Position numbers and translations under genes: made by a program. Under the pieces are notes generated by a model. The model saw only the letters and a program-made list of their open reading frames with translations, made no database searches and was not told the origin of the DNA. DNA of 64,000 nucleotides from Adhaeribacter radiodurans (GTDB lineage Bacteria; Bacteroidota; Bacteroidia; Cytophagales; Hymenobacteraceae), in NCBI RefSeq assembly GCF_014075995.1, contig NZ_CP055153.1, positions 4,092,001 to 4,156,000 of the forward strand, written 5' to 3'. Positions 1 to 64,000 of this stretch are shown piece by piece; the first letter of the stretch is position 1; every line of letters starts with the position of its first letter.

Positions 1-2
1 AA

Positions 3-3000
3 AAAAGCAAAGGTGGTTTTGATTACTGGGTAATTAAATTAAACAACAAAGGTACTCAGGAGTGGAACAAGACCATTGGCGGAAGCAATAGCGATCAATT
101 ACATGCTTTGCAACCTACCAGCGATGGGGGTTACCTGCTAGGTGGTGGCTCTCGCTCCAACAATAGCGGCGATAAAACGCAAGATAACCAGGGCATTTTT
201 GATTACTGGGTAGTAAAATTAAACGCTAATGGTTCAAAAGCCTGGGATCTCACTTTAGGAGGGAACGCCGAAGATGCTTTAGAAAATGTTATACAAACAA
301 AGGATAACGGTTATCTTATAGGTGGTTATTCTAAATCTCCTATCTCCGGAACTAAAACAGAAGCAAGTAAAGGCGGTTATGATTATTGGGTAGTAAAATT
401 AGATAATGATACCAAAGCTAAACAAACCATTTCTTTTGCCGCTTTGCCGGAAGTAAATTTTGCAACTCAAAAAACACTTAGTCTAAAAGCTACTGCCAGT
501 TCTGGTTTACCCGTTACCTTTCGGGTTGTTTCCGGTCCGGCTACGGTTAAAGGCAACACGGTAACGTTTAAGGGTGGAAGTGGCACGGTTACCATGGAGG
601 CCTTACAAACTGGTAACGCCAAGTATTACGCCGCTCCCGCCGTTACTCAAACTTTTGTGGTACAGGTTCCGCCCGTAACCCGGCTTTGGAATAAATCTTT
701 TGGCGGCATTCGTACCGAATACCAAAGCCAGGGAAATGAATGTGATAAAATTTTTGGTACCTCTTCTCTTACAGCTATGGTTCGCTCTTCAGATGGGGGT
801 TATTTGCTGGGAGGCACTTCCGATTCTAAAAAAGGGAATGACAAAAGCGACGACCACCTGGGTTCTATTTTAGAGGAACAATGCTTTTCTGATCAGCAAC
901 CTATAACTGATTATTGGATTGTAAAAACCAATGCCAATGGCGAAAAACTTTGGGATAAAACCTTTGGTGGCAACGACCGGGATGAACTAAAAGCAATTTT
1001 GGCCACCCCCGACGGAGGTTACTTACTAGGAGGTTCTTCTAAATCAAACGGGAATGGTAATAAAACACAAGCCAGCCGAGGATATGAAGATTACTGGATA
1101 GTTAAAATATCTGCAAACGGCAATAAAATCTGGGATAAAACCTTTGGCGGTCACCTAGGCGATGTGCTTACCACTTTAATCGCCACTCCCGATGGAAATT
1201 ATTTACTAGGAGGCACGTCGATCTCCGGCAAATCCGGTGATAAAACCGAAGCAGGTATTGGTGGTCAGGAATTTTGGATTGTAAAAATAGATGGGGATGG
1301 TAACAAGATTTGGGACAAAGCTTATGATAACGAAGGCAACGACCTCAGTACTTTACAGTCAATAGTTCCTTCTTCGGATGGCGGCTTCTTATTAGGAGGC
1401 ACAACTTCAATAGATAAAGGCAATTACTGGGTTGTAAAAATTAATAGTCAGGGACTAAAACTTTGGAATAAATCTTTTGGCGGCGATGCATATGATAATC
1501 TATCGGCTTTGGCGAATACTACAGATGGCGGTTACCTTTTAGGCGGTTATTCCAATTCAGGTAAAAGTGGAGATAAGAGTGAGGCAAGCCGGGGCGGTAA
1601 TGATTTCTGGGTGGTTAAAATAGATGAAGCCGGAAAAAAGGTTTGGGATGAAACTATTGGCGGAAATGGTTCTGACTTGCTCTCTGCTTTAATAAAAACG
1701 CCCGATGGAGGTTTCCTGCTCGGTGGTACTACCAACTCTGGCGTGAGTGGCGAAAAAAGTGAAGAAAAGCGAGGCTTAGGTGATTATTGGGTGATAAAGA
1801 TAGACTTCAACGGTGTAATAAGTTGGGATAGAACCTTGGGGGGTACCAATAACAATGAACAATTAAGTTCACTCTTAGTAACTTCAGATGGCAACTTCCT
1901 AGTGGGAGGCTCTTCTTACTCCGAAAATAATGGCGATAAAAGCCAACCTCTTAAAGGAATAAAGGATTTTTGGGTTATCAAGTTAAAAGAAGAAAAGAAT
2001 GCACCGGCTTTAGCTTGGGACATGCGTTTTGGCGGTTCAGGCACCGATAACTTAACCGATGTTATTAAAACCTCCGATGGCGGCTACTTAGCTGGCGGTT
2101 ACTCTGATTCCAAGGTGAGCGGCGATAAATCACAAAACAGTAAGGGCAAAAACGATTATTGGATTGTAAAAACTGATAAAAATGGTAAAAAACTCTGGGA
2201 TAAAAGCTTCGGAGGCTCCGATCAGGACTACCTAAACCGGGTTATTCAAACGCAAGATGGGGGCTACTTACTGGCGGGTTCTTCTTTATCGGGTAAAAGT
2301 GGCGACAAGAGCCAACCTAGTCAGGGCGATCGTGACTTCTGGATCGTTAAAACTGATGCTTTGGGCAACAAACAATGGGATAAAACCTACGGCGGCAGTG
2401 ACTTCGATCAATTTGTAAAAATTATCCAACTCTCTACCGGCGAATTCGTGCTTGGTGGCACTACCAAATCTCCGGTAAACGGCGATGTAAGCCAGAATAG
2501 TCCGGGTTTAAAAGATTACTGGTTAGTCAAAATCAGTTCAACCGGTACTAAAATCTGGGACAAACGCTACGGAGGCAACGGCGATGATCAATTAGGAAGT
2601 TTTACTGAAACCAAAGAAGGTGGCTTTTTACTGGCTGGTTCGTCTTATTCCGGAGCCAAAGGGGATAAAAGTCAAACCAGTAACGGCTTAACCGATTACT
2701 GGGTAGTAAAACTGGATAAAGAAGGGAATAAAATCTGGGATAAAACCTTTGGTAGCCGTCGGGACGATGTACCGGCATCCGTAGCCCGGAGTGGATCAGA
2801 CTTCTATATTGCCGGTACCAATACCACCTACTATAATCCCGAACAAAGCCCCGAAGGTTTTTCGGATAAAGATTACTGGTTAGTAAAAATAGATACAAAC
2901 GGCAACTTATTGTGGGAAAAAACCTTTGGCGGCAAGCAAACCGATGTTCTCCAGGCCAGCACAAGTTTACCAGATGGGGGTATTGTGTTAGGAGGAAGTT

Positions 3001-3584
3001 CTTATTCAGAAGTAAGTGGTAGTAAGTCGCAACCCAGTCAGGGATCTTATGATTACTGGATTGTTCGAGTAGACGCCAATGGCAATAAGGTGTACGATAA
3101 AACAGTTGGCGGTAGTGAGAGGGATGAACTGCGAACTATTTTCTCCACTTCTGATGGAGGTTTAATGTTGGCAGGTTGGTCGGCTTCCCAAGTGAGTGGA
3201 GATGTTACCCAACCCAACCAGGGTAGCAGTGATTACTGGCTAGTAAAACTAGCCCCGGCCCCGGATACTTCCTCAATGCTAACAACCCGGGAAGCCACAG
3301 TTACGGAAGCACCAGTAGCCTTCACTAACAATTTAACCGCTTACCCCAATCCTTTCCAAGGGAAAGTAAATGTGAAGTTCAGCTTACCCCAAACTCAGGC
3401 AGCCACAGTAAAAATCTTTGATGGCCAAGGTAAAGAAGTAAGTACTTTGTTTCAAGGCGAAGTGAAAGCTATCCAAACTTACCAACTAGAATGGCAGGCC
3501 GGTAACAAACCCGCAGGTTTGTATTTTATTCAATTGCAAACCCCTACTCTACGGCAACAACACAAACTGCTTTTAACGAAATAG
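3..3584 (+). CDS. Giant secreted multi-propeller T9SS protein, 5'-truncated by window edge
   Basis: The reading frame is open from the first in-frame codon (base 3), so the true start lies upstream of the window; an in-window TTG would begin in the middle of a blade and is not the start. The visible part has 16 blades: two of the first propeller, then an MBG/Ig-like insert (about 412-675), seven blades from about 682 to 2010, seven blades from about 2015 to 3260, and a T9SS type A sorting domain (about 3330-3584, starting T-A-Y-P-N-P-F). If the family rule of seven holds, five blades are missing upstream. The first blade after the insert is unusually long and carries two Cys residues that are shared with the paralogue at 21551. 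Role: probably an outer-surface or released structural/adhesive protein; ligand unknown. Family and secretion route are well supported; the propeller fold is inferred from the repeats. Confidence 0.9.
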   Translation, partial: KSKGGFDYWVIKLNNKGTQEWNKTIGGSNSDQLHALQPTSDGGYLLGGGSRSNNSGDKTQDNQGIFDYWVVKLNANGSKAWDLTLGGNAEDALENVIQTKDNGYLIGGYSKSPISGTKTEASKGGYDYWVVKLDNDTKAKQTISFAALPEVNFATQKTLSLKATASSGLPVTFRVVSGPATVKGNTVTFKGGSGTVTMEALQTGNAKYYAAPAVTQTFVVQVPPVTRLWNKSFGGIRTEYQSQGNECDKIFGTSSLTAMVRSSDGGYLLGGTSDSKKGNDKSDDHLGSILEEQCFSDQQPITDYWIVKTNANGEKLWDKTFGGNDRDELKAILATPDGGYLLGGSSKSNGNGNKTQASRGYEDYWIVKISANGNKIWDKTFGGHLGDVLTTLIATPDGNYLLGGTSISGKSGDKTEAGIGGQEFWIVKIDGDGNKIWDKAYDNEGNDLSTLQSIVPSSDGGFLLGGTTSIDKGNYWVVKINSQGLKLWNKSFGGDAYDNLSALANTTDGGYLLGGYSNSGKSGDKSEASRGGNDFWVVKIDEAGKKVWDETIGGNGSDLLSALIKTPDGGFLLGGTTNSGVSGEKSEEKRGLGDYWVIKIDFNGVISWDRTLGGTNNNEQLSSLLVTSDGNFLVGGSSYSENNGDKSQPLKGIKDFWVIKLKEEKNAPALAWDMRFGGSGTDNLTDVIKTSDGGYLAGGYSDSKVSGDKSQNSKGKNDYWIVKTDKNGKKLWDKSFGGSDQDYLNRVIQTQDGGYLLAGSSLSGKSGDKSQPSQGDRDFWIVKTDALGNKQWDKTYGGSDFDQFVKIIQLSTGEFVLGGTTKSPVNGDVSQNSPGLKDYWLVKISSTGTKIWDKRYGGNGDDQLGSFTETKEGGFLLAGSSYSGAKGDKSQTSNGLTDYWVVKLDKEGNKIWDKTFGSRRDDVPASVARSGSDFYIAGTNTTYYNPEQSPEGFSDKDYWLVKIDTNGNLLWEKTFGGKQTDVLQASTSLPDGGIVLGGSSYSEVSGSKSQPSQGSYDYWIVRVDANGNKVYDKTVGGSERDELRTIFSTSDGGLMLAGWSASQVSGDVTQPNQGSSDYWLVKLAPAPDTSSMLTTREATVTEAPVAFTNNLTAYPNPFQGKVNVKFSLPQTQAATVKIFDGQGKEVSTLFQGEVKAIQTYQLEWQAGNKPAGLYFIQLQTPTLRQQHKLLLTK

Positions 3585-3591
3585 AATTATG

Positions 3592-3622
3592 GTAATTGCC
3601 CAATATAAACTTGGGCAATTAC
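3592..3622 (+). terminator. Perfect 12-bp hairpin after first paralogue
   Basis: GTAATTGCCCAA and TTGGGCAATTAC pair perfectly around a 7-base loop, 8 bp after the stop codon. No T-tract follows, so it may be a processing or mRNA-stabilising hairpin rather than a full intrinsic terminator. Confidence 0.6.
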
Positions 3623-3660
3623 TCCCAGGTAAGTAAACCCATTCATTTTCATTTAATTGC

Positions 3661-6600
3661 ATGAAAAAACATTTAAAATTTTCACTTCTGCCTTACCCAA
3701 ATGTATTCTTTACCTGCAGGTGGCGCTTCCTATTTATTTTTTTCTTTTTAAACCTAGGTTTCTCTTTTCTAACTTCGGCTCAAAAAATAGAATGGGATAG
3801 ATCTTTGGGCGGTAATGCCATTGATCAATTATACTCGTTGCAGCAAACCCAGGATGGCGGTTATATCTTAGGAGGATTATCGGCTTCCGGACCCAACGGC
3901 GATAAAACCCAGCCAAACAAAGGAGTCAGAGATTATTGGATAGTAAAGCTAAGAGCAAATGGCAGCAAAGAATGGGACAAATCATTCGGCGGTAACCAGG
4001 ATGAAATTTTACAGTTTGTTCAACAAACCACAGATGGGGGCTACATTTTAGGTGGCCATTCTAAGTCAGGGATCAGTGGCGACAAAACTGAAGGCGCTTT
4101 TGGTAATTATGATTTTTGGGTAATAAAAGTAGATGCTCAGGGAAACAAACAATGGGATAAAACCTACGGCGGAGATAAAGACGAACGATTAGTTGAACTG
4201 CAGCAAACCCAGGATGGTGGCTATATTTTAGGTGGTCATTCCAGTTCCGGAGTAAGCGGAAGTAAAACAGAACCCTCCCGAGGGGGCACGGATTACTGGG
4301 TAGTAAAATTACAGGCCGATGGTACCAAAGTTTGGGATAAAACGATTGGCAGTAAAAGCAGCGAAAATTTACAGGCTATCCTGCAAACCCGCGATGGTGG
4401 TTACCTTTTAGGCGGCTCCTCTAGCGGGGTTATAAGCGGCGATAAAACGGAAGAACGACATGATAGATATTCCGATTACTGGGTAGTAAAATTAAATGCA
4501 GGCGGCCAAAAAATTTGGGATAAAACTATTGGCGGCAACCTTAGTGATTACTTATTTTCTCTTCTGCAATTACCAGATGGCGGGTATCTTTTGGGTGGCC
4601 ATTCCAGCTCCGATAAAAGCCATGAAAAAACCGAAGACCACAAAGGCTTTTCTGATTATTGGATCGTAAAGTTAAACCCCGATGGAAGTAAAGGATGGGA
4701 TAAAACTGTCGGCGGAAAACATATTGACGAGTTGGCCTCCATGAAGCTTACCAAAGACGGAGGTATCCTTTTAGGAGGAACATCTAGATCTGGTATTGGG
4801 GCAGATAAATCCGAACCCAATCACGGCTCTTATGATTGGGACTTTTGGGTTGCCAAAGTTAGCGCGAACGGTCAAAAAGTTTTATGGGACAAAACAATAG
4901 GCAGCGAGGGAGATGATTATTTAACAGATTTGCAACAAACGCAGGACAGCGGTTATGTATTGGGCGGCAGATCACCTTCCAGGAAAACGGGTGATAAATC
5001 CGAAGAAGGTAAAGGTTCTACTGATTATTGGGTAGTGAAGCTGGATAATTCCATTAAACTTAAAAACCAGATTACCTTTGAGCCTATTCTAAACAAAGAA
5101 GTCGGCGATCCGGCCTTTCCCCTGGTCGCGAAAGCTACCTCCGGCTTACCCGTCACCTTTGAAGTATTATCCGGTCCCGCCATTATCAAGAATAATAAAC
5201 TAACCATAAAAGGAGCCGGTTGGGTACGGTTGGTCGCTACTCAGGAAGGCAACACCGAGTATGAACGGGTAGTAGATACCACCCAAAGCTTTTTAGTAAC
5301 CCTTACCGGTAAACAATGGCAAAAAAACTATGGCGGTAACAAAACCGATATGTTGAGTACTATGCTTCCTACGCCCGATGGCGGCTACATTATAGGAGGT
5401 ACTTCTAACTCCGATGCTAGTGCCGATAAAAGCCAGAACTCAAAAGGAAACACCGATTTTTGGGTTGCAAAGATAAATGCCTCCGGTCAAAAAGTATGGG
5501 ACAAAACCTACGGCGGCAACCAAGCCGATCAGCTTACTGCTTTGGTGGCTACCCCCGACGGGAATTACTTACTCGGTGGTACTTCTGCTTCTAACTCATC
5601 CGGCGATAAAAGTCAGGCAAGCAATGGTCTGGAAGATTATTGGTTAGTTAAAATAGGCGCTAATGGTACAAAACTCTGGGACAAAACTTTTGGCGGAAGC
5701 CAGTCTGATTGGCTAGCCACAATGGTTACCAGCCTGGATGGCGGCTATTTACTGGGCGGAACATCGGCATCGGATAAAAGTGGAGATAAAAGCCAGCCAT
5801 CCTGGGATACTAACCAAGAGCCCAGCAGCCGCCGGGATTATTGGCTATTGAAACTAGATGCTAACGGCAATAAAATATGGGATAAAACTTACGGCGGCGA
5901 TAAATTTGATAAGCTTACGGCCATTACCCTTAACCCCAAAGGTGGTTATTTAGTAGGCGGTTATTCCTCTTCGGGCATAAGCGGGGATAAAACGCAGCCC
6001 CCCCGTGGCCTGGCAGATTACTGGGTACTCCGGATTGATGAACAAGGTAAAAAAGTATGGGATAATACCTACGGCGGAGTAATTAGTTATTATAACGGAA
6101 AAGGTTACTATGAAGCGGGTGCTTCCCTCCTGAGCAGTATAGTGCCCACTCCTGATGGCGGCTTTTTACTGGGAGGTTCTTCCAGCGCTACCACCGGGGG
6201 AGAAAAAACTAGTCAAACGGCCGGCATGCATGATGAAATATATGATTACTGGGTCGTTAAAATTAATAACAGCGGCAAAAAAGTTTGGGATAAAAGTTAC
6301 GGCGGATTAGTAGTTTATCCCGGACAAATTGGAGTGGGCGAATTCTGGACGTATACCGGAACTTCCAATTTAAGTACCATTATTCCATTGCCCGAAGGCG
6401 GATATTTACTGGCGGGTACTTCTAACGGCGATACCGGCCGGAATAAAAGCGAAGACAACCGCAGTAACATTAGTAAAATAGAAGACGAAAGACAAAAAGA
6501 AGGCTTTACCGAGGTAAAAACTTCGGTATGGAACGATTACTGGCTGGTAAAAATAGATGAGCAAGGCCAATTTATAGTAGACCGCACCATTGGGGGTCAA

Positions 6601-8340
6601 CGCAACGATATGCTGGCATCTGCTATCCGAACCTCCGGAGGCAATATTCTTTTGGGCGGCACCACTTATTCGGACATTGGAGCCGATAAAAATACGGGGA
6701 ACGTGGGTGATGCCGACTTCTGGGTAGTACAGGTACAACCAGATAAAACACCCGAGCCCTTAGCCGCTGCCTGGGACAATCTGTTTGGTAGTTACCGCAA
6801 CGAAGGCTTAACCGATGTTATTAAAACTGCCGACGGCGGCTACTTAACTGCCGGCTTTTCCGACTCATACCCTGGCGGCGATAAAACCCAAAATAATTTA
6901 GGTAAATACGATTACTGGATTGTAAAAACTGACCGGAATGGCAAAAAACTCTGGGATAAAACCTACGGAGGTTCAGATGATGATTTCCTTAACCGAGTTA
7001 TTCAAACGGCTGATGGGGGTTATTTATTAGCGGGTAGTTCTCTCTCAGGCAAGGCAGGCGATAAATCGGAGGCCTCCCTGGGTAAGCGCGATTTTTGGCT
7101 CATAAAAGTGGATGCTACCGGCACGAAACAATGGGATAAAACCTTCGGCGGTTCCGGCGACGATGAACTCAAAAAAGTAATTCAACTATCTACCGGAGAG
7201 TATATAGTAGCAGGCCACAGCAACTCCCCTATTAGCGCGGATAAAACGCAGAGCAGTCAGGGTGGTACCGATTACTGGTTAATGAAAATCAGCAGTACGG
7301 GTAGTAAAATTTGGGATAAACGTTACGGTGGCAACAAGGAAGAAGCACTAGGCAGCTTCACGCAAACCCCCGAGGGTGGCTTTTTACTCGTAGGTACTTC
7401 CTTATCTAATACCAGCGGCGACAAAAGTGAACCCAGCCAGGGCAGCAGCGACTATTGGGCCGTAAAAACGGATCAGAATGGCAACTTACTCTGGGAGAAA
7501 ACTTTTGGAGGCAGCGCCACAGACGAAGCAAATTCGATTGTTCGTAACGGGAATGAGTACTATATTTCGGGTACCAGTTCTTCCAACTCTAGTGGCGAGA
7601 AAAGCGGAAATAACCAAGGCGGAAAAGATTATTGGTTAATTAAAATAGATACCAACGGTACCAAGCTTTGGGACAGAACTTTTGGCGGCAGCCAGGACGA
7701 TGAACTGCGGGCCAGCACCCGTTTAGCGAATGGCCATATTGTTTTAGGCGGCACTTCCTTCTCCGAAGTAAGTGGCACCAAAACCCAGACTAGTCGGGGC
7801 AACAGCGATTTCTGGATCGTAGAAGTAGATGCCGAGGGTAACCCCATGTACGATAAACGCTTTGGTGGCAGCGGTACCGAAGAACTCCGTACCATTTTCC
7901 AAACTTCCGATGGTGGTTTATTGCTGGGTGGCCGTTCCGACTCAAACGTTAGTGGTGAGCATAGCCAAACCAGTTGGGGCCGTAGTGATTACTGGTTGGT
8001 GAAAGTAGCTCCGGAAAGTATAACCTCGAGCGCCGCCGTTGTTGCTCGTCAGGCATTTGCACCGGAAGTAACTCCGCAGATTAGTTTGTTAAACGCTTTT
8101 CCTAACCCAGTCCGGGAAAAAGTAACGGTTCAGTTTAGCTTGCCACAAACTCAGGCAGTTAGCGTAAAAATTTACGACAGCCAAGGGCAGGAGGTAAAAA
8201 CTTTGTTCCAGGGAGAAGCGCAGGCAAACCAAACTTACCAGCTGGAATGGCAAGCTGGCAATAAACCGGCCGGCCTGTATTTCTTGCAGTTACAAACCCC
8301 AACCAAGCAGCAACAGCAAAAACTACTTTTAACCAAGTAA
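3661..8340 (+). CDS. Giant secreted three-propeller protein with MBG insert and T9SS sorting domain
   Basis: 1559 residues. An N-terminal hydrophobic stretch ending ...FLTSAQ is a signal peptide. Blades are then countable by their D-G-G-Y-x-L-G-G cores: seven at about residues 41-465, an MBG/Ig-like domain (E-V-G-D-P-A-F type) at about 470-550, seven blades at about 550-1035, a short linker rich in Pro/Glu, seven blades at about 1036-1475, and a T9SS type A domain at about 1478-1559 (N-A-F-P-N-P-V ... L-L-L-T-K). Total 21 blades. Two blades of the middle propeller carry long insertions that recur in the broken paralogue at 15238-19907, so these two genes are close relatives. The gene is 76 bp after its upstream paralogue and may be read with it, subject to the intervening hairpin. 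Expected to be exported by Sec then T9SS to the cell surface; function unknown. Confidence 0.92.
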   Translation: MKKHLKFSLLPYPNVFFTCRWRFLFIFFFLNLGFSFLTSAQKIEWDRSLGGNAIDQLYSLQQTQDGGYILGGLSASGPNGDKTQPNKGVRDYWIVKLRANGSKEWDKSFGGNQDEILQFVQQTTDGGYILGGHSKSGISGDKTEGAFGNYDFWVIKVDAQGNKQWDKTYGGDKDERLVELQQTQDGGYILGGHSSSGVSGSKTEPSRGGTDYWVVKLQADGTKVWDKTIGSKSSENLQAILQTRDGGYLLGGSSSGVISGDKTEERHDRYSDYWVVKLNAGGQKIWDKTIGGNLSDYLFSLLQLPDGGYLLGGHSSSDKSHEKTEDHKGFSDYWIVKLNPDGSKGWDKTVGGKHIDELASMKLTKDGGILLGGTSRSGIGADKSEPNHGSYDWDFWVAKVSANGQKVLWDKTIGSEGDDYLTDLQQTQDSGYVLGGRSPSRKTGDKSEEGKGSTDYWVVKLDNSIKLKNQITFEPILNKEVGDPAFPLVAKATSGLPVTFEVLSGPAIIKNNKLTIKGAGWVRLVATQEGNTEYERVVDTTQSFLVTLTGKQWQKNYGGNKTDMLSTMLPTPDGGYIIGGTSNSDASADKSQNSKGNTDFWVAKINASGQKVWDKTYGGNQADQLTALVATPDGNYLLGGTSASNSSGDKSQASNGLEDYWLVKIGANGTKLWDKTFGGSQSDWLATMVTSLDGGYLLGGTSASDKSGDKSQPSWDTNQEPSSRRDYWLLKLDANGNKIWDKTYGGDKFDKLTAITLNPKGGYLVGGYSSSGISGDKTQPPRGLADYWVLRIDEQGKKVWDNTYGGVISYYNGKGYYEAGASLLSSIVPTPDGGFLLGGSSSATTGGEKTSQTAGMHDEIYDYWVVKINNSGKKVWDKSYGGLVVYPGQIGVGEFWTYTGTSNLSTIIPLPEGGYLLAGTSNGDTGRNKSEDNRSNISKIEDERQKEGFTEVKTSVWNDYWLVKIDEQGQFIVDRTIGGQRNDMLASAIRTSGGNILLGGTTYSDIGADKNTGNVGDADFWVVQVQPDKTPEPLAAAWDNLFGSYRNEGLTDVIKTADGGYLTAGFSDSYPGGDKTQNNLGKYDYWIVKTDRNGKKLWDKTYGGSDDDFLNRVIQTADGGYLLAGSSLSGKAGDKSEASLGKRDFWLIKVDATGTKQWDKTFGGSGDDELKKVIQLSTGEYIVAGHSNSPISADKTQSSQGGTDYWLMKISSTGSKIWDKRYGGNKEEALGSFTQTPEGGFLLVGTSLSNTSGDKSEPSQGSSDYWAVKTDQNGNLLWEKTFGGSATDEANSIVRNGNEYYISGTSSSNSSGEKSGNNQGGKDYWLIKIDTNGTKLWDRTFGGSQDDELRASTRLANGHIVLGGTSFSEVSGTKTQTSRGNSDFWIVEVDAEGNPMYDKRFGGSGTEELRTIFQTSDGGLLLGGRSDSNVSGEHSQTSWGRSDYWLVKVAPESITSSAAVVARQAFAPEVTPQISLLNAFPNPVREKVTVQFSLPQTQAVSVKIYDSQGQEVKTLFQGEAQANQTYQLEWQAGNKPAGLYFLQLQTPTKQQQQKLLLTK

Positions 8341-8347
8341 GTGCAAA

Positions 8348-8387
8348 AGCCTTCCCCGTAGCATTTAAAACTGTTTCGGAGAAGGCT
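8348..8387 (+). terminator. Hairpin after second paralogue
   Basis: AGCCTTCCCCG and CGGAGAAGGCT form an 11-bp stem with one wobble pair, 8 bp after the stop codon, followed by an A/T-rich run. Confidence 0.55.
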
Positions 8388-8439
8388 AAATATTAAATTT
8401 TATTTCTTCCAGTAACTATAAAACTTTAAAGCTTAAATA

Positions 8440-11400
8440 ATGGTGGTTTTTTATTCTTTCTGGCGGCACTGGCACACACGCAATTTAATACGCGATTTTA
8501 GTATTACCTTTCTCATTTTTCTTAGTTTTTCCTTTTCCACCCCGGCTCAAAACATACAATGGGATAAAACCATTGGTGGGGATCAAATGGACTATTTGTA
8601 TTCCGTTCAGCAAACTAAAGATGGCGGTTACATTTTGGGCGGGAGTTCTGAATCGGGTATCAGCGGAGATAAAACGCAAAGCCGGAAAAGCAAAACCTCC
8701 GGTGCCGATTATTGGGTAGTAAAATTAAATGCGGATGGCAGCAAATCCTGGGATAAAACCTTTGGTGGAACCAAAGACGATCAATTAATTGCCGTACAAC
8801 CTACCCCTGATGGCGGTTACCTATTGGGCGGCTACTCTACTTCTGAAAATAACGGTAATAAATCCGCCCCCAGCAAAGGAGGTGCAGATTATTGGATTGT
8901 AAAAATAGATGCTCAAGGCAATAAAGTTTGGGATAAATCTTACGGCGGCAATGCGGGTGAAATTTTAACTTTAATCCAGCCAACTAAAGAAGGCGGGTAT
9001 ATTCTAGGCGGTTCTTCCACTTCCGGTATTAACGGCGATAAAACCGAATCTTCCCGGGGAGGCGCAGATTTTTGGTTTTTAAAGATAGATACCTACGGCA
9101 ATAAGCTCTGGGATAAAACCATAGGTTCAAGAGCTATAGATCATCTAAGCGCCTTTTACCAGACCAGCGATGGGGGCTTTATTTTAGGGGGCTCACCTTC
9201 GGCCGACATTGGAGGAGAAAAGTCAGAGAACAGCAAAGGCTATAATGATTTCTGGGTAGTAAAATTAAACGCCGATGGCAGCAAAGCCTGGGACAAAACC
9301 ATTGGCGGCGAAGGAAATGAAATACTATACGCTATTCTACAAACCTTAGACGGCGGTTATATCCTGGGCGGTTGGTCTAATTCTGAACCTGCCGGTGATA
9401 AAACAGCCTCAAAGAAAGGTGATTCTGATTATTGGGTAGTAAAACTCAATGCCAAGGGTACGATCCAGTGGGATAAAACGTACGGCGGCAAAGGGGTAGA
9501 TGAATTAAAAACGATGCAACCCACCCGCGATGGCGGCTTCATTTTAGCCGGCGATTCTAAATCAGATAAAAGCATCGATAAATCCGAAGATAACCGCGAC
9601 CCTACTTTCGACGATTATGGGGAGCATAGCACCGATTTCTGGCTGGTAAAAATTAAAGCAGACGGCACCGAATTATGGGACAAAACATTAGGAACAAGCG
9701 AATTTGATTTATTAACCTCCTTACAACAAACCTCTAATGGGGGTTATATTCTGGGAGGGTATTCCTCGTCGGGTATTAGCGGCGACAAAACTGAAGTTAG
9801 TAGAGGCGGTAGTGATTACTGGGTATTAAAATTAGATAACCACGAGAAACAAACTCAAAAAATCTTCTTCGATTCTATTCCGGATATTAATTATGTACAG
9901 CAAAAAACTTTATCCTTAAAAGCTACTGCTACCTCCGGTTTGCCCGTCAGCTTTAGTGTGGTTCAAGGACCAGCGACGGTTAAGGGCAATACCTTAACAT
10001 TTACCGGCCAAGGCGGTTTAGTAATTGTAAAAGCTACCCAGGCAGGCAATGCTGATTTTTACCCAGCCACTGAAGTGAACCATAGCTTTATGCTGAATAA
10101 TAGTCAAACCTGGAGCGTGCGCTTCGGCAGTTCAGATGGGGATCCCCTAACATCGGTTATCAAAACCTCTGATGGTGGCTATCTGGCTGGCGGGTATTCT
10201 TTATCGGGCAAAAATGGGGATAAAACCCAAAATAGCCAGGGCAGCGCCGATTACTGGATTGTGAAAACAAACCGTTACGGTAAAAAACTTTGGGATAAGC
10301 GTTTTGGCGGTACCGGTCCGGATTATCTGAGCCGCGTTATTCAAACCTTAGATGGCGGCTATTTATTGGCAGGTTCTTCTTTATCAGGCAAAAATGGCGA
10401 TAAAACCCAAACTAGCCAACACGGCCACGATTATTGGATTATAAAAATAGATGCAGCCGGCAATAAACAATGGGACAAGCGTTATGGAGGAACGGGTGCC
10501 GATAGATTAATAAAAGTGGTTCAGCTTAAAACCGGCGAATACATGTTAGGTGGCTACAGTAACTCTCCGGCCAGCGGCGATAAAAGTCAAAATAGTTGGG
10601 GCGAAAATGATTTCTGGCTGGTAAAAATCAGGGCTACCGGTACTAAAATCTGGGATAAACGGTACGGTGGCTCCCAAGACGAAACTTTAGGTAGCTTCAC
10701 CGAAACCCGCGACGGAGGATTTTTACTGGGCGGCGATTCTTTTTCAGAAATAAGCGGCGATAAAACGCAAGCCAATCGTGGTTCCAATGACTTTTGGGTA
10801 GTACGGGTAGACAAAGACGGTAATAAACTTTGGGATAAAACCTTTGGCGGCAAAGGCGGCGAGAAAGCTATTACCGTTGGGCGCAGCCACGGCGAGAACT
10901 TTTTTATTGCCGGTTCCAGTACCTCTGGCAAGAGCAACGATAAATCCCAGGATTTACGAGGAAATATAGGTGCATCGGATTTCTGGATCGTAAAAATAGA
11001 TGCCAAGGGTAATAAAATTTGGGATAAAGGCTTTGGCGGAGATAATATCGACTTTCTGGAAGCCGGTACTTATACCTTCGAGGGAAGCTACGTAATAGCA
11101 GGTACCTCCTACTCCGGAGCCACTGCTGATAAAAGCGAGGAAAATCGCGGCCGCAGTGACTACTGGGTGGTAAAAATAGATGCTAACGGGAATAAACAAT
11201 GGGATAAAACATTTGGCGGAATGAGGGAAGAAGAAGTAAGTACCGTATTTCAAACAACCGATGGCGGCCTGCTGGTCGGAGGTCATTCCGATTCGGAGAT
11301 AAGCGGTGATGTTACTCAACCGGAACAAGGCCGCAGTGATTATTGGCTTCTAAAAATTTCACTAGATAGTTTAAATACTGCAGATAACTTAGCCAGCCGA

Positions 11401-11694
11401 ACCACAATGCAGGAGTTACCAACTACCTCTCCCGTAAAGGTACTCCAGTTTTACCCGAATCCTTTCCACAGCAAAGTAACTGTTCAGTTCACCTTGCCGC
11501 AAACGCAACCAGTTACGGTAAAAATCTATGATAGTCAGGGCCGGGAAGTAAAAAATTTGTTTCAGGACGAAGTGCAGGCGAACCAAACGTATCAGTTAAA
11601 ATGGGAATCCGACAATAATCCGGCAGGATTATATTACCTGCAACTGCAAACGCCAACAACGATGATCCAATCCAAGTTACTATTAACCAAATAA
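8440..11694 (+). CDS. Secreted two-propeller protein with MBG insert and T9SS sorting domain
   Basis: 1084 residues. A signal peptide ends ...FSTPAQ. Seven blades span about residues 37-465, an MBG/Ig-like insert about 470-555, seven more blades about 556-985, then a T9SS type A sorting domain (about 1000-1084, F-Y-P-N-P-F ... L-L-L-T-K). Compared with the 21-blade paralogues the middle propeller is absent and the MBG domain leads straight into the propeller that resembles the C-terminal one of the others (its blades keep the L-S-R-V-I-Q-T and K-V-V-Q-L type signatures). This is what loss of one whole seven-blade module would give. Its start is 99 bp after the preceding paralogue. Likely a surface protein; ligand unknown. 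Confidence 0.92.
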   Translation: MVVFYSFWRHWHTRNLIRDFSITFLIFLSFSFSTPAQNIQWDKTIGGDQMDYLYSVQQTKDGGYILGGSSESGISGDKTQSRKSKTSGADYWVVKLNADGSKSWDKTFGGTKDDQLIAVQPTPDGGYLLGGYSTSENNGNKSAPSKGGADYWIVKIDAQGNKVWDKSYGGNAGEILTLIQPTKEGGYILGGSSTSGINGDKTESSRGGADFWFLKIDTYGNKLWDKTIGSRAIDHLSAFYQTSDGGFILGGSPSADIGGEKSENSKGYNDFWVVKLNADGSKAWDKTIGGEGNEILYAILQTLDGGYILGGWSNSEPAGDKTASKKGDSDYWVVKLNAKGTIQWDKTYGGKGVDELKTMQPTRDGGFILAGDSKSDKSIDKSEDNRDPTFDDYGEHSTDFWLVKIKADGTELWDKTLGTSEFDLLTSLQQTSNGGYILGGYSSSGISGDKTEVSRGGSDYWVLKLDNHEKQTQKIFFDSIPDINYVQQKTLSLKATATSGLPVSFSVVQGPATVKGNTLTFTGQGGLVIVKATQAGNADFYPATEVNHSFMLNNSQTWSVRFGSSDGDPLTSVIKTSDGGYLAGGYSLSGKNGDKTQNSQGSADYWIVKTNRYGKKLWDKRFGGTGPDYLSRVIQTLDGGYLLAGSSLSGKNGDKTQTSQHGHDYWIIKIDAAGNKQWDKRYGGTGADRLIKVVQLKTGEYMLGGYSNSPASGDKSQNSWGENDFWLVKIRATGTKIWDKRYGGSQDETLGSFTETRDGGFLLGGDSFSEISGDKTQANRGSNDFWVVRVDKDGNKLWDKTFGGKGGEKAITVGRSHGENFFIAGSSTSGKSNDKSQDLRGNIGASDFWIVKIDAKGNKIWDKGFGGDNIDFLEAGTYTFEGSYVIAGTSYSGATADKSEENRGRSDYWVVKIDANGNKQWDKTFGGMREEEVSTVFQTTDGGLLVGGHSDSEISGDVTQPEQGRSDYWLLKISLDSLNTADNLASRTTMQELPTTSPVKVLQFYPNPFHSKVTVQFTLPQTQPVTVKIYDSQGREVKNLFQDEVQANQTYQLKWESDNNPAGLYYLQLQTPTTMIQSKLLLTK

Positions 11695-11946
11695 GCTTGT
11701 TATACTCCCTTAGAAAGTACTTAGCCAAAAAGTAAATTATTTCAGCCAGGTACCTTTACTTAAATTAATGGAAAGGGCAGGCAAGAGATATCCTACTAAT
11801 AGAGGTAAAGGAAAAGTCAAATTCTACTTTAAAAATACATAGCCATCTAAAAAGTAAATTTTTCAAATTAAATATCTTCGGGCGAGATCAAAATTCTCTT
11901 AATCCAGTAGGATTTAGTAACAAAAAATTAATAGTAAGCATACTAA

Positions 11947-11999
11947 AATACCTAATTATGGGTATTGTGCTCCAAAGCCAATATAGGTACATTTACCTG
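11947..11999 (+). promoter_or_regulatory. 7-2-7 palindrome plus -7-like box before two-propeller gene
   Basis: AATACCTAATTATGGGTATT (11947-11966) is an imperfect palindrome, followed 21 bp later by TACATTTA (11988-11995) and CTG. The same arrangement occurs at 20888 and 26294. The rest of the 11695-12148 gap is A/T-rich and shows no gene. The geometry TACCTAA-N2-heptamer is like NarL/LuxR-type regulator sites; that identification is an inference. Confidence 0.5.
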
Positions 12000-12148
12000 A
12001 GTGCGGTAATTAAAAGTCTCTTTCTAAAACACAGTTTTATCCTATTTAAAAGTTACTCTTACCGCATTTGCATATTCTGGTTTTAAGTGTAAAAAAATGT
12101 TCGCCTAATCAGAATTTACTAAATCTTTTTATTAACCTGTTAAGACTT

Positions 12149-15145
12149 ATGAAAAAAGCTTACTCCTATCTTTTCCCATATTCTCATGCTGGTTTATTTA
12201 CTTCTAATTATTTATCTAAAATTTTAGTAATCCTGGGAATGGGGCTTTCTTTTACATCGTCCGCTCAAAAAATTAAATGGGATAAAACCATTGGGGGAGA
12301 AAGTAGTGATTTCCTCACCTCTATTCAAAATACTCCGGATAGCGGTTTCGTTTTAGGAGGTACTTCCTCCTCCGGTAAAAGTGGAGAAAAGACTCAAGAC
12401 AATAATAAAGATCAATATGGTCTGAATACCAACGATTACTGGATTGTAAAATTAAATACCAACGGCACTAAACAGTGGGATAAAACTTTTGGCGGAAATG
12501 TGGACGATAACTTGAGTATAGTGATGCCCACTAAAGATGGCGGCTACATTTTAGGTGGTTCTTCCTCCTCTGGAAAAAGTGGCGATAAAACCGAAGCCAA
12601 TAAAGGCGAGACTGACTTTTGGGTAATAAAAGTAAATGCCGATGGAACAAAAGTGTGGGACAAAACCATTGGCGGCAACAAATCAGATAATTTAACCACC
12701 ATTGTACAATCTACCGATGGAGGTTATCTTTTAGGAGGCACTTCCAAATCGGGTAAAATCGGCAATAAAACAGAAATTAATAAAGGCAGCACTGATTATT
12801 GGGTTGTTAAACTACAACCAGACGGAACCAAAGAATGGGATAGAACCATTGGCGGTAAAGGAGAAGACGGTTTAGCCTCCCTGCAACTGACTAGCGACGG
12901 TGGTTACATTCTGGGAGGATCTTCTTTTTCACCCATTTCATTTGATAAAACAGAAGCTAGCCAAGGCGTAATCGATTTCTGGATAGTAAAATTAAGATCG
13001 GATGGCAGCAAAGAGTGGGACAAAACCATTGGTGGCAATAACATAGATTATTTAGAAACTTTAAGGCAAACCAACGACGGTGGCTATATTTTAGGAGGAT
13101 TTTCTGAATCGGATATAACCGGAAGTAAAACGGAAGCTTCTAAGGGCAGCACCGATTATTGGGTTGTAAAATTAAGGTCGGATGGTAGTAAAGAGTGGGA
13201 TAAAACCATAGGAGGGGATTGGTTAGATTATCTTTATTCAATTGAACTAACCCCAGATGGAGGTTATATTTTGGGAGGGAATTCATCATCGAACATGAGC
13301 GGGGATAAGTCGGAAGACACTGATGTTTATTACAGCGATTTCTGGATTGTAAAACTACGGGCCGATGGCACCAAACAATGGGATAAAACTTTTGGCACGC
13401 CAGAAGATGATTATTTTGCCACTATCCAGCAAACCAATGACGGGAACTACATTTTAGGCGGTTCTAATTACGCCGACATTAGCGAAGATAAAACCGAGCC
13501 TAGTAGAGGGGGTTTTGATTACTGGGTAATAAAATTAGAGGATAAAGTATACAATGCCACTGCCTGGAACCAGCGCTACGGCGGCACCGATTTTGATAAT
13601 TTCACGACCGCTATCCAAACAACAGATGGGGGTTATCTGGCCGGTGGCTATTCGGCTTCGAACAGTGGCTTTTCTAAAAGCCAAAACAGCCAGGGTAAAA
13701 ACGATTTCTGGCTCGTAAAAACAGACCAATACGGCGAGAAAATCTGGGACAAAACCTATGGCGGCTCCGAAGACGATTTCCTGAATCGGGTTATTCAAAC
13801 GCAAGATGGAGGGTATTTATTAACGGGCTCTTCTTTTTCCGGAAAAAGCGGCTACAAAACCCAACCCAGCCGCGGCAACCGGGATTTTTGGATTGTTAAA
13901 ATTAGTGCGCAAGGCACGAAGCAATGGGATAAACGCTACGGCGGCTCCGGCTCCGATGAACTCTTAAAAGTTATTCAACTCGCTACGGGCGAATACATTT
14001 TAGCCGGAAACAGTAACTCCTCGGCAGGTGGCGATAAGTCCCAGAACAGCCAGGGTGGTTCAGATTACTGGCTCGTAAAAATTAGCAGCAAGGGAGAGAA
14101 ACTCTGGGATAAACGTTACGGTGGCAGCTTAGGCGAAGACCTGGCTAGTATTATCATTACCCGCGACAAAGGGTTTTTATTAGTAGGTAGTTCTTTATCG
14201 GGTTTTAACGGCGACAAAGGAGAAATTAGTCGGGGAAATAAAGATTACTGGATTGTTAAAACTGACGAAAAAGGCATTGTACAATGGAATAAAACTTTTG
14301 GCGGCAGCGCCAACGACCAAGCGGCTACCGTGGGGCGTTTTCAGGGAGATATTTACTTTATTGCCGGCACCAGTGCTTCGGGTAAGAGCGGTGATAAATC
14401 GCAAGCTAACCAGGGCGGCACCGATTATTGGGTAATTAAATTTGATCTTTTAGGTAATAAAATCTGGGATAAAACTTTTGGGGGGCAGCAAAACGACGAG
14501 CTCCGGGCCGGTACCTTTACCAAAGAAGGTAATTACGTTCTGGCGGGCAGTTCGTTCTCCGGCGCTAGTGGGGATAAAACCCAAAGCAATCAAGGAGGCA
14601 GCGATTACTGGCTGCTCACCTTAGACCAGGACGGGAATAAAATCTGGGACAAACGATTTGGCGGTAGCCGCACCGATGAACTCCGCAGTGTTATTCAAAC
14701 CATAGATGGCGGCTTTTTACTAGGCGGCCGCTCCGATTCGGGCGAAACCGGCGACAAGAGCCAACCCGCCATTGGCTTTAGCGGTCCAGATTTCTGGCTC
14801 GTAAAAATACCGCCCGTTACTTCTACTTCCTCTCCTACTTTGGTGAGCCGCTCTGCTACTGCTTTACCATCCGTACAAACCAATGTAAATTACTTAACAG
14901 CTTATCCCAATCCTTTTACAGATAAAGTAACCATCAACTTTACCTTACCCGAAACCCAAGCAGTAACAGTAAAAATCTACAATAGCCAAGGGCAGGAAGT
15001 AAAAACTTTGTTCCAGGGAAAGGCAAAAGCTAGGCAGACTTACCAACTAGAATGGCAAGCCGGTAATAAACCAGCGGGTTTGTATTTTATGGGATTGCAA
15101 ACCCCAACTACCCGTCAGGATTTGAAGCTGCTATTAGCAAATTAA
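12149..15145 (+). CDS. Secreted two-propeller protein without MBG insert, T9SS sorting domain
   Basis: 998 residues from the ATG at 12149; an in-frame ATG 81 bp upstream would place 27 extra, non-signal-like residues before MKKAYSYLF and is less likely. A signal peptide ends ...FTSSAQ. Seven blades run to about residue 465, a short linker (K-L-E-D-K-V) replaces the MBG domain, seven blades follow from about 471, and a T9SS type A domain occupies about 915-998. Total 14 blades. The second block keeps the position-specific signatures of the C-terminal propeller of the other paralogues (F-L-N-R-V-I-Q-T in blade 2, G-R-x-x-G-D in blade 5). It is the first gene of an array segment that starts behind the palindromic element at 11947. 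Confidence 0.92.
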   Translation: MKKAYSYLFPYSHAGLFTSNYLSKILVILGMGLSFTSSAQKIKWDKTIGGESSDFLTSIQNTPDSGFVLGGTSSSGKSGEKTQDNNKDQYGLNTNDYWIVKLNTNGTKQWDKTFGGNVDDNLSIVMPTKDGGYILGGSSSSGKSGDKTEANKGETDFWVIKVNADGTKVWDKTIGGNKSDNLTTIVQSTDGGYLLGGTSKSGKIGNKTEINKGSTDYWVVKLQPDGTKEWDRTIGGKGEDGLASLQLTSDGGYILGGSSFSPISFDKTEASQGVIDFWIVKLRSDGSKEWDKTIGGNNIDYLETLRQTNDGGYILGGFSESDITGSKTEASKGSTDYWVVKLRSDGSKEWDKTIGGDWLDYLYSIELTPDGGYILGGNSSSNMSGDKSEDTDVYYSDFWIVKLRADGTKQWDKTFGTPEDDYFATIQQTNDGNYILGGSNYADISEDKTEPSRGGFDYWVIKLEDKVYNATAWNQRYGGTDFDNFTTAIQTTDGGYLAGGYSASNSGFSKSQNSQGKNDFWLVKTDQYGEKIWDKTYGGSEDDFLNRVIQTQDGGYLLTGSSFSGKSGYKTQPSRGNRDFWIVKISAQGTKQWDKRYGGSGSDELLKVIQLATGEYILAGNSNSSAGGDKSQNSQGGSDYWLVKISSKGEKLWDKRYGGSLGEDLASIIITRDKGFLLVGSSLSGFNGDKGEISRGNKDYWIVKTDEKGIVQWNKTFGGSANDQAATVGRFQGDIYFIAGTSASGKSGDKSQANQGGTDYWVIKFDLLGNKIWDKTFGGQQNDELRAGTFTKEGNYVLAGSSFSGASGDKTQSNQGGSDYWLLTLDQDGNKIWDKRFGGSRTDELRSVIQTIDGGFLLGGRSDSGETGDKSQPAIGFSGPDFWLVKIPPVTSTSSPTLVSRSATALPSVQTNVNYLTAYPNPFTDKVTINFTLPETQAVTVKIYNSQGQEVKTLFQGKAKARQTYQLEWQAGNKPAGLYFMGLQTPTTRQDLKLLLAN

Positions 15146-15237
15146 GATTATAGCACTCCTAGTCAAACAATAAGATAAACAGGCAAATACCCTTAAGTGA
15201 TTTAATACTTTTTGCATTTGATATTAAAACGGATAAT

Positions 15238-16923
15238 ATGACATTTAACCTGAACTCCCCTCCTACTTTTAATTTCTTTTATCACCAATTAGTAGCAATT
15301 AAATCCGGAAAATATAAGATTGGGTTATTGCTATTTTTTTGTTTGGCTTTGCCCTATTTAAGCTTTTCTCAAAAAGTTCTCTGGGATAAAACGCTGGGGG
15401 GCGATAAAGACGATTTGTTAACCGCCACGCAAATAACGTCTGACGGAGGCTATATTCTCGGTGGTACCTCCAACTCTGGTAAAACCAGCGACAAAACGGA
15501 GGAAAGTAAAGGCAGCACCGACTACTGGGTAATAAAAGTAAATTCTAATGGTAGCATAGCTTGGGATAAAACTTTTGGCGGAACCGGCGAAGAAGTTTTA
15601 ACCGCCTTGCAGCAAACCAAAGATGGCGGGTATATTTTAGCTGGTTACTCTAATTCAACCGCCGGTAAAGATAAAACCGAAAATAGTAGAGGGGCCCAGG
15701 ATTTCTGGATCCTAAAACTAAACAAAAACGGAAGCAAGGCCTGGGATAAAACTTACGGTGGTAACCGAAACGATCAACTAAGCTCTCTGCAGCAAACCAA
15801 CGATGGTGGTTATATTTTGGGAGGATATTCTAAATCCGATAAAAGCGGGGAAAAAAGCGAATCTAGTAAAAGTACCTATCCACTTACGCTAAACGACTTT
15901 TGGATAATTAAAATTAATGCGAAGGGTACTATCTTATGGGAGAAAACCCTGGGTGGCAATGGAGAAGACAAACTGGCTACTGTTCAGCAGACAACTGATG
16001 GAGGCTATGTTTTAGGAGGATTCTCTAGTTCCCATAAATCAGGCGACAAATCTGGAGGAAATAAAGGGGGCAGAGATTACTGGATCGTAAAATTAAATGC
16101 CAATGGTAAGAAAGTTTGGGACAAAACCATTGGCGGGAATGATTTTGATAATTTAAGTTCATTGCAACAAACAACCGACCAGGGTTATATTCTGGCCGGC
16201 ACTTCCAGTTCCGACAAAGGTGGCGATAAATCAGAGCCTGGGAGAGATAGTATTTTAAACGATTACTGGGTAGTAAAACTAGATGCAGATGGTAGTAAAG
16301 TTTGGGATAAAACGATTGGGGGTAATTTACAGGACTTTTTAAATTCTGTTCAGCAAACCCCCGATGGTGGTTATTTGCTTGGCGGTTCCTCTGCTTCCAG
16401 GATAAGCGGCGAAAAATCCGAAGACCGGAGAGGGGAAATGAGTGGCACCTATGATTATTGGCTCGTAAAATTAAACTTAAATGGCGCCTTATTGTACGAA
16501 AAAACGATTGGCAGCACCCAACTAGATGAATTAACTGATGTGCTACAAACCAGCGATGGCAACTATTTCTTAAGTGGCACTTCCAACTCCCGAAAAGGCG
16601 GTGAGAAATCTGAAAAAAGTAAAGGCGGTAAAGATTTTTGGTTGGTAAAACTGGAAAATAACTTCCGCCGCATTCAAACCATTGATTTTGAACCTATTCT
16701 TTTAACCAAAGAAGTGGGCGATCAGGCATTTACGCTTCTGGCAAAAGCCAGTTCCGGGTTGCCAATTACTTTTGAAGTTTTATCTGGTTCGGCCACACTT
16801 AAAGATAATTTAATTAAAGTAACCGCACCGGGCATTGTTCGCGTGCAGGCAACGCTGAATACGCGCCTGCCGACACCACTCAAAGCATTGTGGTTACCCT
16901 TACAGGTAAGCAATGGCAAATAA
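15238..16923 (+). CDS. 5' half of a broken three-propeller T9SS paralogue (frameshifted)
   Basis: 561 residues as it stands: signal peptide ending ...YLSFSQ, seven complete blades, and the start of an MBG/Ig-like domain. The frame is lost inside the MBG domain at about 16850 and the last ~25 residues are out-of-frame. The other half continues in another frame from about 16854 to 19907. As read, this product would be secreted by Sec but lacks a T9SS sorting domain, so it should stay periplasmic or be degraded. Before the break the gene would have encoded about 1550 residues with 21 blades, closest to the gene at 3661. A frameshift between two nearly complete halves points to a recent event or a sequencing error. 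Confidence 0.85.
   Translation: MTFNLNSPPTFNFFYHQLVAIKSGKYKIGLLLFFCLALPYLSFSQKVLWDKTLGGDKDDLLTATQITSDGGYILGGTSNSGKTSDKTEESKGSTDYWVIKVNSNGSIAWDKTFGGTGEEVLTALQQTKDGGYILAGYSNSTAGKDKTENSRGAQDFWILKLNKNGSKAWDKTYGGNRNDQLSSLQQTNDGGYILGGYSKSDKSGEKSESSKSTYPLTLNDFWIIKINAKGTILWEKTLGGNGEDKLATVQQTTDGGYVLGGFSSSHKSGDKSGGNKGGRDYWIVKLNANGKKVWDKTIGGNDFDNLSSLQQTTDQGYILAGTSSSDKGGDKSEPGRDSILNDYWVVKLDADGSKVWDKTIGGNLQDFLNSVQQTPDGGYLLGGSSASRISGEKSEDRRGEMSGTYDYWLVKLNLNGALLYEKTIGSTQLDELTDVLQTSDGNYFLSGTSNSRKGGEKSEKSKGGKDFWLVKLENNFRRIQTIDFEPILLTKEVGDQAFTLLAKASSGLPITFEVLSGSATLKDNLIKVTAPGIVRVQATLNTRLPTPLKALWLPLQVSNGK
16848..16854 (+). other. Frameshift point: probable 13-bp slippage deletion at GGCAACG
   Basis: The upstream frame reads V-Q-A-T then nonsense; the other frame reads N/A-E-Y-A-P-A-D-T-T-Q-S and carries on correctly. 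Paralogues have four to five extra residues here (A-T-Q-x-G-N-x-E/D-Y). An ancestral sequence with two copies of GGCAACG 13 bp apart, losing one copy and the spacer, gives exactly the present sequence and the observed frame change. The ancestral second copy is inferred from paralogues, not seen. Confidence 0.6.
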
Positions 16924-19907
16924 CTTACGGTGGCAGCAAAGGCGATACGCTGCAATCTATGGTAAATACGCCCGATGGTGGTTATTTACTGGCTGGAACC
17001 TCTGCTTCGCCGGTTAGTGGCGATAAAAGTGATACTGGCAAAGGCAATACCGACTTCTGGGTAGTAAAAATGAATGCTACCGGTCAGAAAGTTTGGGATA
17101 AGACCTACGGGGGCTCCAACCCAGACCGACTTTCAAGCCTTATTGCTGTTCCAGGAGAGGGGTATATATTAGGTGGTTCTTCCAGCTCGAATAAATCAGG
17201 CGATAAGTCCCAAAATAGTAAAGGAGGCGCTGATTATTGGTTAGTTAAAATAGATGAGAACGGCAACAAAGTTTGGGATAAAAGTTTCGGAGGCAATGCG
17301 AATGATCGGTTAGCGGTATTATTGGCTAGCCCAGAAGGTGGCTTTCTGGTAGGCGGAACTTCGGCTTCCGATAAAAGCGGGGATAAAAGTCAGGCTTCCC
17401 GGGATAATTACACAGAAGCTTACTTTCGGGGCGATTATTGGGTTATAAAGTTAGATGCTAACGGAAATAAGGAATGGGATAAAACCTATGGGGGACAGGT
17501 CCGGGATAATCTGACTGCTATGATCCTTAAGCCTGGAGGAGGCTACGTGCTGGGTGGTAGTTCTAGCTCAGGTATTTCCGGCGATAAAACGCAATCCATT
17601 CGTGGATTAAGAGATTACTGGATTATTCAAATAACGGAGCAAGGTAATAAAGTCTGGGATAAAACGTACGGGGGTATTTCCGGATATGGTACCGGCGATA
17701 GTTTTTTTGAAGCAGGCTCTTCTCACTTAAGATCTATACTAGCTACACCCGATGGCGGCTACTTGCTGGCGGGCTCTTCCAGTGCCTTTAAAGGAGAAGA
17801 AAAAAGCTCAGATAGCCCAGTTTTTTACGCGGACATAGCAGATTATTGGTTAGTAAAGATCGACCAAAATGGTAAAAAGCTTTGGGATAAAACCTACGGA
17901 GGCGCTAGTAACTCAAACGTGGGCGAAACAAAACATGACTTATCTTCTCAAACCGGAGATTCTCAGCTAAAAACAATAATTCAATTACAGGGGGGTGGAT
18001 ATTTATTGGCCGGAACATCAAATGCTGATAACGGCCGGGATAAAACAGAGAATAACCGCAGCGATATTCCAGTAGACCAGGGAAAAAGAGATTATGACCC
18101 CAACTTAGAAATTACAGTATGGAACGATTACTGGCTGGTTAAAATAGATGAAAAAGGCCAGGTAGTAGAAGATCGTACTATTGGCGGTACCCGGAATGAT
18201 CTACTGGCTGCGGTCCTGCCAACAAAAGAGGGCAACTTATTAGTGGGAGGAACTTCTTTTTCAGGCATTGGGGCAGATAAAACTACAATCAGTAAAGGAG
18301 AAGCAGATTATTGGATTTTAAAGGTAAGTACCAATAGAACAGAAGAACCACCTTTTAGCGCCTGGGATGCTAACTTTGGTTGGCTTAAAGATGATGATTT
18401 AACGGATGTAATTAAAACAAGTGATGGTGGCTATCTAAGTGGGGGTATCTCTCAAAATTACTCCAATGGTCAAGCGGGTAAAAACTATTGGATATTTAAA
18501 ACGGATAAAAACGGAAGACCCATCTGGAATAAAGTTTATGGCGGCACTGCTGATGATTACCTGAATCGAATTATCCAAACGCAAGATGGCGGCTACTTGC
18601 TGGCTGGCTCTTCCCTCTCTAATGCAGGGGTAGATAAGAGTGAGAACAGCCGGGGTGATCGCGATTATTGGATAATTAAAATGGATGCGCAAGGTAATAA
18701 ACAATGGGATAAAACTTTAGGCGGCTCGGGCTACGATGAACTTAAAAAAGTAATTCAACTAGCTTCCGGCGAATATATTTTAGCCGGCAGCAGCAACTCC
18801 CCCATCAGCAACGATAAAACCCAAGGCAGACAGGGCGGCACCGATTACTGGTTAGTAAAAATTAGTACTACTGGTAACAAAATTTGGGACAAGCGTTATG
18901 GTGGCTCTTTAGACGAAACATTAGGCAGTTTTACCTTAACCCCGGAGGGTGGTTTTTTACTGGCCGGTACTTCTTTATCCGGCAACGGCGGCGACAAAAG
19001 CGAACCTAGTCGCGGTAACCGCGATTACTGGGTAGTAAAAACAGATAAAGACGGCAACCTGCTCTGGGAAAAAACTTACGGCGGCAGCGGAGCAGATGAA
19101 GCCTACTCTATTGCTCGAAATGGGATTGAGTATTTTATTTCGGGTACGAGTACATCCGGTAAGAATGGCGAGAAAAGCCAGGTTAGCCAAGGGGGTAAAG
19201 ATTACTGGTTAATAAAAATAGATAGCCAGGGTAACAAACTCTGGGATAAAACTTTTGGCGGCAACCAGGATGATGAACTCCAGGCTAGCACCCGCTTAAA
19301 CAGTGGCCATATAGTTTTGGGAGGTAGTTCTTACTCCAGTATTAGCGGTACAAAAACCCAGGCTAGCCGGGGTAAGAGTGATTTTTGGATCGTAGAAGTA
19401 GATGCCAATGGCAAACAGATGTACGATAAACGTTTCGGGGGCAAGGGCAAAGAAGAACTTCGCACCGTTTTCCAAACTTCTGATGGTGGTTTATTGCTAG
19501 GTGGCCGTTCCGACTCGAACATTAATGGGGAGCATAGTTACCTTAATAAAGGTGGAAATGATTACTGGCTGGTGAAACTGGCCCCGGAAACCACTTCTTC
19601 AATTGCTACCCGAGAAGTTACTCCGATAGAAGAACTTGTTACTATAACTAATTCATTAACTGCTTACCCTAATCCTTTCCAGGGCAAAGTAACTGTGAAG
19701 TTTAGCTTACCGCAAACCCAAGTCACAACGGTAAAGATCTTTGATAGCCAGGGCCGGGAAGTAATTACTTTGTTCCAGGAAGAGGCAAAAGCCAGGCAGA
19801 CTTACCAACTTGAATGGCAAGCAGGCATTAAACCAGCGGGTTTGTATTTTATTCAATTGCAAACCCCTACCCTACAGGAACAACAAAAATTACTATTTAG
19901 TAAATAA
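16890..19907 (+). CDS. 3' half of the broken three-propeller T9SS paralogue
   Basis: 1005 residues are open from a GTG at 16890, but the start is nominal: homology extends upstream to about 16854 and there is no signal peptide. The frame holds the tail of the MBG domain, two seven-blade propellers (14 blades) and an intact T9SS type A sorting domain (S-L-T-A-Y-P-N-P-F ... L-L-F-S-K). Blades five and six of its first block have the long insertions also seen in the gene at 3661. Without a signal peptide it cannot be exported unless the frame is restored. Together with the 5' half it makes one 21-blade gene of 4.67 kb. The absence of further stops or frameshifts in the remaining 3 kb argues for a very recent lesion, a reversible one, or a sequencing error. 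Confidence 0.85.
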   Translation: MVTLTGKQWQITYGGSKGDTLQSMVNTPDGGYLLAGTSASPVSGDKSDTGKGNTDFWVVKMNATGQKVWDKTYGGSNPDRLSSLIAVPGEGYILGGSSSSNKSGDKSQNSKGGADYWLVKIDENGNKVWDKSFGGNANDRLAVLLASPEGGFLVGGTSASDKSGDKSQASRDNYTEAYFRGDYWVIKLDANGNKEWDKTYGGQVRDNLTAMILKPGGGYVLGGSSSSGISGDKTQSIRGLRDYWIIQITEQGNKVWDKTYGGISGYGTGDSFFEAGSSHLRSILATPDGGYLLAGSSSAFKGEEKSSDSPVFYADIADYWLVKIDQNGKKLWDKTYGGASNSNVGETKHDLSSQTGDSQLKTIIQLQGGGYLLAGTSNADNGRDKTENNRSDIPVDQGKRDYDPNLEITVWNDYWLVKIDEKGQVVEDRTIGGTRNDLLAAVLPTKEGNLLVGGTSFSGIGADKTTISKGEADYWILKVSTNRTEEPPFSAWDANFGWLKDDDLTDVIKTSDGGYLSGGISQNYSNGQAGKNYWIFKTDKNGRPIWNKVYGGTADDYLNRIIQTQDGGYLLAGSSLSNAGVDKSENSRGDRDYWIIKMDAQGNKQWDKTLGGSGYDELKKVIQLASGEYILAGSSNSPISNDKTQGRQGGTDYWLVKISTTGNKIWDKRYGGSLDETLGSFTLTPEGGFLLAGTSLSGNGGDKSEPSRGNRDYWVVKTDKDGNLLWEKTYGGSGADEAYSIARNGIEYFISGTSTSGKNGEKSQVSQGGKDYWLIKIDSQGNKLWDKTFGGNQDDELQASTRLNSGHIVLGGSSYSSISGTKTQASRGKSDFWIVEVDANGKQMYDKRFGGKGKEELRTVFQTSDGGLLLGGRSDSNINGEHSYLNKGGNDYWLVKLAPETTSSIATREVTPIEELVTITNSLTAYPNPFQGKVTVKFSLPQTQVTTVKIFDSQGREVITLFQEEAKARQTYQLEWQAGIKPAGLYFIQLQTPTLQEQQKLLFSK

Positions 19908-19926
19908 TTTTATAACCAAACAGCTT

Positions 19927-19978
19927 TTCTTCTCCAATAAGTAAATACTGCAATTACTATTTGCTTTTTGGAGAAGAA
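19927..19978 (+). terminator. Perfect 11-bp hairpin after broken paralogue
   Basis: TTCTTCTCCAA pairs with TTGGAGAAGAA across a 30-base loop, 20 bp after the stop codon, followed by TTTT. Confidence 0.6.
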
Positions 19979-20082
19979 TTTTGCTTGCATGCCGTGCTAA
20001 TCCTAAACTTCAGACTTATTATTAATTAAGTAAATCCTGAGTCAGGACTATTTATTGAAACATTCTTAGCTGATTGAGGCTC

Positions 20083-20526
20083 TTATTTAGCAGAACCTTT
20101 TGCATGGTTTTTGGCGGTGTCTCCTTCCCAGTATTTCAAATGAGCCTCCCTAATGGTTCGCTTACTTAAAGGTTTAGGGGTAAATTCTTGTACTCCCAAT
20201 TTTCGGAAGGCTTCTTGTTCCTCAGGCTTGGTATGCACGGCTAGTAGTAAAAAAACTATTTCCAGACTTTTTATTATTCCATTTTTATTTAAAGCTTCCA
20301 TTAATTCCAGACCATCCATTACGGGCATGTGATGATCCAAAATAACCAAGCCGGGGCAATAGTGGTTTTCCGTAAAACAATTTTCTAAAATATAATCTAA
20401 AGCTAGTTTGCCGTCCGTGAGTACTTTTACTTCTTCGGCTATTTGTAAACTTTTTAATAATCTTTCGTTTAAATAATTATTAGTAGGATCATCATCTACC
20501 AGCAAAATTTTCTTTAATTTTTCCAT
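20083..20526 (-). CDS. Single-domain CheY-like response regulator
   Basis: 147 residues, all receiver domain: acidic pocket L-V-D-D-D (residues 11-13), predicted phospho-acceptor D64 in I-L-D-H-H-M-P-V-M-D-G, and the conserved Lys118 in T-P-K-P-L-S. There is no output domain, so it must act through a partner protein or relay phosphate. The usual Thr/Ser switch residue of the fourth strand appears to be Leu (about residue 95, F-L-L-L-A-V-H-T), which is atypical and may weaken classical switching. It is the only gene on the minus strand inside the array of propeller genes and stands between the broken paralogue and the mini-paralogue. No cognate kinase lies nearby. A link to control of the array is possible but is only suggested by position. 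Confidence 0.9.
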   Translation of the reverse strand: MEKLKKILLVDDDPTNNYLNERLLKSLQIAEEVKVLTDGKLALDYILENCFTENHYCPGLVILDHHMPVMDGLELMEALNKNGIIKSLEIVFLLLAVHTKPEEQEAFRKLGVQEFTPKPLSKRTIREAHLKYWEGDTAKNHAKGSAK

Positions 20527-20887
20527 TTAATCGAATTAGATTTTAGTAAGCCTACTTGTAAAAAGAATAAATCGGTACAGTTACGTTCAATTTTAGTAAT
20601 CTATTTGCTTTATATATCTAAAAACTACCTAGTAGTACTGGCTTATACGTAATTCTTTTTATTAAAGTCTTTTTAAAATAAACCGTAAACGCAGCTTCTT
20701 TTCTCACTTTGCTGTTTGCCTCCATCTTACCTGAATAATTTAGAATTATTTAATCAATGCTACTTAATACCTGAGCTTTCTAATTCATCAAATAATTCTA
20801 AATACCTGAAGTCTGTCTTCTAATTACTAGATAGTTCCATCAACACTTCTTCCTAATTTCTTTAAAATAAATATTGCTATATAACAA

Positions 20888-20940
20888 AATACCTAATTTT
20901 AGGTATTGTACGAACTTCAGAAAACCTTTAATTTAACCTG
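20888..20940 (+). promoter_or_regulatory. Perfect 7-2-7 palindrome plus -7-like box before mini-paralogue
   Basis: AATACCTAATTTTAGGTATT (20888-20907) has perfect 9-bp arms around TT. TTAATTTA (20928-20935) followed by ACCTG lies 20 bp further, 90 bp before the ATG at 21025. It matches the elements at 11947 and 26294 in sequence and spacing. The rest of the 20527-21024 gap is A/T-rich with no gene. Confidence 0.6.
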
Positions 20941-21024
20941 ATTTTACTCTAGTATCCCACAAATACTAACACGCATTCTACTTGGTGCTATTTCTCAGGC
21001 CTTATTTAGCTAAATTAGAATTTA

Positions 21025-21459
21025 ATGAAAACACGTTTACCTTTTTTCCGCGGGTTGTCTTGGCAACCTCTTCTTTTTAATGGCCAGCGTTTAGCCGCAC
21101 TCATATTGGTTTTTTTTGGCATCTCCCATTATTCCCCAGCCCAATCTAAAGTATGGGAAAAAGTTTTGGGTGGAACTGGCAGAAATGAATTAAAATCGGT
21201 GCAATCTACCCGCGATGGCGGTTATATTCTGGGAGGTACATCCGGGTCGGGTTTTACTTTATCTCAACCAGAAACAGCAACAATAAAAATTTACGACGGC
21301 CAAGGCAATGAAGTAGCTACTTTGTTCCAGGGCGAAACTGAAGCCGACCGTAATTATGAAGTAGAATGGAAAGCTGGCAACAAACCCGCCAATTTATATT
21401 TTATACAACTGCAAACGGCCACCAAATGGCAACAGTACAAACTGCTTTTAAGTAAATAA
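21025..21459 (+). pseudogene. Mini-paralogue: signal peptide, one blade and sorting-domain fragment
   Basis: 144 residues. The N-terminus is a family-type signal peptide (...H-Y-S-P-A-Q), followed by one blade up to G-Y-I-L-G-G-T-S-G-S-G. It then jumps into the middle of the T9SS domain (F-T-L-S-Q-P-E-T-A-T-I-K-I-Y-D-G) and runs normally to L-L-L-S-K. The Y-P-N-P-F start of the sorting domain is missing. This is the product expected from one in-frame internal deletion of about 3-4 kb in a full-length paralogue. It keeps an upstream palindromic promoter-like element and a downstream hairpin, so it may still be expressed, either as a small secreted peptide or simply as the leader cistron of the large gene 91 bp downstream. 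Whether it is functional cannot be told from sequence; the deletion origin is well supported. Confidence 0.8.
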
Positions 21460-21465
21460 TGCCAC

Positions 21466-21506
21466 AATTCCATGTATCGGAAATAACTGTTCCGGTACAT
21501 GGAATT
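21466..21506 (+). terminator. 15-bp hairpin after mini-paralogue
   Basis: AATTCCATGTATCGG pairs with CCGGTACATGGAATT with one wobble, 6 bp after the stop codon. It could reduce read-through into the next large gene. Confidence 0.6.
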
Positions 21507-21550
21507 TATACAAGAATTTTCTTCTAATTATTTTAACTTTTACTACTCTT

Positions 21551-24500
21551 ATGAGAATACTTTTACACCACTTCTACTTGCTATTTCGGGTACGAACAAA
21601 GACTTATTGGAAGCAACGCTATAGTCTTTTTATTTTATTGGCTTTTCCCGTAGCTGCATCGGCTCAAAACATTCAATGGGACAAAACCCTTGGCGGAAAT
21701 TTAAAAGAGAATTTAAGCATAACCTTGCCAACTGAGGATGGAGGCTTTATTTTAGGAGGAAGTTCAAATACGCGCAAAAACGGCGACAAATCGCAAATTA
21801 ACCGAGGACCAGCCAACACCTTTGATATTTGGTTAGTAAAGTTAAACCCTAATGGCTCTATTGCCTGGGATAGAACTTTAGGCGGAGATAAAAACGAGGG
21901 GGTATTATCCCTGTTGCAAACCAAAGATGGTGGTTACCTTGTGTTAGGCTATTCAAATTCTGGAATCTCAGGGGACAAAACCCAGGAAGGAGAAAGATGG
22001 CTAGTAAAATTAAATCCCGATGGTACCATTGCCTGGGACAAAGCTTTTCCGGATGGCTTATGGAAGATACTGCAGCAGACCAGCGATGGCGGGTATCTTA
22101 TAAATGGCTATACCACCACAGGGCCTACTTACCGCGAAAATGAATATTGGTTAGTAAAGTTAAGCGCGGCTGGCTCTGAGATCTCCAGAAAAATAATTTA
22201 CAAAAGAACTACGCCGCAAGATTCTTCCAATGCTAACCTATGGTTTACTTTAATGCCTGATGGAGGATATGTAGTGGGCGGCTATACCAACCCTCCTTTA
22301 AATGGTTTTAAACCATTCAGGGTTTGGTTAGTCAGGTTCAAAGCCGATTTAACCAAGCAATGGGAAAGATCTATTCCGGTAGCAGTCAATGATGGTTTAC
22401 CTTCCCTTCAACCCACCAAGGATGGTGGATTAGTGCTAGCCGGTTATGCGCACGTAGGGCCAGGACCATACAAAAGCGAACCCAGCCGGGGAGGTCAGGA
22501 TTTTTGGTTAATAAAGCTGCGCAATGATGGTACCCAGGAATGGAATAAAACGTTGGGAGGTAGTGGCAACGACGAATTAAATGATATTTATCCGACCAAA
22601 GACGGCGGCTACTTATTAGGCGGTAATTCAAGTTCTAACAGCACCGGCGATAAAACGCAAAATAAACTGGGCGCATTTGATTATTGGGTAGTAAAAGTAA
22701 ATGAAAAAGGGCAGAAAATTTGGGACCTAACTTTAGGCGGTGGTAATGCCGATTATCTAACCTCCGTTCTTCAATCCCAAAATGGGAGTTATTTTGTATC
22801 TGGCTATTCTATATCAGAAAAATCTGGTAACAAAACAGAAGCCAGTAAAGGAGGTTATGATTACTGGGTAGTAAAGCTGGATAATACAGAGCGGCAAAAA
22901 CAAATTATTACTTTTGAATCCGTACCCACCATTAATTATGCTACTCAAAAAATTGTTAACCTCCAGGCAAATGCCAGTTCCGGTTTGCCTGTAAGTTACA
23001 CCTTGGTTTCAGGGCCTGCCACTTTAAAAAATAATAAGCTTACGCTTACCGGCGGCAGCGGTATAGTAACGGTAAAGGCTGCCCAGTCCGGGAACAATAA
23101 CTTCTTTCCGGCTCAGGAGGTTTTTGCCCGCATTTTAGTAAATGTACCACCTGTTACCCGAATCTGGGATAAAGCTTACGGCGGTATTATTACTGAATAC
23201 CCTACCCAATTCGGTGATTGTGATAAAATATTTGGTGCCTCTACTATTGCTGCTATGGTTAACACTCCGGGGGGAGGTTACTTGCTGGGAGGTACTTCCG
23301 AATCAAAAAAAGGTAACGATAAAAGTGAAGATCATCGGGGCAGTATTTCGTCTGCACAATGCTATCGTGATCAGCAAACGATAAGCGATTATTGGATTGT
23401 AAAAACGGATAGTAATGGCAAAAAGCTGTGGGACAAAACTTTTGGCGGAAACGACCGGGATGAATTGAGCGCTTTAATAACTACCCCGGATGGCGGCTAT
23501 TTACTTGGCGGTTCTTCCCGATCCGATGGCAATGGTAATAAAACAGAAGCTAGCCGAGGTTACGAAGATTATTGGATTGTAAAAACGGATGCTACCGGCA
23601 AGAAGCAATGGGATAAAACTTTTGGTGGTAATAATGGGGATAATTTAACCTCTCTGGTGGCCACTCCGGATGGCGGTTATTTAGTAGGTGGATATAGCCG
23701 TTCTCCAATAAGTGGTGATAAGACCCAGGGAGGAACTGGCTCGGAAGAATTCTGGATTATTAAAATTGATAGCAACGGCAATAAAGTATGGGATAAAATT
23801 TTTGACAGTGCCGGCACAGATAGCAGCATTCTTACTTCCATGCTAGCTTTATCAGACGGCAGCTTTATTCTGGGCGGTTCTTCCAATCCACGGCCGGGCG
23901 GGCAAGGATTTTACGATTACTGGGTAGTAAAAATTGATGCTGCAGGTAATAAATTGTGGGATAAAGTTTTTGGCGGCGATAATTATGATTTCCTGAAAGT
24001 AATGCTTCCCAGCCAGGATGGTGGCTATTTACTGGGTGGCTATTCCACTTCCGGTAAAACCGGCGACAAAACGGAAGAAAGCAAAGGTCTGGACGATTAT
24101 TGGCTCGTTAAGATTGATGCCAACGGGAATAAACTGTGGGATAAAACCTTCGGTGGCAATAAGGAGGATAGACTTTCGGCAATGATAAACACACCGGATG
24201 GCGGCATTTTACTAAGCGGCAATTCTCTTTCTGGAATAAGTGGAGATAAAAGCGAAGCCTTTAAAGGAGAAGACGATCATTGGTTAATAAAGCTGGATGC
24301 AAGTGGCAAAAAACTTTGGGACCGAACCATAGGAACGTATAATTCAAATTATGATTACGTTGATCATCCTTCTGTTTTGTTAGCCACTCCCGATAACAGT
24401 TATTTAGTAGGCGGTTCTTCTCTGGTAGGAATTAACGGCGATAAGAGTGAACCCCTAAAAGGATATCGGGATTATTGGGTAGTTAAAATTAAAGAAGAAT

Positions 24501-26125
24501 CTGCTCCGGAAGCACTCGCCTGGGATATGCGCTATGGAGGAGCAAGTTATGACCAATTAACTTCGGTTATCCAAACTTCCGATGGGGGCTACCTTTCTGG
24601 AGGATATACTTATTCAGGGAGTAGTGGCAATAAAACCCAAGACACTCAAGGTAAGATTGACTACTGGATTGTAAAAAGCGATAAGAACGGTAAAAAACTC
24701 TGGGACAAACGCTACGGCGGTACCTTCGACGACTTTCTGAACCGGGTAATTCAAACCAAAGATGGCGGGTATTTGCTCGCGGGCTCTTCCCGGTCCGACA
24801 AAAATGGCGACAAGAGCGAGATTAGCCGCGATACCGGATATGATTATTTTAAAAAGCGCGACTTTTGGTTGGTAAAGGTAGATGCTTTAGGTAATAAGCA
24901 ATGGGATAAAACTTTAGGGGGAAGTGGTTTGGATGAACTACAGAAAGTAATTCAACTTTCATCCGGGGAGTACGTGTTGGCTGGTCATAGCAATTCTCCC
25001 GTTAGTGGCGATAAAAGTCAGGGTACTCAGGGTGGTTATGATTATTGGCTGGTAAAAATAAGTGCTACCGGTAGTAAAATCTGGGACAAGCGTTACGGGG
25101 GCACGGGTAACGAAACTTTAGGTAGCTTTACCCAAACTCAGGACGGTGGCTTTTTACTGGGGGGTACTTCATCCTCCGGTAGAAATCTGGATAAATCGGA
25201 GATAAGTCGGGGTAAAAGTGATTATTGGATTGTCCGCACGGATAAGGATGGTAACAAGCTCTGGGATAAAACTTTTGGTGGCAACGGAGAAGATAATCTT
25301 GCGTCTCTTGGCCGGGGCAATGGAGGTGACTTCTTTTTGGCCGGCACAAGTAGTTCACCTAAAAGTGGCGAGAAAAGCCAACCGGGCTATCTAGATGAAC
25401 TAGGTAATGTAACTTCAAGCTATTGGATTATTAAAATAGATGCTCAAGGCAATAAAGTTTGGGATAAAACCTTTGGCAGTAAACAAGGTGCTGGCCTGCA
25501 AGCCAGCACCCGCACCAATGATGGCGGATACGTACTAGCGGGTATTTCCTCTTCTGATAAGGGTGGCGATAAAACTGAAAATGGAAAAGGTAACCGGGAT
25601 TACTGGGTCGTAAAGCTAGATGCTAATGGTACAATACAATGGGACAAAACTATTGGGGGTACAGAGAGAGATGATTTACGCACCGTTTTACAAACCAACG
25701 ATGAGGGCTTACTTTTAGGAGGCAGTTCAAATTCTCCAGTGAGCGGGGATAAAACCCAACCCAGCCAAGGCTTCTCGGATTACTGGCTAGTAAAACTCGC
25801 CCCCGAAACCTCTTCCCTAGTAGCTGCCAGAGAAGCTACTCAAACAGAAGAACCAGTTAGTTTAACGAACCCCTTAACCGCTTACCCCAATCCTTTTCAG
25901 GGTCAAATAACCGTAAAGTTTAGCTTACCTGAAACTCAAACAGTTGCCGTAAAAATCTACGATAGTCAGGGCCAGGAAGTGGGAACTTTGTTCCAGGGCC
26001 AAGCGAAAGCCAACCAAACCTACCAAGTAGAATGGCAAGCGAATCAGAAACCCGCTGGTTTGTATTTTATCCAACTGCAAACCCCTAGTCTGCACCAGCA
26101 ACAGAAACTGCTGCTCACTAAGTAA
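21551..26125 (+). CDS. Giant secreted three-propeller protein with MBG insert and T9SS sorting domain
   Basis: 1524 residues. Signal peptide ends ...VAASAQ. The first propeller (to about residue 445) has seven D-G-G cores even though three of its blades have lost the W-D-K-T-x-G-G signature and are the most degenerate in the array. An MBG/Ig-like domain follows (about 448-535), then seven blades (about 536-985), a linker (K-I-K-E-E-S-A-P-E), seven blades (about 989-1435), and a T9SS type A domain (about 1441-1524). The first blade after the MBG domain is extended and has two Cys residues matching those in the first gene of the window, marking these two as sister genes. It lies 91 bp after the mini-paralogue and shares any promoter upstream of it. 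Confidence 0.92.
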   Translation: MRILLHHFYLLFRVRTKTYWKQRYSLFILLAFPVAASAQNIQWDKTLGGNLKENLSITLPTEDGGFILGGSSNTRKNGDKSQINRGPANTFDIWLVKLNPNGSIAWDRTLGGDKNEGVLSLLQTKDGGYLVLGYSNSGISGDKTQEGERWLVKLNPDGTIAWDKAFPDGLWKILQQTSDGGYLINGYTTTGPTYRENEYWLVKLSAAGSEISRKIIYKRTTPQDSSNANLWFTLMPDGGYVVGGYTNPPLNGFKPFRVWLVRFKADLTKQWERSIPVAVNDGLPSLQPTKDGGLVLAGYAHVGPGPYKSEPSRGGQDFWLIKLRNDGTQEWNKTLGGSGNDELNDIYPTKDGGYLLGGNSSSNSTGDKTQNKLGAFDYWVVKVNEKGQKIWDLTLGGGNADYLTSVLQSQNGSYFVSGYSISEKSGNKTEASKGGYDYWVVKLDNTERQKQIITFESVPTINYATQKIVNLQANASSGLPVSYTLVSGPATLKNNKLTLTGGSGIVTVKAAQSGNNNFFPAQEVFARILVNVPPVTRIWDKAYGGIITEYPTQFGDCDKIFGASTIAAMVNTPGGGYLLGGTSESKKGNDKSEDHRGSISSAQCYRDQQTISDYWIVKTDSNGKKLWDKTFGGNDRDELSALITTPDGGYLLGGSSRSDGNGNKTEASRGYEDYWIVKTDATGKKQWDKTFGGNNGDNLTSLVATPDGGYLVGGYSRSPISGDKTQGGTGSEEFWIIKIDSNGNKVWDKIFDSAGTDSSILTSMLALSDGSFILGGSSNPRPGGQGFYDYWVVKIDAAGNKLWDKVFGGDNYDFLKVMLPSQDGGYLLGGYSTSGKTGDKTEESKGLDDYWLVKIDANGNKLWDKTFGGNKEDRLSAMINTPDGGILLSGNSLSGISGDKSEAFKGEDDHWLIKLDASGKKLWDRTIGTYNSNYDYVDHPSVLLATPDNSYLVGGSSLVGINGDKSEPLKGYRDYWVVKIKEESAPEALAWDMRYGGASYDQLTSVIQTSDGGYLSGGYTYSGSSGNKTQDTQGKIDYWIVKSDKNGKKLWDKRYGGTFDDFLNRVIQTKDGGYLLAGSSRSDKNGDKSEISRDTGYDYFKKRDFWLVKVDALGNKQWDKTLGGSGLDELQKVIQLSSGEYVLAGHSNSPVSGDKSQGTQGGYDYWLVKISATGSKIWDKRYGGTGNETLGSFTQTQDGGFLLGGTSSSGRNLDKSEISRGKSDYWIVRTDKDGNKLWDKTFGGNGEDNLASLGRGNGGDFFLAGTSSSPKSGEKSQPGYLDELGNVTSSYWIIKIDAQGNKVWDKTFGSKQGAGLQASTRTNDGGYVLAGISSSDKGGDKTENGKGNRDYWVVKLDANGTIQWDKTIGGTERDDLRTVLQTNDEGLLLGGSSNSPVSGDKTQPSQGFSDYWLVKLAPETSSLVAAREATQTEEPVSLTNPLTAYPNPFQGQITVKFSLPETQTVAVKIYDSQGQEVGTLFQGQAKANQTYQVEWQANQKPAGLYFIQLQTPSLHQQQKLLLTK

Positions 26126-26153
26126 AAAAGTAAACATATAAGTCTATAAGTCA

Positions 26154-26187
26154 AATAAGCCGGATAGAAGATACTATCCGGCTTATT
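26154..26187 (+). terminator. Perfect 14-bp hairpin after three-propeller gene
   Basis: AATAAGCCGGATAG and CTATCCGGCTTATT pair perfectly around a 6-base loop, 29 bp after the stop codon, with a T-rich tail. Good intrinsic terminator candidate. Confidence 0.75.
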
Positions 26188-26293
26188 TCTATCCACTTAA
26201 AGCTAAGTAGCTTTTATATTATCCGTTTTTAATAAAAATAAACTTTTCGCAATCAACCATTAACCAGGTTAAAATCTACTATTACAGGTAAAA

Positions 26294-26346
26294 AATACCC
26301 AATTTTAGGTATAGGAAAAGGCTTATCCTCTTTCTATATTTAACTG
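26294..26346 (+). promoter_or_regulatory. 7-2-7 palindrome plus -7-like box before large paralogue
   Basis: AATACCCAATTTTAGGTATA (26294-26313) is followed after 21 bp by TATATTTA (26335-26342) and ACTG, 90 bp before the chosen ATG. It is the third instance of the element at 11947 and 20888, with conserved spacing. Confidence 0.55.
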
Positions 26347-26433
26347 TTTTAATATGAAGGTTTTATCGAAATTTTGTACTCTCCGGTAGAACCAGTTAAA
26401 GCTAATAACGCCTTCTTACATTTTACTTTTATT

Positions 26434-29400
26434 ATGAAAACACATCTACCTGGCTTCAATGGGAATGCTAATTATTCGAACCTGATTGCTTATTGGTTCT
26501 GGTGGAGTGCCCTCGTGCTCGTACTGGTTAGTTACAGTTTTCTGGCTTCGGGGCAAAATAAAGTTTGGGATAAAACTATTGGGAGTAATCAGAGCGATGG
26601 TTTAGCTTTTATAGAACAAACCAAGGATGGGGGCTATATTGTGGGTGGTACTTCTGACGGCCGGGCTTCAGGTGATAAATCTCAATCAACGAGAGGGGGT
26701 TCGGATTATTGGATTATAAAATTAAAAGCAGATGGTACGAAAGCCTGGGATAAAACCTTTGGCGGTCAGGACAATGATAATCTGACATCTCTTCACCAAA
26801 CCCAGGATGGCGGCTATATTCTAGGTGGTACTTCGGAGTCGGGAATTGGTGGTGAAAAATCTCAACGTAAAAAAGGAGAATCGGATTATTGGGTGGTTAA
26901 ACTAAAGGCCGATGGCACGAAAGCTTGGGATAAAACGTACGGTGGAAGTAATTCAGATAATTTACGTACGGTACAACAAACTAATGATGGCGGCTACATT
27001 CTAGGGGGCAGTTCTACCTCCGATAACACCGGCGACAAAACAGAGCCCAATAAGGGAGGGCGCGGTAACAGTAATTATTGGGTGGTAAAACTAAATGCTA
27101 CCGGCGACAAAGAATGGGATAAAACCATAGGTTCGAATGAGTCTGATACGTTTATTACTTTGCAACAAACAATAGATAACTGTTATATTCTGGGGGGTAA
27201 CTCTTATGCTGGCAAAGGCGGGGATAAATCGCAAGGCCAAAAAGGAGGTTACAAATACGCCGATGATTTATGGATAGTAAAGTTAAAATCGGATGGCAAC
27301 AAAGAATGGGATAAAACCATAGGTGGCAGTGATTTCGATTATTTAGGTGCACTGCAGCAAACTCAGGATGGCGGCTATATTCTCGGTGGTTCCTCCGATT
27401 CTGACCGCGGCAGCGACAAAAGTGAGAACAGTAACCGAAGCTTTGATTATTGGGTGGTGAAACTAGATGCCAGTGGCGGCAAAATTTGGGACAAAACCGT
27501 AGGCGGTAATAGAAGGGATTACTTAAGTGCCTTGCAACAGACTAAGGATGGTGGCTATATTCTGGGAGGTTATTCTGATTCGGATATTAGTGGAGATAAA
27601 TCCCAGAAGTCCTATAATGATGAAAATAATTTTAATAGCAACGATTATTGGATTGTAAAGCTGAATGCTACTGGTACTTTCGTTTGGGATAAAACCATTG
27701 GGGGTAATAAAAATGATTATTGCCGAACAGTACATCCAACCAGTGATGGCGGTTATATTATTGGCGGTACGTCTCCTTCGGGAGTAAGTGGCGATAAAAC
27801 CGAGCCCAACCGAGATCCGGAAAATCAGGGTGGCTCAGATTTTTGGGTAGTAAAATTAGGTAACCAGGAAGTTGATTTAATTCAATCCATCCAATTTAAA
27901 CCCATTATTTATAAAACCTTCGGTGATGCTCCTTTTACTTTATCGGCAACAGCTAGTTCCGGCTTACCGGTTTCATTTACAGTAGAATCTGGCCCTGCTA
28001 CTATTAAGGAAACTACACTCTCTTTAACCGGAATAGGACAAGTTACAGTTAAAGCTACCCAAGCCGGCAATACCCATTATAAACCTATCACCGCCACCCA
28101 AACCTTTCTTGTTCAGGCACCCGGCTCAGCAAAGAAAATATGGGATAAAAGCTTTGGCGGTAATAAATCTGATAACCTCAACGCAATAGTAGCTACTACG
28201 GATGGGGGATATTTACTAGGCGGTTTTTCATCTTCGGAAAACTCCGGCGATAAAAGCCAGAATAGCCAAGGGTATGAGGATTATTGGATTATTAAAACCA
28301 ATGCTACCGGCAGCAAATTGTGGGATAAACGTTTTGGCGGCACTAACGCCGATCATCTCACCGCTTTGTTGGCTGCCCCCGATGGCGGTTATTTGTTAGG
28401 GGGTTACTCCCGTTCCGGCCGAACCCGCGATAAAAGTGAAAACGGAGGGGGAGTAGAAGATTACTGGGTGATTAAGATTGATTCCTTGGGTAATAAGCTT
28501 TGGGATAAAACTTTTGGTGGAATTTATACCGACAAATTATCGGCAATGGTTCTTACCTTGGATGGAGGTTATCTGCTTGGCGGGTCTTCCAACTCTAGAA
28601 CTTCCGAAGATCCCAACGGTGTAGTAAAAGGCTACTCAGATTATTGGGTAATTAAAATAGATGCGACGGGTAATAAAATTTGGGATAAAACGTACGGCGG
28701 CGACTATATAGATGATATAAACTCCCTGCTACCTACTCCCGACGGAGGATACCTATTGGGTGGTTCTTCTGGTTCTAATAAAAGCGGCGATAAATCCGAA
28801 GCGAATAAAGGCTTTTTCTATACTCCCGACTACTGGCTGGTAAAAATTGATGGTACCGGCAAAAAGCTCTGGGATAAAACCTACGGAGGAGAAAGTGATG
28901 ACAATTTAAAATCCCTTATCCAGACACCAGACGGGGGTTACCTGTTAGGCGGTTCCTCAAGTTCCAATGCTGGAGCAGATAAAAGTGAAAATAGCAGAGG
29001 TTCTAATGATTATTGGGTAGTTAAAATTGATAAAGAGGGTATTAAACTCTGGGATAAAACGTACGGAGGAAACCAGGATGATAATTTAACAACGTTGCTA
29101 CCGCATGCAGGGAGTGGTTACATTTTAGCCGGTTCTTCCTTTTCTGATAAAGGTGCCGAAAAAAGTGAGGACACCAGAAAAATGGAGGGGCAATTCCGAA
29201 ATAGTACTGATTACTGGATAGTAAAAATAAATGAAAACGGGGAAAAAGACTGGGATAAAACTATTGGCGGTTCAAATGGCGATAACCTTACTACTGCCGT
29301 AATAGGTGTTTTGGGTAATTACGTTCTGGGTGGCTATTCTTGGTCCGACATTGGTGCCGACAAAAGTGAACCCACTTTGGATAAGACGTATGCTGGCCTA

Positions 29401-31071
29401 AATGAATCCGGAGATTACTGGATCGTGAATTTAGAAATCAAAGACAATCAGCTACTAGAAACTGCCTGGAATATGCGCTATGGGGGCTCAGGTACGGATA
29501 ATTTTACTTCTCTCATTCAAACCCCGGACGGAGGTTATTTATCGGGCGGATATACCAACTCGGGTAACAACGGCGACAAAAGCCAAAACAGCCAGGGGAA
29601 AAACGATTACTGGATTGTAAAAAGCGATAAGAACGGCAAAAAACTCTGGGACAAGCGTTACGGCGGTAATGAGGATGATTTTCTGAACCGCATCATTCAA
29701 ACTATGGATGGTGGTTACTTATTGGCGGGCTCTTCGCTATCGGGTAAGAGCGGCGATAAATCGGAGGCGAGTAAAGGCAACCGCGATTTTTGGCTCGTAA
29801 AAATTGATAAGCAAGGCACTAAAGAATGGGATAAAAGCTTCGGCGGCTCAGGCTACGACGAACTGAAAAAAGTAGTGCAGCTCTCTAACGGAAATTACAT
29901 AATGGCGGGCTCCAGCAATTCCCCGGCAAGTGGCGACAAAAGCCAGGACAGCCAAGGCGGTACAGATTACTGGATAGTGAAAATTAACGCTACTGGCGAT
30001 AAAATTTGGGATAAACGCTTTGGTGGTAATTTAGATGAAACCTTAGGCAGCTTTAGCCTGACCAGTAATAATAGCATTTTATTAGGAGGCACTTCTCTAT
30101 CCGGGGCTAACGGCGATAAAACGCAGACTAGCCGCGGCGGGAAAGATTTCTGGCTGGTGCAACTCGATAGTACGGGTGCTAAAACCTGGGACAAACGCTT
30201 TGGCGGTCCCGGCGACGACGAACTTTTCTCTATGGGCTTTAATCGTTTATTAAGCGAACAATCTTACTCGGCTGGCGATTATTTTGTAGGTGGCGCCAGT
30301 ACTTCGGGTAAGGGAGGCGATAAAACCCAAGCGAACCAAGGCGGTAAAGATTTCTGGCTGGTGCAACTGCATAGCAACGGCAACCTGGTTCGGGATTTGA
30401 GTTATGGCGGCAGCGCTAACGACGAGTTACGGGCTGCTATACAAACCCAAGCCGGCGATTATGTGCTGGCTGGTACTTCTTTTTCGGGTCAGAGTGGAGA
30501 TAAAACGCAAGCGAGTAAAGGAGGCAGCGATTATTGGTTGGTAAAGATAGATGCTTTCGGAAACAAACTCTATGATCAGACTTACGGGGGCAGCGGCAAC
30601 GAAGAACTCCGCTACCTGCAACGCACTAGTGAAGATGGCTTCGTACTCGGCGGCCGGTCCAATTCAGATGTCAGCGGCGATAGAACGCAACCCAGTCAGG
30701 GAGGTACCGATTATTGGCTCATGAAAGTGGCTCCTGCTGCTAGTGTTTTTACTATTTCCCTAAGGCAAAGTACTACTTTAATTGAACCAGATGTTTTTAC
30801 TAATCAGGTACAAGTCTATCCTAATCCCTTTACCGATCTGGTAACAATTTCTTTAACTCTGGCGCAACCAGCTGCCATAAGTTTACAAATATATACGCCA
30901 ACCGGGCAACAGCTTCGGCAAATAGATTTTGGCGTGTTACCAGCGGGTAAACAACAATTGCCTTGGAATGGCAAAGACAACCAAAACCAATTCGTAAAGC
31001 CCGGGCTTTACCTGTATCGCACCGTCGTGAATGGTCAGTTAAGAACTGGTAAATTATTTAAAACCGAATAA
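26434..31071 (+). CDS. Giant secreted three-propeller protein with a divergent T9SS sorting domain
   Basis: 1545 residues from the ATG at 26434 (MKTHLPGF); an in-frame ATG 60 bp upstream adds a non-signal-like leader. Signal peptide ends ...FLASGQ. Seven blades, MBG/Ig-like domain (about 482-565), seven blades (about 567-1005), linker, seven blades (about 1010-1440): 21 in all. The C-terminal domain (about 1458-1545) begins V-Y-P-N-P-F but then follows a different T9SS type A subtype (Q-I-Y-T-P-T-G-Q-Q, F-V-K-P-G-L-Y-L-Y-R, ending L-F-K-T-E) from the L-F-Q-G ... L-E-W-Q-A-G-N-K-P-A-G-L-Y-F subtype of its neighbours, as if the sorting domain had been exchanged. Surface-exposed or released; ligand unknown. 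Confidence 0.92.
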   Translation: MKTHLPGFNGNANYSNLIAYWFWWSALVLVLVSYSFLASGQNKVWDKTIGSNQSDGLAFIEQTKDGGYIVGGTSDGRASGDKSQSTRGGSDYWIIKLKADGTKAWDKTFGGQDNDNLTSLHQTQDGGYILGGTSESGIGGEKSQRKKGESDYWVVKLKADGTKAWDKTYGGSNSDNLRTVQQTNDGGYILGGSSTSDNTGDKTEPNKGGRGNSNYWVVKLNATGDKEWDKTIGSNESDTFITLQQTIDNCYILGGNSYAGKGGDKSQGQKGGYKYADDLWIVKLKSDGNKEWDKTIGGSDFDYLGALQQTQDGGYILGGSSDSDRGSDKSENSNRSFDYWVVKLDASGGKIWDKTVGGNRRDYLSALQQTKDGGYILGGYSDSDISGDKSQKSYNDENNFNSNDYWIVKLNATGTFVWDKTIGGNKNDYCRTVHPTSDGGYIIGGTSPSGVSGDKTEPNRDPENQGGSDFWVVKLGNQEVDLIQSIQFKPIIYKTFGDAPFTLSATASSGLPVSFTVESGPATIKETTLSLTGIGQVTVKATQAGNTHYKPITATQTFLVQAPGSAKKIWDKSFGGNKSDNLNAIVATTDGGYLLGGFSSSENSGDKSQNSQGYEDYWIIKTNATGSKLWDKRFGGTNADHLTALLAAPDGGYLLGGYSRSGRTRDKSENGGGVEDYWVIKIDSLGNKLWDKTFGGIYTDKLSAMVLTLDGGYLLGGSSNSRTSEDPNGVVKGYSDYWVIKIDATGNKIWDKTYGGDYIDDINSLLPTPDGGYLLGGSSGSNKSGDKSEANKGFFYTPDYWLVKIDGTGKKLWDKTYGGESDDNLKSLIQTPDGGYLLGGSSSSNAGADKSENSRGSNDYWVVKIDKEGIKLWDKTYGGNQDDNLTTLLPHAGSGYILAGSSFSDKGAEKSEDTRKMEGQFRNSTDYWIVKINENGEKDWDKTIGGSNGDNLTTAVIGVLGNYVLGGYSWSDIGADKSEPTLDKTYAGLNESGDYWIVNLEIKDNQLLETAWNMRYGGSGTDNFTSLIQTPDGGYLSGGYTNSGNNGDKSQNSQGKNDYWIVKSDKNGKKLWDKRYGGNEDDFLNRIIQTMDGGYLLAGSSLSGKSGDKSEASKGNRDFWLVKIDKQGTKEWDKSFGGSGYDELKKVVQLSNGNYIMAGSSNSPASGDKSQDSQGGTDYWIVKINATGDKIWDKRFGGNLDETLGSFSLTSNNSILLGGTSLSGANGDKTQTSRGGKDFWLVQLDSTGAKTWDKRFGGPGDDELFSMGFNRLLSEQSYSAGDYFVGGASTSGKGGDKTQANQGGKDFWLVQLHSNGNLVRDLSYGGSANDELRAAIQTQAGDYVLAGTSFSGQSGDKTQASKGGSDYWLVKIDAFGNKLYDQTYGGSGNEELRYLQRTSEDGFVLGGRSNSDVSGDRTQPSQGGTDYWLMKVAPAASVFTISLRQSTTLIEPDVFTNQVQVYPNPFTDLVTISLTLAQPAAISLQIYTPTGQQLRQIDFGVLPAGKQQLPWNGKDNQNQFVKPGLYLYRTVVNGQLRTGKLFKTE

Positions 31072-31101
31072 AGAATAAGGCCGATGCAATAAGTTTACAT
31101 C

Positions 31102-31137
31102 TTTAGTCAAAGACTGCTTTTGCAGTCCAAGACTAAA
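31102..31137 (+). terminator. Two-part hairpin after divergent-CTD paralogue
   Basis: TTTAGTC/GACTAAA (7 bp) encloses GACTGC/GCAGTC (6 bp) around a TTTT loop. It lies 31 bp after the stop codon and precedes a stronger terminator at 31172. Confidence 0.5.
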
Positions 31138-31171
31138 ATTAAATTTTATATTATAAATTGTAAAAACTTAA

Positions 31172-31210
31172 AAAACAAAGCCTCGGTAAATGCCGGGGCT
31201 TTGTTTTTTT
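31172..31210 (+). terminator. Strong intrinsic terminator
   Basis: AAAACAAAGCCTCGG pairs with CCGGGGCTTTGTTTT (one wobble) around a 6-base loop and is followed by a run of T. It should end transcription from the gene at 26434. Confidence 0.85.
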
Positions 31211-31756
31211 AAATAACTGATTAACGCAAAATTCTTCCTCAATACTGTTCAAACAATCCAAAAAAGGCTTTCCGCTCAGAATAAAGCCATATAGTAATAA
31301 TTTAATTAAACTAAGCCTGCTTCATTTTCCGTGTAAAATTTGGTTCTTTCCAAAACCATATTGCGCCCTTTCTTTTCTTCAATTACTACTCTGTATATTT
31401 CAGAATTAAATATTGTTTTATTTAAGGATATAAAAAACTTCCTGTTTCGCAGCTTATTATTAATCCGAATATTTCATTATTCCGTAAATACTCGTATTTC
31501 ATTCTTGCCTATTTCATAAATTACTAAATATTAAGCAGTTATGAATTATATCATGGTTCAAAATAAAATTTCTTCTGTTTTTTGATAGCTATATTAGATT
31601 GCACTTTATAAATTTCAGTCTGTATTCCTCCTACCTTCCAACTCAGGTTACTTCTGGCATTTGCTATGCAATTGTCTGTGGTTAATAGTATGGCGAAGGC
31701 TACGCTGGAAGATTGGATATTTCTTGCTTTATATAACCAACCGCTAAACTCAAATT
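31211..31756. other. A/T-rich intergenic stretch, no gene seen
   Basis: Apart from the start region of the gene at 31757, this 546-bp stretch has no convincing coding frame, no copy of the palindromic promoter element and no clear repeat. It presumably contains the promoter of the last paralogue, but no box could be assigned with confidence. Confidence 0.5.
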
Positions 31757-34723
31757 ATGAAAAATGTCTATTTCCAAGTAGTATACCCCTTTGTGTTGTC
31801 TGTGGGCTTCTGTGGCTGGCTGCAGCGGCTCTTTCTACTGCTCCCATTTATCTGTTTTTGTAATTCTGTTTCGGCGCAAAGTATTGTCTGGGAAAGCACC
31901 TTTGGCGGTCGCGTTTCCCAAGACGATCAAGATAATGTAAATAACGGCCGCTCGCAGTTAGGTTCCATTATTAACACTCCGGATGGCGGTCAGTTAATTG
32001 GTGGAAAATCGGATGCGGAAGTAGGTTTTGATAAGACACAACCCCGACTGGGCAGATTTGATTACTGGCTGGTAAAAACAAATAAAAATGGGCAGAAGCA
32101 GTGGGATAAAGTTTTGGGTGGCCGCGGCCAGGAAGAATTTGGCGCCGTTATTTCCACGCCAGATGGCGGTTACTTAGTGGGGGGCACTTCCGACTCCCCG
32201 ATAGGAGATGATAAAAGCGAGGCAAGCAAAGGCGGTTCTGATTATTGGATTGTAAAACTGGATAGTACGGGCACTAAACAATGGGACAAAACTTTGGGCA
32301 GTACTAATTACGATCAGTTAAGAGCCTTAGCTGCTATCCCGGACGGGGGCTATTTATTGGCGGGCAGCTCTAATTCCAGAACGGGCGGAAATAAAACGGA
32401 ATCTGGTAATGGAAACAATGATTATTGGATTGTTAAAATAGATAGCAGCGGTGCCGTGCAGTGGGATAAGACTTTGGGTGGCCGGAATCTGGATTACCTG
32501 GTAAACGTGAAAGCTACCGCCGACGGGGGCTTTCTGTTGGCCGGCGAAACCGATTCGGTAACGTACGAAAAAGACAGCACCCGATTTACAGTAAGAACCA
32601 GGAACTTTAACGTAATAAAAATAGATACTAACGGTACCGAACTGTGGAATAAAACTTATTACAAACCTTACAATACCCCGCTCAAAGATTTTGTATCTAC
32701 TCCCGACGGTAATTACTTATTAGTAGGCAGCAACTATTTACTAAAAGTTAATGAAAACGGTATTCAGCTTTTAGAAAGAAATCTTTCCCGGTTCCTTCAG
32801 GCCAATAAAGAATTAGAATCGGTTTTAGCTACTCCCGATGGCGGGTATTTACTGGGTACCAACGGCCTCTACACCAACAATAATCAGGAGAATAACCGTA
32901 ACGAAGATTTCCGGCTAGTGAAGCTCGATGCAAATGGCATTTACTTGTGGGAGGGCTCTTATGGCGGCAATGGGTTTGATTTTCTTACGGATGTTATTCT
33001 AACCAACAACGGAAATTACCTGTTAGGCGGTTTTACTTCTTTAAGCGACGGCTTCGATAAAACTAATGGCATAAAAGGTGAATTTGATTATTGGGTAGTA
33101 AAAGTAAAAGAAGAGCAAAAACCCGATTTAATCTCCTGGAATTTACGTTACGGCGGCACTTTACAAGATAATTTTACCCAGGTAATTCAAACGGTAGATG
33201 GCGGCTATTTACTGGGCGGCTATTCTCTTTCGGATAGTACCGGCGACAAATCACAGGTTAAGCAAGGCGGTTATGATTTTTGGGTAGTAAAAACCGACGA
33301 TAAGGGGAACAAAATCTGGGACAAAACTTATGGTGGTACGGGTAACGATTACCTCAACAGTATCCTGGAATTACCCGAAGGCGGCTTTTTACTCGGTGGA
33401 AGTTCCGAGTCCGGTATTGGCGGCGATAAAACGGAAACGAACCGAGGCAGCCGGGATTTCTGGGTTATCCGCCTGGACTATAAAGGCGATTTAATTTGGG
33501 ACCATACTTACGGCGGAACCGGCACCGAAGAATTACGCAAGATTCGACCTTTGCCTCGCAACGGTTATTTAGTAGCCGGCAGCAGTAATTCGCCGGTTAG
33601 CGGCGATAAAAGCCAACCTAGCCAGGGATTACAGGATTATTGGTTACTTCGCATTGATAACCAAGGTCAGAAACTTTGGGACCAACGTTACGGCGGTAAT
33701 TCCAACGATAATTTAGCTGATTTACTCGTTAGCCCAGACGGCAGTATTTTATTGGGCGGCACTTCCAATTCGCGGGTTAACGGCAACAAGACTCAAGCCA
33801 GCCGGGGCGGCTCCGATTATTGGGTTGTTAAAACAGATAGCACCGGGCAATTGCTGTGGGATAAACGTTTTGGTGGCTCGGAACAGGATAACCTTTTTGC
33901 TATAGCCAGTTCACCCACTGGAGAATACTTACTGGCCGGCCAAAGTCTTTCGGAAGATACGGGGGATAAATCGCAGCCCAGCCAAGGCAACCAGGATTTT
34001 TGGTTAGTAAAAATAAATAATAACGGTAATAAAATTTGGGATAAAGCTTTTGGGGGCAAAGGTAAAGAAGAACTGCGCTCTTTAGTGATTACCCGCGAAG
34101 GCGGATACGTGTTAGGAGGAACTTCTTTTTCGGGGCGTAACGGCAATAGAACCCAGAATACCCGGGGCGGCGGCGATTACTGGCTCGTGAAAACCGATAG
34201 CTCCGGTGCCCAGCTTTGGGATTATCGTTTTGGGGGCAACGGCGACGATGAACTCCGGATGGTACAAGAAACCAGAGAAGGAGGATTAATTATTGGAGGA
34301 CGAACTAACTCCGGAATTGGCGGCGATAAAACGCAGCCAAATTGGGGTAATACCGATTATTGGTTAGTAAGATTATCTGCCACCGGCGTTGGCTATGTAA
34401 ATCTAGATACTCCACCCACTAATTTAACCCCTCCTCTCACCCCCCCTGCCCTAGCTACCACCCTAAATTTTATAGCGTATCCTAATCCATTTTCGACCCA
34501 ACTTAAGGTACACTTTAAAGTACCGCGCCCACAAACAATTACGGCCCAAATCTACGATGGTAAAGGCTTACTATTAGCTACTCTTTTTGAAGGGGAAGTA
34601 CAAGCAAATAAAACGTATGCGTGGCAATGGCAGCCCCCAACCTTCGTGCAACCCGGTTTATATTTTCTGCGCGTGCAGACTTATGATAAAGTTTATTACC
34701 AGAAAGTACTGCTTGCCAGATAA
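31757..34723 (+). CDS. Secreted two-propeller T9SS protein, most divergent array member
   Basis: 988 residues. Signal peptide ends ...NSVSAQ. Seven blades to about residue 455, a short linker (K-V-K-E-E-Q-K-P-D), seven blades from about 459, and a T9SS type A domain at about 904-988 (I-A-Y-P-N-P-F ... K-V-L-L-A-R). There is no MBG insert. Several blades of the first block are degenerate (no GG or G-D-K-S/T motifs in the fifth and sixth) yet the count is still seven. The second block lacks the exact L-N-R-V-I-Q-T / K-V-I-Q-L signatures of the others (here L-N-S-I-L-E-L and K-I-R-P-L), so this is the most distant member. It is last in the array, followed by a terminator and unrelated genes. Confidence 0.92.
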   Translation: MKNVYFQVVYPFVLSVGFCGWLQRLFLLLPFICFCNSVSAQSIVWESTFGGRVSQDDQDNVNNGRSQLGSIINTPDGGQLIGGKSDAEVGFDKTQPRLGRFDYWLVKTNKNGQKQWDKVLGGRGQEEFGAVISTPDGGYLVGGTSDSPIGDDKSEASKGGSDYWIVKLDSTGTKQWDKTLGSTNYDQLRALAAIPDGGYLLAGSSNSRTGGNKTESGNGNNDYWIVKIDSSGAVQWDKTLGGRNLDYLVNVKATADGGFLLAGETDSVTYEKDSTRFTVRTRNFNVIKIDTNGTELWNKTYYKPYNTPLKDFVSTPDGNYLLVGSNYLLKVNENGIQLLERNLSRFLQANKELESVLATPDGGYLLGTNGLYTNNNQENNRNEDFRLVKLDANGIYLWEGSYGGNGFDFLTDVILTNNGNYLLGGFTSLSDGFDKTNGIKGEFDYWVVKVKEEQKPDLISWNLRYGGTLQDNFTQVIQTVDGGYLLGGYSLSDSTGDKSQVKQGGYDFWVVKTDDKGNKIWDKTYGGTGNDYLNSILELPEGGFLLGGSSESGIGGDKTETNRGSRDFWVIRLDYKGDLIWDHTYGGTGTEELRKIRPLPRNGYLVAGSSNSPVSGDKSQPSQGLQDYWLLRIDNQGQKLWDQRYGGNSNDNLADLLVSPDGSILLGGTSNSRVNGNKTQASRGGSDYWVVKTDSTGQLLWDKRFGGSEQDNLFAIASSPTGEYLLAGQSLSEDTGDKSQPSQGNQDFWLVKINNNGNKIWDKAFGGKGKEELRSLVITREGGYVLGGTSFSGRNGNRTQNTRGGGDYWLVKTDSSGAQLWDYRFGGNGDDELRMVQETREGGLIIGGRTNSGIGGDKTQPNWGNTDYWLVRLSATGVGYVNLDTPPTNLTPPLTPPALATTLNFIAYPNPFSTQLKVHFKVPRPQTITAQIYDGKGLLLATLFEGEVQANKTYAWQWQPPTFVQPGLYFLRVQTYDKVYYQKVLLAR

Positions 34724-34745
34724 AATTGCTAAAAGTATAATAACT

Positions 34746-34779
34746 CAGTCGGTTCTAGTACAAAAGACCGGCTGTTTTT
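34746..34779 (+). terminator. Intrinsic terminator ending the paralogue array
   Basis: CAGTCGGT pairs with ACCGGCTG (one wobble), followed by TTTTTATTA, 22 bp after the stop codon. Confidence 0.75.
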
Positions 34780-34999
34780 ATTACCACTAAATTTAAAGTA
34801 TAATAATGAAAAGAAAATTGCATTAACAATTTTACCTAAGACACAAACAATAAATTCCATTGGATTAAAAATAGATTACAAGAAAACTACTGGTGAATCC
34901 TTCAACTGTTATGTCGGCGCTTCATCCTAGTTTTAAACGGTAGTTGGGAACTATACTTTTGAATCACGCCGATTCTCTAAAGAGAATTGACACTATTAG

Positions 35000-35043
35000 T
35001 AAATATAATTTAACCAGTAGATAAATATAATTTAACCAGTAGA
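35000..35043. repeat. 22-bp perfect tandem duplication
   Basis: The unit TAAATATAATTTAACCAGTA plus GA occurs twice head to tail (35000-35021 and 35022-35043). The surrounding gap 34780-35240 is A/T-rich and otherwise shows no gene. Confidence 0.8.
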
Positions 35044-35240
35044 GTAATTTTAACTTTTCTAATCAAGCTGGAAGCATTAAATAGAACCTCCAAAATATAT
35101 TCACTCTTCTATTTATTGGCATTAGAATTGCAAAATTTTGTTAAAAGCACATTAAAACTGTTAAAAAGTATTTTGGCCATTTTACCTTAAAGATAGCCTT
35201 AATAGAAAGGAGTACTTGATAATGCTAAACTTATTCTTTT

Positions 35241-35495
35241 ATGAAATTAAAAATCTGGTTTAAAACCTTTATTTTAGTTGTAATAAGCGCAGTAGTAGTT
35301 TGCTGTAAAACTACTATAGTTCGCACCTCTCATCCTGGTCCGGCGGTGGCACGATCACTACCTCCTGGGCAAGCCAAAAAAGTATATGGGCACCAATCCG
35401 CCAGAGCCTTTGCACCCGGACAACAGAAAAAGCAAAGTCAAAGAACTGTGATGGTGGTTAAAGCAGGCAAGCCTGTTAAAAACAAGAAAAAATAA
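35241..35495 (+). CDS. Small lipoprotein-like exported protein
   Basis: 84 residues. A hydrophobic N-terminal segment ends in V-V-V-C-C-K, a plausible though non-ideal lipobox. The mature part is short, basic and rich in Pro/Gly/Lys with a repeated theme P-P-G-Q-A-K-K-V-Y-G-H-Q-S-A-R-A-F / A-P-G-Q-Q-K-K. Small proteins with P-P-G-Q-A-K-K type motifs are common in Bacteroidota (some carry a doubtful 'quinol oxidase subunit 4' label); their role is unknown. A purine-rich AAAGGAG motif lies about 30 bp upstream. It stands alone with its own hairpin terminator. Confidence 0.75.
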   Translation: MKLKIWFKTFILVVISAVVVCCKTTIVRTSHPGPAVARSLPPGQAKKVYGHQSARAFAPGQQKKQSQRTVMVVKAGKPVKNKKK

Positions 35496-35525
35496 TTTTC
35501 AATTTCTAACTTAAAACCGGTAAAC

Positions 35526-35542
35526 GCCTCCCTTAAAGAGGC
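35526..35542 (+). terminator. Short hairpin after small lipoprotein gene
   Basis: GCCTC and GAGGC close a 7-base loop 30 bp after the stop and are followed by TTATTTATTATATTATT. The rest of the 35496-35796 gap shows nothing else. Confidence 0.55.
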
Positions 35543-35796
35543 TTATTTATTATATTATTTAATAAGTCCCCATTAATATAATCTACTGCAACTTGTAAAA
35601 TTTACTAATTAGTAAAAATTCCTAAATCTAACTGCTAATAACTAATACCTAACATCTCTTTTTTCACTATTTCCAATTTCCGAAACTATACTGTTTAATA
35701 AGCAGCCTGGCAAAATAAATTGGGTAAACTGTTCCCGATAACTTATCTTTATTCGGTTCTGTTAGTACAATTGGTTAAACAAAAAGCCGTTCCGGA

Positions 35797-37101
35797 ATGC
35801 CTTACTCCTTCCACCTTGCTCAAAACAAAACCAGGTTATCTACCGAAATTATTGCGGGTATTTCATCATTTCTGGCTACCTCGTACATTATTGTAGTGAA
35901 TCCTAGTATTCTTAGCCAAACCGGAATGCCCTTTGCCGGCGTACTCACAGCTACCGTATTGGTTTGCTTTTGCAGTAGCCTGATGATGGGATTGTATGCC
36001 CGTAACCCCATATTAGTAGCTCCGGGAATGGGATTAAATGCTTTTTTCACGTTTTCGGCGGTGCTGGGCATGAAAGTACCGTGGCCGGTTGCCTTAGGAG
36101 CGGTGTTTTGGTCAGGTATTATTTTTTTACTATTATCTGTTTTTAACATCCGCACTTTTATTGTGCGGGCCATTCCCCGGCCTTTGCGTTACGCCATTGC
36201 CGCCGGAATTGGTTTATTTATTACGCTTATCGGGTTTTCCAACGCTAAATTTATTATTTCTAATCCAGCCACCATAATTGGCGTAAGCCCTTTAAATCCA
36301 GCGCTGCTTACTTTTTTAGCCGGTTTGCTTCTAACGGCATTACTCGTAACCCGGCAAGTGCCCGGAGCAATTTTGCTTGGCATTTTATTCACTACTTTAG
36401 TTGCTTACCCGCTTGGCCGTTGGTGGGCTCTTTCTTCCCCACCTTTAGTTAGTTTAAATGGTATTTTTGCCGCGCCCGATTTTAGTTTATTCCTGCGCCT
36501 GGATCTGCAGCATTCCTTACAATGGTCAGTGGTGCCGGTAATATTTGCCTTTGTTTTTACCGATTTGTTCGATAGCTTATCCACCTTGGTAGGTTTAGCA
36601 GAAGCCGCCAACTTGCTCGACGAAAACGGCGAACCTCGTCACGTAAAACGGGCCTTACTCACCGATGCCGTAGCAACCACACTGGCCGGACTGGTAGGTT
36701 CCAGCCCGGGCACTGCTTACATTGAATCAGCGGTGGGCATTGAGGCAGGCGGGCGAACCGGTTTGACCGCCGTTGTAGGGGCTATTCTGTTTTTACCCTT
36801 TCTGTTTCTAGCTCCCCTTTTATCGGTAATTCCGGCTATTGCTACTGCTCCGGCTTTGGTACTGGTAGGCGTTTTTATGATCCGGCCGGTTACTAAAATT
36901 AATTGGGGATTGCTGCACGAAGCTATTCCGGCCTTTTTGGCGATGGTGCTCATTCCGTTTACTTATTCCATTACCCAAGGTATTATCTGGGGCTTTTTGT
37001 CTTGGACTGCTCTAAAATTAGCTACAGGCAACCGTGCCGACATCAGCGCATCTTTGCTTGTAATCGATGCTTTTTGTATTCTGGCTTTGTTCCTGGCTTA
37101 A
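35797..37101 (+). CDS. NCS2-family (AzgA/PbuG-type) purine permease
   Basis: 434 residues, strongly hydrophobic with about a dozen transmembrane segments. The N-terminal L-S-T-E-I-I-A-G-I-S-S-F-L-A-T-S-Y-I and N-P-x-x-L-S-x-T-G-M-P motifs, the A-P-G-M-G-L-N-A-F-F motif and F-V-F-T-D-L-F-D-S with G-T-A-Y-I-E-S-A-x-G-I are hallmarks of the AzgA/GhxP/PbuG subgroup, which imports adenine, guanine or hypoxanthine by proton symport in the inner membrane. Length fits the family. It is a single gene, convergent with the next gene on the minus strand. Which purine it prefers cannot be read from sequence. Confidence 0.93.
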   Translation: MPYSFHLAQNKTRLSTEIIAGISSFLATSYIIVVNPSILSQTGMPFAGVLTATVLVCFCSSLMMGLYARNPILVAPGMGLNAFFTFSAVLGMKVPWPVALGAVFWSGIIFLLLSVFNIRTFIVRAIPRPLRYAIAAGIGLFITLIGFSNAKFIISNPATIIGVSPLNPALLTFLAGLLLTALLVTRQVPGAILLGILFTTLVAYPLGRWWALSSPPLVSLNGIFAAPDFSLFLRLDLQHSLQWSVVPVIFAFVFTDLFDSLSTLVGLAEAANLLDENGEPRHVKRALLTDAVATTLAGLVGSSPGTAYIESAVGIEAGGRTGLTAVVGAILFLPFLFLAPLLSVIPAIATAPALVLVGVFMIRPVTKINWGLLHEAIPAFLAMVLIPFTYSITQGIIWGFLSWTALKLATGNRADISASLLVIDAFCILALFLA

Positions 37102-37197
37102 CATAATATTTGCAATTCAGGTATTCACTCAACATAAAAACTTGAAAAAGTTTTGTAAGTACTTTTTCGATTTTCCCTGAATTTCAGTTCTGAGGTT

Positions 37198-38082
37198 CTA
37201 TTTAGTAAAATAGGCGGCGTACTGTTTCGGAAGTTCGGGCAGATTTTTAATTTTAACGTCTTTGTAAAAAACCTCAGCGGCCTCGCTTTGCAGTTGCAGT
37301 TTACCCTTGGTAAGCGGAATAGTTTGGCCATTTTCTACGTAACGGGAATTTTGCAGTACCATTACTACTTGCCCGTTCACGATATGTAAACTTTTATCTC
37401 CGAAGCAAATCAGTTCAATTTCGTTCCACTCACCATGCGGCTTTTCCCGATCTTCGCTGCGCAAACAATAACCGCTGCGTTCGGTTCCTTTTCCCAAAGG
37501 TAAAAAGGGCTGATTGGCGCTCGCCACCGTGTTCATGTTTCCTTCGGGCAAGTAGGCCCGAATGTCGATAGCCGAAGAAGCAATGGTCCAGTAATCGCCC
37601 ATGTGACCTTCCATAATCTGAAATTCTTGTCCTAACATCCAGGCGCGCCAGTAATCCTTCCCGCTTTCGCCAATAGAATGGTATAAAACGCCGGAATCCT
37701 TAAGCAAGTTGGTACGAGGCTCCCACTTTTTATCGCCCCACTTTACTTTCAGTTTTAAATGATAGTTTTGAAATTCTTGTTTCGTAAAAACGCAGCCATA
37801 AATCTCGCCGCTGACCCGCAATATCGGTTCGCCGTTTTCTTCTACTATTGAAAAAACGTTGCTGGTATTTTTGTTGTAGCCAATTGGCTGAATGGGCGTA
37901 CCATCTGCATCTACCGGAACTTCACCTTTATAACCAACTTTGTGCTGGTAGCTCAGATACATTTCCCATTTACTTAAATCTTTGTCGAGCAAATTTTCCC
38001 AATCGTTTTTGGGATAAAAAGCACTTAGTCCGGCCAAGGCACCCACGAGCAGGACCAGTAATAACCCGTTCTTACTTTTCAT
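37198..38082 (-). CDS. DUF1080 (3-keto-disaccharide hydrolase-like) secreted protein
   Basis: 294 residues with an N-terminal hydrophobic signal segment (G-L-L-L-V-L-L-V-G-A-L-A-G). The rest is a DUF1080 domain, a concanavalin-like fold found in many secreted glycan-acting proteins of Bacteroidota: W-E-N-L-L-D-K-D-L-S-K-W near the start, G-V-L-Y-H and E-F-Q-I-M-E-G-H in the middle, and N-E-I-E-L-I-C-F-G-D-K-S-L-H-I-V-N-G-Q-V near the end. Members act on or bind sugars, some as 3-keto-glycoside hydrolases; the substrate here is unknown. It stands alone, convergent with the purine permease. The 38083-38474 gap upstream is A/T-rich and shows nothing beyond its presumed promoter. Confidence 0.88.
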   Translation of the reverse strand: MKSKNGLLLVLLVGALAGLSAFYPKNDWENLLDKDLSKWEMYLSYQHKVGYKGEVPVDADGTPIQPIGYNKNTSNVFSIVEENGEPILRVSGEIYGCVFTKQEFQNYHLKLKVKWGDKKWEPRTNLLKDSGVLYHSIGESGKDYWRAWMLGQEFQIMEGHMGDYWTIASSAIDIRAYLPEGNMNTVASANQPFLPLGKGTERSGYCLRSEDREKPHGEWNEIELICFGDKSLHIVNGQVVMVLQNSRYVENGQTIPLTKGKLQLQSEAAEVFYKDVKIKNLPELPKQYAAYFTK

Positions 38083-38474
38083 ATAAATTCTAATTAAAGG
38101 TGAAAAATTTCTCTAGCCAATTTCTAGAAAACGTTGAATCCATTGGATTGAACGTCAAACTATTGGCTTCTGAAGCTAAGCAGTAATAGAATTCAAAAGT
38201 AAGGGCAAGGAGCAGCCTGAATATGGTAAAAATCTATTTATTAATAGTAAATAAGATAGCGTAGAAGAGAGTGGAAGCTGGAATGAAATATAAAAAGCAG
38301 AATAGGAATAAAGTAAAGTTGCAGGCAGTTAAATACTTTACCTGCTGTTCTACCTTAATCTTTCATAAACTCATTAAGAATTAAGCACAAAACTTTACTA
38401 AAAGTATTTAAACGAATACCTTTAATTTAATAGTAAGTTGTTAAATGCAACCGCAATTAATATTTTGAATAAAT

Positions 38475-38843
38475 TTATTGTAGAATACCTTCCGTTTCCC
38501 GATACTTCAATCCCCAACCGGCCATTTCATTAAATACCGGACCTAGTTCTAATCCGGAAGAAGTTAAACTGTATTCTACGTGTGGAGGTACTACAGCCAG
38601 AGCTTTGCGACATACCAGTTGATCGGCTTCGAGTTCTTTTAAATGCTGAATCAGCATTTTTTCGGTTATAGCCGGAATCAGTTTTTTCAATTCGCTGTAA
38701 CGCCGGGGTCCGGGAAGCAAATTATAAATGATTAATGGTTTCCATCGGCCACCAATCTTACCTAAAGTATAAGTTACCGGGCAGGCAAACAAGGCCGTGG
38801 TTTTGTTGTTATGATTGGTAGAAGCTTCTTTTACTTTGGTCAT
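38475..38843 (-). CDS. HxlR-family winged-helix transcriptional regulator
   Basis: 122 residues. The conserved Cys near the N-terminus (A-C-P-V-T-Y-T-L), G-G-R-W-K-P-L-I-I-Y-N-L, R-Y-S-E-L-K-K-L-I-P-A-I-T-E-K-M-L and the wing V-E-Y-S-L-T-S-S-G are classical HxlR features. These regulators often sense electrophiles or oxidants through the Cys and control an adjacent, divergently transcribed reductase. That is the arrangement here: the NAD(P)-binding reductase gene starts 87 bp away on the other strand. Dimeric DNA binding to the shared intergenic region is expected. Confidence 0.94.
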   Translation of the reverse strand: MTKVKEASTNHNNKTTALFACPVTYTLGKIGGRWKPLIIYNLLPGPRRYSELKKLIPAITEKMLIQHLKELEADQLVCRKALAVVPPHVEYSLTSSGLELGPVFNEMAGWGLKYRETEGILQ

Positions 38844-38865
38844 AGCAGTTGATACCTACTTTAGG

Positions 38866-38904
38866 GTAAGTACTTGTAAAAAAGTAAGTACAAATATACT
38901 TTTG
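38866..38904 (+). promoter_or_regulatory. Promoter with HxlR-like operator for the reductase gene
   Basis: TACTTTTG (38897-38904) is a Bacteroidota -7 box, with TTG (38874-38876) 20 bp upstream as -33 element. GTAAGTAC occurs twice (38866-38873 and 38884-38891), and the first copy is part of the palindrome AAGTACTT; both flank or overlap the -33 element. Such repeats between an hxlR gene and its target are likely regulator sites (inference). Confidence 0.65.
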
Positions 38905-38930
38905 TTGCATCGATAAACAAAACAGAAACC

Positions 38931-39821
38931 ATGAAATACGTTGTAACTGGTTCTTTAGGGCACATTAGTAAACCCTTAGCCGAGAAATTAATACAAGCTG
39001 GCCATCAGGTAACCATTATTAGCAGTTCTGCGGATAGAGCTGCCGAAATTGAGAAATTGGGAGCTACTGCTGCTATCGGCTCCATAGAAGATACAGCTTT
39101 TCTAAAACAGACTTTTACCGGGGCCGATGCAGTTTATACCATGATACCACCTACTATCACGGCCCCCGACTGGAAGCAGTACATTGCCAATGTAGGTAAA
39201 ATTTACGCTGAGGCCATTCAGGCGTCCGGAGTGAAACACGTAGTAAACTTAAGCAGTATTGGTGCGCATATGTCCGAAGGCTGCGGCCCGGTAAGTGGTT
39301 TGCATTTCGCGGAGCAAGCCTTAAATAACCTGCAGAATGTTAATGTTTTACACTTACGGCCTGGCTATTTTTACTACAACTTTCTGGCGAATGCCGGCAT
39401 GGTGAAGCACATGGGTATAATTGGCGGCAATTACGGACCAAACACCAAAATGGTATTAGCCGACACCAACGATATTGCCGAGGTAGCAGCCGAAGCATTA
39501 TTAAATTTAAATTTTGCCGGGAAGAACATCCGGTATATTGTATCCGACGAACGTACTACGAAAGAGATAGCCGCCGTTTTTGGTGAAGCCATAGGTAAAC
39601 CCGATTTACAATGGATTGATTTCTCCGACCAGGATACTTTAGGAGCAATGGTACAAAATGGTTTACCCGAAGAAATAGCTAAAAATTATACCGAAATGGG
39701 AGTGGCCCTTCGGAATGGCGAAATGGCAGCCGATTACTACCAGCAAAAACCAGTTCCTTTATCTAAAACCAAATTAGAAGATTTTGCACCCACCTTTGCT
39801 CAAGCATACGAACAAGCATAA
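38931..39821 (+). CDS. NmrA/NAD(P)H-binding reductase-like protein
   Basis: 296 residues with an N-terminal Rossmann motif of the atypical SDR (NmrA) kind: V-V-T-G-S-L-G-H-I-S-K-P-L-A. The S-S-I-G-A-H segment and L-R-P-G-Y-F-Y-Y-N-F fit the family, while the Tyr-x-x-x-Lys pair of classical SDRs is absent. Relatives include NAD(P)H:quinone oxidoreductases of the QOR2 type and redox-sensing NmrA proteins. Its divergent partner is an HxlR regulator, suggesting induction by quinones, aldehydes or other electrophiles. Substrate not determinable from sequence. Confidence 0.9.
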   Translation: MKYVVTGSLGHISKPLAEKLIQAGHQVTIISSSADRAAEIEKLGATAAIGSIEDTAFLKQTFTGADAVYTMIPPTITAPDWKQYIANVGKIYAEAIQASGVKHVVNLSSIGAHMSEGCGPVSGLHFAEQALNNLQNVNVLHLRPGYFYYNFLANAGMVKHMGIIGGNYGPNTKMVLADTNDIAEVAAEALLNLNFAGKNIRYIVSDERTTKEIAAVFGEAIGKPDLQWIDFSDQDTLGAMVQNGLPEEIAKNYTEMGVALRNGEMAADYYQQKPVPLSKTKLEDFAPTFAQAYEQA

Positions 39822-39845
39822 AAAAAGGGGCTTTCGCCCCTTTTT
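39822..39845. terminator. Bidirectional intrinsic terminator
   Basis: AAAAAGGGGC and GCCCCTTTTT surround a TTTC loop between the convergent reductase and glycosidase genes; both strands have a T-tract, so it can serve both. Confidence 0.9.
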
Positions 39846-39849
39846 CTAT

Positions 39850-41007
39850 CTATAATTGTTTACCTGTTAGTATTTTAATCATTTCGGTTTGATGGTTTTC
39901 GCCTTGGTTGTTGGTGAAACCAAATCCCCCGCCTTTATAATCCCAGTTGGCCCAGGCTATATTATTTTTTTCCAGCGTCGTCACCATGTCCTGGTACCAG
40001 CGCAAGCGGTCGGCTTTGGGTGCGGTATTTAGGGCTCCCCACTCGCCACAATATAATTTTAGGCCGTGCTTACGGGCAAAGTCTAAAGGCTTCTGAAAAT
40101 CTTGTTGTAGTTTCTGGGCGTTATACACCGTTTTCACGTGGCTCTTTTCGTAATCTGATACCAGGCTGGCAATATCGGCGGGTAAGGCTGCCAATTCTTC
40201 GTCGGTTACGGTGCGCCCCGGATAATGAACCGGACCATTGTATTTAGCAGTTTTGGTCCAACTGGCCTGATAATGCGTGAGCAGGAAAGGCAAGTAATAA
40301 TGAAAACTTAACAGAATATTTTTGTCGTTGGTGGGTATGCGTAGTTTATCAAATTCGTCGTGCGATTGCCAACGGTTCGAACCCACTACAATTACCCGGT
40401 TTAATTCTTTTTCGCGGATTACCGCAATGGCTTTTTCAACAATTTTGTTCCAGTCTTCCGGATTATCGGCGACGGGTTCGTTCATTAACTCATAAGCTAC
40501 CTGGTTAACCGGGTATTTATTCATTTCCGCAGAAAGATCGCGCCAACACTGATAAAAACGCTCCTGCGCGGCGGCTTGGGTAAAAAGAGGTTTTTCGGCA
40601 GCATTAAAATAATGGGAACGCAAAATGTGCAAGTCTACTATGGTCTTTAATTTGTATTTCTGACACCACTGTAAGGCATCGTGCAACAAGGCAAAAGCTT
40701 CGGGCTCTTTCTGTCCGGCTTCGTTCCACATTTGCATTTCGTCAATCGGTAGCCGGATGTGGTCAAAACCTAAACTCGCAATATTGGCTACATCTTTCTC
40801 CGTGAAAAAAGCTTTTCGTTCGGCTCCCAAGCGAGTACTCTGCGAAAGCCAATGGCTAATATTAGTACCCCGCTTAATATTAAATTGGGTAGTACTGGCT
40901 TTTTTTGTCTGGGCGTAAACTTGTTCCTTACTAAAAATTAAAAAGCTTAAACAAGCCAAAGCAAGGCAGCTTAATCGCAGAACCCGATTAAAAAGTAAAT
41001 GTCTCAT
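39850..41007 (-). CDS. Glycoside hydrolase family 5 (endoglucanase-like), secreted
   Basis: 385 residues with a signal peptide (cleavage near V-Y-A-Q, residue 33). The TIM-barrel signatures of GH5 are visible: R-G-T-N-I-S-H-W near 46, H-I-R-L-P-I-D near 83, the acid/base E177 in M-N-E-P, H236-Y237 in the S-F-H-Y-Y strand, and the nucleophile E322 in Y-C-G-E-W-G. It should hydrolyse beta-1,4- or related glucan/mannan links in the periplasm or outside the cell; the exact substrate is open. There is no carbohydrate-binding module and no T9SS domain. Single gene sharing a bidirectional terminator with its neighbour. Confidence 0.92.
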   Translation of the reverse strand: MRHLLFNRVLRLSCLALACLSFLIFSKEQVYAQTKKASTTQFNIKRGTNISHWLSQSTRLGAERKAFFTEKDVANIASLGFDHIRLPIDEMQMWNEAGQKEPEAFALLHDALQWCQKYKLKTIVDLHILRSHYFNAAEKPLFTQAAAQERFYQCWRDLSAEMNKYPVNQVAYELMNEPVADNPEDWNKIVEKAIAVIREKELNRVIVVGSNRWQSHDEFDKLRIPTNDKNILLSFHYYLPFLLTHYQASWTKTAKYNGPVHYPGRTVTDEELAALPADIASLVSDYEKSHVKTVYNAQKLQQDFQKPLDFARKHGLKLYCGEWGALNTAPKADRLRWYQDMVTTLEKNNIAWANWDYKGGGFGFTNNQGENHQTEMIKILTGKQL

Positions 41008-41275
41008 GAATAAAGTTTTTACTATTTCAGGTTTATAATAAACTAATTTTAAGAAAGGAAAACAAGAAAAATTAACTCCTATCTGTTTTAATATTGAGTC
41101 CTTTTTTTATTTAGTTACTTAATCTCTTTATTTTTCATCATACCCAGAGAAACACAGTTTTAAATTGAAGCAGGGATTTTCTATTTAGAGGGAAAACTAT
41201 CATCTTGCTTTTTGTTTTATCTAATTCTCCAGGAATTAAGTTTACTTATTTGTTTTATTTTTCTATTCTTTCACC

Positions 41276-41665
41276 ATGAGAAAACTACCCTATATAATTT
41301 TACTAATAGTGCTTTTTAGCGTATGTACCAATTTATTTTTGCAGGCAAATTCATCGGAAACAAAGAAACTGCGCCACGTAGTTGCTTTTAAGTTTAAACC
41401 CGGCATTACCCCTGAGCAAATGCAAAAAGCAACAAAAGACTTTCTTCAACTAAAAACGCGAATTCCGCAGATAATGGAATTAGAAGGTGGCCCGGATGTA
41501 GCCATTCAGAATAAAAACGGCAAGTTTACGCATTGTTTTGTGGTAACCGTTAAAAACCAGGAAGATTTAAATACTTATGGCGAACACCCCATTCATAAAG
41601 CCTTTAGCCAATCGGTAGATCCACTTTTGGCCGAAGTTATGGTTGTAGATTATTGGGCTGAATAA
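41276..41665 (+). CDS. Dabb-domain (stress-responsive) protein with signal peptide
   Basis: 129 residues. An N-terminal hydrophobic stretch (Y-I-I-L-L-I-V-L-F-S-V-C) suggests export. The rest is a dimeric alpha-beta barrel (Dabb) domain: L-R-H-V-V-A-F-K-F-K-P-G at the start, F-T-H-C-F-V-V-T-V in the middle and P-I-H-K-A-F ... V-V-D-Y-W-A-E at the end. Members bind or convert small hydrophobic molecules, but most are uncharacterised. Isolated gene; no partner visible. Confidence 0.88.
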   Translation: MRKLPYIILLIVLFSVCTNLFLQANSSETKKLRHVVAFKFKPGITPEQMQKATKDFLQLKTRIPQIMELEGGPDVAIQNKNGKFTHCFVVTVKNQEDLNTYGEHPIHKAFSQSVDPLLAEVMVVDYWAE

Positions 41666-41763
41666 TTTGACGGGTAATCTTTCTTTTAATCCACCTATTT
41701 ATTTACTAAATGTTTAGTTTAAGTAGTTAGCTTTAGGAATTTTCACTTTCCCCACACCTTTGT

Positions 41764-42445
41764 TACCCAATAGTAAGCAGTAGTTGCTATAGCAGACTTT
41801 AATGTTGTTCTTTGGAGCCGGTTCCGGTCTCCAGGTTGCGGTGCTAACGTGTTTGACAAGCCTAAGTTTGCCTCGTGGCCGGCGGGCCTCGTTTGGCTCT
41901 TCCGCACTCGCTAGCCTTCCTTTCCTCGACTCCGTCGGCGGAATACTGCTGCGCAGTACCGGAATCCTAGCAGGTGCTCCACAGCCAAACTGGTATCAGT
42001 GCTTGTAGCTACTGTTTTTACTATTTAGTAGTACTATACTGTATTAAGCCGAATTTATCAGGATTTGCGTAGAGGTATAGCAGAACAGGAAGTTTCATTC
42101 CGTTAATTCTTGTCATTAGTAGCCGCCTATAAAAACCATTTTCTTCTTCTTAATATTAACAAAGTTAATTATACAAGCTGTGGAAGAAAAGTAGTAGCTA
42201 CCAGCAACTAACACCAGTTTGGCTGTAGAGGGCCTTTTAGCGTTCCGGTGCTGCAAAGCAGCATGGCGCAACGCAGTGAGCCAAGGTTCGCTAAACCGCC
42301 CTCCACAGTTAAACGAGGCCCGCCGGCCACGAGGCAAACTTAGGCTTGTCAAATAAGTTAGCACCAGTACATGGAGCCTTGGAAAGGCTCCAAAGAAAAC
42401 GCTTACTAGCAAGTAAAATCTATAATAGCTTTTTGATACGATTTG
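41764..42445. repeat. Left copy of a ~683-bp palindromic interspersed repeat
   Basis: This 682-bp stretch is the reverse complement, with scattered differences, of 46014-46697. Within the copy, the two halves are themselves partly inverted: a G/C-rich core (TTTGCCTCGTGGCCGGCGGG..., 41867-41898) recurs in reverse at 42311-42338, and TTTGGAGCC / GGCTCCAAA lie near both ends. It is non-coding: short open frames do not resemble proteins and are shared only because the DNA is. It resembles a MITE or mosaic repeat of unknown type; no transposase is nearby. Confidence 0.85.
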
Positions 42446-42481
42446 CCATCACTTTGAACAGATTAGGTTAGAAAGATAAAC

Positions 42482-42512
42482 GAAAAAGAGCCATGGAATT
42501 AAACCATGGCTC
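42482..42512 (-). terminator. Terminator of the adh operon
   Basis: GAGCCATGG and CCATGGCTC pair perfectly around 7 bases; on the minus strand the stem is followed by a run of T. It lies about 43 bp after the stop of the membrane protein gene. Confidence 0.85.
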
Positions 42513-42554
42513 ATTGCTTATACATTGTAAAATTATTAAAGAAAATCAGCCAGG

Positions 42555-43067
42555 TTAATCATCATCCCCGTCATAATCATCTTTATCTTTTTTATTTAGT
42601 AAAACTACCACTCCGGCTACTAACGCGGCGGCTACGGCAAATTTGGTTATTAAACCTATTTTGTCGTGCTTCCATTCGGCATTGTACCCCTTTTCGGCGA
42701 AAATATTAGGTACGTGGCCCGTTTTAAAATCATCTATAATACCTTCTACCACGTTCACCCGGTCGGCTAAAATTAAAGGTAGCCAATGCAGGTAACTGTT
42801 TTCGCTGTATTTAAAAGCAAACCGACGAATTACACCGCTTAAACCAGAGGGAGGAACTGCCGTACCAAAAACTGCCGAAACATTAGGCCGTTCAATAGAA
42901 TGCAGCACTTCTACATCTACAGGCTGTTGAGTAGGTCGTTCCCAGCTATAACCCGATTGCTCCGCATCGGTACGGTGGGGTTTCATGGGGTAAGTTGGAT
43001 CGTTTTCCGGATCGGCATCAATGCCCCATCCTTTTATATGCGAATAATCTTTTCTTAAATTTTCCAT
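42555..43067 (-). CDS. Small protein with C-terminal membrane anchor and acidic tail, function unknown
   Basis: 170 residues. The N-terminal half is polar (W-G-I-D-A-D-P-E-N-D-P-T-Y-P-M-K near 15), the middle is amphipathic, and there is one transmembrane helix at about 142-158 (F-A-V-A-A-A-L-V-A-G-V-V-V-L-L) followed by a charged tail D-K-D-D-Y-D-G-D-D-D. No catalytic motif is recognised. It lies 12 bp after the dehydrogenase gene on the same strand, so the two are almost certainly co-transcribed and may work together, for example by holding the enzyme at the membrane; that role is speculative. Confidence 0.8.
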   Translation of the reverse strand: MENLRKDYSHIKGWGIDADPENDPTYPMKPHRTDAEQSGYSWERPTQQPVDVEVLHSIERPNVSAVFGTAVPPSGLSGVIRRFAFKYSENSYLHWLPLILADRVNVVEGIIDDFKTGHVPNIFAEKGYNAEWKHDKIGLITKFAVAAALVAGVVVLLNKKDKDDYDGDDD

Positions 43068-43079
43068 AGTTGTTCAACT

Positions 43080-44234
43080 TTACATTCTGGCTGATGGGGG
43101 AATTAATACAGGTTTAATACAATTATCCAGCTTGGCCGAAAACAAACGGTAACCATCGGCCACGTCTTCTAAAGGAATACGGTGGGTAATCATGGCTTTC
43201 GGGTTTAAGATTCCGTTTTGCACGTGTTCGATCAAGCGCGGTAATAACCGTTTTACCGAAGCCTGATTAGCCCGGATGGTTAAACCTTTGTTCAGCACGT
43301 TACCAATAGGCACCAGGTTATCAGTTGGACCATAAACCCCCACCACGGAAACAATACCGCCTTTTTTCACGGAGTTAATCGCCCAGTGCAAAGCCGTAGC
43401 AGAACCTGCCTGCATTAAAGTTTTTCGACCGGTTATGGTTTGCATGGCATTACCAGCAGCTTCTGCTCCAACCGCATCAATTACTACATCGGCGCCCATC
43501 CAATCGGTAGTTTTTTTAATAAATACCACCGGGTCTTCCATTTCCCGGAAATTATAGGCCTCGCACTGCGCATAATTACGCACAAACTCCAACCGATAAT
43601 CTACGTGGTCGATAACAATAACGCGCCCTGCTCCAAATAACCAGGAACATTTAGCTGCCATAATTCCTACTGGTCCGGCCCCAAATACTACCACAGTATC
43701 GCCCGGTTGAATACCACCCATTTCGGCAGCCTGATAACCGGTTGGCACTACGTCGGTGAGTAAAACGGCATCTTCCGGGTCCATGCCTTCGGGTATTACA
43801 GTTGGGCCCACGTTGGCATAAGGTACCCGCACGTATTCCGCCTGGCCGCCGTGAAACCCGCCGGCAGTATGCGAATAGCCAAAAATACCGCCTACAGCTG
43901 TTGCCATGGGGTTAGATTCGTGGCAGTTTCCAAATAATCCTTGTTTACAAAAATGACACTTGCCGCAGGCTATATTAAAGGGCACCAATACATGGTCCCC
44001 CACTTTTAATTTAGTTACTTCGGCACCAATTTCTTCTACTACCCCAATAAACTCGTGGCCAAAGGTGGTACCCACACGAGTATCGGGCACGTTGCCATTA
44101 TATAAATGCAAATCGGACCCGCAAATACAAGAGCGAGTAACCCGAACAATAGCATCCTCTGGGTGCTTAATTTCGGGCATTGGTTTCTGAGTGACGCGAA
44201 TCCGCTTCGGCCCTCGATAATCCATTGCTAGCAT
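43080..44234 (-). CDS. Zinc-dependent alcohol/formaldehyde dehydrogenase-like oxidoreductase
   Basis: 384 residues, medium-chain dehydrogenase. Catalytic zinc site: C-I-C-G-S-D-L-H near 38 and G-H-E-F-I-G-V-V-E-E-I-G near 69; structural zinc loop C-G-K-C-H-F-C-K-Q-G-L-F-G-N-C near 100; NAD(P)-binding V-V-V-F-G-A-G-P-V-G-I near 192. Length and loop pattern fit the glutathione-independent formaldehyde/alcohol dehydrogenase group (FDH/threonine-dehydrogenase-like). It probably oxidises or reduces a small alcohol/aldehyde in the cytoplasm. First gene of a two-gene operon inside the segment bracketed by the inverted repeats. Confidence 0.93.
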   Translation of the reverse strand: MLAMDYRGPKRIRVTQKPMPEIKHPEDAIVRVTRSCICGSDLHLYNGNVPDTRVGTTFGHEFIGVVEEIGAEVTKLKVGDHVLVPFNIACGKCHFCKQGLFGNCHESNPMATAVGGIFGYSHTAGGFHGGQAEYVRVPYANVGPTVIPEGMDPEDAVLLTDVVPTGYQAAEMGGIQPGDTVVVFGAGPVGIMAAKCSWLFGAGRVIVIDHVDYRLEFVRNYAQCEAYNFREMEDPVVFIKKTTDWMGADVVIDAVGAEAAGNAMQTITGRKTLMQAGSATALHWAINSVKKGGIVSVVGVYGPTDNLVPIGNVLNKGLTIRANQASVKRLLPRLIEHVQNGILNPKAMITHRIPLEDVADGYRLFSAKLDNCIKPVLIPPSARM

Positions 44235-45058
44235 AGAAATCTTCCTTATTAGTTAGAATGAGAAATTTGTTTAGATTTAAAGCACGTTTTATTAGCACTT
44301 TAAATAGTTCCTACTCCGGAACAACCTTCTTGATTACTTAATTACCTGGTTAAAGGTTTAGCTAGAGATAGAATAAAATAGGACTATTTAAAAAGTTAAA
44401 CGCTGATTTAAGACAATAAAAATCTTGTTTCAGGCTACACCGTTTACGGGTAAAATTTTTAAAAATAACAATCTTACTGAAACAGATAAGCATACACTAA
44501 AATCTTTAAACCGTGAAAATTCAGCAACTAAGCCGCCCTAAAAAGTACAAACTGTAAGTGCCCAAGCAGGTAAAAAATGAATACTAAGCTGAAAATTGGA
44601 AATTACTGGCTGTTAGCAGGCCTCAGGATTATTTTTATTTGCTGTAGCGAAATAAGACAACAAAAAAGCAAAGTTCTAAAAAAGACTTTACCTTAAAATC
44701 ACCAAACTATCCGCTGCGTATCGAGCAAGATTTGGAATTAGTTATTTACAATTAAGTCAAGAAACAAAAGCGCAATAAAGTAAATCCGCGGGATTCTATA
44801 ATTATCCTTCCAAAGGAAACTATTCTACTACCTAGCCAAATAGGTTCCTTCGAAAAAATAGAATCAATTCACTCATTTTTGTTCGGTTACTTACACTATT
44901 CATTACAAAGAATAAGGCTTCTTCAGAATTCTCTTATTCTTAATCTAAAACACACTTGTTCAAGTAATCTTATACTTACTTATAAAGTATTACAACGGGT
45001 AAACAAATAAACCGCAAAATAGTACACGTATGCAGGTTAATAAAACGTAGCTTCGGAA
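44235..45058. other. 824-bp intergenic stretch with at most a decayed mini-ORF
   Basis: The stretch separates divergent genes and holds their promoters. A 39-codon frame at 44577-44696 starts M-N-T-K-L-K-I-G-N-Y-W-L-L-A-G-L and contains an I-C-C-S motif like a lipoprotein signal; after a stop, a second frame continues with D-F-T-L-K-S-P-N-Y-P-L-R-I. This could be the remnant of a small lipoprotein gene, but the evidence is weak. Nothing else is seen. Confidence 0.3.
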
Positions 45059-45970
45059 ATGCCAGCCTCAAAAGTACCTTTGTATAGTGCCTTAGTGGCA
45101 AACTTAGCCATTGCTATTACTAAATTTATTGCTGCGAGCGTTACAGGTAGTTCGGCGATGGTTTCGGAAGGCATACACTCGGTAGTGGATACCACGAACG
45201 AGGTATTACTGCTATTTGGCATTGCGAAAAGTAAAAAACCAGCGAACGACAAACGACCTTTTGGTTACGGCAAGGAACTCTATTTTTGGGCATTTATTGT
45301 TTCTATTTTAATATTTGGGATTGGCGGAGGTATTTCTTTTTACGAAGGGGTTCAGCATTTACTCCACCCAGTACCCATAGAAGATCCTAAATGGAATTAT
45401 ATCGTGTTAGGAGCCGCCTTTGTTTTTGATGGTATTTCTTTTATTACTGCCCTAAAAGAATTTAACCGGCAACGTGGCAGCACCCGGTTTTGGAAAGCTG
45501 TTCGGCACAGCAAAGACCCTTCTACCTTTGTAGTATTGTTTGAAGATACAGCCGATTTATTAGGTTTAACCGTAGCTTTCCTGGGAGTATTTTTAGGGCA
45601 TAATTACAACAATCCTTTATTTGATGGCCTTGCCTCCATTGTTATTGGTTTGATTCTGACAGCTATTTCGGGTTTGTTAGCGAAAGAAAGTCGGAGTTTG
45701 TTAATGGGAGAAAGCGCCGACCCCGAAGTTTTAGATGAAATAACCCAATTAACGGAAGCACACCCAACCGTTCAGAAAGTGCTGCGCCCGCTTTCTATGT
45801 ACCTGGCTCCGGAAGAAATTATTTTGATTCTAATTGTAGCTTTTCGGGAAGAAGTTACCAGTGCGGAAGTTACTAAGGCTATCATTACTATCCGGCAAAA
45901 TATTCAGGAACGTTTTCCATCGATTAAGCAAATATTCATCGAACCTGAAATGCTTTCTGCTGCTAGTTAA
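45059..45970 (+). CDS. Cation diffusion facilitator (CDF) metal transporter, ZnT9-like subgroup
   Basis: 303 residues. Transmembrane helix 1-2 region V-A-N-L-A-I-A-I-T-K-F-I-A-A-S-V-T-G-S-S-A-M is typical of CDF proteins; the metal site of helix 2 is H-S-V-V-D (H43/D47 area), and helix 5 has F-E-D-T-A-D-L-L-G, an acidic variant of the usual H/D-x-x-x-D seen in the ZnT9-like subgroup. A soluble C-terminal domain (about 210-303) follows. It should export Zn2+ or another divalent ion from the cytoplasm in exchange for protons. Divergent from the dehydrogenase operon, with the right inverted repeat starting 43 bp after its stop. Confidence 0.92.
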   Translation: MPASKVPLYSALVANLAIAITKFIAASVTGSSAMVSEGIHSVVDTTNEVLLLFGIAKSKKPANDKRPFGYGKELYFWAFIVSILIFGIGGGISFYEGVQHLLHPVPIEDPKWNYIVLGAAFVFDGISFITALKEFNRQRGSTRFWKAVRHSKDPSTFVVLFEDTADLLGLTVAFLGVFLGHNYNNPLFDGLASIVIGLILTAISGLLAKESRSLLMGESADPEVLDEITQLTEAHPTVQKVLRPLSMYLAPEEIILILIVAFREEVTSAEVTKAIITIRQNIQERFPSIKQIFIEPEMLSAAS

Positions 45971-46013
45971 ATGAAGAGCTTACTAATAAATTGTAAATAA
46001 CAGGAATTAATAT

Positions 46014-46697
46014 CAAATCGTATCTAAAAAGCTAACATAGATTTTGCTTGTTAGGAAGTGTTTTGTTTGGAGCCTTTTCAATACTCCAGGTAGCGGTGCT
46101 AACTTGTTTGAACCGGCTGAGTTTGCCTCCTGGCCGGCGGGCCTCGTTTGGCTCTTTCGGGCGGTTTAGCGAACCTTGGCTCACTCCGTTGTGCCATGCT
46201 GCTTTGCAGCACCGGAACGCTAAAAGGCCCTCTACAGCCAAACTGGTGTTAGTTGCTGGTAGCTACTACTTTTCTTCCACAGCTTGTATAATTAACTTTG
46301 TTAATATTAAGAAGAAGAAAATGGTTTTTATAGGCGGCTACTAATGACAAGAATTAACGGAATGAAACTTCCTGTTCTGCTATACCTCTACGCAGATCCT
46401 GATAAATTCGGCTTCATACAGTATAGTACTACTAAATAGTAATAACAGTAGTTACAAGCACTGATACCAGTTTGGCTGTGGAGCACCTGCTAGGATTCCG
46501 GTACTGCGCAGCAGTATTCCGCAGACGGAGCCGAGGAAAGGAAGACTAGCGAGTGCGAGAGAGCCAAACGAGGCTCGCCGGCCATGAGGCAAACTGGGTA
46601 CCTGTCAAATTAGGTAGCACTGTAGCATGGAGGTTGGAACAGACTTCAAAGGACAACATTAAAGTCTATTATAACAACTACTGCTTACTATTGGGTA
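46014..46697. repeat. Right copy of the ~683-bp palindromic interspersed repeat (inverted)
   Basis: Inverted copy of 41764-42445. The G/C-rich core is at 46122-46153 and in reverse at 46562-46593. The central part, including a stretch of about 100 bp near 46260-46360, is almost identical between copies, while the flanks differ at more positions. The 3568 bp between copies hold the dehydrogenase, the small membrane protein and the CDF transporter. Confidence 0.85.
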
Positions 46698-46720
46698 TAA
46701 GTTCTAAAGAAATAAAAATT

Positions 46721-46756
46721 AAAGAGCCGTTCTTCTCTACAGAAAAGCGGCTCTTT
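46721..46756 (-). terminator. Terminator of the molybdenum hydroxylase operon
   Basis: AAAGAGCCG pairs with CGGCTCTTT across an 18-base loop, with an A-run on the + strand (T-run on the minus strand) after the stem. It follows the minus-strand gene ending at 46790. Confidence 0.75.
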
Positions 46757-46789
46757 CTTACAGAAACGCAATTTACGTACAATCAAAAA

Positions 46790-48982
46790 TCAAACTTTTG
46801 AGAGATTAGTTAAATCAAACGGAAGCTTACGTACTCTTTTACCGGTAAGTGCAAAAACAGCATTGCATAATGCTGGTGCTACCGGCGGCAAGCCCGGCTC
46901 TCCTACTCCACCTGGCGCTTCAGTACTAGGCATAATATGGACTTCAATAACAGGCGTTTCGTTGATGCGCATTACCCGGTACTGGTGAAAGTTACTTTGT
47001 TGTACCCGACCGTTTTCCAAAGTTATGCCATCTTTAATGGCTGCAGTTAAACCCATAATTACGTTGCCCTCGGTTTGCGCTTTTACCGTATTTGGGTTAA
47101 CCACCTGGCCGCAATCTATCACTGAAACTACTTTCTCTATTTTTACGCCGTTTTTATCTTTGGCTACTGTTACAGCATGCGCACAAATACTACCAAAAGA
47201 TCGGGCAATGGCTATCCCCCGGGCTTTACCAGCCGGAAGCTTCTCGTTCCATTTAGCTTTTTCTCCGAGTAGTTTTAGCACATTGGCAAAACGCGGAGAT
47301 TCATTTAGTAAATTTAACCGGAAAGTTAACGGGTCTTTACCAGCCGCGTGGGCTAATTCATCTACAAAACTCTCTTGCCCGAAAGCGCTGGTAGAGCTAT
47401 ACACAGAACGCCACCAAACAATTGGAATTTCCGTTTCGGCTAACACGAACCGATAGCCAGCATTAGTAAATTTATACGGACTATCCGTTGGGTTAATAGA
47501 CTCCATGGTCCATTCATCGGCCTCGTTTTCCTTTAACTTTTTACCCCCGAATGCCTGCGTTTGATGCACAATAGAAGACCCTACCACTTTATGTTCAAAA
47601 GCTATTACCTGGCCGTTTTTATCTATGCCCCCTCGCATGGCACTCAGCATACCCGGCCGGAAAGGTCCTTGTATAGTATCGTCTTCGCGGGTCCAGATAA
47701 GTTTTACCGGGGCTTTTACCTGTTTCGATAAGTTAACCGCTTCGAGCAAATAGTCAAAGTAAGCTTTACGGCCAAACGCTCCGCCGAGAAAAGGAACGTG
47801 TACTTTTACGTTTTCGGGAGAAATATTTAAATATTCGGCCACTTGTGCCGCCGCTAAATCCGGAGCTTGCACCGGTGCCCATATTTCACAAGCGCCCTCA
47901 GTAACGTGAGCGGTTGCATTTTCCGGTTCCATGGGAGCATGGGCCAGAAATGGCGTTTCGTAGTGTGCTTCTATTTTTTTAAAGGCCGCAGTAAGCCCTT
48001 CGTTTACGTTACCTTTTTGCAAAAACTCTGCTCCTTCGTTTTTAGAAAGCTGGCGCAAACGGTTAAAATATTCCGTAGTACTGAGTTCCGAAGCCGTTTC
48101 AGGCTCCCACGAAACCTTTAAAGCTTTACGTCCTTTCAGGGCAGCAAAATAGGTATCGGCGATTACAGCTACTCCCTGGGTAGAACGGTGCGGCATTTTT
48201 CTTTCTGATACTACAACGTGTTTCACCCCGGCTATTGCTTTAGCATTCGCATCCTCCAAATTAGTAACTTTCCCAAAAATAAAAGGTGCCCTTTCTATGG
48301 AAGCATATAACATACCGGGCACTTTTACATCCATGCCAAACTGAGCAGAACCATCTACTTTAGCCGGAATATCCGGTCGGAGAGCTGACTTACCAAGTAT
48401 TTTAAAATCTTTCGGATCTTTCAGCTTTGGTTCTTTGGGTACTTCTAGTTTAGAAGCTTCCTCTACCAATTCGGCGTAAGTAAGTTTCTTACCGCTTGAT
48501 TTGTGGTAAACAGCAGCATTTTCAGCGTAACAATCGGCTTCGTTTACTTGCCAGTGCTGAGCAGCGGCTTTTACCAACATTTCCCTCACGGCTGCTCCGG
48601 CTTTCCGTAAAGGCTCCCAGGATGTGCGTACACTACTGCTACCCCCACTTAATTGAAAACCATACTTTTTCCGGCCATCGGTGGGTAAAATAGAAACCTG
48701 GTCCAGACTTACTTCCAATTCTTCGGCTAGTAATGCCGGCATAGCCTGAAAAGTACCCTGCCCCATTTCGGGTCGGGCGTTAAATAAAGTAATTTTACCG
48801 GCTGTATCGATTAATATAAAGGGGCTGAACTCTAAATCCAGAACAGCGGGAGAAGCTAACTTTTTAAGTGTAGCAGCATTGCCTACATTGGGTAAGGAGA
48901 ACCCAAGCGCCAGGAAAGCTCCGGATAAACCAGCCGATTTTAAAAATTTTCGGCGCGAAACGGTATTTTCTACATTATCCAT
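46790..48982 (-). CDS. Molybdopterin-binding subunit of aldehyde/isoquinoline-type oxidoreductase
   Basis: 730 residues. A twin-arginine signal ([10 protein letters not shown]) precedes a hydrophobic stretch, so the folded enzyme is probably exported by Tat. The xanthine dehydrogenase family domains are clear: [11 protein letters not shown] near 70, G-G-A-F-G-R-K near 390 (Moco loop), and the catalytic Glu in P-G-G-V-G-E-P-G near 698. Length matches single-chain IorB-type subunits, in which two domains are fused. It oxidises an aldehyde or N-heterocycle, passing electrons to the 2Fe-2S partner. Its gene overlaps the partner by 8 bp. No FAD subunit or cytochrome partner is present in the window. 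Confidence 0.93.
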
Positions 48983-49472
48983 CCTTCAGAGTTTTTAAGG
49001 TTGTGTTAGAAGCTACCATTTTTTTAGCGGCGGCCTGAATAGCCTGACGAATACGCGGATAGGTACCGCACCGGCAAATATTTCCCTGCATGGCAGCGTC
49101 AATATCGGCGTTGGTGGGTTTTACGTTTTTGTTTAGCAGAGCAACGGCCGACATAATTTGTCCGGATTGGCAATAACCGCACTGCGGAACCTGGCTCTCA
49201 ATCCAGGCTTGTTGTACCGGGTGGGTACGGTTCGTAGAAATTCCTTCGATGGTAGTAATTTTTTTACCAACTACCGCCGAAACGGGTAATACGCAGGAAC
49301 GGGTGGCATTGCCGTCCAGGTGAATGGTGCAGGCACCGCATTGTGCCATACCGCACCCAAACTTAGTACCCGTTAAACCCACAATATCCCGAATAACCCA
49401 TAGCAGCGGCATTTCCGGATCCGCTTCAACGGTATGGAACTTATTATTGATTGTTAGCGAAAGGGTGGCCAT
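48975..49472 (-). CDS. [2Fe-2S] subunit of the molybdenum hydroxylase (IorA-like)
   Basis: 165 residues. The N-terminal plant-ferredoxin-type cluster site is [11 protein letters not shown] (about 40-50) with a fourth Cys near 62; the C-terminal helical cluster site is C-G-Y-C-Q-S-G (about 101) and [11 protein letters not shown] (about 132). These eight Cys bind two [2Fe-2S] clusters. It lacks a signal peptide, so it would be co-exported with its Tat-tagged partner. It is the first gene of the operon and overlaps the large subunit by 8 bp. Confidence 0.94.
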
Positions 49473-49544
49473 TAAAAAATCGTTTAAAGTGAAACAGAAG
49501 AACTGACTTACAATGCTTTAAGTTAAGAAAGCCCAGCAAACAAA

Positions 49545-49582
49545 AAAAGCCTCTTTAACTTATATTTGTTAAAGAGGCTTTT
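49545..49582 (-). terminator. Perfect 15-bp hairpin terminator
   Basis: AAAAGCCTCTTTAAC and GTTAAAGAGGCTTTT pair perfectly around an 8-base loop; there are T-runs on both sides. It serves the minus-strand operon ending at 49603. Confidence 0.9.
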
Positions 49583-49602
49583 AATAAGGTACTTGTATAA
49601 AT

Positions 49603-50211
49603 TTAACTCCTTTTATTTAACTCATCGCGAATTTTAGCAGCCCGCTCGTAATCTTCTTTATCCAGAGCTTCAATTAACATTTTGTTTAATTCTTCTACGG
49701 ATACCTCCTTAATATTTTCCTTACTGCTTTCGTAAACCGGTTCAGCTTTACTGCTGCTACTTGTCAGGTCGGTATCCTCTTCTTCCTCCTCTTCTTCTAA
49801 GTCGCTCAGAATAATGCCCGCTTCCGATAAAACACTTTCTACGGTATAAATATTTACCCCAAAACGTAAACCAATGGCAATAGCATCGGAAGGACGTGAA
49901 TCCAACTCAAACTCGCGTGCGCCATCGGAACATATAATTTTAGAATAAAAGACGCCTTCTTTTAAGTCAGAAATCAAGACTTCTTTTACTATAATTCTTA
50001 CTTGCTGGGCAAAAGACTTAAATAAATCGTGCGTTAAAGGCCGGTTTGGATTAATTTTTTCAATCTGGATCGCAATAGATTGAGCCTCGAACATTCCAAT
50101 AATAATTGGTAACCGGCGGTTACCATCTTTTTCTCCTAAAACCAGCGCAAATGATCCGGATTGTGACTGGCTGGATGATAATCCTAATATTTCTAACTGA
50201 ATTTTTTTCAC
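49603..50211 (-). CDS. Bifunctional nuclease family protein (DUF151) with UVR motif
   Basis: 202 residues. The first ~130 residues are a DUF151/BFN domain (L-P-I-I-I-G-M-F-E-A-Q-S-I-A near 35 and S-R-P-S-D-A-I-A-I-G near 106). An acidic linker (L-E-E-E-E-E-E-E-D-T) leads to a C-terminal UvrB/UvrC-type helix pair (E-E-L-N-K-M-L ... Y-E-R-A-A-K-I-R-D-E-L-N). Relatives were reported to have RNase/DNase activity in plants; the bacterial role is unclear. It is the last gene of an operon with etfB and etfA, 32 bp after etfA. Confidence 0.93.
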   Translation of the reverse strand: MKKIQLEILGLSSSQSQSGSFALVLGEKDGNRRLPIIIGMFEAQSIAIQIEKINPNRPLTHDLFKSFAQQVRIIVKEVLISDLKEGVFYSKIICSDGAREFELDSRPSDAIAIGLRFGVNIYTVESVLSEAGIILSDLEEEEEEEDTDLTSSSSKAEPVYESSKENIKEVSVEELNKMLIEALDKEDYERAAKIRDELNKRS

Positions 50212-50243
50212 AGTTTTTCGTCTAGTGTGGTGTGTTCTGCTAA

Positions 50244-51218
50244 TTATTTTGCCAGAGCTTTCGCCTCCTCAATAAGTTTGGGTACAACCTCAAATATATC
50301 TCCTACTATTCCGTAATCAGCGGCTTTAAAAAAAGGGGCTTCCGGATCTTTGTTAATAACGACAATTACTTTAGAAGAGTTTACACCCGCCAGATGCTGA
50401 ATGGCACCAGAAATACCAACCGCAATATACAAATTAGGGCTAATAGTAATACCCGTTTGGCCAACGTGCTCGTGGTGTGGGCGCCAACCCACATCGGCTA
50501 CTGGTTTAGAACAGGCGGTAGCTGCTCCCAAGGCTTTGGCCAAATCTTCAATTAAGTGCCAGTTTTCCGGACCTCGCATGCCGCGCCCACCCGAAACTAC
50601 AATATCGGCCTCGGTCAGCAATACATCTCCGGTAGCCCGCACGGTTTCCTGGGGAACTCCATTTAAATCTGCATCGGTTAAGGCAGTAGTAAAAGTTTCT
50701 ATTGCTGCTTCTCCGGAACCAGTTTCTTTTACTTCAATGCTATTTTTTTTAATTGCGATTATCTTGGTAGAAGCACTTAAGTTTTCTTCGGCAAACGCTT
50801 TTCCGGAAAAAACGCTTTTTTTTACTTTTAAGGTATCGCCTGAAATCTCGGGCAAGGCCACTACATTAGCCGCGTAGCAGGCTTGCAAACGCGCAGCTAG
50901 CCGGGCACCAATTCCGGATCCAATATTGGTATTAGACAGTATAATTACCGAGGCATTTTCTTTTTCGGCGGCGGCGGCAACTACTTTGGTATATGCCTGA
51001 CTCACATAATCTTTTAAACGGGGTTCCTCATCTACCAATACTTTTGCTGCACCGTATTTACCCAGGCTTTTTAACTCTTCGGTAGCTACTTCCCCAATGG
51101 CAATTGCTACAATCTCCGTACCTAAGCTAGCGGCCACTTGCTGGCCATAACAAGCTGCTTCGAACGAAGATTTTTTTACTTTACCATCCGCACATTCTAT
51201 AAATACTAAAACCGACAT
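50244..51218 (-). CDS. etfA: Electron transfer flavoprotein alpha subunit
   Basis: 324 residues. The N-terminal part is the ETF alpha/beta domain; the C-terminal FAD-binding domain is distinctive: G-G-R-G-M-R-G-P-E-N-W near 215, D-V-G-W-R-P near 248, H-V-G-Q-T-G near 257 and Y-I-A-V-G-I-S-G-A-I-Q-H near 270. With EtfB it carries electrons from acyl-CoA and other dehydrogenases to the quinone pool. It follows etfB by 1 bp, so translation is likely coupled. Confidence 0.97.
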   Translation of the reverse strand: MSVLVFIECADGKVKKSSFEAACYGQQVAASLGTEIVAIAIGEVATEELKSLGKYGAAKVLVDEEPRLKDYVSQAYTKVVAAAAEKENASVIILSNTNIGSGIGARLAARLQACYAANVVALPEISGDTLKVKKSVFSGKAFAEENLSASTKIIAIKKNSIEVKETGSGEAAIETFTTALTDADLNGVPQETVRATGDVLLTEADIVVSGGRGMRGPENWHLIEDLAKALGAATACSKPVADVGWRPHHEHVGQTGITISPNLYIAVGISGAIQHLAGVNSSKVIVVINKDPEAPFFKAADYGIVGDIFEVVPKLIEEAKALAK

Positions 51219-51219
51219 A

Positions 51220-51957
51220 TTAAATTACTTTTGCTTCGTTTCTTAACAACGTAATTAGTTCGCCGGCATTGGCCGGATCGATTAACTTTACTCCTGATTT
51301 TTTCTCCGGCAGCGTGTACGCTTCGGTTTTAGTTTTCACATCACTGCTTATAGGCTCTACAACGTTTAAAGGTTTCGTCCGGGCCGTCATAATGCCGCGC
51401 ATGTTCGGAATGCGAGGTTCGCTCATGGGTTGTTGCGCACTGGCTACCAAGGGTAAATTTACCTGCATAATTTCTTTTCCGCCTTCAATTTCCCGCTCCA
51501 GGGTAGCTGTTGTTCCGGTTACGTCCAGCTTAATGGCTGGAACAATGGCTGGCCAGCCTAATAGTTCGGCTACCATTCCGTGCACCTGAAACCCGTTATA
51601 ATCTACCGATTCTTTTCCCATTAAAATTAAATCATAACCACCTTCTTTTGCGTATTGGGCAATTTGCTGCGCAACAAAAAACGCATCCGTAGGTTTAGCA
51701 TTTACCCGAATGGCATCGTCGGCGCCAATGGCTAAGGCTTTCCGAATATTTGCTTCTGTATCAGCTAATCCTACATTTAGCACAGTTACGGTACCGCCCT
51801 GGCTTTCTTTTAGTTCAATAGCCCGGGTTAAGGCATATTCGTCGTATGGATTTATTACGAATTGTACGCCAGCAGTGTTAAGTTCTTTATTATCAGGAGT
51901 GAAAGAAATTTTAGTAGTGGTATCGGGAACGTTACTTATACAAACTAAAATCTTCAT
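51220..51957 (-). CDS. etfB: Electron transfer flavoprotein beta subunit
   Basis: 245 residues. Typical features: K-I-L-V-C-I-S-N-V-P-D-T at the start, V-I-N-P-Y-D-E-Y-A-L near 35, A-I-G-A-D-D-A-I-R-V near 76, and the AMP-binding-type loop L-M-G-K-E-S-V-D-Y-N near 115. A R-E-I-E-G-G-K segment near 155 is the usual signature. It is first in the etfB-etfA-nuclease operon and divergent from the TPR gene, 58 bp away. Confidence 0.97.
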   Translation of the reverse strand: MKILVCISNVPDTTTKISFTPDNKELNTAGVQFVINPYDEYALTRAIELKESQGGTVTVLNVGLADTEANIRKALAIGADDAIRVNAKPTDAFFVAQQIAQYAKEGGYDLILMGKESVDYNGFQVHGMVAELLGWPAIVPAIKLDVTGTTATLEREIEGGKEIMQVNLPLVASAQQPMSEPRIPNMRGIMTARTKPLNVVEPISSDVKTKTEAYTLPEKKSGVKLIDPANAGELITLLRNEAKVI

Positions 51958-51982
51958 CGACGAATTGTTTACGTAGAAAAAT

Positions 51983-52000
51983 TAAATTTGCGCAAAGTTA
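51983..52000. promoter_or_regulatory. Back-to-back -7 boxes between etfB and TPR gene
   Basis: TAAATTTG (51983-51990) faces the + strand gene, and the reverse complement of 51993-52000 is TAACTTTG, facing etfB. Both fit TAnnTTTG. Convincing -33 elements at the usual distance were not found for either, so confidence is limited. Confidence 0.4.
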
Positions 52001-52015
52001 TAAAAATAAGCTAGA

Positions 52016-52357
52016 ATGGAAAGGAACCAAACCAGATTAGACCAACTTTTCGAGTTTTACCGCGAAGATCCCAACGATGCATTTACGCTTTATGCTATTG
52101 CTACGGAATACCTAAAAATTGATCCGCATAAAGCCATGGAATATTATCAAAAACTTTTGCAGGACCACGAAAACTATATAGGCACGTATTATCATGCCGG
52201 GAGGTTACACGAATCTTTCGGGGAAAAAGAACAGGCCGAGCAAATTTACAAAAAAGGAATGCGCAAAAGTCAGCAGGAAGGTAACCGGCACGCCTATTCA
52301 GAATTGCAACAAGCTTATAACCGGCTAATGGGATTGGATTACGAAGACGATGAATAA
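52016..52357 (+). CDS. Small tetratricopeptide-repeat protein
   Basis: 113 residues, no signal peptide. About three TPR-like helix pairs are visible: D-A-F-T-L-Y-A-I-A-T-E-Y-L, P-H-K-A-M-E-Y-Y-Q-K-L, and Y-H-A-G-R-L-H-E-S-F-G-E-K-E-Q-A-E-Q-I-Y. The tail is acidic (Y-E-D-D-E). Probably a cytoplasmic protein-protein adaptor; the partner is unknown. It is divergent from etfB across a 58-bp gap. Confidence 0.88.
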   Translation: MERNQTRLDQLFEFYREDPNDAFTLYAIATEYLKIDPHKAMEYYQKLLQDHENYIGTYYHAGRLHESFGEKEQAEQIYKKGMRKSQQEGNRHAYSELQQAYNRLMGLDYEDDE

Positions 52358-52550
52358 ACTTTAAAGCTACTCCTCAAAAGTAGCTTTACTTATATCTGTA
52401 TAAAGGACGTATCTTTTAATACTTTGCTCAGGACAAAGCAAAGAAAAACCATCCGAAACACAGCTATGTAATTAGATAGGCTTTCTGGTTAAGTAGTAAA
52501 CTTAAGTAATTCTAAGAAAGAAAACCTGAATGACCAGTATAGAAATAAAT

Positions 52551-53015
52551 TTAATTCGGTTTAGAGTTAAACATTAATATACTGCTATTAATACGATTAA
52601 TTTGCTCAATCAGGATTAAATCTTCAGAGGCTAAACTTGCGAGGGAATCGGGTGCACCTAAGTTATTTTTCTGGCTTTTGGGAGCAGGTTCAATCAGATC
52701 CAAATTTACTCCTTCGGCGGAGGCGGTTAACACAATGTGTTCGTGCATGCACGTGCCAGAAAAAGTAAAATTTAAAGTATAATCCCCTAAAACCAGGCTA
52801 ATCGGCCAATCGGCAGTGCTGCCTTGCGCCCGCAATTGACTTACTAATTGTAGTACCGCATCGAACGATTGCACATCGGCTACCGAAATAAGAGATCGAT
52901 GTAATATTTCGCGCGGCTCAAATCGTAAATTGGTATATAATATCTTTTCTACGAAATAGCCATTATTACATAATAAAACCAATTCTCCCTTGGGTAAACT
53001 GTTTCTCATTTTCAA
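52551..53015 (-). CDS. Unassigned protein, possibly PAS-like
   Basis: 154 residues, no signal peptide or membrane segment. The pattern of the first ~110 residues (L-V-L-L-C-N-N-G-Y-F-V-E-K-I-L-Y ... F-E-P-R-E-I-L-H-R-S-L-I-S-V ... L-V-S-Q-L-R-A-Q-G ... W-P-I-S-L-V-L-G-D-Y) is reminiscent of a PAS sensor fold, but no characteristic motif makes this certain. The C-terminal ~40 residues look helical. No output domain is attached. It stands alone between the TPR gene and the metal-efflux operon. Confidence 0.65.
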   Translation of the reverse strand: MKMRNSLPKGELVLLCNNGYFVEKILYTNLRFEPREILHRSLISVADVQSFDAVLQLVSQLRAQGSTADWPISLVLGDYTLNFTFSGTCMHEHIVLTASAEGVNLDLIEPAPKSQKNNLGAPDSLASLASEDLILIEQINRINSSILMFNSKPN

Positions 53016-53367
53016 AAAATTATGGTTAGTGCGTATTTCCCTGTTTACTAAAAAGTATTAGCTACTATTAGAGGCTAAGTACTTTTTACCCTCTACTCAT
53101 AAGTACTAATTTTGGCCTTACGTAAAATGTTAACAAAAAGTTAATATATAATATGTAATTTCTATTAACTCATTCATAACAAGCACTTAATAATTTTTTA
53201 AATTACTAGCTAAAAGATTTTAACCTGCTCTTATTTGATTAGTAACCAGCTTTAATTGCTAAAGAAACGAGAGCAGTGGCATTCTTTACTATAATTTACT
53301 ACTTGTTAATTCGATTAAATTTTTGCTCCGTTTTCAACTACAAGTACATTTCTCAAATATTTATCAA

Positions 53368-53425
53368 TTCTAATCCTATTCTAATGTGCTTCTAATCCGG
53401 CTCTAATGTGGCCGGTATACTTTTG
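53368..53425 (+). promoter_or_regulatory. Four 11-bp direct repeats plus -7 box before metal-efflux operon
   Basis: TTCTAATCCTA, TTCTAATGTGC, TTCTAATCCGG and CTCTAATGTGG follow one another without gaps (53368-53411). The -7 box TACTTTTG is at 53418-53425, 23 bp before the ATG. No TTG element is at -33, as expected for an activator-dependent promoter. Direct repeats of ~11 bp are the usual target of OmpR/PhoB-family regulators; such a regulator is encoded at 60703-61386. The rest of the 53016-53367 gap is A/T-rich and shows nothing else. Confidence 0.75.
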
Positions 53426-53447
53426 CTGCGTGGTTTACAAACAACGT

Positions 53448-54749
53448 ATGCAAAGGCTTTTCCTATTTTTATTATTTATCGTAACCTGCGGAGGCCGATT
53501 AATGGCCCAAACGGCTCCTTTATCCGCAGCCCGCACCGATACCCTGCGGGTAACTATCAGCGAGGCCGAAAAATTGTTTACACAAAATAACCTTTCCCTG
53601 CTATCCCAAAAAATACAGGTAAATGCCGCCGAAGCAGCTATAATTCAGGCACGTTTATTTAATAATCCCACCATCAGCGTAGAGCAAAATATTTACAATC
53701 CCCAAAATAACCGGGAATTTGATGTGAGTAAATCCGGACAATTGATTGTTCAGGTGCAGCAATTATTTCAGTTGGCCGGTAAGCGTAATAAACGGATTGC
53801 GGTAGAACAATTAAACGCCCGCTTAACCGAATACCAATATTTTGATTTATTACGCAGCTTGCGCTTTGAATTGCGTACCTCCATGCTGGAGTTATCGTTT
53901 TTGCTGCAAAATTCAAAAATTTACTCCGACCGGATTGAACCGGTACGTAAACTGGTTAACGCCTTCGAAACCCAATACAACAAAGGTAATGTAGCTTTAA
54001 AAGAAGTTACGCGCTTAAAAGCCCTGATATTTTCGCTCGAAAATCAACGACTTGATTTGCTTACCCAAATTAACCAACACCAGGCTGATTTAGGTATTCT
54101 GCTACACGTACAACCCAATGTATTTGTATTGCCGGTAATTAACCAAAAGCAACTAGACCAGGCCAGCACTCAGTTAAACTTACCCGAATTGTTGCAAACG
54201 GCTACTCAAAACCGCTTCGATTTAAAAATTTATGAAACCGGCATTGCCCAACAGGAAGCAAATGTAGTTTACCAAAAATCCTTAGCTGTTCCGGATTTAA
54301 CTTTGGGTGGCGTGTACGACCGGCAAGGTTCTTTTGTGCGCGATTATACCGGTTTGCAGGCGGCCATAAGTTTACCTGTTTTTAACCGGAACCAAGGAGG
54401 CATTAAAATCGCCGACCAACTGCTTCAAAAAAGCAAACTCGACTACGAACAGTACCAAAACCAGGTAGAACAAGATGTGGTGACGGCTTACAACCACGCT
54501 GTAACGACGAATAAACTTTACTCAAATTTTGATGCTAAATTCTCGCAGGATTTCGACAAATTAATGACTGGTATTACTTCCAGTTTTAGTAAACGAAATA
54601 TTAGTCTGATAGAATTTATCGACTATTACGAAACCTACACCGAAAGCATTAGCCAAATGCTGCAATTGCAAACCAACCGGGCCCGCGCCTTAGAAGAAGT
54701 AAATTTTGCGGTAGGTACTCCCATCTTAAAATTAGATAAACCAAATTAA
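53448..54749 (+). CDS. czcC: TolC-family outer membrane component of metal efflux (CzcC-like)
   Basis: 433 residues from the ATG at 53448 (M-Q-R-L-F-L-F-L-L-F), which gives a clean signal peptide ending ...R-L-M-A-Q. An earlier in-frame ATG at 53406 lies inside the operator repeats and before the -7 box, so it is not used. Two TolC-like halves with long coiled-coil helices (around 70-190 and 290-420) are seen, as in CzcC/CusC. It forms the outer membrane channel through which the RND pump expels metal ions. First gene of a three-gene operon, with 2 bp to the next gene. Confidence 0.93.
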   Translation: MQRLFLFLLFIVTCGGRLMAQTAPLSAARTDTLRVTISEAEKLFTQNNLSLLSQKIQVNAAEAAIIQARLFNNPTISVEQNIYNPQNNREFDVSKSGQLIVQVQQLFQLAGKRNKRIAVEQLNARLTEYQYFDLLRSLRFELRTSMLELSFLLQNSKIYSDRIEPVRKLVNAFETQYNKGNVALKEVTRLKALIFSLENQRLDLLTQINQHQADLGILLHVQPNVFVLPVINQKQLDQASTQLNLPELLQTATQNRFDLKIYETGIAQQEANVVYQKSLAVPDLTLGGVYDRQGSFVRDYTGLQAAISLPVFNRNQGGIKIADQLLQKSKLDYEQYQNQVEQDVVTAYNHAVTTNKLYSNFDAKFSQDFDKLMTGITSSFSKRNISLIEFIDYYETYTESISQMLQLQTNRARALEEVNFAVGTPILKLDKPN

Positions 54750-54751
54750 TC

Positions 54752-55846
54752 ATGAAAAACATTTTAATGGGCAGTTGCCTGATAATGGCGACTGCCTTTT
54801 TTTCCGGAGGTTGCCAACAAAGCCACGGAGAAATTGAAAAAAGCGATTTGGGATTTTGCCTCTCCGACACCATCAGCAGTATGATTAAACTCGATACTGC
54901 CCGGGTACAGGAAGTACAAAACGAATTAAAGCTTTCGGGCAAAGTTACCTTCGACGAGCAAAAAGTTTTTAAAATATACCCTTTGGTAGGCGGTAACGTG
55001 ATAGACGTTAAAGCAGAACTTGGCGACCAGGTAAAGCAAGGCCAGGTGCTGGCAGTAATTCACAGTAGCGAAATAGCCGATTTTGAACAGCAACTTACCA
55101 ATGCCCAATCGAATCTGCTGCTTGCCGATAAAAATTTGAGCACCGCCGAAGACATGTATAAATCCGGCTTAACCTCGGAGCGGGATTATGTAATTGCCCA
55201 GAAAGAAAAAAGTAAAGCTCAGGCCGAGGTAAAGCGGATAAACGAAATTTTTAAAATTTATAACATTGGTAAGGCTTCGGATTATGTGGTAAAAGCGCCG
55301 GCCTCGGGATTTCTGGTAGAAAAAAAGATTAACCGCGATATGCAAATCCGGCCCGATAATACTGATAATATTTTTACTATTTCTAACCTGAACGATATCT
55401 GGGTTTTGGCTAATGTATACGAAACCGATATTGCTAAAATAAAAGAAGGCTACAAAGCTACCATTTCGGTTTTAAGTTACCCCGACAAAGTATTTACCGG
55501 AAAGGTAGACAAAATTTATAATGTGCTCGATCCGGAAACCCGGGTTATGAAAGTGCGGATTAAATTAGACAATTCTGATTTTGCTTTAAAACCAGAAATG
55601 TTTGCCAATGTTACCATTCACTACCCCGAAGATAAGCACATGGTGGCAGTACCGGCTAGATCCGTCATTTTTGATAAAAACCGCAATTTTATCATGGTGT
55701 ACCGCAAGCGTTGCGACATTGATACCCGCCCAGTAGAATTGTACAAAACCGTAAACCAGACCGCTTACGTGCAGACCGGCCTTAAACCCGGCGAAACAGT
55801 TATTTCCGATTACCAATTACTCGTTTACGACGCTTTGAACGATTAA
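54752..55846 (+). CDS. czcB: RND efflux membrane-fusion protein (CzcB-like), lipoprotein
   Basis: 364 residues. The N-terminus carries a lipobox-like F-F-S-G-G-C, so the mature protein is probably lipid-anchored. The hairpin/lipoyl domain (V-K-A-E-L-G-D-Q-V-K-Q-G-Q-V-L-A near 85), the helical hairpin (about 105-165) and the beta-barrel (V-L-A-N-V-Y-E-T-D-I near 215) are those of heavy-metal MFPs. It links the inner-membrane pump to the outer channel in the periplasm. No extra His-rich metal-binding extension of the CzcB type is present. Spaced 2 bp after the channel gene and 4 bp before the pump gene. Confidence 0.93.
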   Translation: MKNILMGSCLIMATAFFSGGCQQSHGEIEKSDLGFCLSDTISSMIKLDTARVQEVQNELKLSGKVTFDEQKVFKIYPLVGGNVIDVKAELGDQVKQGQVLAVIHSSEIADFEQQLTNAQSNLLLADKNLSTAEDMYKSGLTSERDYVIAQKEKSKAQAEVKRINEIFKIYNIGKASDYVVKAPASGFLVEKKINRDMQIRPDNTDNIFTISNLNDIWVLANVYETDIAKIKEGYKATISVLSYPDKVFTGKVDKIYNVLDPETRVMKVRIKLDNSDFALKPEMFANVTIHYPEDKHMVAVPARSVIFDKNRNFIMVYRKRCDIDTRPVELYKTVNQTAYVQTGLKPGETVISDYQLLVYDALND

Positions 55847-55850
55847 CCTT

Positions 55851-58800
55851 ATGAATAAATTTATCTCCGGGCTGGTGGCCTTTTCTTTAAAAAACCGGCC
55901 TTTTATTTTCTTTGCTACCGCTGTTTTAGCGATAGCAGGTTTTTACTCTTTTCAGAAAACTCCCATTGAAGCCTTTCCGGATGTAACCAACACGCAAATT
56001 ATTGTAGTTACCGAATGGAATGGCCGCAGCGCCGAAGAAATAGAGCGTTTTGTTACCACTCCCATCGAAATTGCCATGAACTCGGTGCAGCGCAAAACTA
56101 ATGTGCGCTCTATTTCCATGTTTGGATTATCGGTAATGAAAATTATTTTCGACGACGATGTAGATGATTTTTTCGCCCGGCAACAGGTAAACAATTTATT
56201 AGCCAACGTATCACTGCCAGATGGAGTTGATCCCGTGGTACAGCCGCCTTACGGACCTACCGGTGAAATTTTCCGGTATACCCTAGAAAGCAAACAACGT
56301 AATTCGCGCGATTTACTAACCTACCAGAATTGGGTAGTAGACCGCCAGTTGCGCAGCTTGCCCGGGGTAGCCGATATAGTAACTTTTGGTGGCGAAGAAA
56401 AAACCTACGAGGTAAGCGTTAATCCTTCTTTACTGGCTAAATACAACATTACTCCCCTGGAAGTATTTAACGCTGTTTCTAAAAGTAATATAAACGTGGG
56501 GGGCGATGTAATTGAAAAAAACGGTCAGGCATACGTAGTGCGCGGAGTAGGTTTGCTCAACAGCATGACCGACATTGAAACAATTATCGTCGATAATATT
56601 AATGGCACGCCCATTATGGTTAGGAACGTAGCCGATGTGCGGGAAGCCGCTGCGCCCCGGGTGGGCCAGGCGGGCAAAGGTACCAACGACGACGTTGTGG
56701 AAGGAATTGTAGTAATGCGGAAAGGTGAAAACCCCACCGAGGTTTTAGCCCGGGTTAAAGATAAAATTAAAGAACTCAACTCCGATGTGTTACCGGCCGA
56801 TGTAAAAATAGCAACTTTCTACGACCGCGATAACCTAATGGCCTTTTGCACCGAAACCGTAATGCACAATTTGGCCGAAGGTATTATTCTGGTAACCGTA
56901 GTTGTATTCATTTTCATGGCCGATTGGCGCACTACGCTTATTGTATCCATTATTATTCCTTTAGCACTGCTATTTGCTTTTATATGCATGCGCATTAAGG
57001 GCATGTCGGCCAATTTACTATCACTGGGGGCAGTAGATTTCGGGATAATTATAGATGGTGCGGTAGTAATGGTAGAAGGCTTATTTGTGGTACTCGACCG
57101 TAAGGCGCGCGAAGTAGGAATGGATAAATTTAATCGTTTATCTAAGCTTGGGTTGATTAAAAAAACCGGATCTGAAATGGCAAAGGCCATCTTCTTCTCC
57201 AAATTAATTATTATTACGGCCCTGCTTCCTATATTTTCCTTTGAAAAGGTAGAAGGTAAAATGTTCTCGCCGTTAGCATTTACCCTTGGTTTTGCCTTAC
57301 TGGGAGCCTTATTATTTACTTTAACCTTGGTACCGGTTTTAGCCAGTATTTTGTTGAACAAAAATGTGCGCGAAAAACACAACCCTATAGTTTTATATCT
57401 GGAACGGGGGGTAACCAAATGCTTTAACTTTACCTACCGCTTTAAAAAAGCTAGCATTGGAGTTGCCTTGGTAATTTTAGCGCTTTCTATGTTTTCTTTT
57501 AAATTTTTAGGCTCGGAGTTTTTACCGCAACTCAACGAAGGCTCCTTGTGGGTAGAAGCCAAACTGCCCATGAGTAACTCTCTACCCGAAACAGTGGCCA
57601 TGGTTAGTAAAATCCGGCATAAAATCCGGCAGTTCCCGGAAGTACAAGATGTGCTTTCGCAAACCGGCCGCTCCAACGATGGCACCGATCCTTCTGGGTT
57701 TTATTACGTGCAATGCCAGGTAAATCTGTATCCGAAAAAAGCATGGAAGCGCCACATAACCCAAGACCAGTTAATTGAGCAAATAGATGCGCAACTGCGG
57801 CAATACCCCGGCATTGTGTATAATTATTCGCAACCTATTATCGATAACGTGGCTGAAGCCGTTGCCGGTATAAATGCTTCTTTAGCGGTAAAAATATTTG
57901 GCTCCGATTTAGAAGAATTAGACCATAAAGCCGATGAAGTACTAAAAGTATTACAGAAGGTACCAGGAGTAAAAGACTTAGGTGTTTTGCGCAACATTGG
58001 GCAACCGGAACTCGCCATTGTTTTAAACGAAGAAAAAATGGCTACTTACGGCGTGCAAAAAGCCGATGCGCAGGCCGTAATAGAAATGGCGATTGGCGGT
58101 AAGGCAGCCACCCAGCTTTTCGAGAACGAGAAGAAATTTGATGTCCGCATTCGCTATCCCAAACAATACCGCACCGACGAAACTGACATTGGCGATTTAA
58201 AAGTACCTACCATTCACGGCAGTAAAATTCCCTTACGCGAAATTGCCGATATAAAAAGTAATACCGGCGCTGCCTTTATTTACCGCGACAACAACCAGCG
58301 CTTCGTGGCCATTAAATTTTCTATCCGGGAACGCGATTTAGGTAGTACAATTAAAGAAGCGCAGCAAAAAGTACAAAACGTGGTGAAATTATCGAAAGGT
58401 TACCACATCCAATGGAGCGGTGAGTTTGAAAACCAGGTGCGCGCCACGCACCGGCTGACGCAGGTAGTACCCGTAAGTTTGCTCATTATTTTTCTGATTC
58501 TGTTTATCATGTTTAGCAATATGCTGGATGCCGCCCTGGTGCTTTTAAATGTGCCTTTTGCCCTTATTGGCGGCATATTGGCACTGCATGTAACAGGTAC
58601 GGTATTTAGTATTTCGGCCGGGATCGGTTTTATTGCGCTCTTTGGCTTGTGCGTGCAGAATGGGGTGATCTTAATTTCGGTATTCAAGAAAAATATAAAA
58701 GATAAACTTCCGCTTGGGCAGGCCATTTACGAAGGAGTTCGGGCCCGCACCCGACCCGTTGTAATGACGGCTCTTATGGCTATGATTGGTTTAATGCCGG

Positions 58801-58979
58801 CAGCTATATCTACAGGTATTGGTTCCGAAACGCAAAAACCTTTGGCTATTGTGGTAATTGGCGGCTTAATCAGTGGTACCATTTTAACGTTGCTCATTTT
58901 CCCGCTAATTTTTGATATAGTTTACAATCGCAAGCAACAACGTTTGGAGAAAAAACAGCGACGGTTAGTCACCGCTTAA
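55851..58979 (+). CDS. czcA: Heavy-metal RND efflux pump (CzcA-type HME family)
   Basis: 1042 residues, full length, with 12 transmembrane segments and two large periplasmic loops. N-terminal P-I-E-A-F-P-D-V-T-N-T-Q and S-A-E-E-I-E-R-F-V-T-T-P-I-E are HME signatures. Helix 4 reads D396-F-G-I-I-I-D402-G-A-V-V-M-V-E409, matching the D-D-E proton/metal relay of CzcA-type pumps for divalent ions (Zn, Co, Cd, Ni) rather than the Cu/Ag (CusA) pattern. The pump takes metal from the periplasm or cytoplasm and drives it out through the TolC partner, powered by protons. Exact metal unknown. Last gene of the operon and followed by a terminator. Confidence 0.95.
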   Translation: MNKFISGLVAFSLKNRPFIFFATAVLAIAGFYSFQKTPIEAFPDVTNTQIIVVTEWNGRSAEEIERFVTTPIEIAMNSVQRKTNVRSISMFGLSVMKIIFDDDVDDFFARQQVNNLLANVSLPDGVDPVVQPPYGPTGEIFRYTLESKQRNSRDLLTYQNWVVDRQLRSLPGVADIVTFGGEEKTYEVSVNPSLLAKYNITPLEVFNAVSKSNINVGGDVIEKNGQAYVVRGVGLLNSMTDIETIIVDNINGTPIMVRNVADVREAAAPRVGQAGKGTNDDVVEGIVVMRKGENPTEVLARVKDKIKELNSDVLPADVKIATFYDRDNLMAFCTETVMHNLAEGIILVTVVVFIFMADWRTTLIVSIIIPLALLFAFICMRIKGMSANLLSLGAVDFGIIIDGAVVMVEGLFVVLDRKAREVGMDKFNRLSKLGLIKKTGSEMAKAIFFSKLIIITALLPIFSFEKVEGKMFSPLAFTLGFALLGALLFTLTLVPVLASILLNKNVREKHNPIVLYLERGVTKCFNFTYRFKKASIGVALVILALSMFSFKFLGSEFLPQLNEGSLWVEAKLPMSNSLPETVAMVSKIRHKIRQFPEVQDVLSQTGRSNDGTDPSGFYYVQCQVNLYPKKAWKRHITQDQLIEQIDAQLRQYPGIVYNYSQPIIDNVAEAVAGINASLAVKIFGSDLEELDHKADEVLKVLQKVPGVKDLGVLRNIGQPELAIVLNEEKMATYGVQKADAQAVIEMAIGGKAATQLFENEKKFDVRIRYPKQYRTDETDIGDLKVPTIHGSKIPLREIADIKSNTGAAFIYRDNNQRFVAIKFSIRERDLGSTIKEAQQKVQNVVKLSKGYHIQWSGEFENQVRATHRLTQVVPVSLLIIFLILFIMFSNMLDAALVLLNVPFALIGGILALHVTGTVFSISAGIGFIALFGLCVQNGVILISVFKKNIKDKLPLGQAIYEGVRARTRPVVMTALMAMIGLMPAAISTGIGSETQKPLAIVVIGGLISGTILTLLIFPLIFDIVYNRKQQRLEKKQRRLVTA

Positions 58980-59020
58980 TGATTAACTTTTTATTTTGAT
59001 TTGGTTTATAAGGATAAAGG

Positions 59021-59044
59021 AGGAAGCTACTGGCTTCCTTTTTT
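59021..59044 (+). terminator. Intrinsic terminator of the efflux operon
   Basis: AGGAAGC and GCTTCCT surround a 5-base loop and are followed by TTTTTTAT, 41 bp after the stop codon. Confidence 0.85.
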
Positions 59045-59082
59045 ATTTACTAAAAACTTTGGCTGGAATTAAGTAAAAAGAC

Positions 59083-59328
59083 ACAAGTATCAAGATAGTA
59101 GATGTTAGACTTCTACGAGGTTAAATGTTTGATTATTAATATATCACCACCACAACTTCGACATCCAGTATAGAAAATTAATTTTGTCTAGTTACTTATA
59201 TTATTTAAATAGTTGCAGGTAACTGGTCAAGATTAATTTAGTAAATTTTTGGGTGGCATTGTAATAACAAACTACGTTTCAATTGTTTAATTACACAAAA
59301 GTCTAACATCTACTATCTTGATACTTGT
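59083..59328. repeat. 246-bp element with perfect 30-bp terminal inverted repeats
   Basis: The 30 bases at 59083-59112 (beginning ACAAGTATCAAGATAGTAGA) are the exact reverse complement of 59299-59328. The 186 bp between are A/T-rich and non-coding. It lies between the converging efflux and sensor operons, its right arm only 10 bp from the kinase stop codon. It looks like a MITE-type element, but no flanking target-site duplication is obvious. Confidence 0.75.
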
Positions 59329-59338
59329 ATCTCCTTAT

Positions 59339-60706
59339 TTAGCTACCGGCTGGTAAAGTAATTTGTACCAAAGTACCGTGGTTTAATTCGGAAGCTATTT
59401 GAATTTGCCCGTGATGGCGGAGAATAATCTTTTGGCTAAGGGCTAAACCCACCCCTGTACCTTTAATACCGCGGGCATTAGCCGCCCGGTAAAAAGGATC
59501 GAATATTTTATCTAAATCCGCCGGTGGAATTCCTATACCCTGGTCCTGCACTTGCACATGTAGCAGGTTATTCTGATAGAATAGCTGCAATTGCACCGCT
59601 TTTCCGTTAGAGAATTTATGGGCATTTTCGAGCACATTTAATAAGGCGGCTTTTAGTAAATCGCGATTGCCGGTTACCTCTAAAACAGTTGCCTGTTCGG
59701 GCATATTTTTGAAAGATACCTTTATATTATTATGCGGGTATAAGCGATCCATTTCAGCTTTTAATTCCAGTACTAAATCATCCAGAAGAAATTTTTCTGA
59801 TCTCTGACTGCTATTTTCGTAGTCTGTTTGGGCCAGATTAAGTAAATCTTTGGTAAGCTTCTCTAAACGGTCGGCCTCGTTTTGCAGCGTTAATAACGAT
59901 TCTTTGTATTCAGCTGGTGCCCGTTCGCGACTTAGAGTTACTTCAATTTCGCCGCTAATGGCTGTGAGCGGATTACGAAGCTCGTGGGAAGCGTTGGATA
60001 TAAAATTTTGCTGCATTTCAAAAGCAGTCTCTAAGCGGTCCAGCATCTGGTTAAAGGTTTTAGCCAATCGTCCGAATTCATCCTGGCCGTTACCTTCTTT
60101 GAGCCGGCGGTGCAAATTAGTTATCCGGATATCGTTTACTTCGGCTACCATTTCCGAAACCGGGTTTAATACCAAAAAGGTAAAAAACCTACCAATCAGA
60201 AATACAACCAGACTACCAGCCAAAAAACTTATAATAAGCACCTGGCGCAAATTATTTATTTTACGGTGGCCAGTTACATCTACCGCCGAAACAAAAATGT
60301 AAAACTGGCCTTGGTTATCCTGATACAAAAACCCAATCCCTTGCCTGGTACCGCGCGCAAATTGAATATATTTACGTTTAGCAATTTGATCAAAAGCTCT
60401 TAATGGAGCAATAAAAGGATATTGATCCTGGATAAAACGTGGTTTTTTATCTTGATCAAAAATATCAATGGACTCCTGATGTAAATTCTGAAAAAATTTG
60501 CGGCGTATTTTTTCGAAAGAATTATTACTTATTTCATCTTGTTCCAGATAGAGTTGCGCAATAATATACCCGCGTTCATGTAGCCGGTCATAAAACTCTA
60601 CTTTGCGGTACTGCTCCGAAGAGTAGTAAATTATCAGGAAAGAAACGAATAGAATTCCGGCAATTAATAAGGTAAAAGTTAAGGTAAGGCGGGAACGGAT
60701 ACTCAT
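59339..60706 (-). CDS. HAMP-containing sensor histidine kinase
   Basis: 455 residues. Two transmembrane helices (about 8-28 and 155-180) flank a ~125-residue periplasmic sensor region; then a HAMP domain (about 180-232), H-box N-A-S-H241-E-L-R-N-P-L-T, N-box (L-L-N-V-L-E-N-A-H-K-F), G1 box D-Q-G-I-G-I-P and G2 box K-G-T-G-V-G-L-A. The layout matches CusS/CzcS-type metal-sensing kinases. Its start overlaps the stop of the regulator gene by 4 bp (ATGA), so translation is coupled. It likely signals metal stress to the partner regulator, which is predicted to act on the efflux operon. Confidence 0.95.
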   Translation of the reverse strand: MSIRSRLTLTFTLLIAGILFVSFLIIYYSSEQYRKVEFYDRLHERGYIIAQLYLEQDEISNNSFEKIRRKFFQNLHQESIDIFDQDKKPRFIQDQYPFIAPLRAFDQIAKRKYIQFARGTRQGIGFLYQDNQGQFYIFVSAVDVTGHRKINNLRQVLIISFLAGSLVVFLIGRFFTFLVLNPVSEMVAEVNDIRITNLHRRLKEGNGQDEFGRLAKTFNQMLDRLETAFEMQQNFISNASHELRNPLTAISGEIEVTLSRERAPAEYKESLLTLQNEADRLEKLTKDLLNLAQTDYENSSQRSEKFLLDDLVLELKAEMDRLYPHNNIKVSFKNMPEQATVLEVTGNRDLLKAALLNVLENAHKFSNGKAVQLQLFYQNNLLHVQVQDQGIGIPPADLDKIFDPFYRAANARGIKGTGVGLALSQKIILRHHGQIQIASELNHGTLVQITLPAGS

Positions 60707-61386
60707 AAATCGCCGGCGTCTTTGAGTATATACCCCATCCCAATTACTGTATGAATAAGCTTGGGCGAAAAGTCTTTATCAATTTTGTTACGCAGGTAAT
60801 TTACGTACACATCTACTACGTTAGAATTTAAATCAAAATTAACTTCCCATACGTTTTCGAGTAAACTCAACCGCGACAATACCTTGCCTTTATTCCGCAA
60901 AAAATGTTCTAATAATGTAAATTCGCGGGCGGTAAGCATAATAGGTTTGTCGCCTCGGATAACAGTTTTTGTTTCCAGATTAAGCTGTAAATCGGCAATG
61001 GTGAGTACTTCGGTTTCTTCGGCTACATGCCGTCGGCGATGCAGTGCCCGCACGCGGGCCAGCAATTCCCTAAATTTAAAAGGCTTAGTTAAATAATCAT
61101 CTGCCCCGGCATCTAGGCCGGTTACCACATCGCTGGTGGTACCTAAGGCCGTAAGCATCAACACAGGTGTTTTTTTATCCTGTACGCGAATCTGTTTACA
61201 TACTTCTATCCCGTTCAGGTTAGGCAAAATTACGTCTAATATTATTAAGTCGTAGGAGTTTTGGGTAGCTAAGCTTTTCCCCGTAATTCCATCGTAAGCC
61301 ACTTCTACTTCGTAAGCTTGTTCCAGCAAACCTTTTTTTATAAATGCGGCCACATTAGGTTCATCTTCTACGAGTAAAATATGCAT
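60703..61386 (-). CDS. OmpR/PhoB-family response regulator
   Basis: 227 residues. Receiver domain: E7-D8-E9 pocket, phospho-acceptor D51 in I-I-L-D-V-I-L-P, conserved Thr in L-M-L-T-A-L-G and Lys in D-Y-L-T-K-P-F. C-terminal winged helix: L-T-A-R-E-F-T-L-L-E-H-F-L-R-N, then V-D-V-Y-V-N-Y-L-R-N-K-I-D and I-H-T-V-I-G-M-G-Y. The length and spacing are those of CusR/CopR-type regulators. First gene of the pair with the kinase. The 11-bp direct repeats before the efflux operon are the predicted binding site. Confidence 0.96.
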   Translation of the reverse strand: MHILLVEDEPNVAAFIKKGLLEQAYEVEVAYDGITGKSLATQNSYDLIILDVILPNLNGIEVCKQIRVQDKKTPVLMLTALGTTSDVVTGLDAGADDYLTKPFKFRELLARVRALHRRRHVAEETEVLTIADLQLNLETKTVIRGDKPIMLTAREFTLLEHFLRNKGKVLSRLSLLENVWEVNFDLNSNVVDVYVNYLRNKIDKDFSPKLIHTVIGMGYILKDAGDL

Positions 61387-61486
61387 GAGTTAATCTAAAA
61401 TTAATACGCCCCAAATTAGTAAATAATACGCCTTTTTTATCAGCAGTTGGTTACATAAAGGTTTTAGAATTTAAGACTTTCCGGCT

Positions 61487-62797
61487 TTATTTTACGTCTT
61501 CCGGCTTAATGCGGGTTGGAGTGTCCTGTCCAGCAATAATGCTACGCGCGGCTTGGGCAATGGCTTTTATTATATTGGTCATATTGGCAATGTCCAGGCT
61601 GGCAAATTCATCGTCTACCGAATGGTATAACTTATCGGTATCAATTTTATCAGTGGATAAAGTATGGGCAGGTACACCTAAACGTGCCAGAGTGGCATTA
61701 TCCGAACGGTAAAATAAGTTTTCTTTTAGGTAAGGATCGGGTTGAAAAGAATAGCTTGAACCCACTAAGTTTTTCTGTATTATCTGCCCGAAATTGGATT
61801 TATCATAACCTGTAATAAAGCCGGCATTTTTCCCGAACTGCGATTCTTTCCCGATCATTTCAATGTTAAACATGGCTGTTACTTGTTGCGGGTCCAACTG
61901 TTTTGAGAAGTACTGAGCGCCGTAGCCGCCTATTTCTTCGGCGGTAAAAGCTACAAATATCAAGCTACGGGCATTTTTCTTTTGTTTTTTAAAATAATTA
62001 GCCAAGGTAATTACTGCGGTAGTTCCTGTTGCATCATCGTCGGCACCATTGGCAATAGAATCGCCGTTTACCGGATTTAAAATTCCAATATGATCGTAAT
62101 GGGCCGAAAAAATAACGTATTCATTTTTGCGGGTGGTTCCGGGCAAATACCCAACTATATTTTTCAATGTTTTTTTAGTAACTGCATTTTGGGCACTTAC
62201 CTGAACTGACTGCGGATTTTTAACAGACGTAAGCGCAAAAACCAGGGTGGTACTATCTAAATTTAATTGTAAATTATTGCGGCTCAAATAGTTTTTATAA
62301 CGTTTAAATAATTCTGCGTGGGCAGTATCGATTAAAACTAAACCACTTTCTTTGCTAGTTAATGTTTCCTGGAATTTCTCAATCAGATTATCAGACGCCT
62401 CAATCCGGGTTAAGATTTTGACGGAATTACTTTTTTGATTCCATTCTACTTTTTTAGCTCCGGTTTTAATTAATACGGCTGGCTCGGTTAAGGTAGTACC
62501 ATCTAGTACTACAGAACTACTAAAGGAATTTATTTCATAAACAGGAAACGATTGCTCAAATGACTTTAATCCTGGCCAGGTTTGCAAGCCGGCTTTTTTA
62601 AACTCTGCACTAATAAATGTTGCTGCTTTATCAATGTCCGGTGTTAAAGCTTTCCGGCCCCGCATGTTATCGGCCGATAAAGTTTTTACTATACGGCTAA
62701 CTTCATCTGGGTTAATATTGGTTTGAGCGTTTAATTTTCCGGGCAAAAAATAAGAGAAAGCACTTATCAGAATAAAATATTTAATGCGAAAATTCAT
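61487..62797 (-). CDS. Secreted M28-family zinc metallopeptidase
   Basis: 436 residues with a signal peptide (cleavage near L-N-A-Q, residue 25). Metal-binding and catalytic residues fit M28 aminopeptidases: H233 in S-A-H-Y-D-H, the G-A-D-D-D-A-T-G stretch (251-258), E287/E288 in T-A-E-E-I-G, E313 in N-I-E-M-I-G and H392 in Y-H-S-V-D-D-E. A ~75-residue insert (about 135-210) corresponds to a PA-like subdomain seen in some M28 enzymes. It probably trims N-terminal residues from peptides outside the cytoplasm. No T9SS domain. Single gene; the 62798-63158 stretch upstream shows no other gene. Confidence 0.94.
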   Translation of the reverse strand: MNFRIKYFILISAFSYFLPGKLNAQTNINPDEVSRIVKTLSADNMRGRKALTPDIDKAATFISAEFKKAGLQTWPGLKSFEQSFPVYEINSFSSSVVLDGTTLTEPAVLIKTGAKKVEWNQKSNSVKILTRIEASDNLIEKFQETLTSKESGLVLIDTAHAELFKRYKNYLSRNNLQLNLDSTTLVFALTSVKNPQSVQVSAQNAVTKKTLKNIVGYLPGTTRKNEYVIFSAHYDHIGILNPVNGDSIANGADDDATGTTAVITLANYFKKQKKNARSLIFVAFTAEEIGGYGAQYFSKQLDPQQVTAMFNIEMIGKESQFGKNAGFITGYDKSNFGQIIQKNLVGSSYSFQPDPYLKENLFYRSDNATLARLGVPAHTLSTDKIDTDKLYHSVDDEFASLDIANMTNIIKAIAQAARSIIAGQDTPTRIKPEDVK

Positions 62798-63158
62798 AGT
62801 TTATGGAATAAAGTAGGAGCCGCAATATATTTAAAAATTTGGTCTGATGAACAGATGTCACACAAAGTGATCAAAGTCTATTTATTAAAATATGGAAGCT
62901 GAACTAAATAGATGTTCATTATTAAATTAATAGCCTCTACCTTAACTTGCTGCTGGTTTATGAAAGCTAAAGTTATTTAGCTTACTGAAAAGACCTAGAT
63001 TTATTTTTAAAGCGAATGCCCCCATTTACTTCCTTCTAAAACAAAAAAGCCATTTATCAGTTTTGCTTCCATTGGCGAGTTAAAACCTTGTACAATTTTA
63101 TTGTGAGTTTATTCTTTTCCCTGTAAAGCAAAACACGCATTCATTTTACTAATAACGT
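62798..63158. other. 361-bp A/T-rich gap between divergent genes, nothing identified
   Basis: No reading frame of note, hairpin or repeat was seen; it presumably holds the promoters of the divergent peptidase and dehydrogenase genes. Confidence 0.6.
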
Positions 63159-63869
63159 ATGGCCGATAAAAATTTTCTTGTAATTGGGGCCAGCTCTGGC
63201 ATTGGTGCCGCCATGGTTCAGCAATTACTTAATCAGAAGTATCAGGTTTTTGCTATCAGTCGGCGCCCACCTAGCTTTTCTGCTACCAATAATTTAATTT
63301 ATGTCTCCTGGGATGTTCGTCAAACTCCTACTGCTGAGCTTCTAGAACAAATTCCAGATACCTTGCACGGTCTGGTTTACTGCCCGGGTACAATAAATTT
63401 GAAACCTTTTCATCGGCTTACCGCTAATGATTTTCGGGAAGAGTGGGAGATAAACGTTTTAGGTGCCGTAACCATGCTACAAACTTTTTTGCCCCACTTG
63501 AAAAAAGCTGGCGCCGCAGCAGTAGTACTTTTCAGTTCAGTAGCCGCTCAAACCGGAATGAGTTTTCATGCATCCACTGCTTCGGCCAAAGCCGCCGTAG
63601 AAGGATTAGGAAAATCGTTAGCCGCAGAATGGGCAGGCTCCAGGATTCGGGTAAATGTAATAGCTCCTTCCCTGACCAACACTCCCTTAGCCGGAAACTT
63701 ACTGGCCACCCCCGAAAAACGCGAAGCTGCTAATAAGCGGCATCCGCTGGCACGAACCGGCACTCCCGAAGAGGTAGCGGCCTTAGCTATATTTTTACTC
63801 ACCGATCAAGCCAGTTGGTTAACGGGTCAGGTGTTCACCATCGACGGTGGTTTATCGGCACTACGTTAA
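63159..63869 (+). CDS. Short-chain dehydrogenase/reductase
   Basis: 236 residues, classical SDR. Cofactor loop G-A-S-S-G-I-G (residues 9-15). The usual Tyr-x-x-x-Lys reads S-F-H-A-S-T-A-S-A-K here: the Lys is kept, but the position normally held by the catalytic Tyr is Ser or Thr (S-T-A-S-A-K), which is unusual and could mean altered catalysis. Other markers are present: S-S-V-A-A-Q near 127, I-A-P-S-L-T-N-T-P near 166 and the C-terminal T-I-D-G-G motif. Substrate unknown. It lies 14 bp before the photolyase gene on the same strand and is probably co-transcribed with it. Confidence 0.9.
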   Translation: MADKNFLVIGASSGIGAAMVQQLLNQKYQVFAISRRPPSFSATNNLIYVSWDVRQTPTAELLEQIPDTLHGLVYCPGTINLKPFHRLTANDFREEWEINVLGAVTMLQTFLPHLKKAGAAAVVLFSSVAAQTGMSFHASTASAKAAVEGLGKSLAAEWAGSRIRVNVIAPSLTNTPLAGNLLATPEKREAANKRHPLARTGTPEEVAALAIFLLTDQASWLTGQVFTIDGGLSALR

Positions 63870-63883
63870 TATAAAATTTAAAA

Positions 63884-64000
63884 ATGCTTACGCCACCTGT
63901 TTCTTTTTTTTGGTTCCGGCGCGACTTACGCTTAACCGATAATGCTGGTTTGTACCACGCATTAAAATCGGGTACATTGGTAATACCTGTATTTATATAC
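63884..64000 (+). CDS. phrB: Deoxyribodipyrimidine photolyase, N-terminal fragment (cut by window edge)
   Basis: The 39 codons in the window start M-L-T-P-P-V-S-F-F-W-F-R-R-D-L-R-L-T-D-N-A-G-L-Y. F-W-F-R-R-D-L-R-L-x-D-N-x-G-L is the N-terminal hallmark of photolyase/cryptochrome proteins, followed by V-I-P-V-F-I-Y. The enzyme repairs cyclobutane pyrimidine dimers with blue light, using FAD. The frame is open to the window end. The start is 14 bp after the short-chain dehydrogenase stop codon. Confidence 0.9.
   Translation, partial: MLTPPVSFFWFRRDLRLTDNAGLYHALKSGTLVIPVFIY

Follow-up and report, generated by a model that had tools for sequence, protein, structure and literature searches.

The window analysed here, a stretch of 64,000 nucleotides from Adhaeribacter radiodurans (G000:C2:4092001-4156000, G000 being the 6.94 Mb source genome), carries a tandem array of genes whose products are made of repeated propeller blades (Table 1). 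We counted these blades with a family-trained profile of 60 positions, built from the family of the source genome, in which the number seven is not encoded. The profile reproduced the preliminary description, which had counted 14 or 21 blades per complete gene in blocks of seven: the genes at 3661, 21551 and 26434 have 21 blades, and those at 8440, 12149 and 31757 have 14. The gene at 15238-19907, said to hold 21 blades when repaired, yielded 7 + 14 in two open reading frames (ORFs) split by a frameshift, and the first gene, read as 2 (cut), 7 and 7 blades, turned out to have 21 (7+7+7) when followed into the genome. Even the degenerate first rings of the 21551 and 31757 genes were found to keep seven as claimed, with seven profile matches each, rated above chance; their weakest blades score 9.9 and 19.7 bits, respectively, while other blades mostly score 50-95 bits. 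The further claim that all window proteins are multiples of seven held for every complete gene, but had missed the ORF at 21025-21459, which has one blade and sits just upstream of the 21551 gene. The identification of the linkers between the blocks as MBG domains found no support, since none of 14 linkers matched an MBG model at E ≤ 1 (Pfam, NCBIfam). These linkers of about 89 residues gave weak matches to Ig-like domains instead (Big_1 in 2/14, intimin models in 5/14).

Table 1. Features of the propeller array in the window, with the positions of their parts.
Feature	Position	Strand	Parts and basis
Three-ring protein, 5' end beyond the window	3..3584	+	Blade profile; whole gene ~G000:C2:4091.0-4095.6 kb; final two ring-1 blades; ring 2 up to 1994; ring 3 2016-3254; tail 3255-3581
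Ig-like linker span of the 3..3584 protein	411-743	+	Span also includes the start of ring 2
Three-ring protein, 21 blades	3661..8340	+	Rings 3793-5049, 5317-6744, 6772-8010; linker 5050-5316; sorting tail 8011-8337
Two-ring protein, 14 blades	8440..11694	+	Rings 8560-9843, 10111-11361; linker 9844-10110; sorting tail 11362-11691; AlphaFold model
Two-ring protein without linker domain, 14 blades	12149..15145	+	Rings 12278-13543, 13565-14809; tail 14810-15142
Broken three-ring gene, 5' part	15238..16923	+	Signal peptide; ring 1 15382-16662; larger part of the Ig-like linker
Broken three-ring gene, 3' part	16890..19907	+	Rings 16914-18335, 18363-19583; tail 19584-19904
Protein with a single response-regulator domain, flanked by two family genes	20083-20526	-	PF00072 match
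Deletion remnant, 144 aa	21025..21459	+	A single frame with signal peptide, one blade and sorting tail
Three-ring mosaic protein, 21 blades	21551..26125	+	Rings 1-2 21677-24499; linker 22889-23164; ring 3 24521-25801; tail 25802-26122
Three-ring protein, 21 blades	26434..31071	+	Rings 26566-27864, 28141-29436, 29467-30732; linker 27865-28140; tail 30733-31068
Two-ring protein, no linker domain, first ring degenerate	31757..34723	+	Rings 31889-33115, 33137-34387; tail 34388-34720; AlphaFold model

The proteins had been put forward as type IX cargo, which is supported by the sorting tails on the proteins and by a PorU sortase gene in the genome. TIGR04183 scored above its 23-bit cut-off in all six proteins scanned, PF18962 scored above 27 bits in four of the five tailed proteins scanned (26.2 in the 31757 protein), and the PorU gene (G000:C2:5055720-5059097) reached 1383.6 bits against a cut-off of 420. 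In type IX cargo of this kind, a Q would be expected directly behind the signal-peptide cleavage site; a Q precedes the first blade by 4-9 residues in 92 of the 93 tailed ORFs with an N-terminal ring, the sole exception being 16890..19907, the 3' part of the broken gene. Cleavage of the signal peptide would fall directly before this Q, shortly ahead of the first WDxxxGG strand. Export of the family is very probably by the type IX system, and the proteins probably reach the cell surface.

The borders of the blocks bear on how the blades are arranged. In ORFs with multiples of seven, the profile match stopped at model position 52-56 in 224 of 265 seventh blades, as compared to 18 of 1,590 blades one to six; each block of seven therefore opens on a single outer strand, WDxxxGG, and has DYWxVK at its end. 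Within a block, the opening strand is predicted to complete the last blade, the order expected for 1+3 ring closure. A segmentation that took no account of number returned 243 of 273 runs with exactly seven blades, and split 12 of 105 proteins otherwise (e.g. after blade 3 of ring 3). AlphaFold models were computed for the 8440 protein (pLDDT 81.9, pTM 0.49, 16 sequences) and the 31757 protein (pLDDT 77.4, pTM 0.53, 10 sequences), and by a count of the listed elements each of the four rings has 28 strands, arranged as 1 + 6x4 + 3, the degenerate first ring of the 31757 protein among them. Because of the pTM values, the geometry from ring to ring, on which the stiff rod proposed earlier would depend, is not fixed in these models. 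The top Foldseek match for both was CylK (E 2.1e-22 with an rmsd of 4.1 across 441 columns, and E 8.2e-24 with an rmsd of 10.9 across 518 columns), which was also found by sequence with HMMER (phmmer E 5.6e-32; profile E 2.9e-56). The closed seven-bladed propellers proposed earlier are thus upheld by the strand order at the borders, the 28-strand model rings, the homology to CylK and the complete genes of relatives (see below), and each block of seven almost certainly closes into a seven-bladed ring.

CylK is a cytoplasmic natural-product enzyme, a cyanobacterial Friedel-Crafts alkylating one. Its C-terminal propeller (PDB 7ron/7fh6) is the nearest solved relative by both sequence and fold and is seven-bladed like the window rings. 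According to its description (eLife 2022, PMC8916777), this propeller has seven blades with calcium at each blade junction, and the active site lies between the ring and an N-terminal calcium-binding domain, with residues from both. CylK differs from the family in pairing one ring with a calcium-binding catalytic partner and in having neither a type IX tail nor an array. Its kinship could mean that the window rings are enzymes too, with active sites as in CylK or Vgb, but Pfam reports no CylK-type N-terminal calcium-binding domain in the window proteins; judged by this domain content, an enzymatic family is highly improbable. The fold matches also included 1l0q (E 6.8e-7), an archaeal surface-layer protein with a YVTN propeller, which we take to be seven-bladed, and PKD domains. 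It resembles the family in outline, with a ring beside an Ig-like domain on the cell surface, but belongs to another propeller family and uses another export route. The best family match of the repeats was to the SBBP-repeat propellers of the LipL53 family (NCBIfam NF047494), at up to 139 bits and far below the 400-bit cut-off for membership; as opposed to the window proteins, that family is a lipoprotein family and not type IX cargo. The delta-60 repeat (TIGR02608) gave at best 28.3 bits against a cut-off of 76.5, and no Pfam propeller model reached its own cut-off on the family proteins scanned. For highly repetitive propellers, Pereira and Lupas (2022; PMC9218822) describe amplified blades with more than 60% blade identity and a continuum of blade numbers, with peaks at 7 and 14 blades in WD40-like members. 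The Adhaeribacter family differs from these both in its mean within-ring identity (0.456-0.486 by ring class) and in coming in whole sevens.

The window cluster is one of several in the source genome. The stretches fetched from this genome hold at least 58 ORFs with three or more blades, which amount to at least 53 genes (47 unbroken and 6 broken; a lower bound in which the pieces of one broken gene are joined). Family ORFs take up at least 216,216 bases, or 3.1% of the genome, and account for 52 of its 133 type IX sorting-tail matches (E ≤ 0.001). For annotation, this means that much of the type IX cargo of some Adhaeribacter belongs to one family. Four of the eight Adhaeribacter genomes gave 253, 205, 182 and 150 matches; the other four, of which one is 78% complete, gave 29, 27, 9 and 5. 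The expansion was thus found in the source genome and in three of the seven others, namely G003, G004 and G007 (Adhaeribacter swui), from which clusters and some single loci were fetched. Some family match was present in all 100 Hymenobacteraceae genomes sampled. Twelve stretches from outside the four expanded genomes contained 13 complete ORFs, all with 7, 14 or 21 blades, and a further ORF, which is cut, with 5. Outside the genus, most named relatives consist of one seven-bladed ring, and the raw count is a multiple of seven in 26 of 40 ORFs (three or more matches each); the remaining 14 comprise five ORFs cut at the end of the locus, one with a stray match of 2 bits, two in which a single blade gave two half matches, both parts of a gene split by a frameshift, one weak case and three short ORFs.

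The four expanded genomes together provided 130 ORFs with three or more blades, 105 of which are multiples of seven. Among these 130, 102 have both a tail and a complete start, 26 are fragments that belong to 14 broken genes, and two are multiples of seven whose first blade is incomplete. The tailed ORFs with a complete start are multiples of seven in 99 cases by raw count and in two more on inspection (G000_3829505, seven plus a stray eighth match of 1.1 bits, and G004_5833489, one blade of which went unscored by the profile), leaving one of 5+7+7. One of the multiple-of-seven ORFs was then set aside as the 3' part of the broken window gene (16890..19907). This leaves 101 intact genes in the fetched stretches of the four genomes, and 100 of them have 7, 14, 21 or 28 blades, with 28 in the four-ring gene G004_4230564. 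The sole intact exception, G000_3536755 (5+7+7), has had its N-terminal ring shortened from seven to five by an in-frame deletion relative to its orthologue G003_2615668, with which it is paired at 99% support in the base-ring tree. Unbroken rings of the wrong size were seen in three of the 14 broken genes, of which all but G007_5533937 were resolved: a ring of one blade in G000_1749929, a ring of eight in G000_1754060 (where a second ring reads as six across frames) and a ring of six in G003_4285158. A changed blade number is thus associated with broken (3/14) rather than intact (1/102) genes (Fisher p 0.005). In G000_6206421, two neighbouring blades are identical in 180 of 180 bases and the ring still has seven. 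The rule of seven therefore stands for all but one of the intact genes, and fails for that gene and for the three broken ones. As to relatives with six, eight or varying numbers, which had been named as evidence that would speak against closed seven-bladed rings, the 13 complete ORFs in the twelve stretches from outside the expanded genomes are all multiples of seven; other numbers do exist, mainly in broken genes. Blade number mutates, and intact genes hardly show changed numbers.

This contrast between broken and intact genes would be meaningless if the breaks were errors of sequencing or assembly, as might be suspected from the fact that most are one stop or one frameshift and that all are known from the assembled sequence alone. 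Yet three of the 14 broken genes also have changed blade numbers and one carries both a frameshift and a stop. Moreover, in the window's broken gene, where inspection of the sequence places the loss of frame near the end of the linker, the 301 bases examined at the frameshift hold no homopolymer of ≥6 A/T or ≥5 G/C. We therefore regard such errors as an unlikely source of the contrast. Homopolymer slippage acting as a switch was likewise rejected, given the window frameshift and three breaks in the source genome that are in-frame stops. A second reading is plain inheritance from a seven-bladed ancestor, with whole genes and rings being copied and neither special selection nor a repertoire involved. 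The mostly single seven-bladed rings of the relatives outside the genus (26/40) would fit with this, as would the seven blades of CylK, and the 101 intact genes are not independent, because the constancy of seven is partly inheritance. However, single-blade changes do arise (G000_3536755, the three broken genes, the window remnant and G000_6206421) and are nearly absent from intact genes, and we consider that plain inheritance, though conceivable, is doubtful as the whole account, and that selection against other blade numbers is likely.

The rings of one protein are not equally conserved. In 90 intact two- and three-ring proteins, the closest-matching blade came from the same ring and position for 609 of 630 blades of the C-terminal ring, as compared to 82 of 175 in the head ring of two-ring proteins, 270 of 455 in the middle ring of three-ring proteins and 145 of 455 in their N-terminal ring. 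The C-terminal rings are conserved and the head rings are variable. Per 100 blades, about 200 residues are inserted after model position 44 in head rings and 15 in the C-terminal ring, and the middle ring has insertions at model positions 7-9 as well. The sites fall in the loop that joins strands b and c and in the one that joins neighbouring blades, both of which should lie on the top face, as follows from propeller geometry and the description of CylK; variation among the heads would accordingly be concentrated in loops on a single face. Between paralogues, head rings are at background similarity (median 0.47-0.49). In six orthologue pairs selected for a single history, dN/dS was 0.05-0.09 for base rings and 0.09-0.16 for heads, values that are rough at a dS of about 1; with dN/dS at 0.05-0.16, the genes are therefore kept. 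The same values (≤0.16 in the six single-history pairs) speak against a strong arms race in these pairs, and positive selection on the loops is not proposed.

Such proteins could form a structural coat or matrix, as a surface layer or as extracellular fibre material, with many copies serving dose. The very high copy number, the strong purifying selection and the presence of the archaeal surface-layer protein 1l0q among the fold matches would suit a coat, but a uniform coat needs neither heads at background similarity nor insertions in the loops of one face, which makes this explanation rather improbable. As to the heads being binding modules instead, as the variability of the loops and the number of copies might suggest, we are evenly divided; if they are, the loops most likely bind surface glycans or neighbouring cells.

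Parts of the family are also combined with other domains. At four loci (L009, L001, L002 and L022), the base ring with its tail comes after a GEVED-bearing subtilase (Peptidase_S8 119.3 bits) or after GEVED proteins, the latter with sub-threshold reprolysin matches, and the bases attached in this way fall within the family tree. At three others (L015, L018 and L004), N-terminal seven-bladed rings are followed by PKD domains, or by a CBM_35 domain, and a sorting tail.

Comparison of base rings yielded 27 reciprocal-best pairs, 14 of which are at least 80% identical in the base ring and 13 of these have comparable heads. Identity between the heads of these 13 pairs is 71-88% in five, 60-65% in two and 44-54%, i.e. 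background, in six, three of which lie within one genome. Bases and heads thus often differ in history. The 21551 gene follows G003_2620272 in rings 1-2 (42-90% per blade, as compared to 31-62% for G003_2610673) and G003_2610673 in ring 3 (83-97%, as compared to 54-75% for G003_2620272), with the best match switching at the border of rings 2 and 3 and the tail favouring neither (69 and 65%). G003_2591182 follows the window gene 3..3584 after the signal peptide up to blade 3 of ring 3 (77-97% per segment), and from blade 4 of ring 3 follows G000_4087631 (75-91%), in register. Both of these clear mosaics involve window genes; automatic scans flagged 1 of 90 proteins under the strictest, 2 under the strict and 7 under the relaxed setting. 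In light of these comparisons, recombination between heads and bases seems to us highly likely. The nearest neighbours of head-ring blades had also suggested shuffling of blades between positions, which was rejected since matches of ≥80% nearly always keep their position. Shifted head matches over runs of three blades showed no clear excess either: at 0.62-0.68 they numbered 2245, 563 and 74 versus 1714, 393 and 65 in one permuted set, and at 0.70 were below that set (13 versus 23). The base tree mixes species, with 41 label changes where shuffled labels give a mean of 53.7 and the least possible is 3; the array therefore predates these species and went on expanding in each of them.

The explanation we favour, with some reserve, is that these are modular type IX proteins composed of whole rings, with a constant base and varied heads, that recombine in register. 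Outside the cell, each run of seven blades would close into one propeller, its first strand completing the seventh blade. The C-terminal ring and sorting tail would form the constant base, on top of which one to three head rings would stand, often after an Ig-like domain. The repertoire would grow by tandem duplication, change by whole rings and be mixed by homologous recombination in register, and copies that gain or lose single blades would be unable to close the ring and would mostly be lost.

While the fold is known, the array, with its constant base, heads in sevens, in-register recombination and blade-number mutants, appears to be new, and we found no account of such propeller arrays in Adhaeribacter in the open-licence literature. 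More tentatively, the array might be a recombining repertoire of surface receptors, in which whole-ring heads are interchangeable on a constant base and tail, ring closure discards out-of-register exchange, and the variable faces recognise surfaces, kin or competitors. If so, such a repertoire would vary in quanta of seven blades and would be a bacterial counterpart of the variable surface repertoires of pathogens and animals. It would join a constant export base to exchangeable closed rings in at least 53 genes of one genome, and would be a natural experiment on how a repeat number is kept, blade gains and losses standing beside intact copies in the same genomes. The array would then lend itself to tests of self-recognition, attachment or prey binding in soil Bacteroidota.

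Relatives and neighbours of the family were noted further afield. A Methanosarcinales record (L049) holds a relative with 14 blades, 7+7 by count, and haloarchaeal plasmids match the family at 25-28% identity. A phage origin was dismissed, the C-terminal ring being matched by only 2 of 50,697 phage records, at 26-27% identity, as was a role as defence genes, PADLOC giving no match for three window proteins at E ≤ 0.01. A family gene with 21 blades (G004:C2:37569-41912, L090; its first blade at the edge of the frame) lies on a contig of 103 kb, perhaps a plasmid, for which a search of plasmid records gave no near match. The A. swui plasmid NZ_CP055155.1 (L114) carries a base-ring gene that adjoins hxsB, hxsC and hxsD of the His-Xaa-Ser system, and response regulators lie nearby, as at 20083-20526 in the window.
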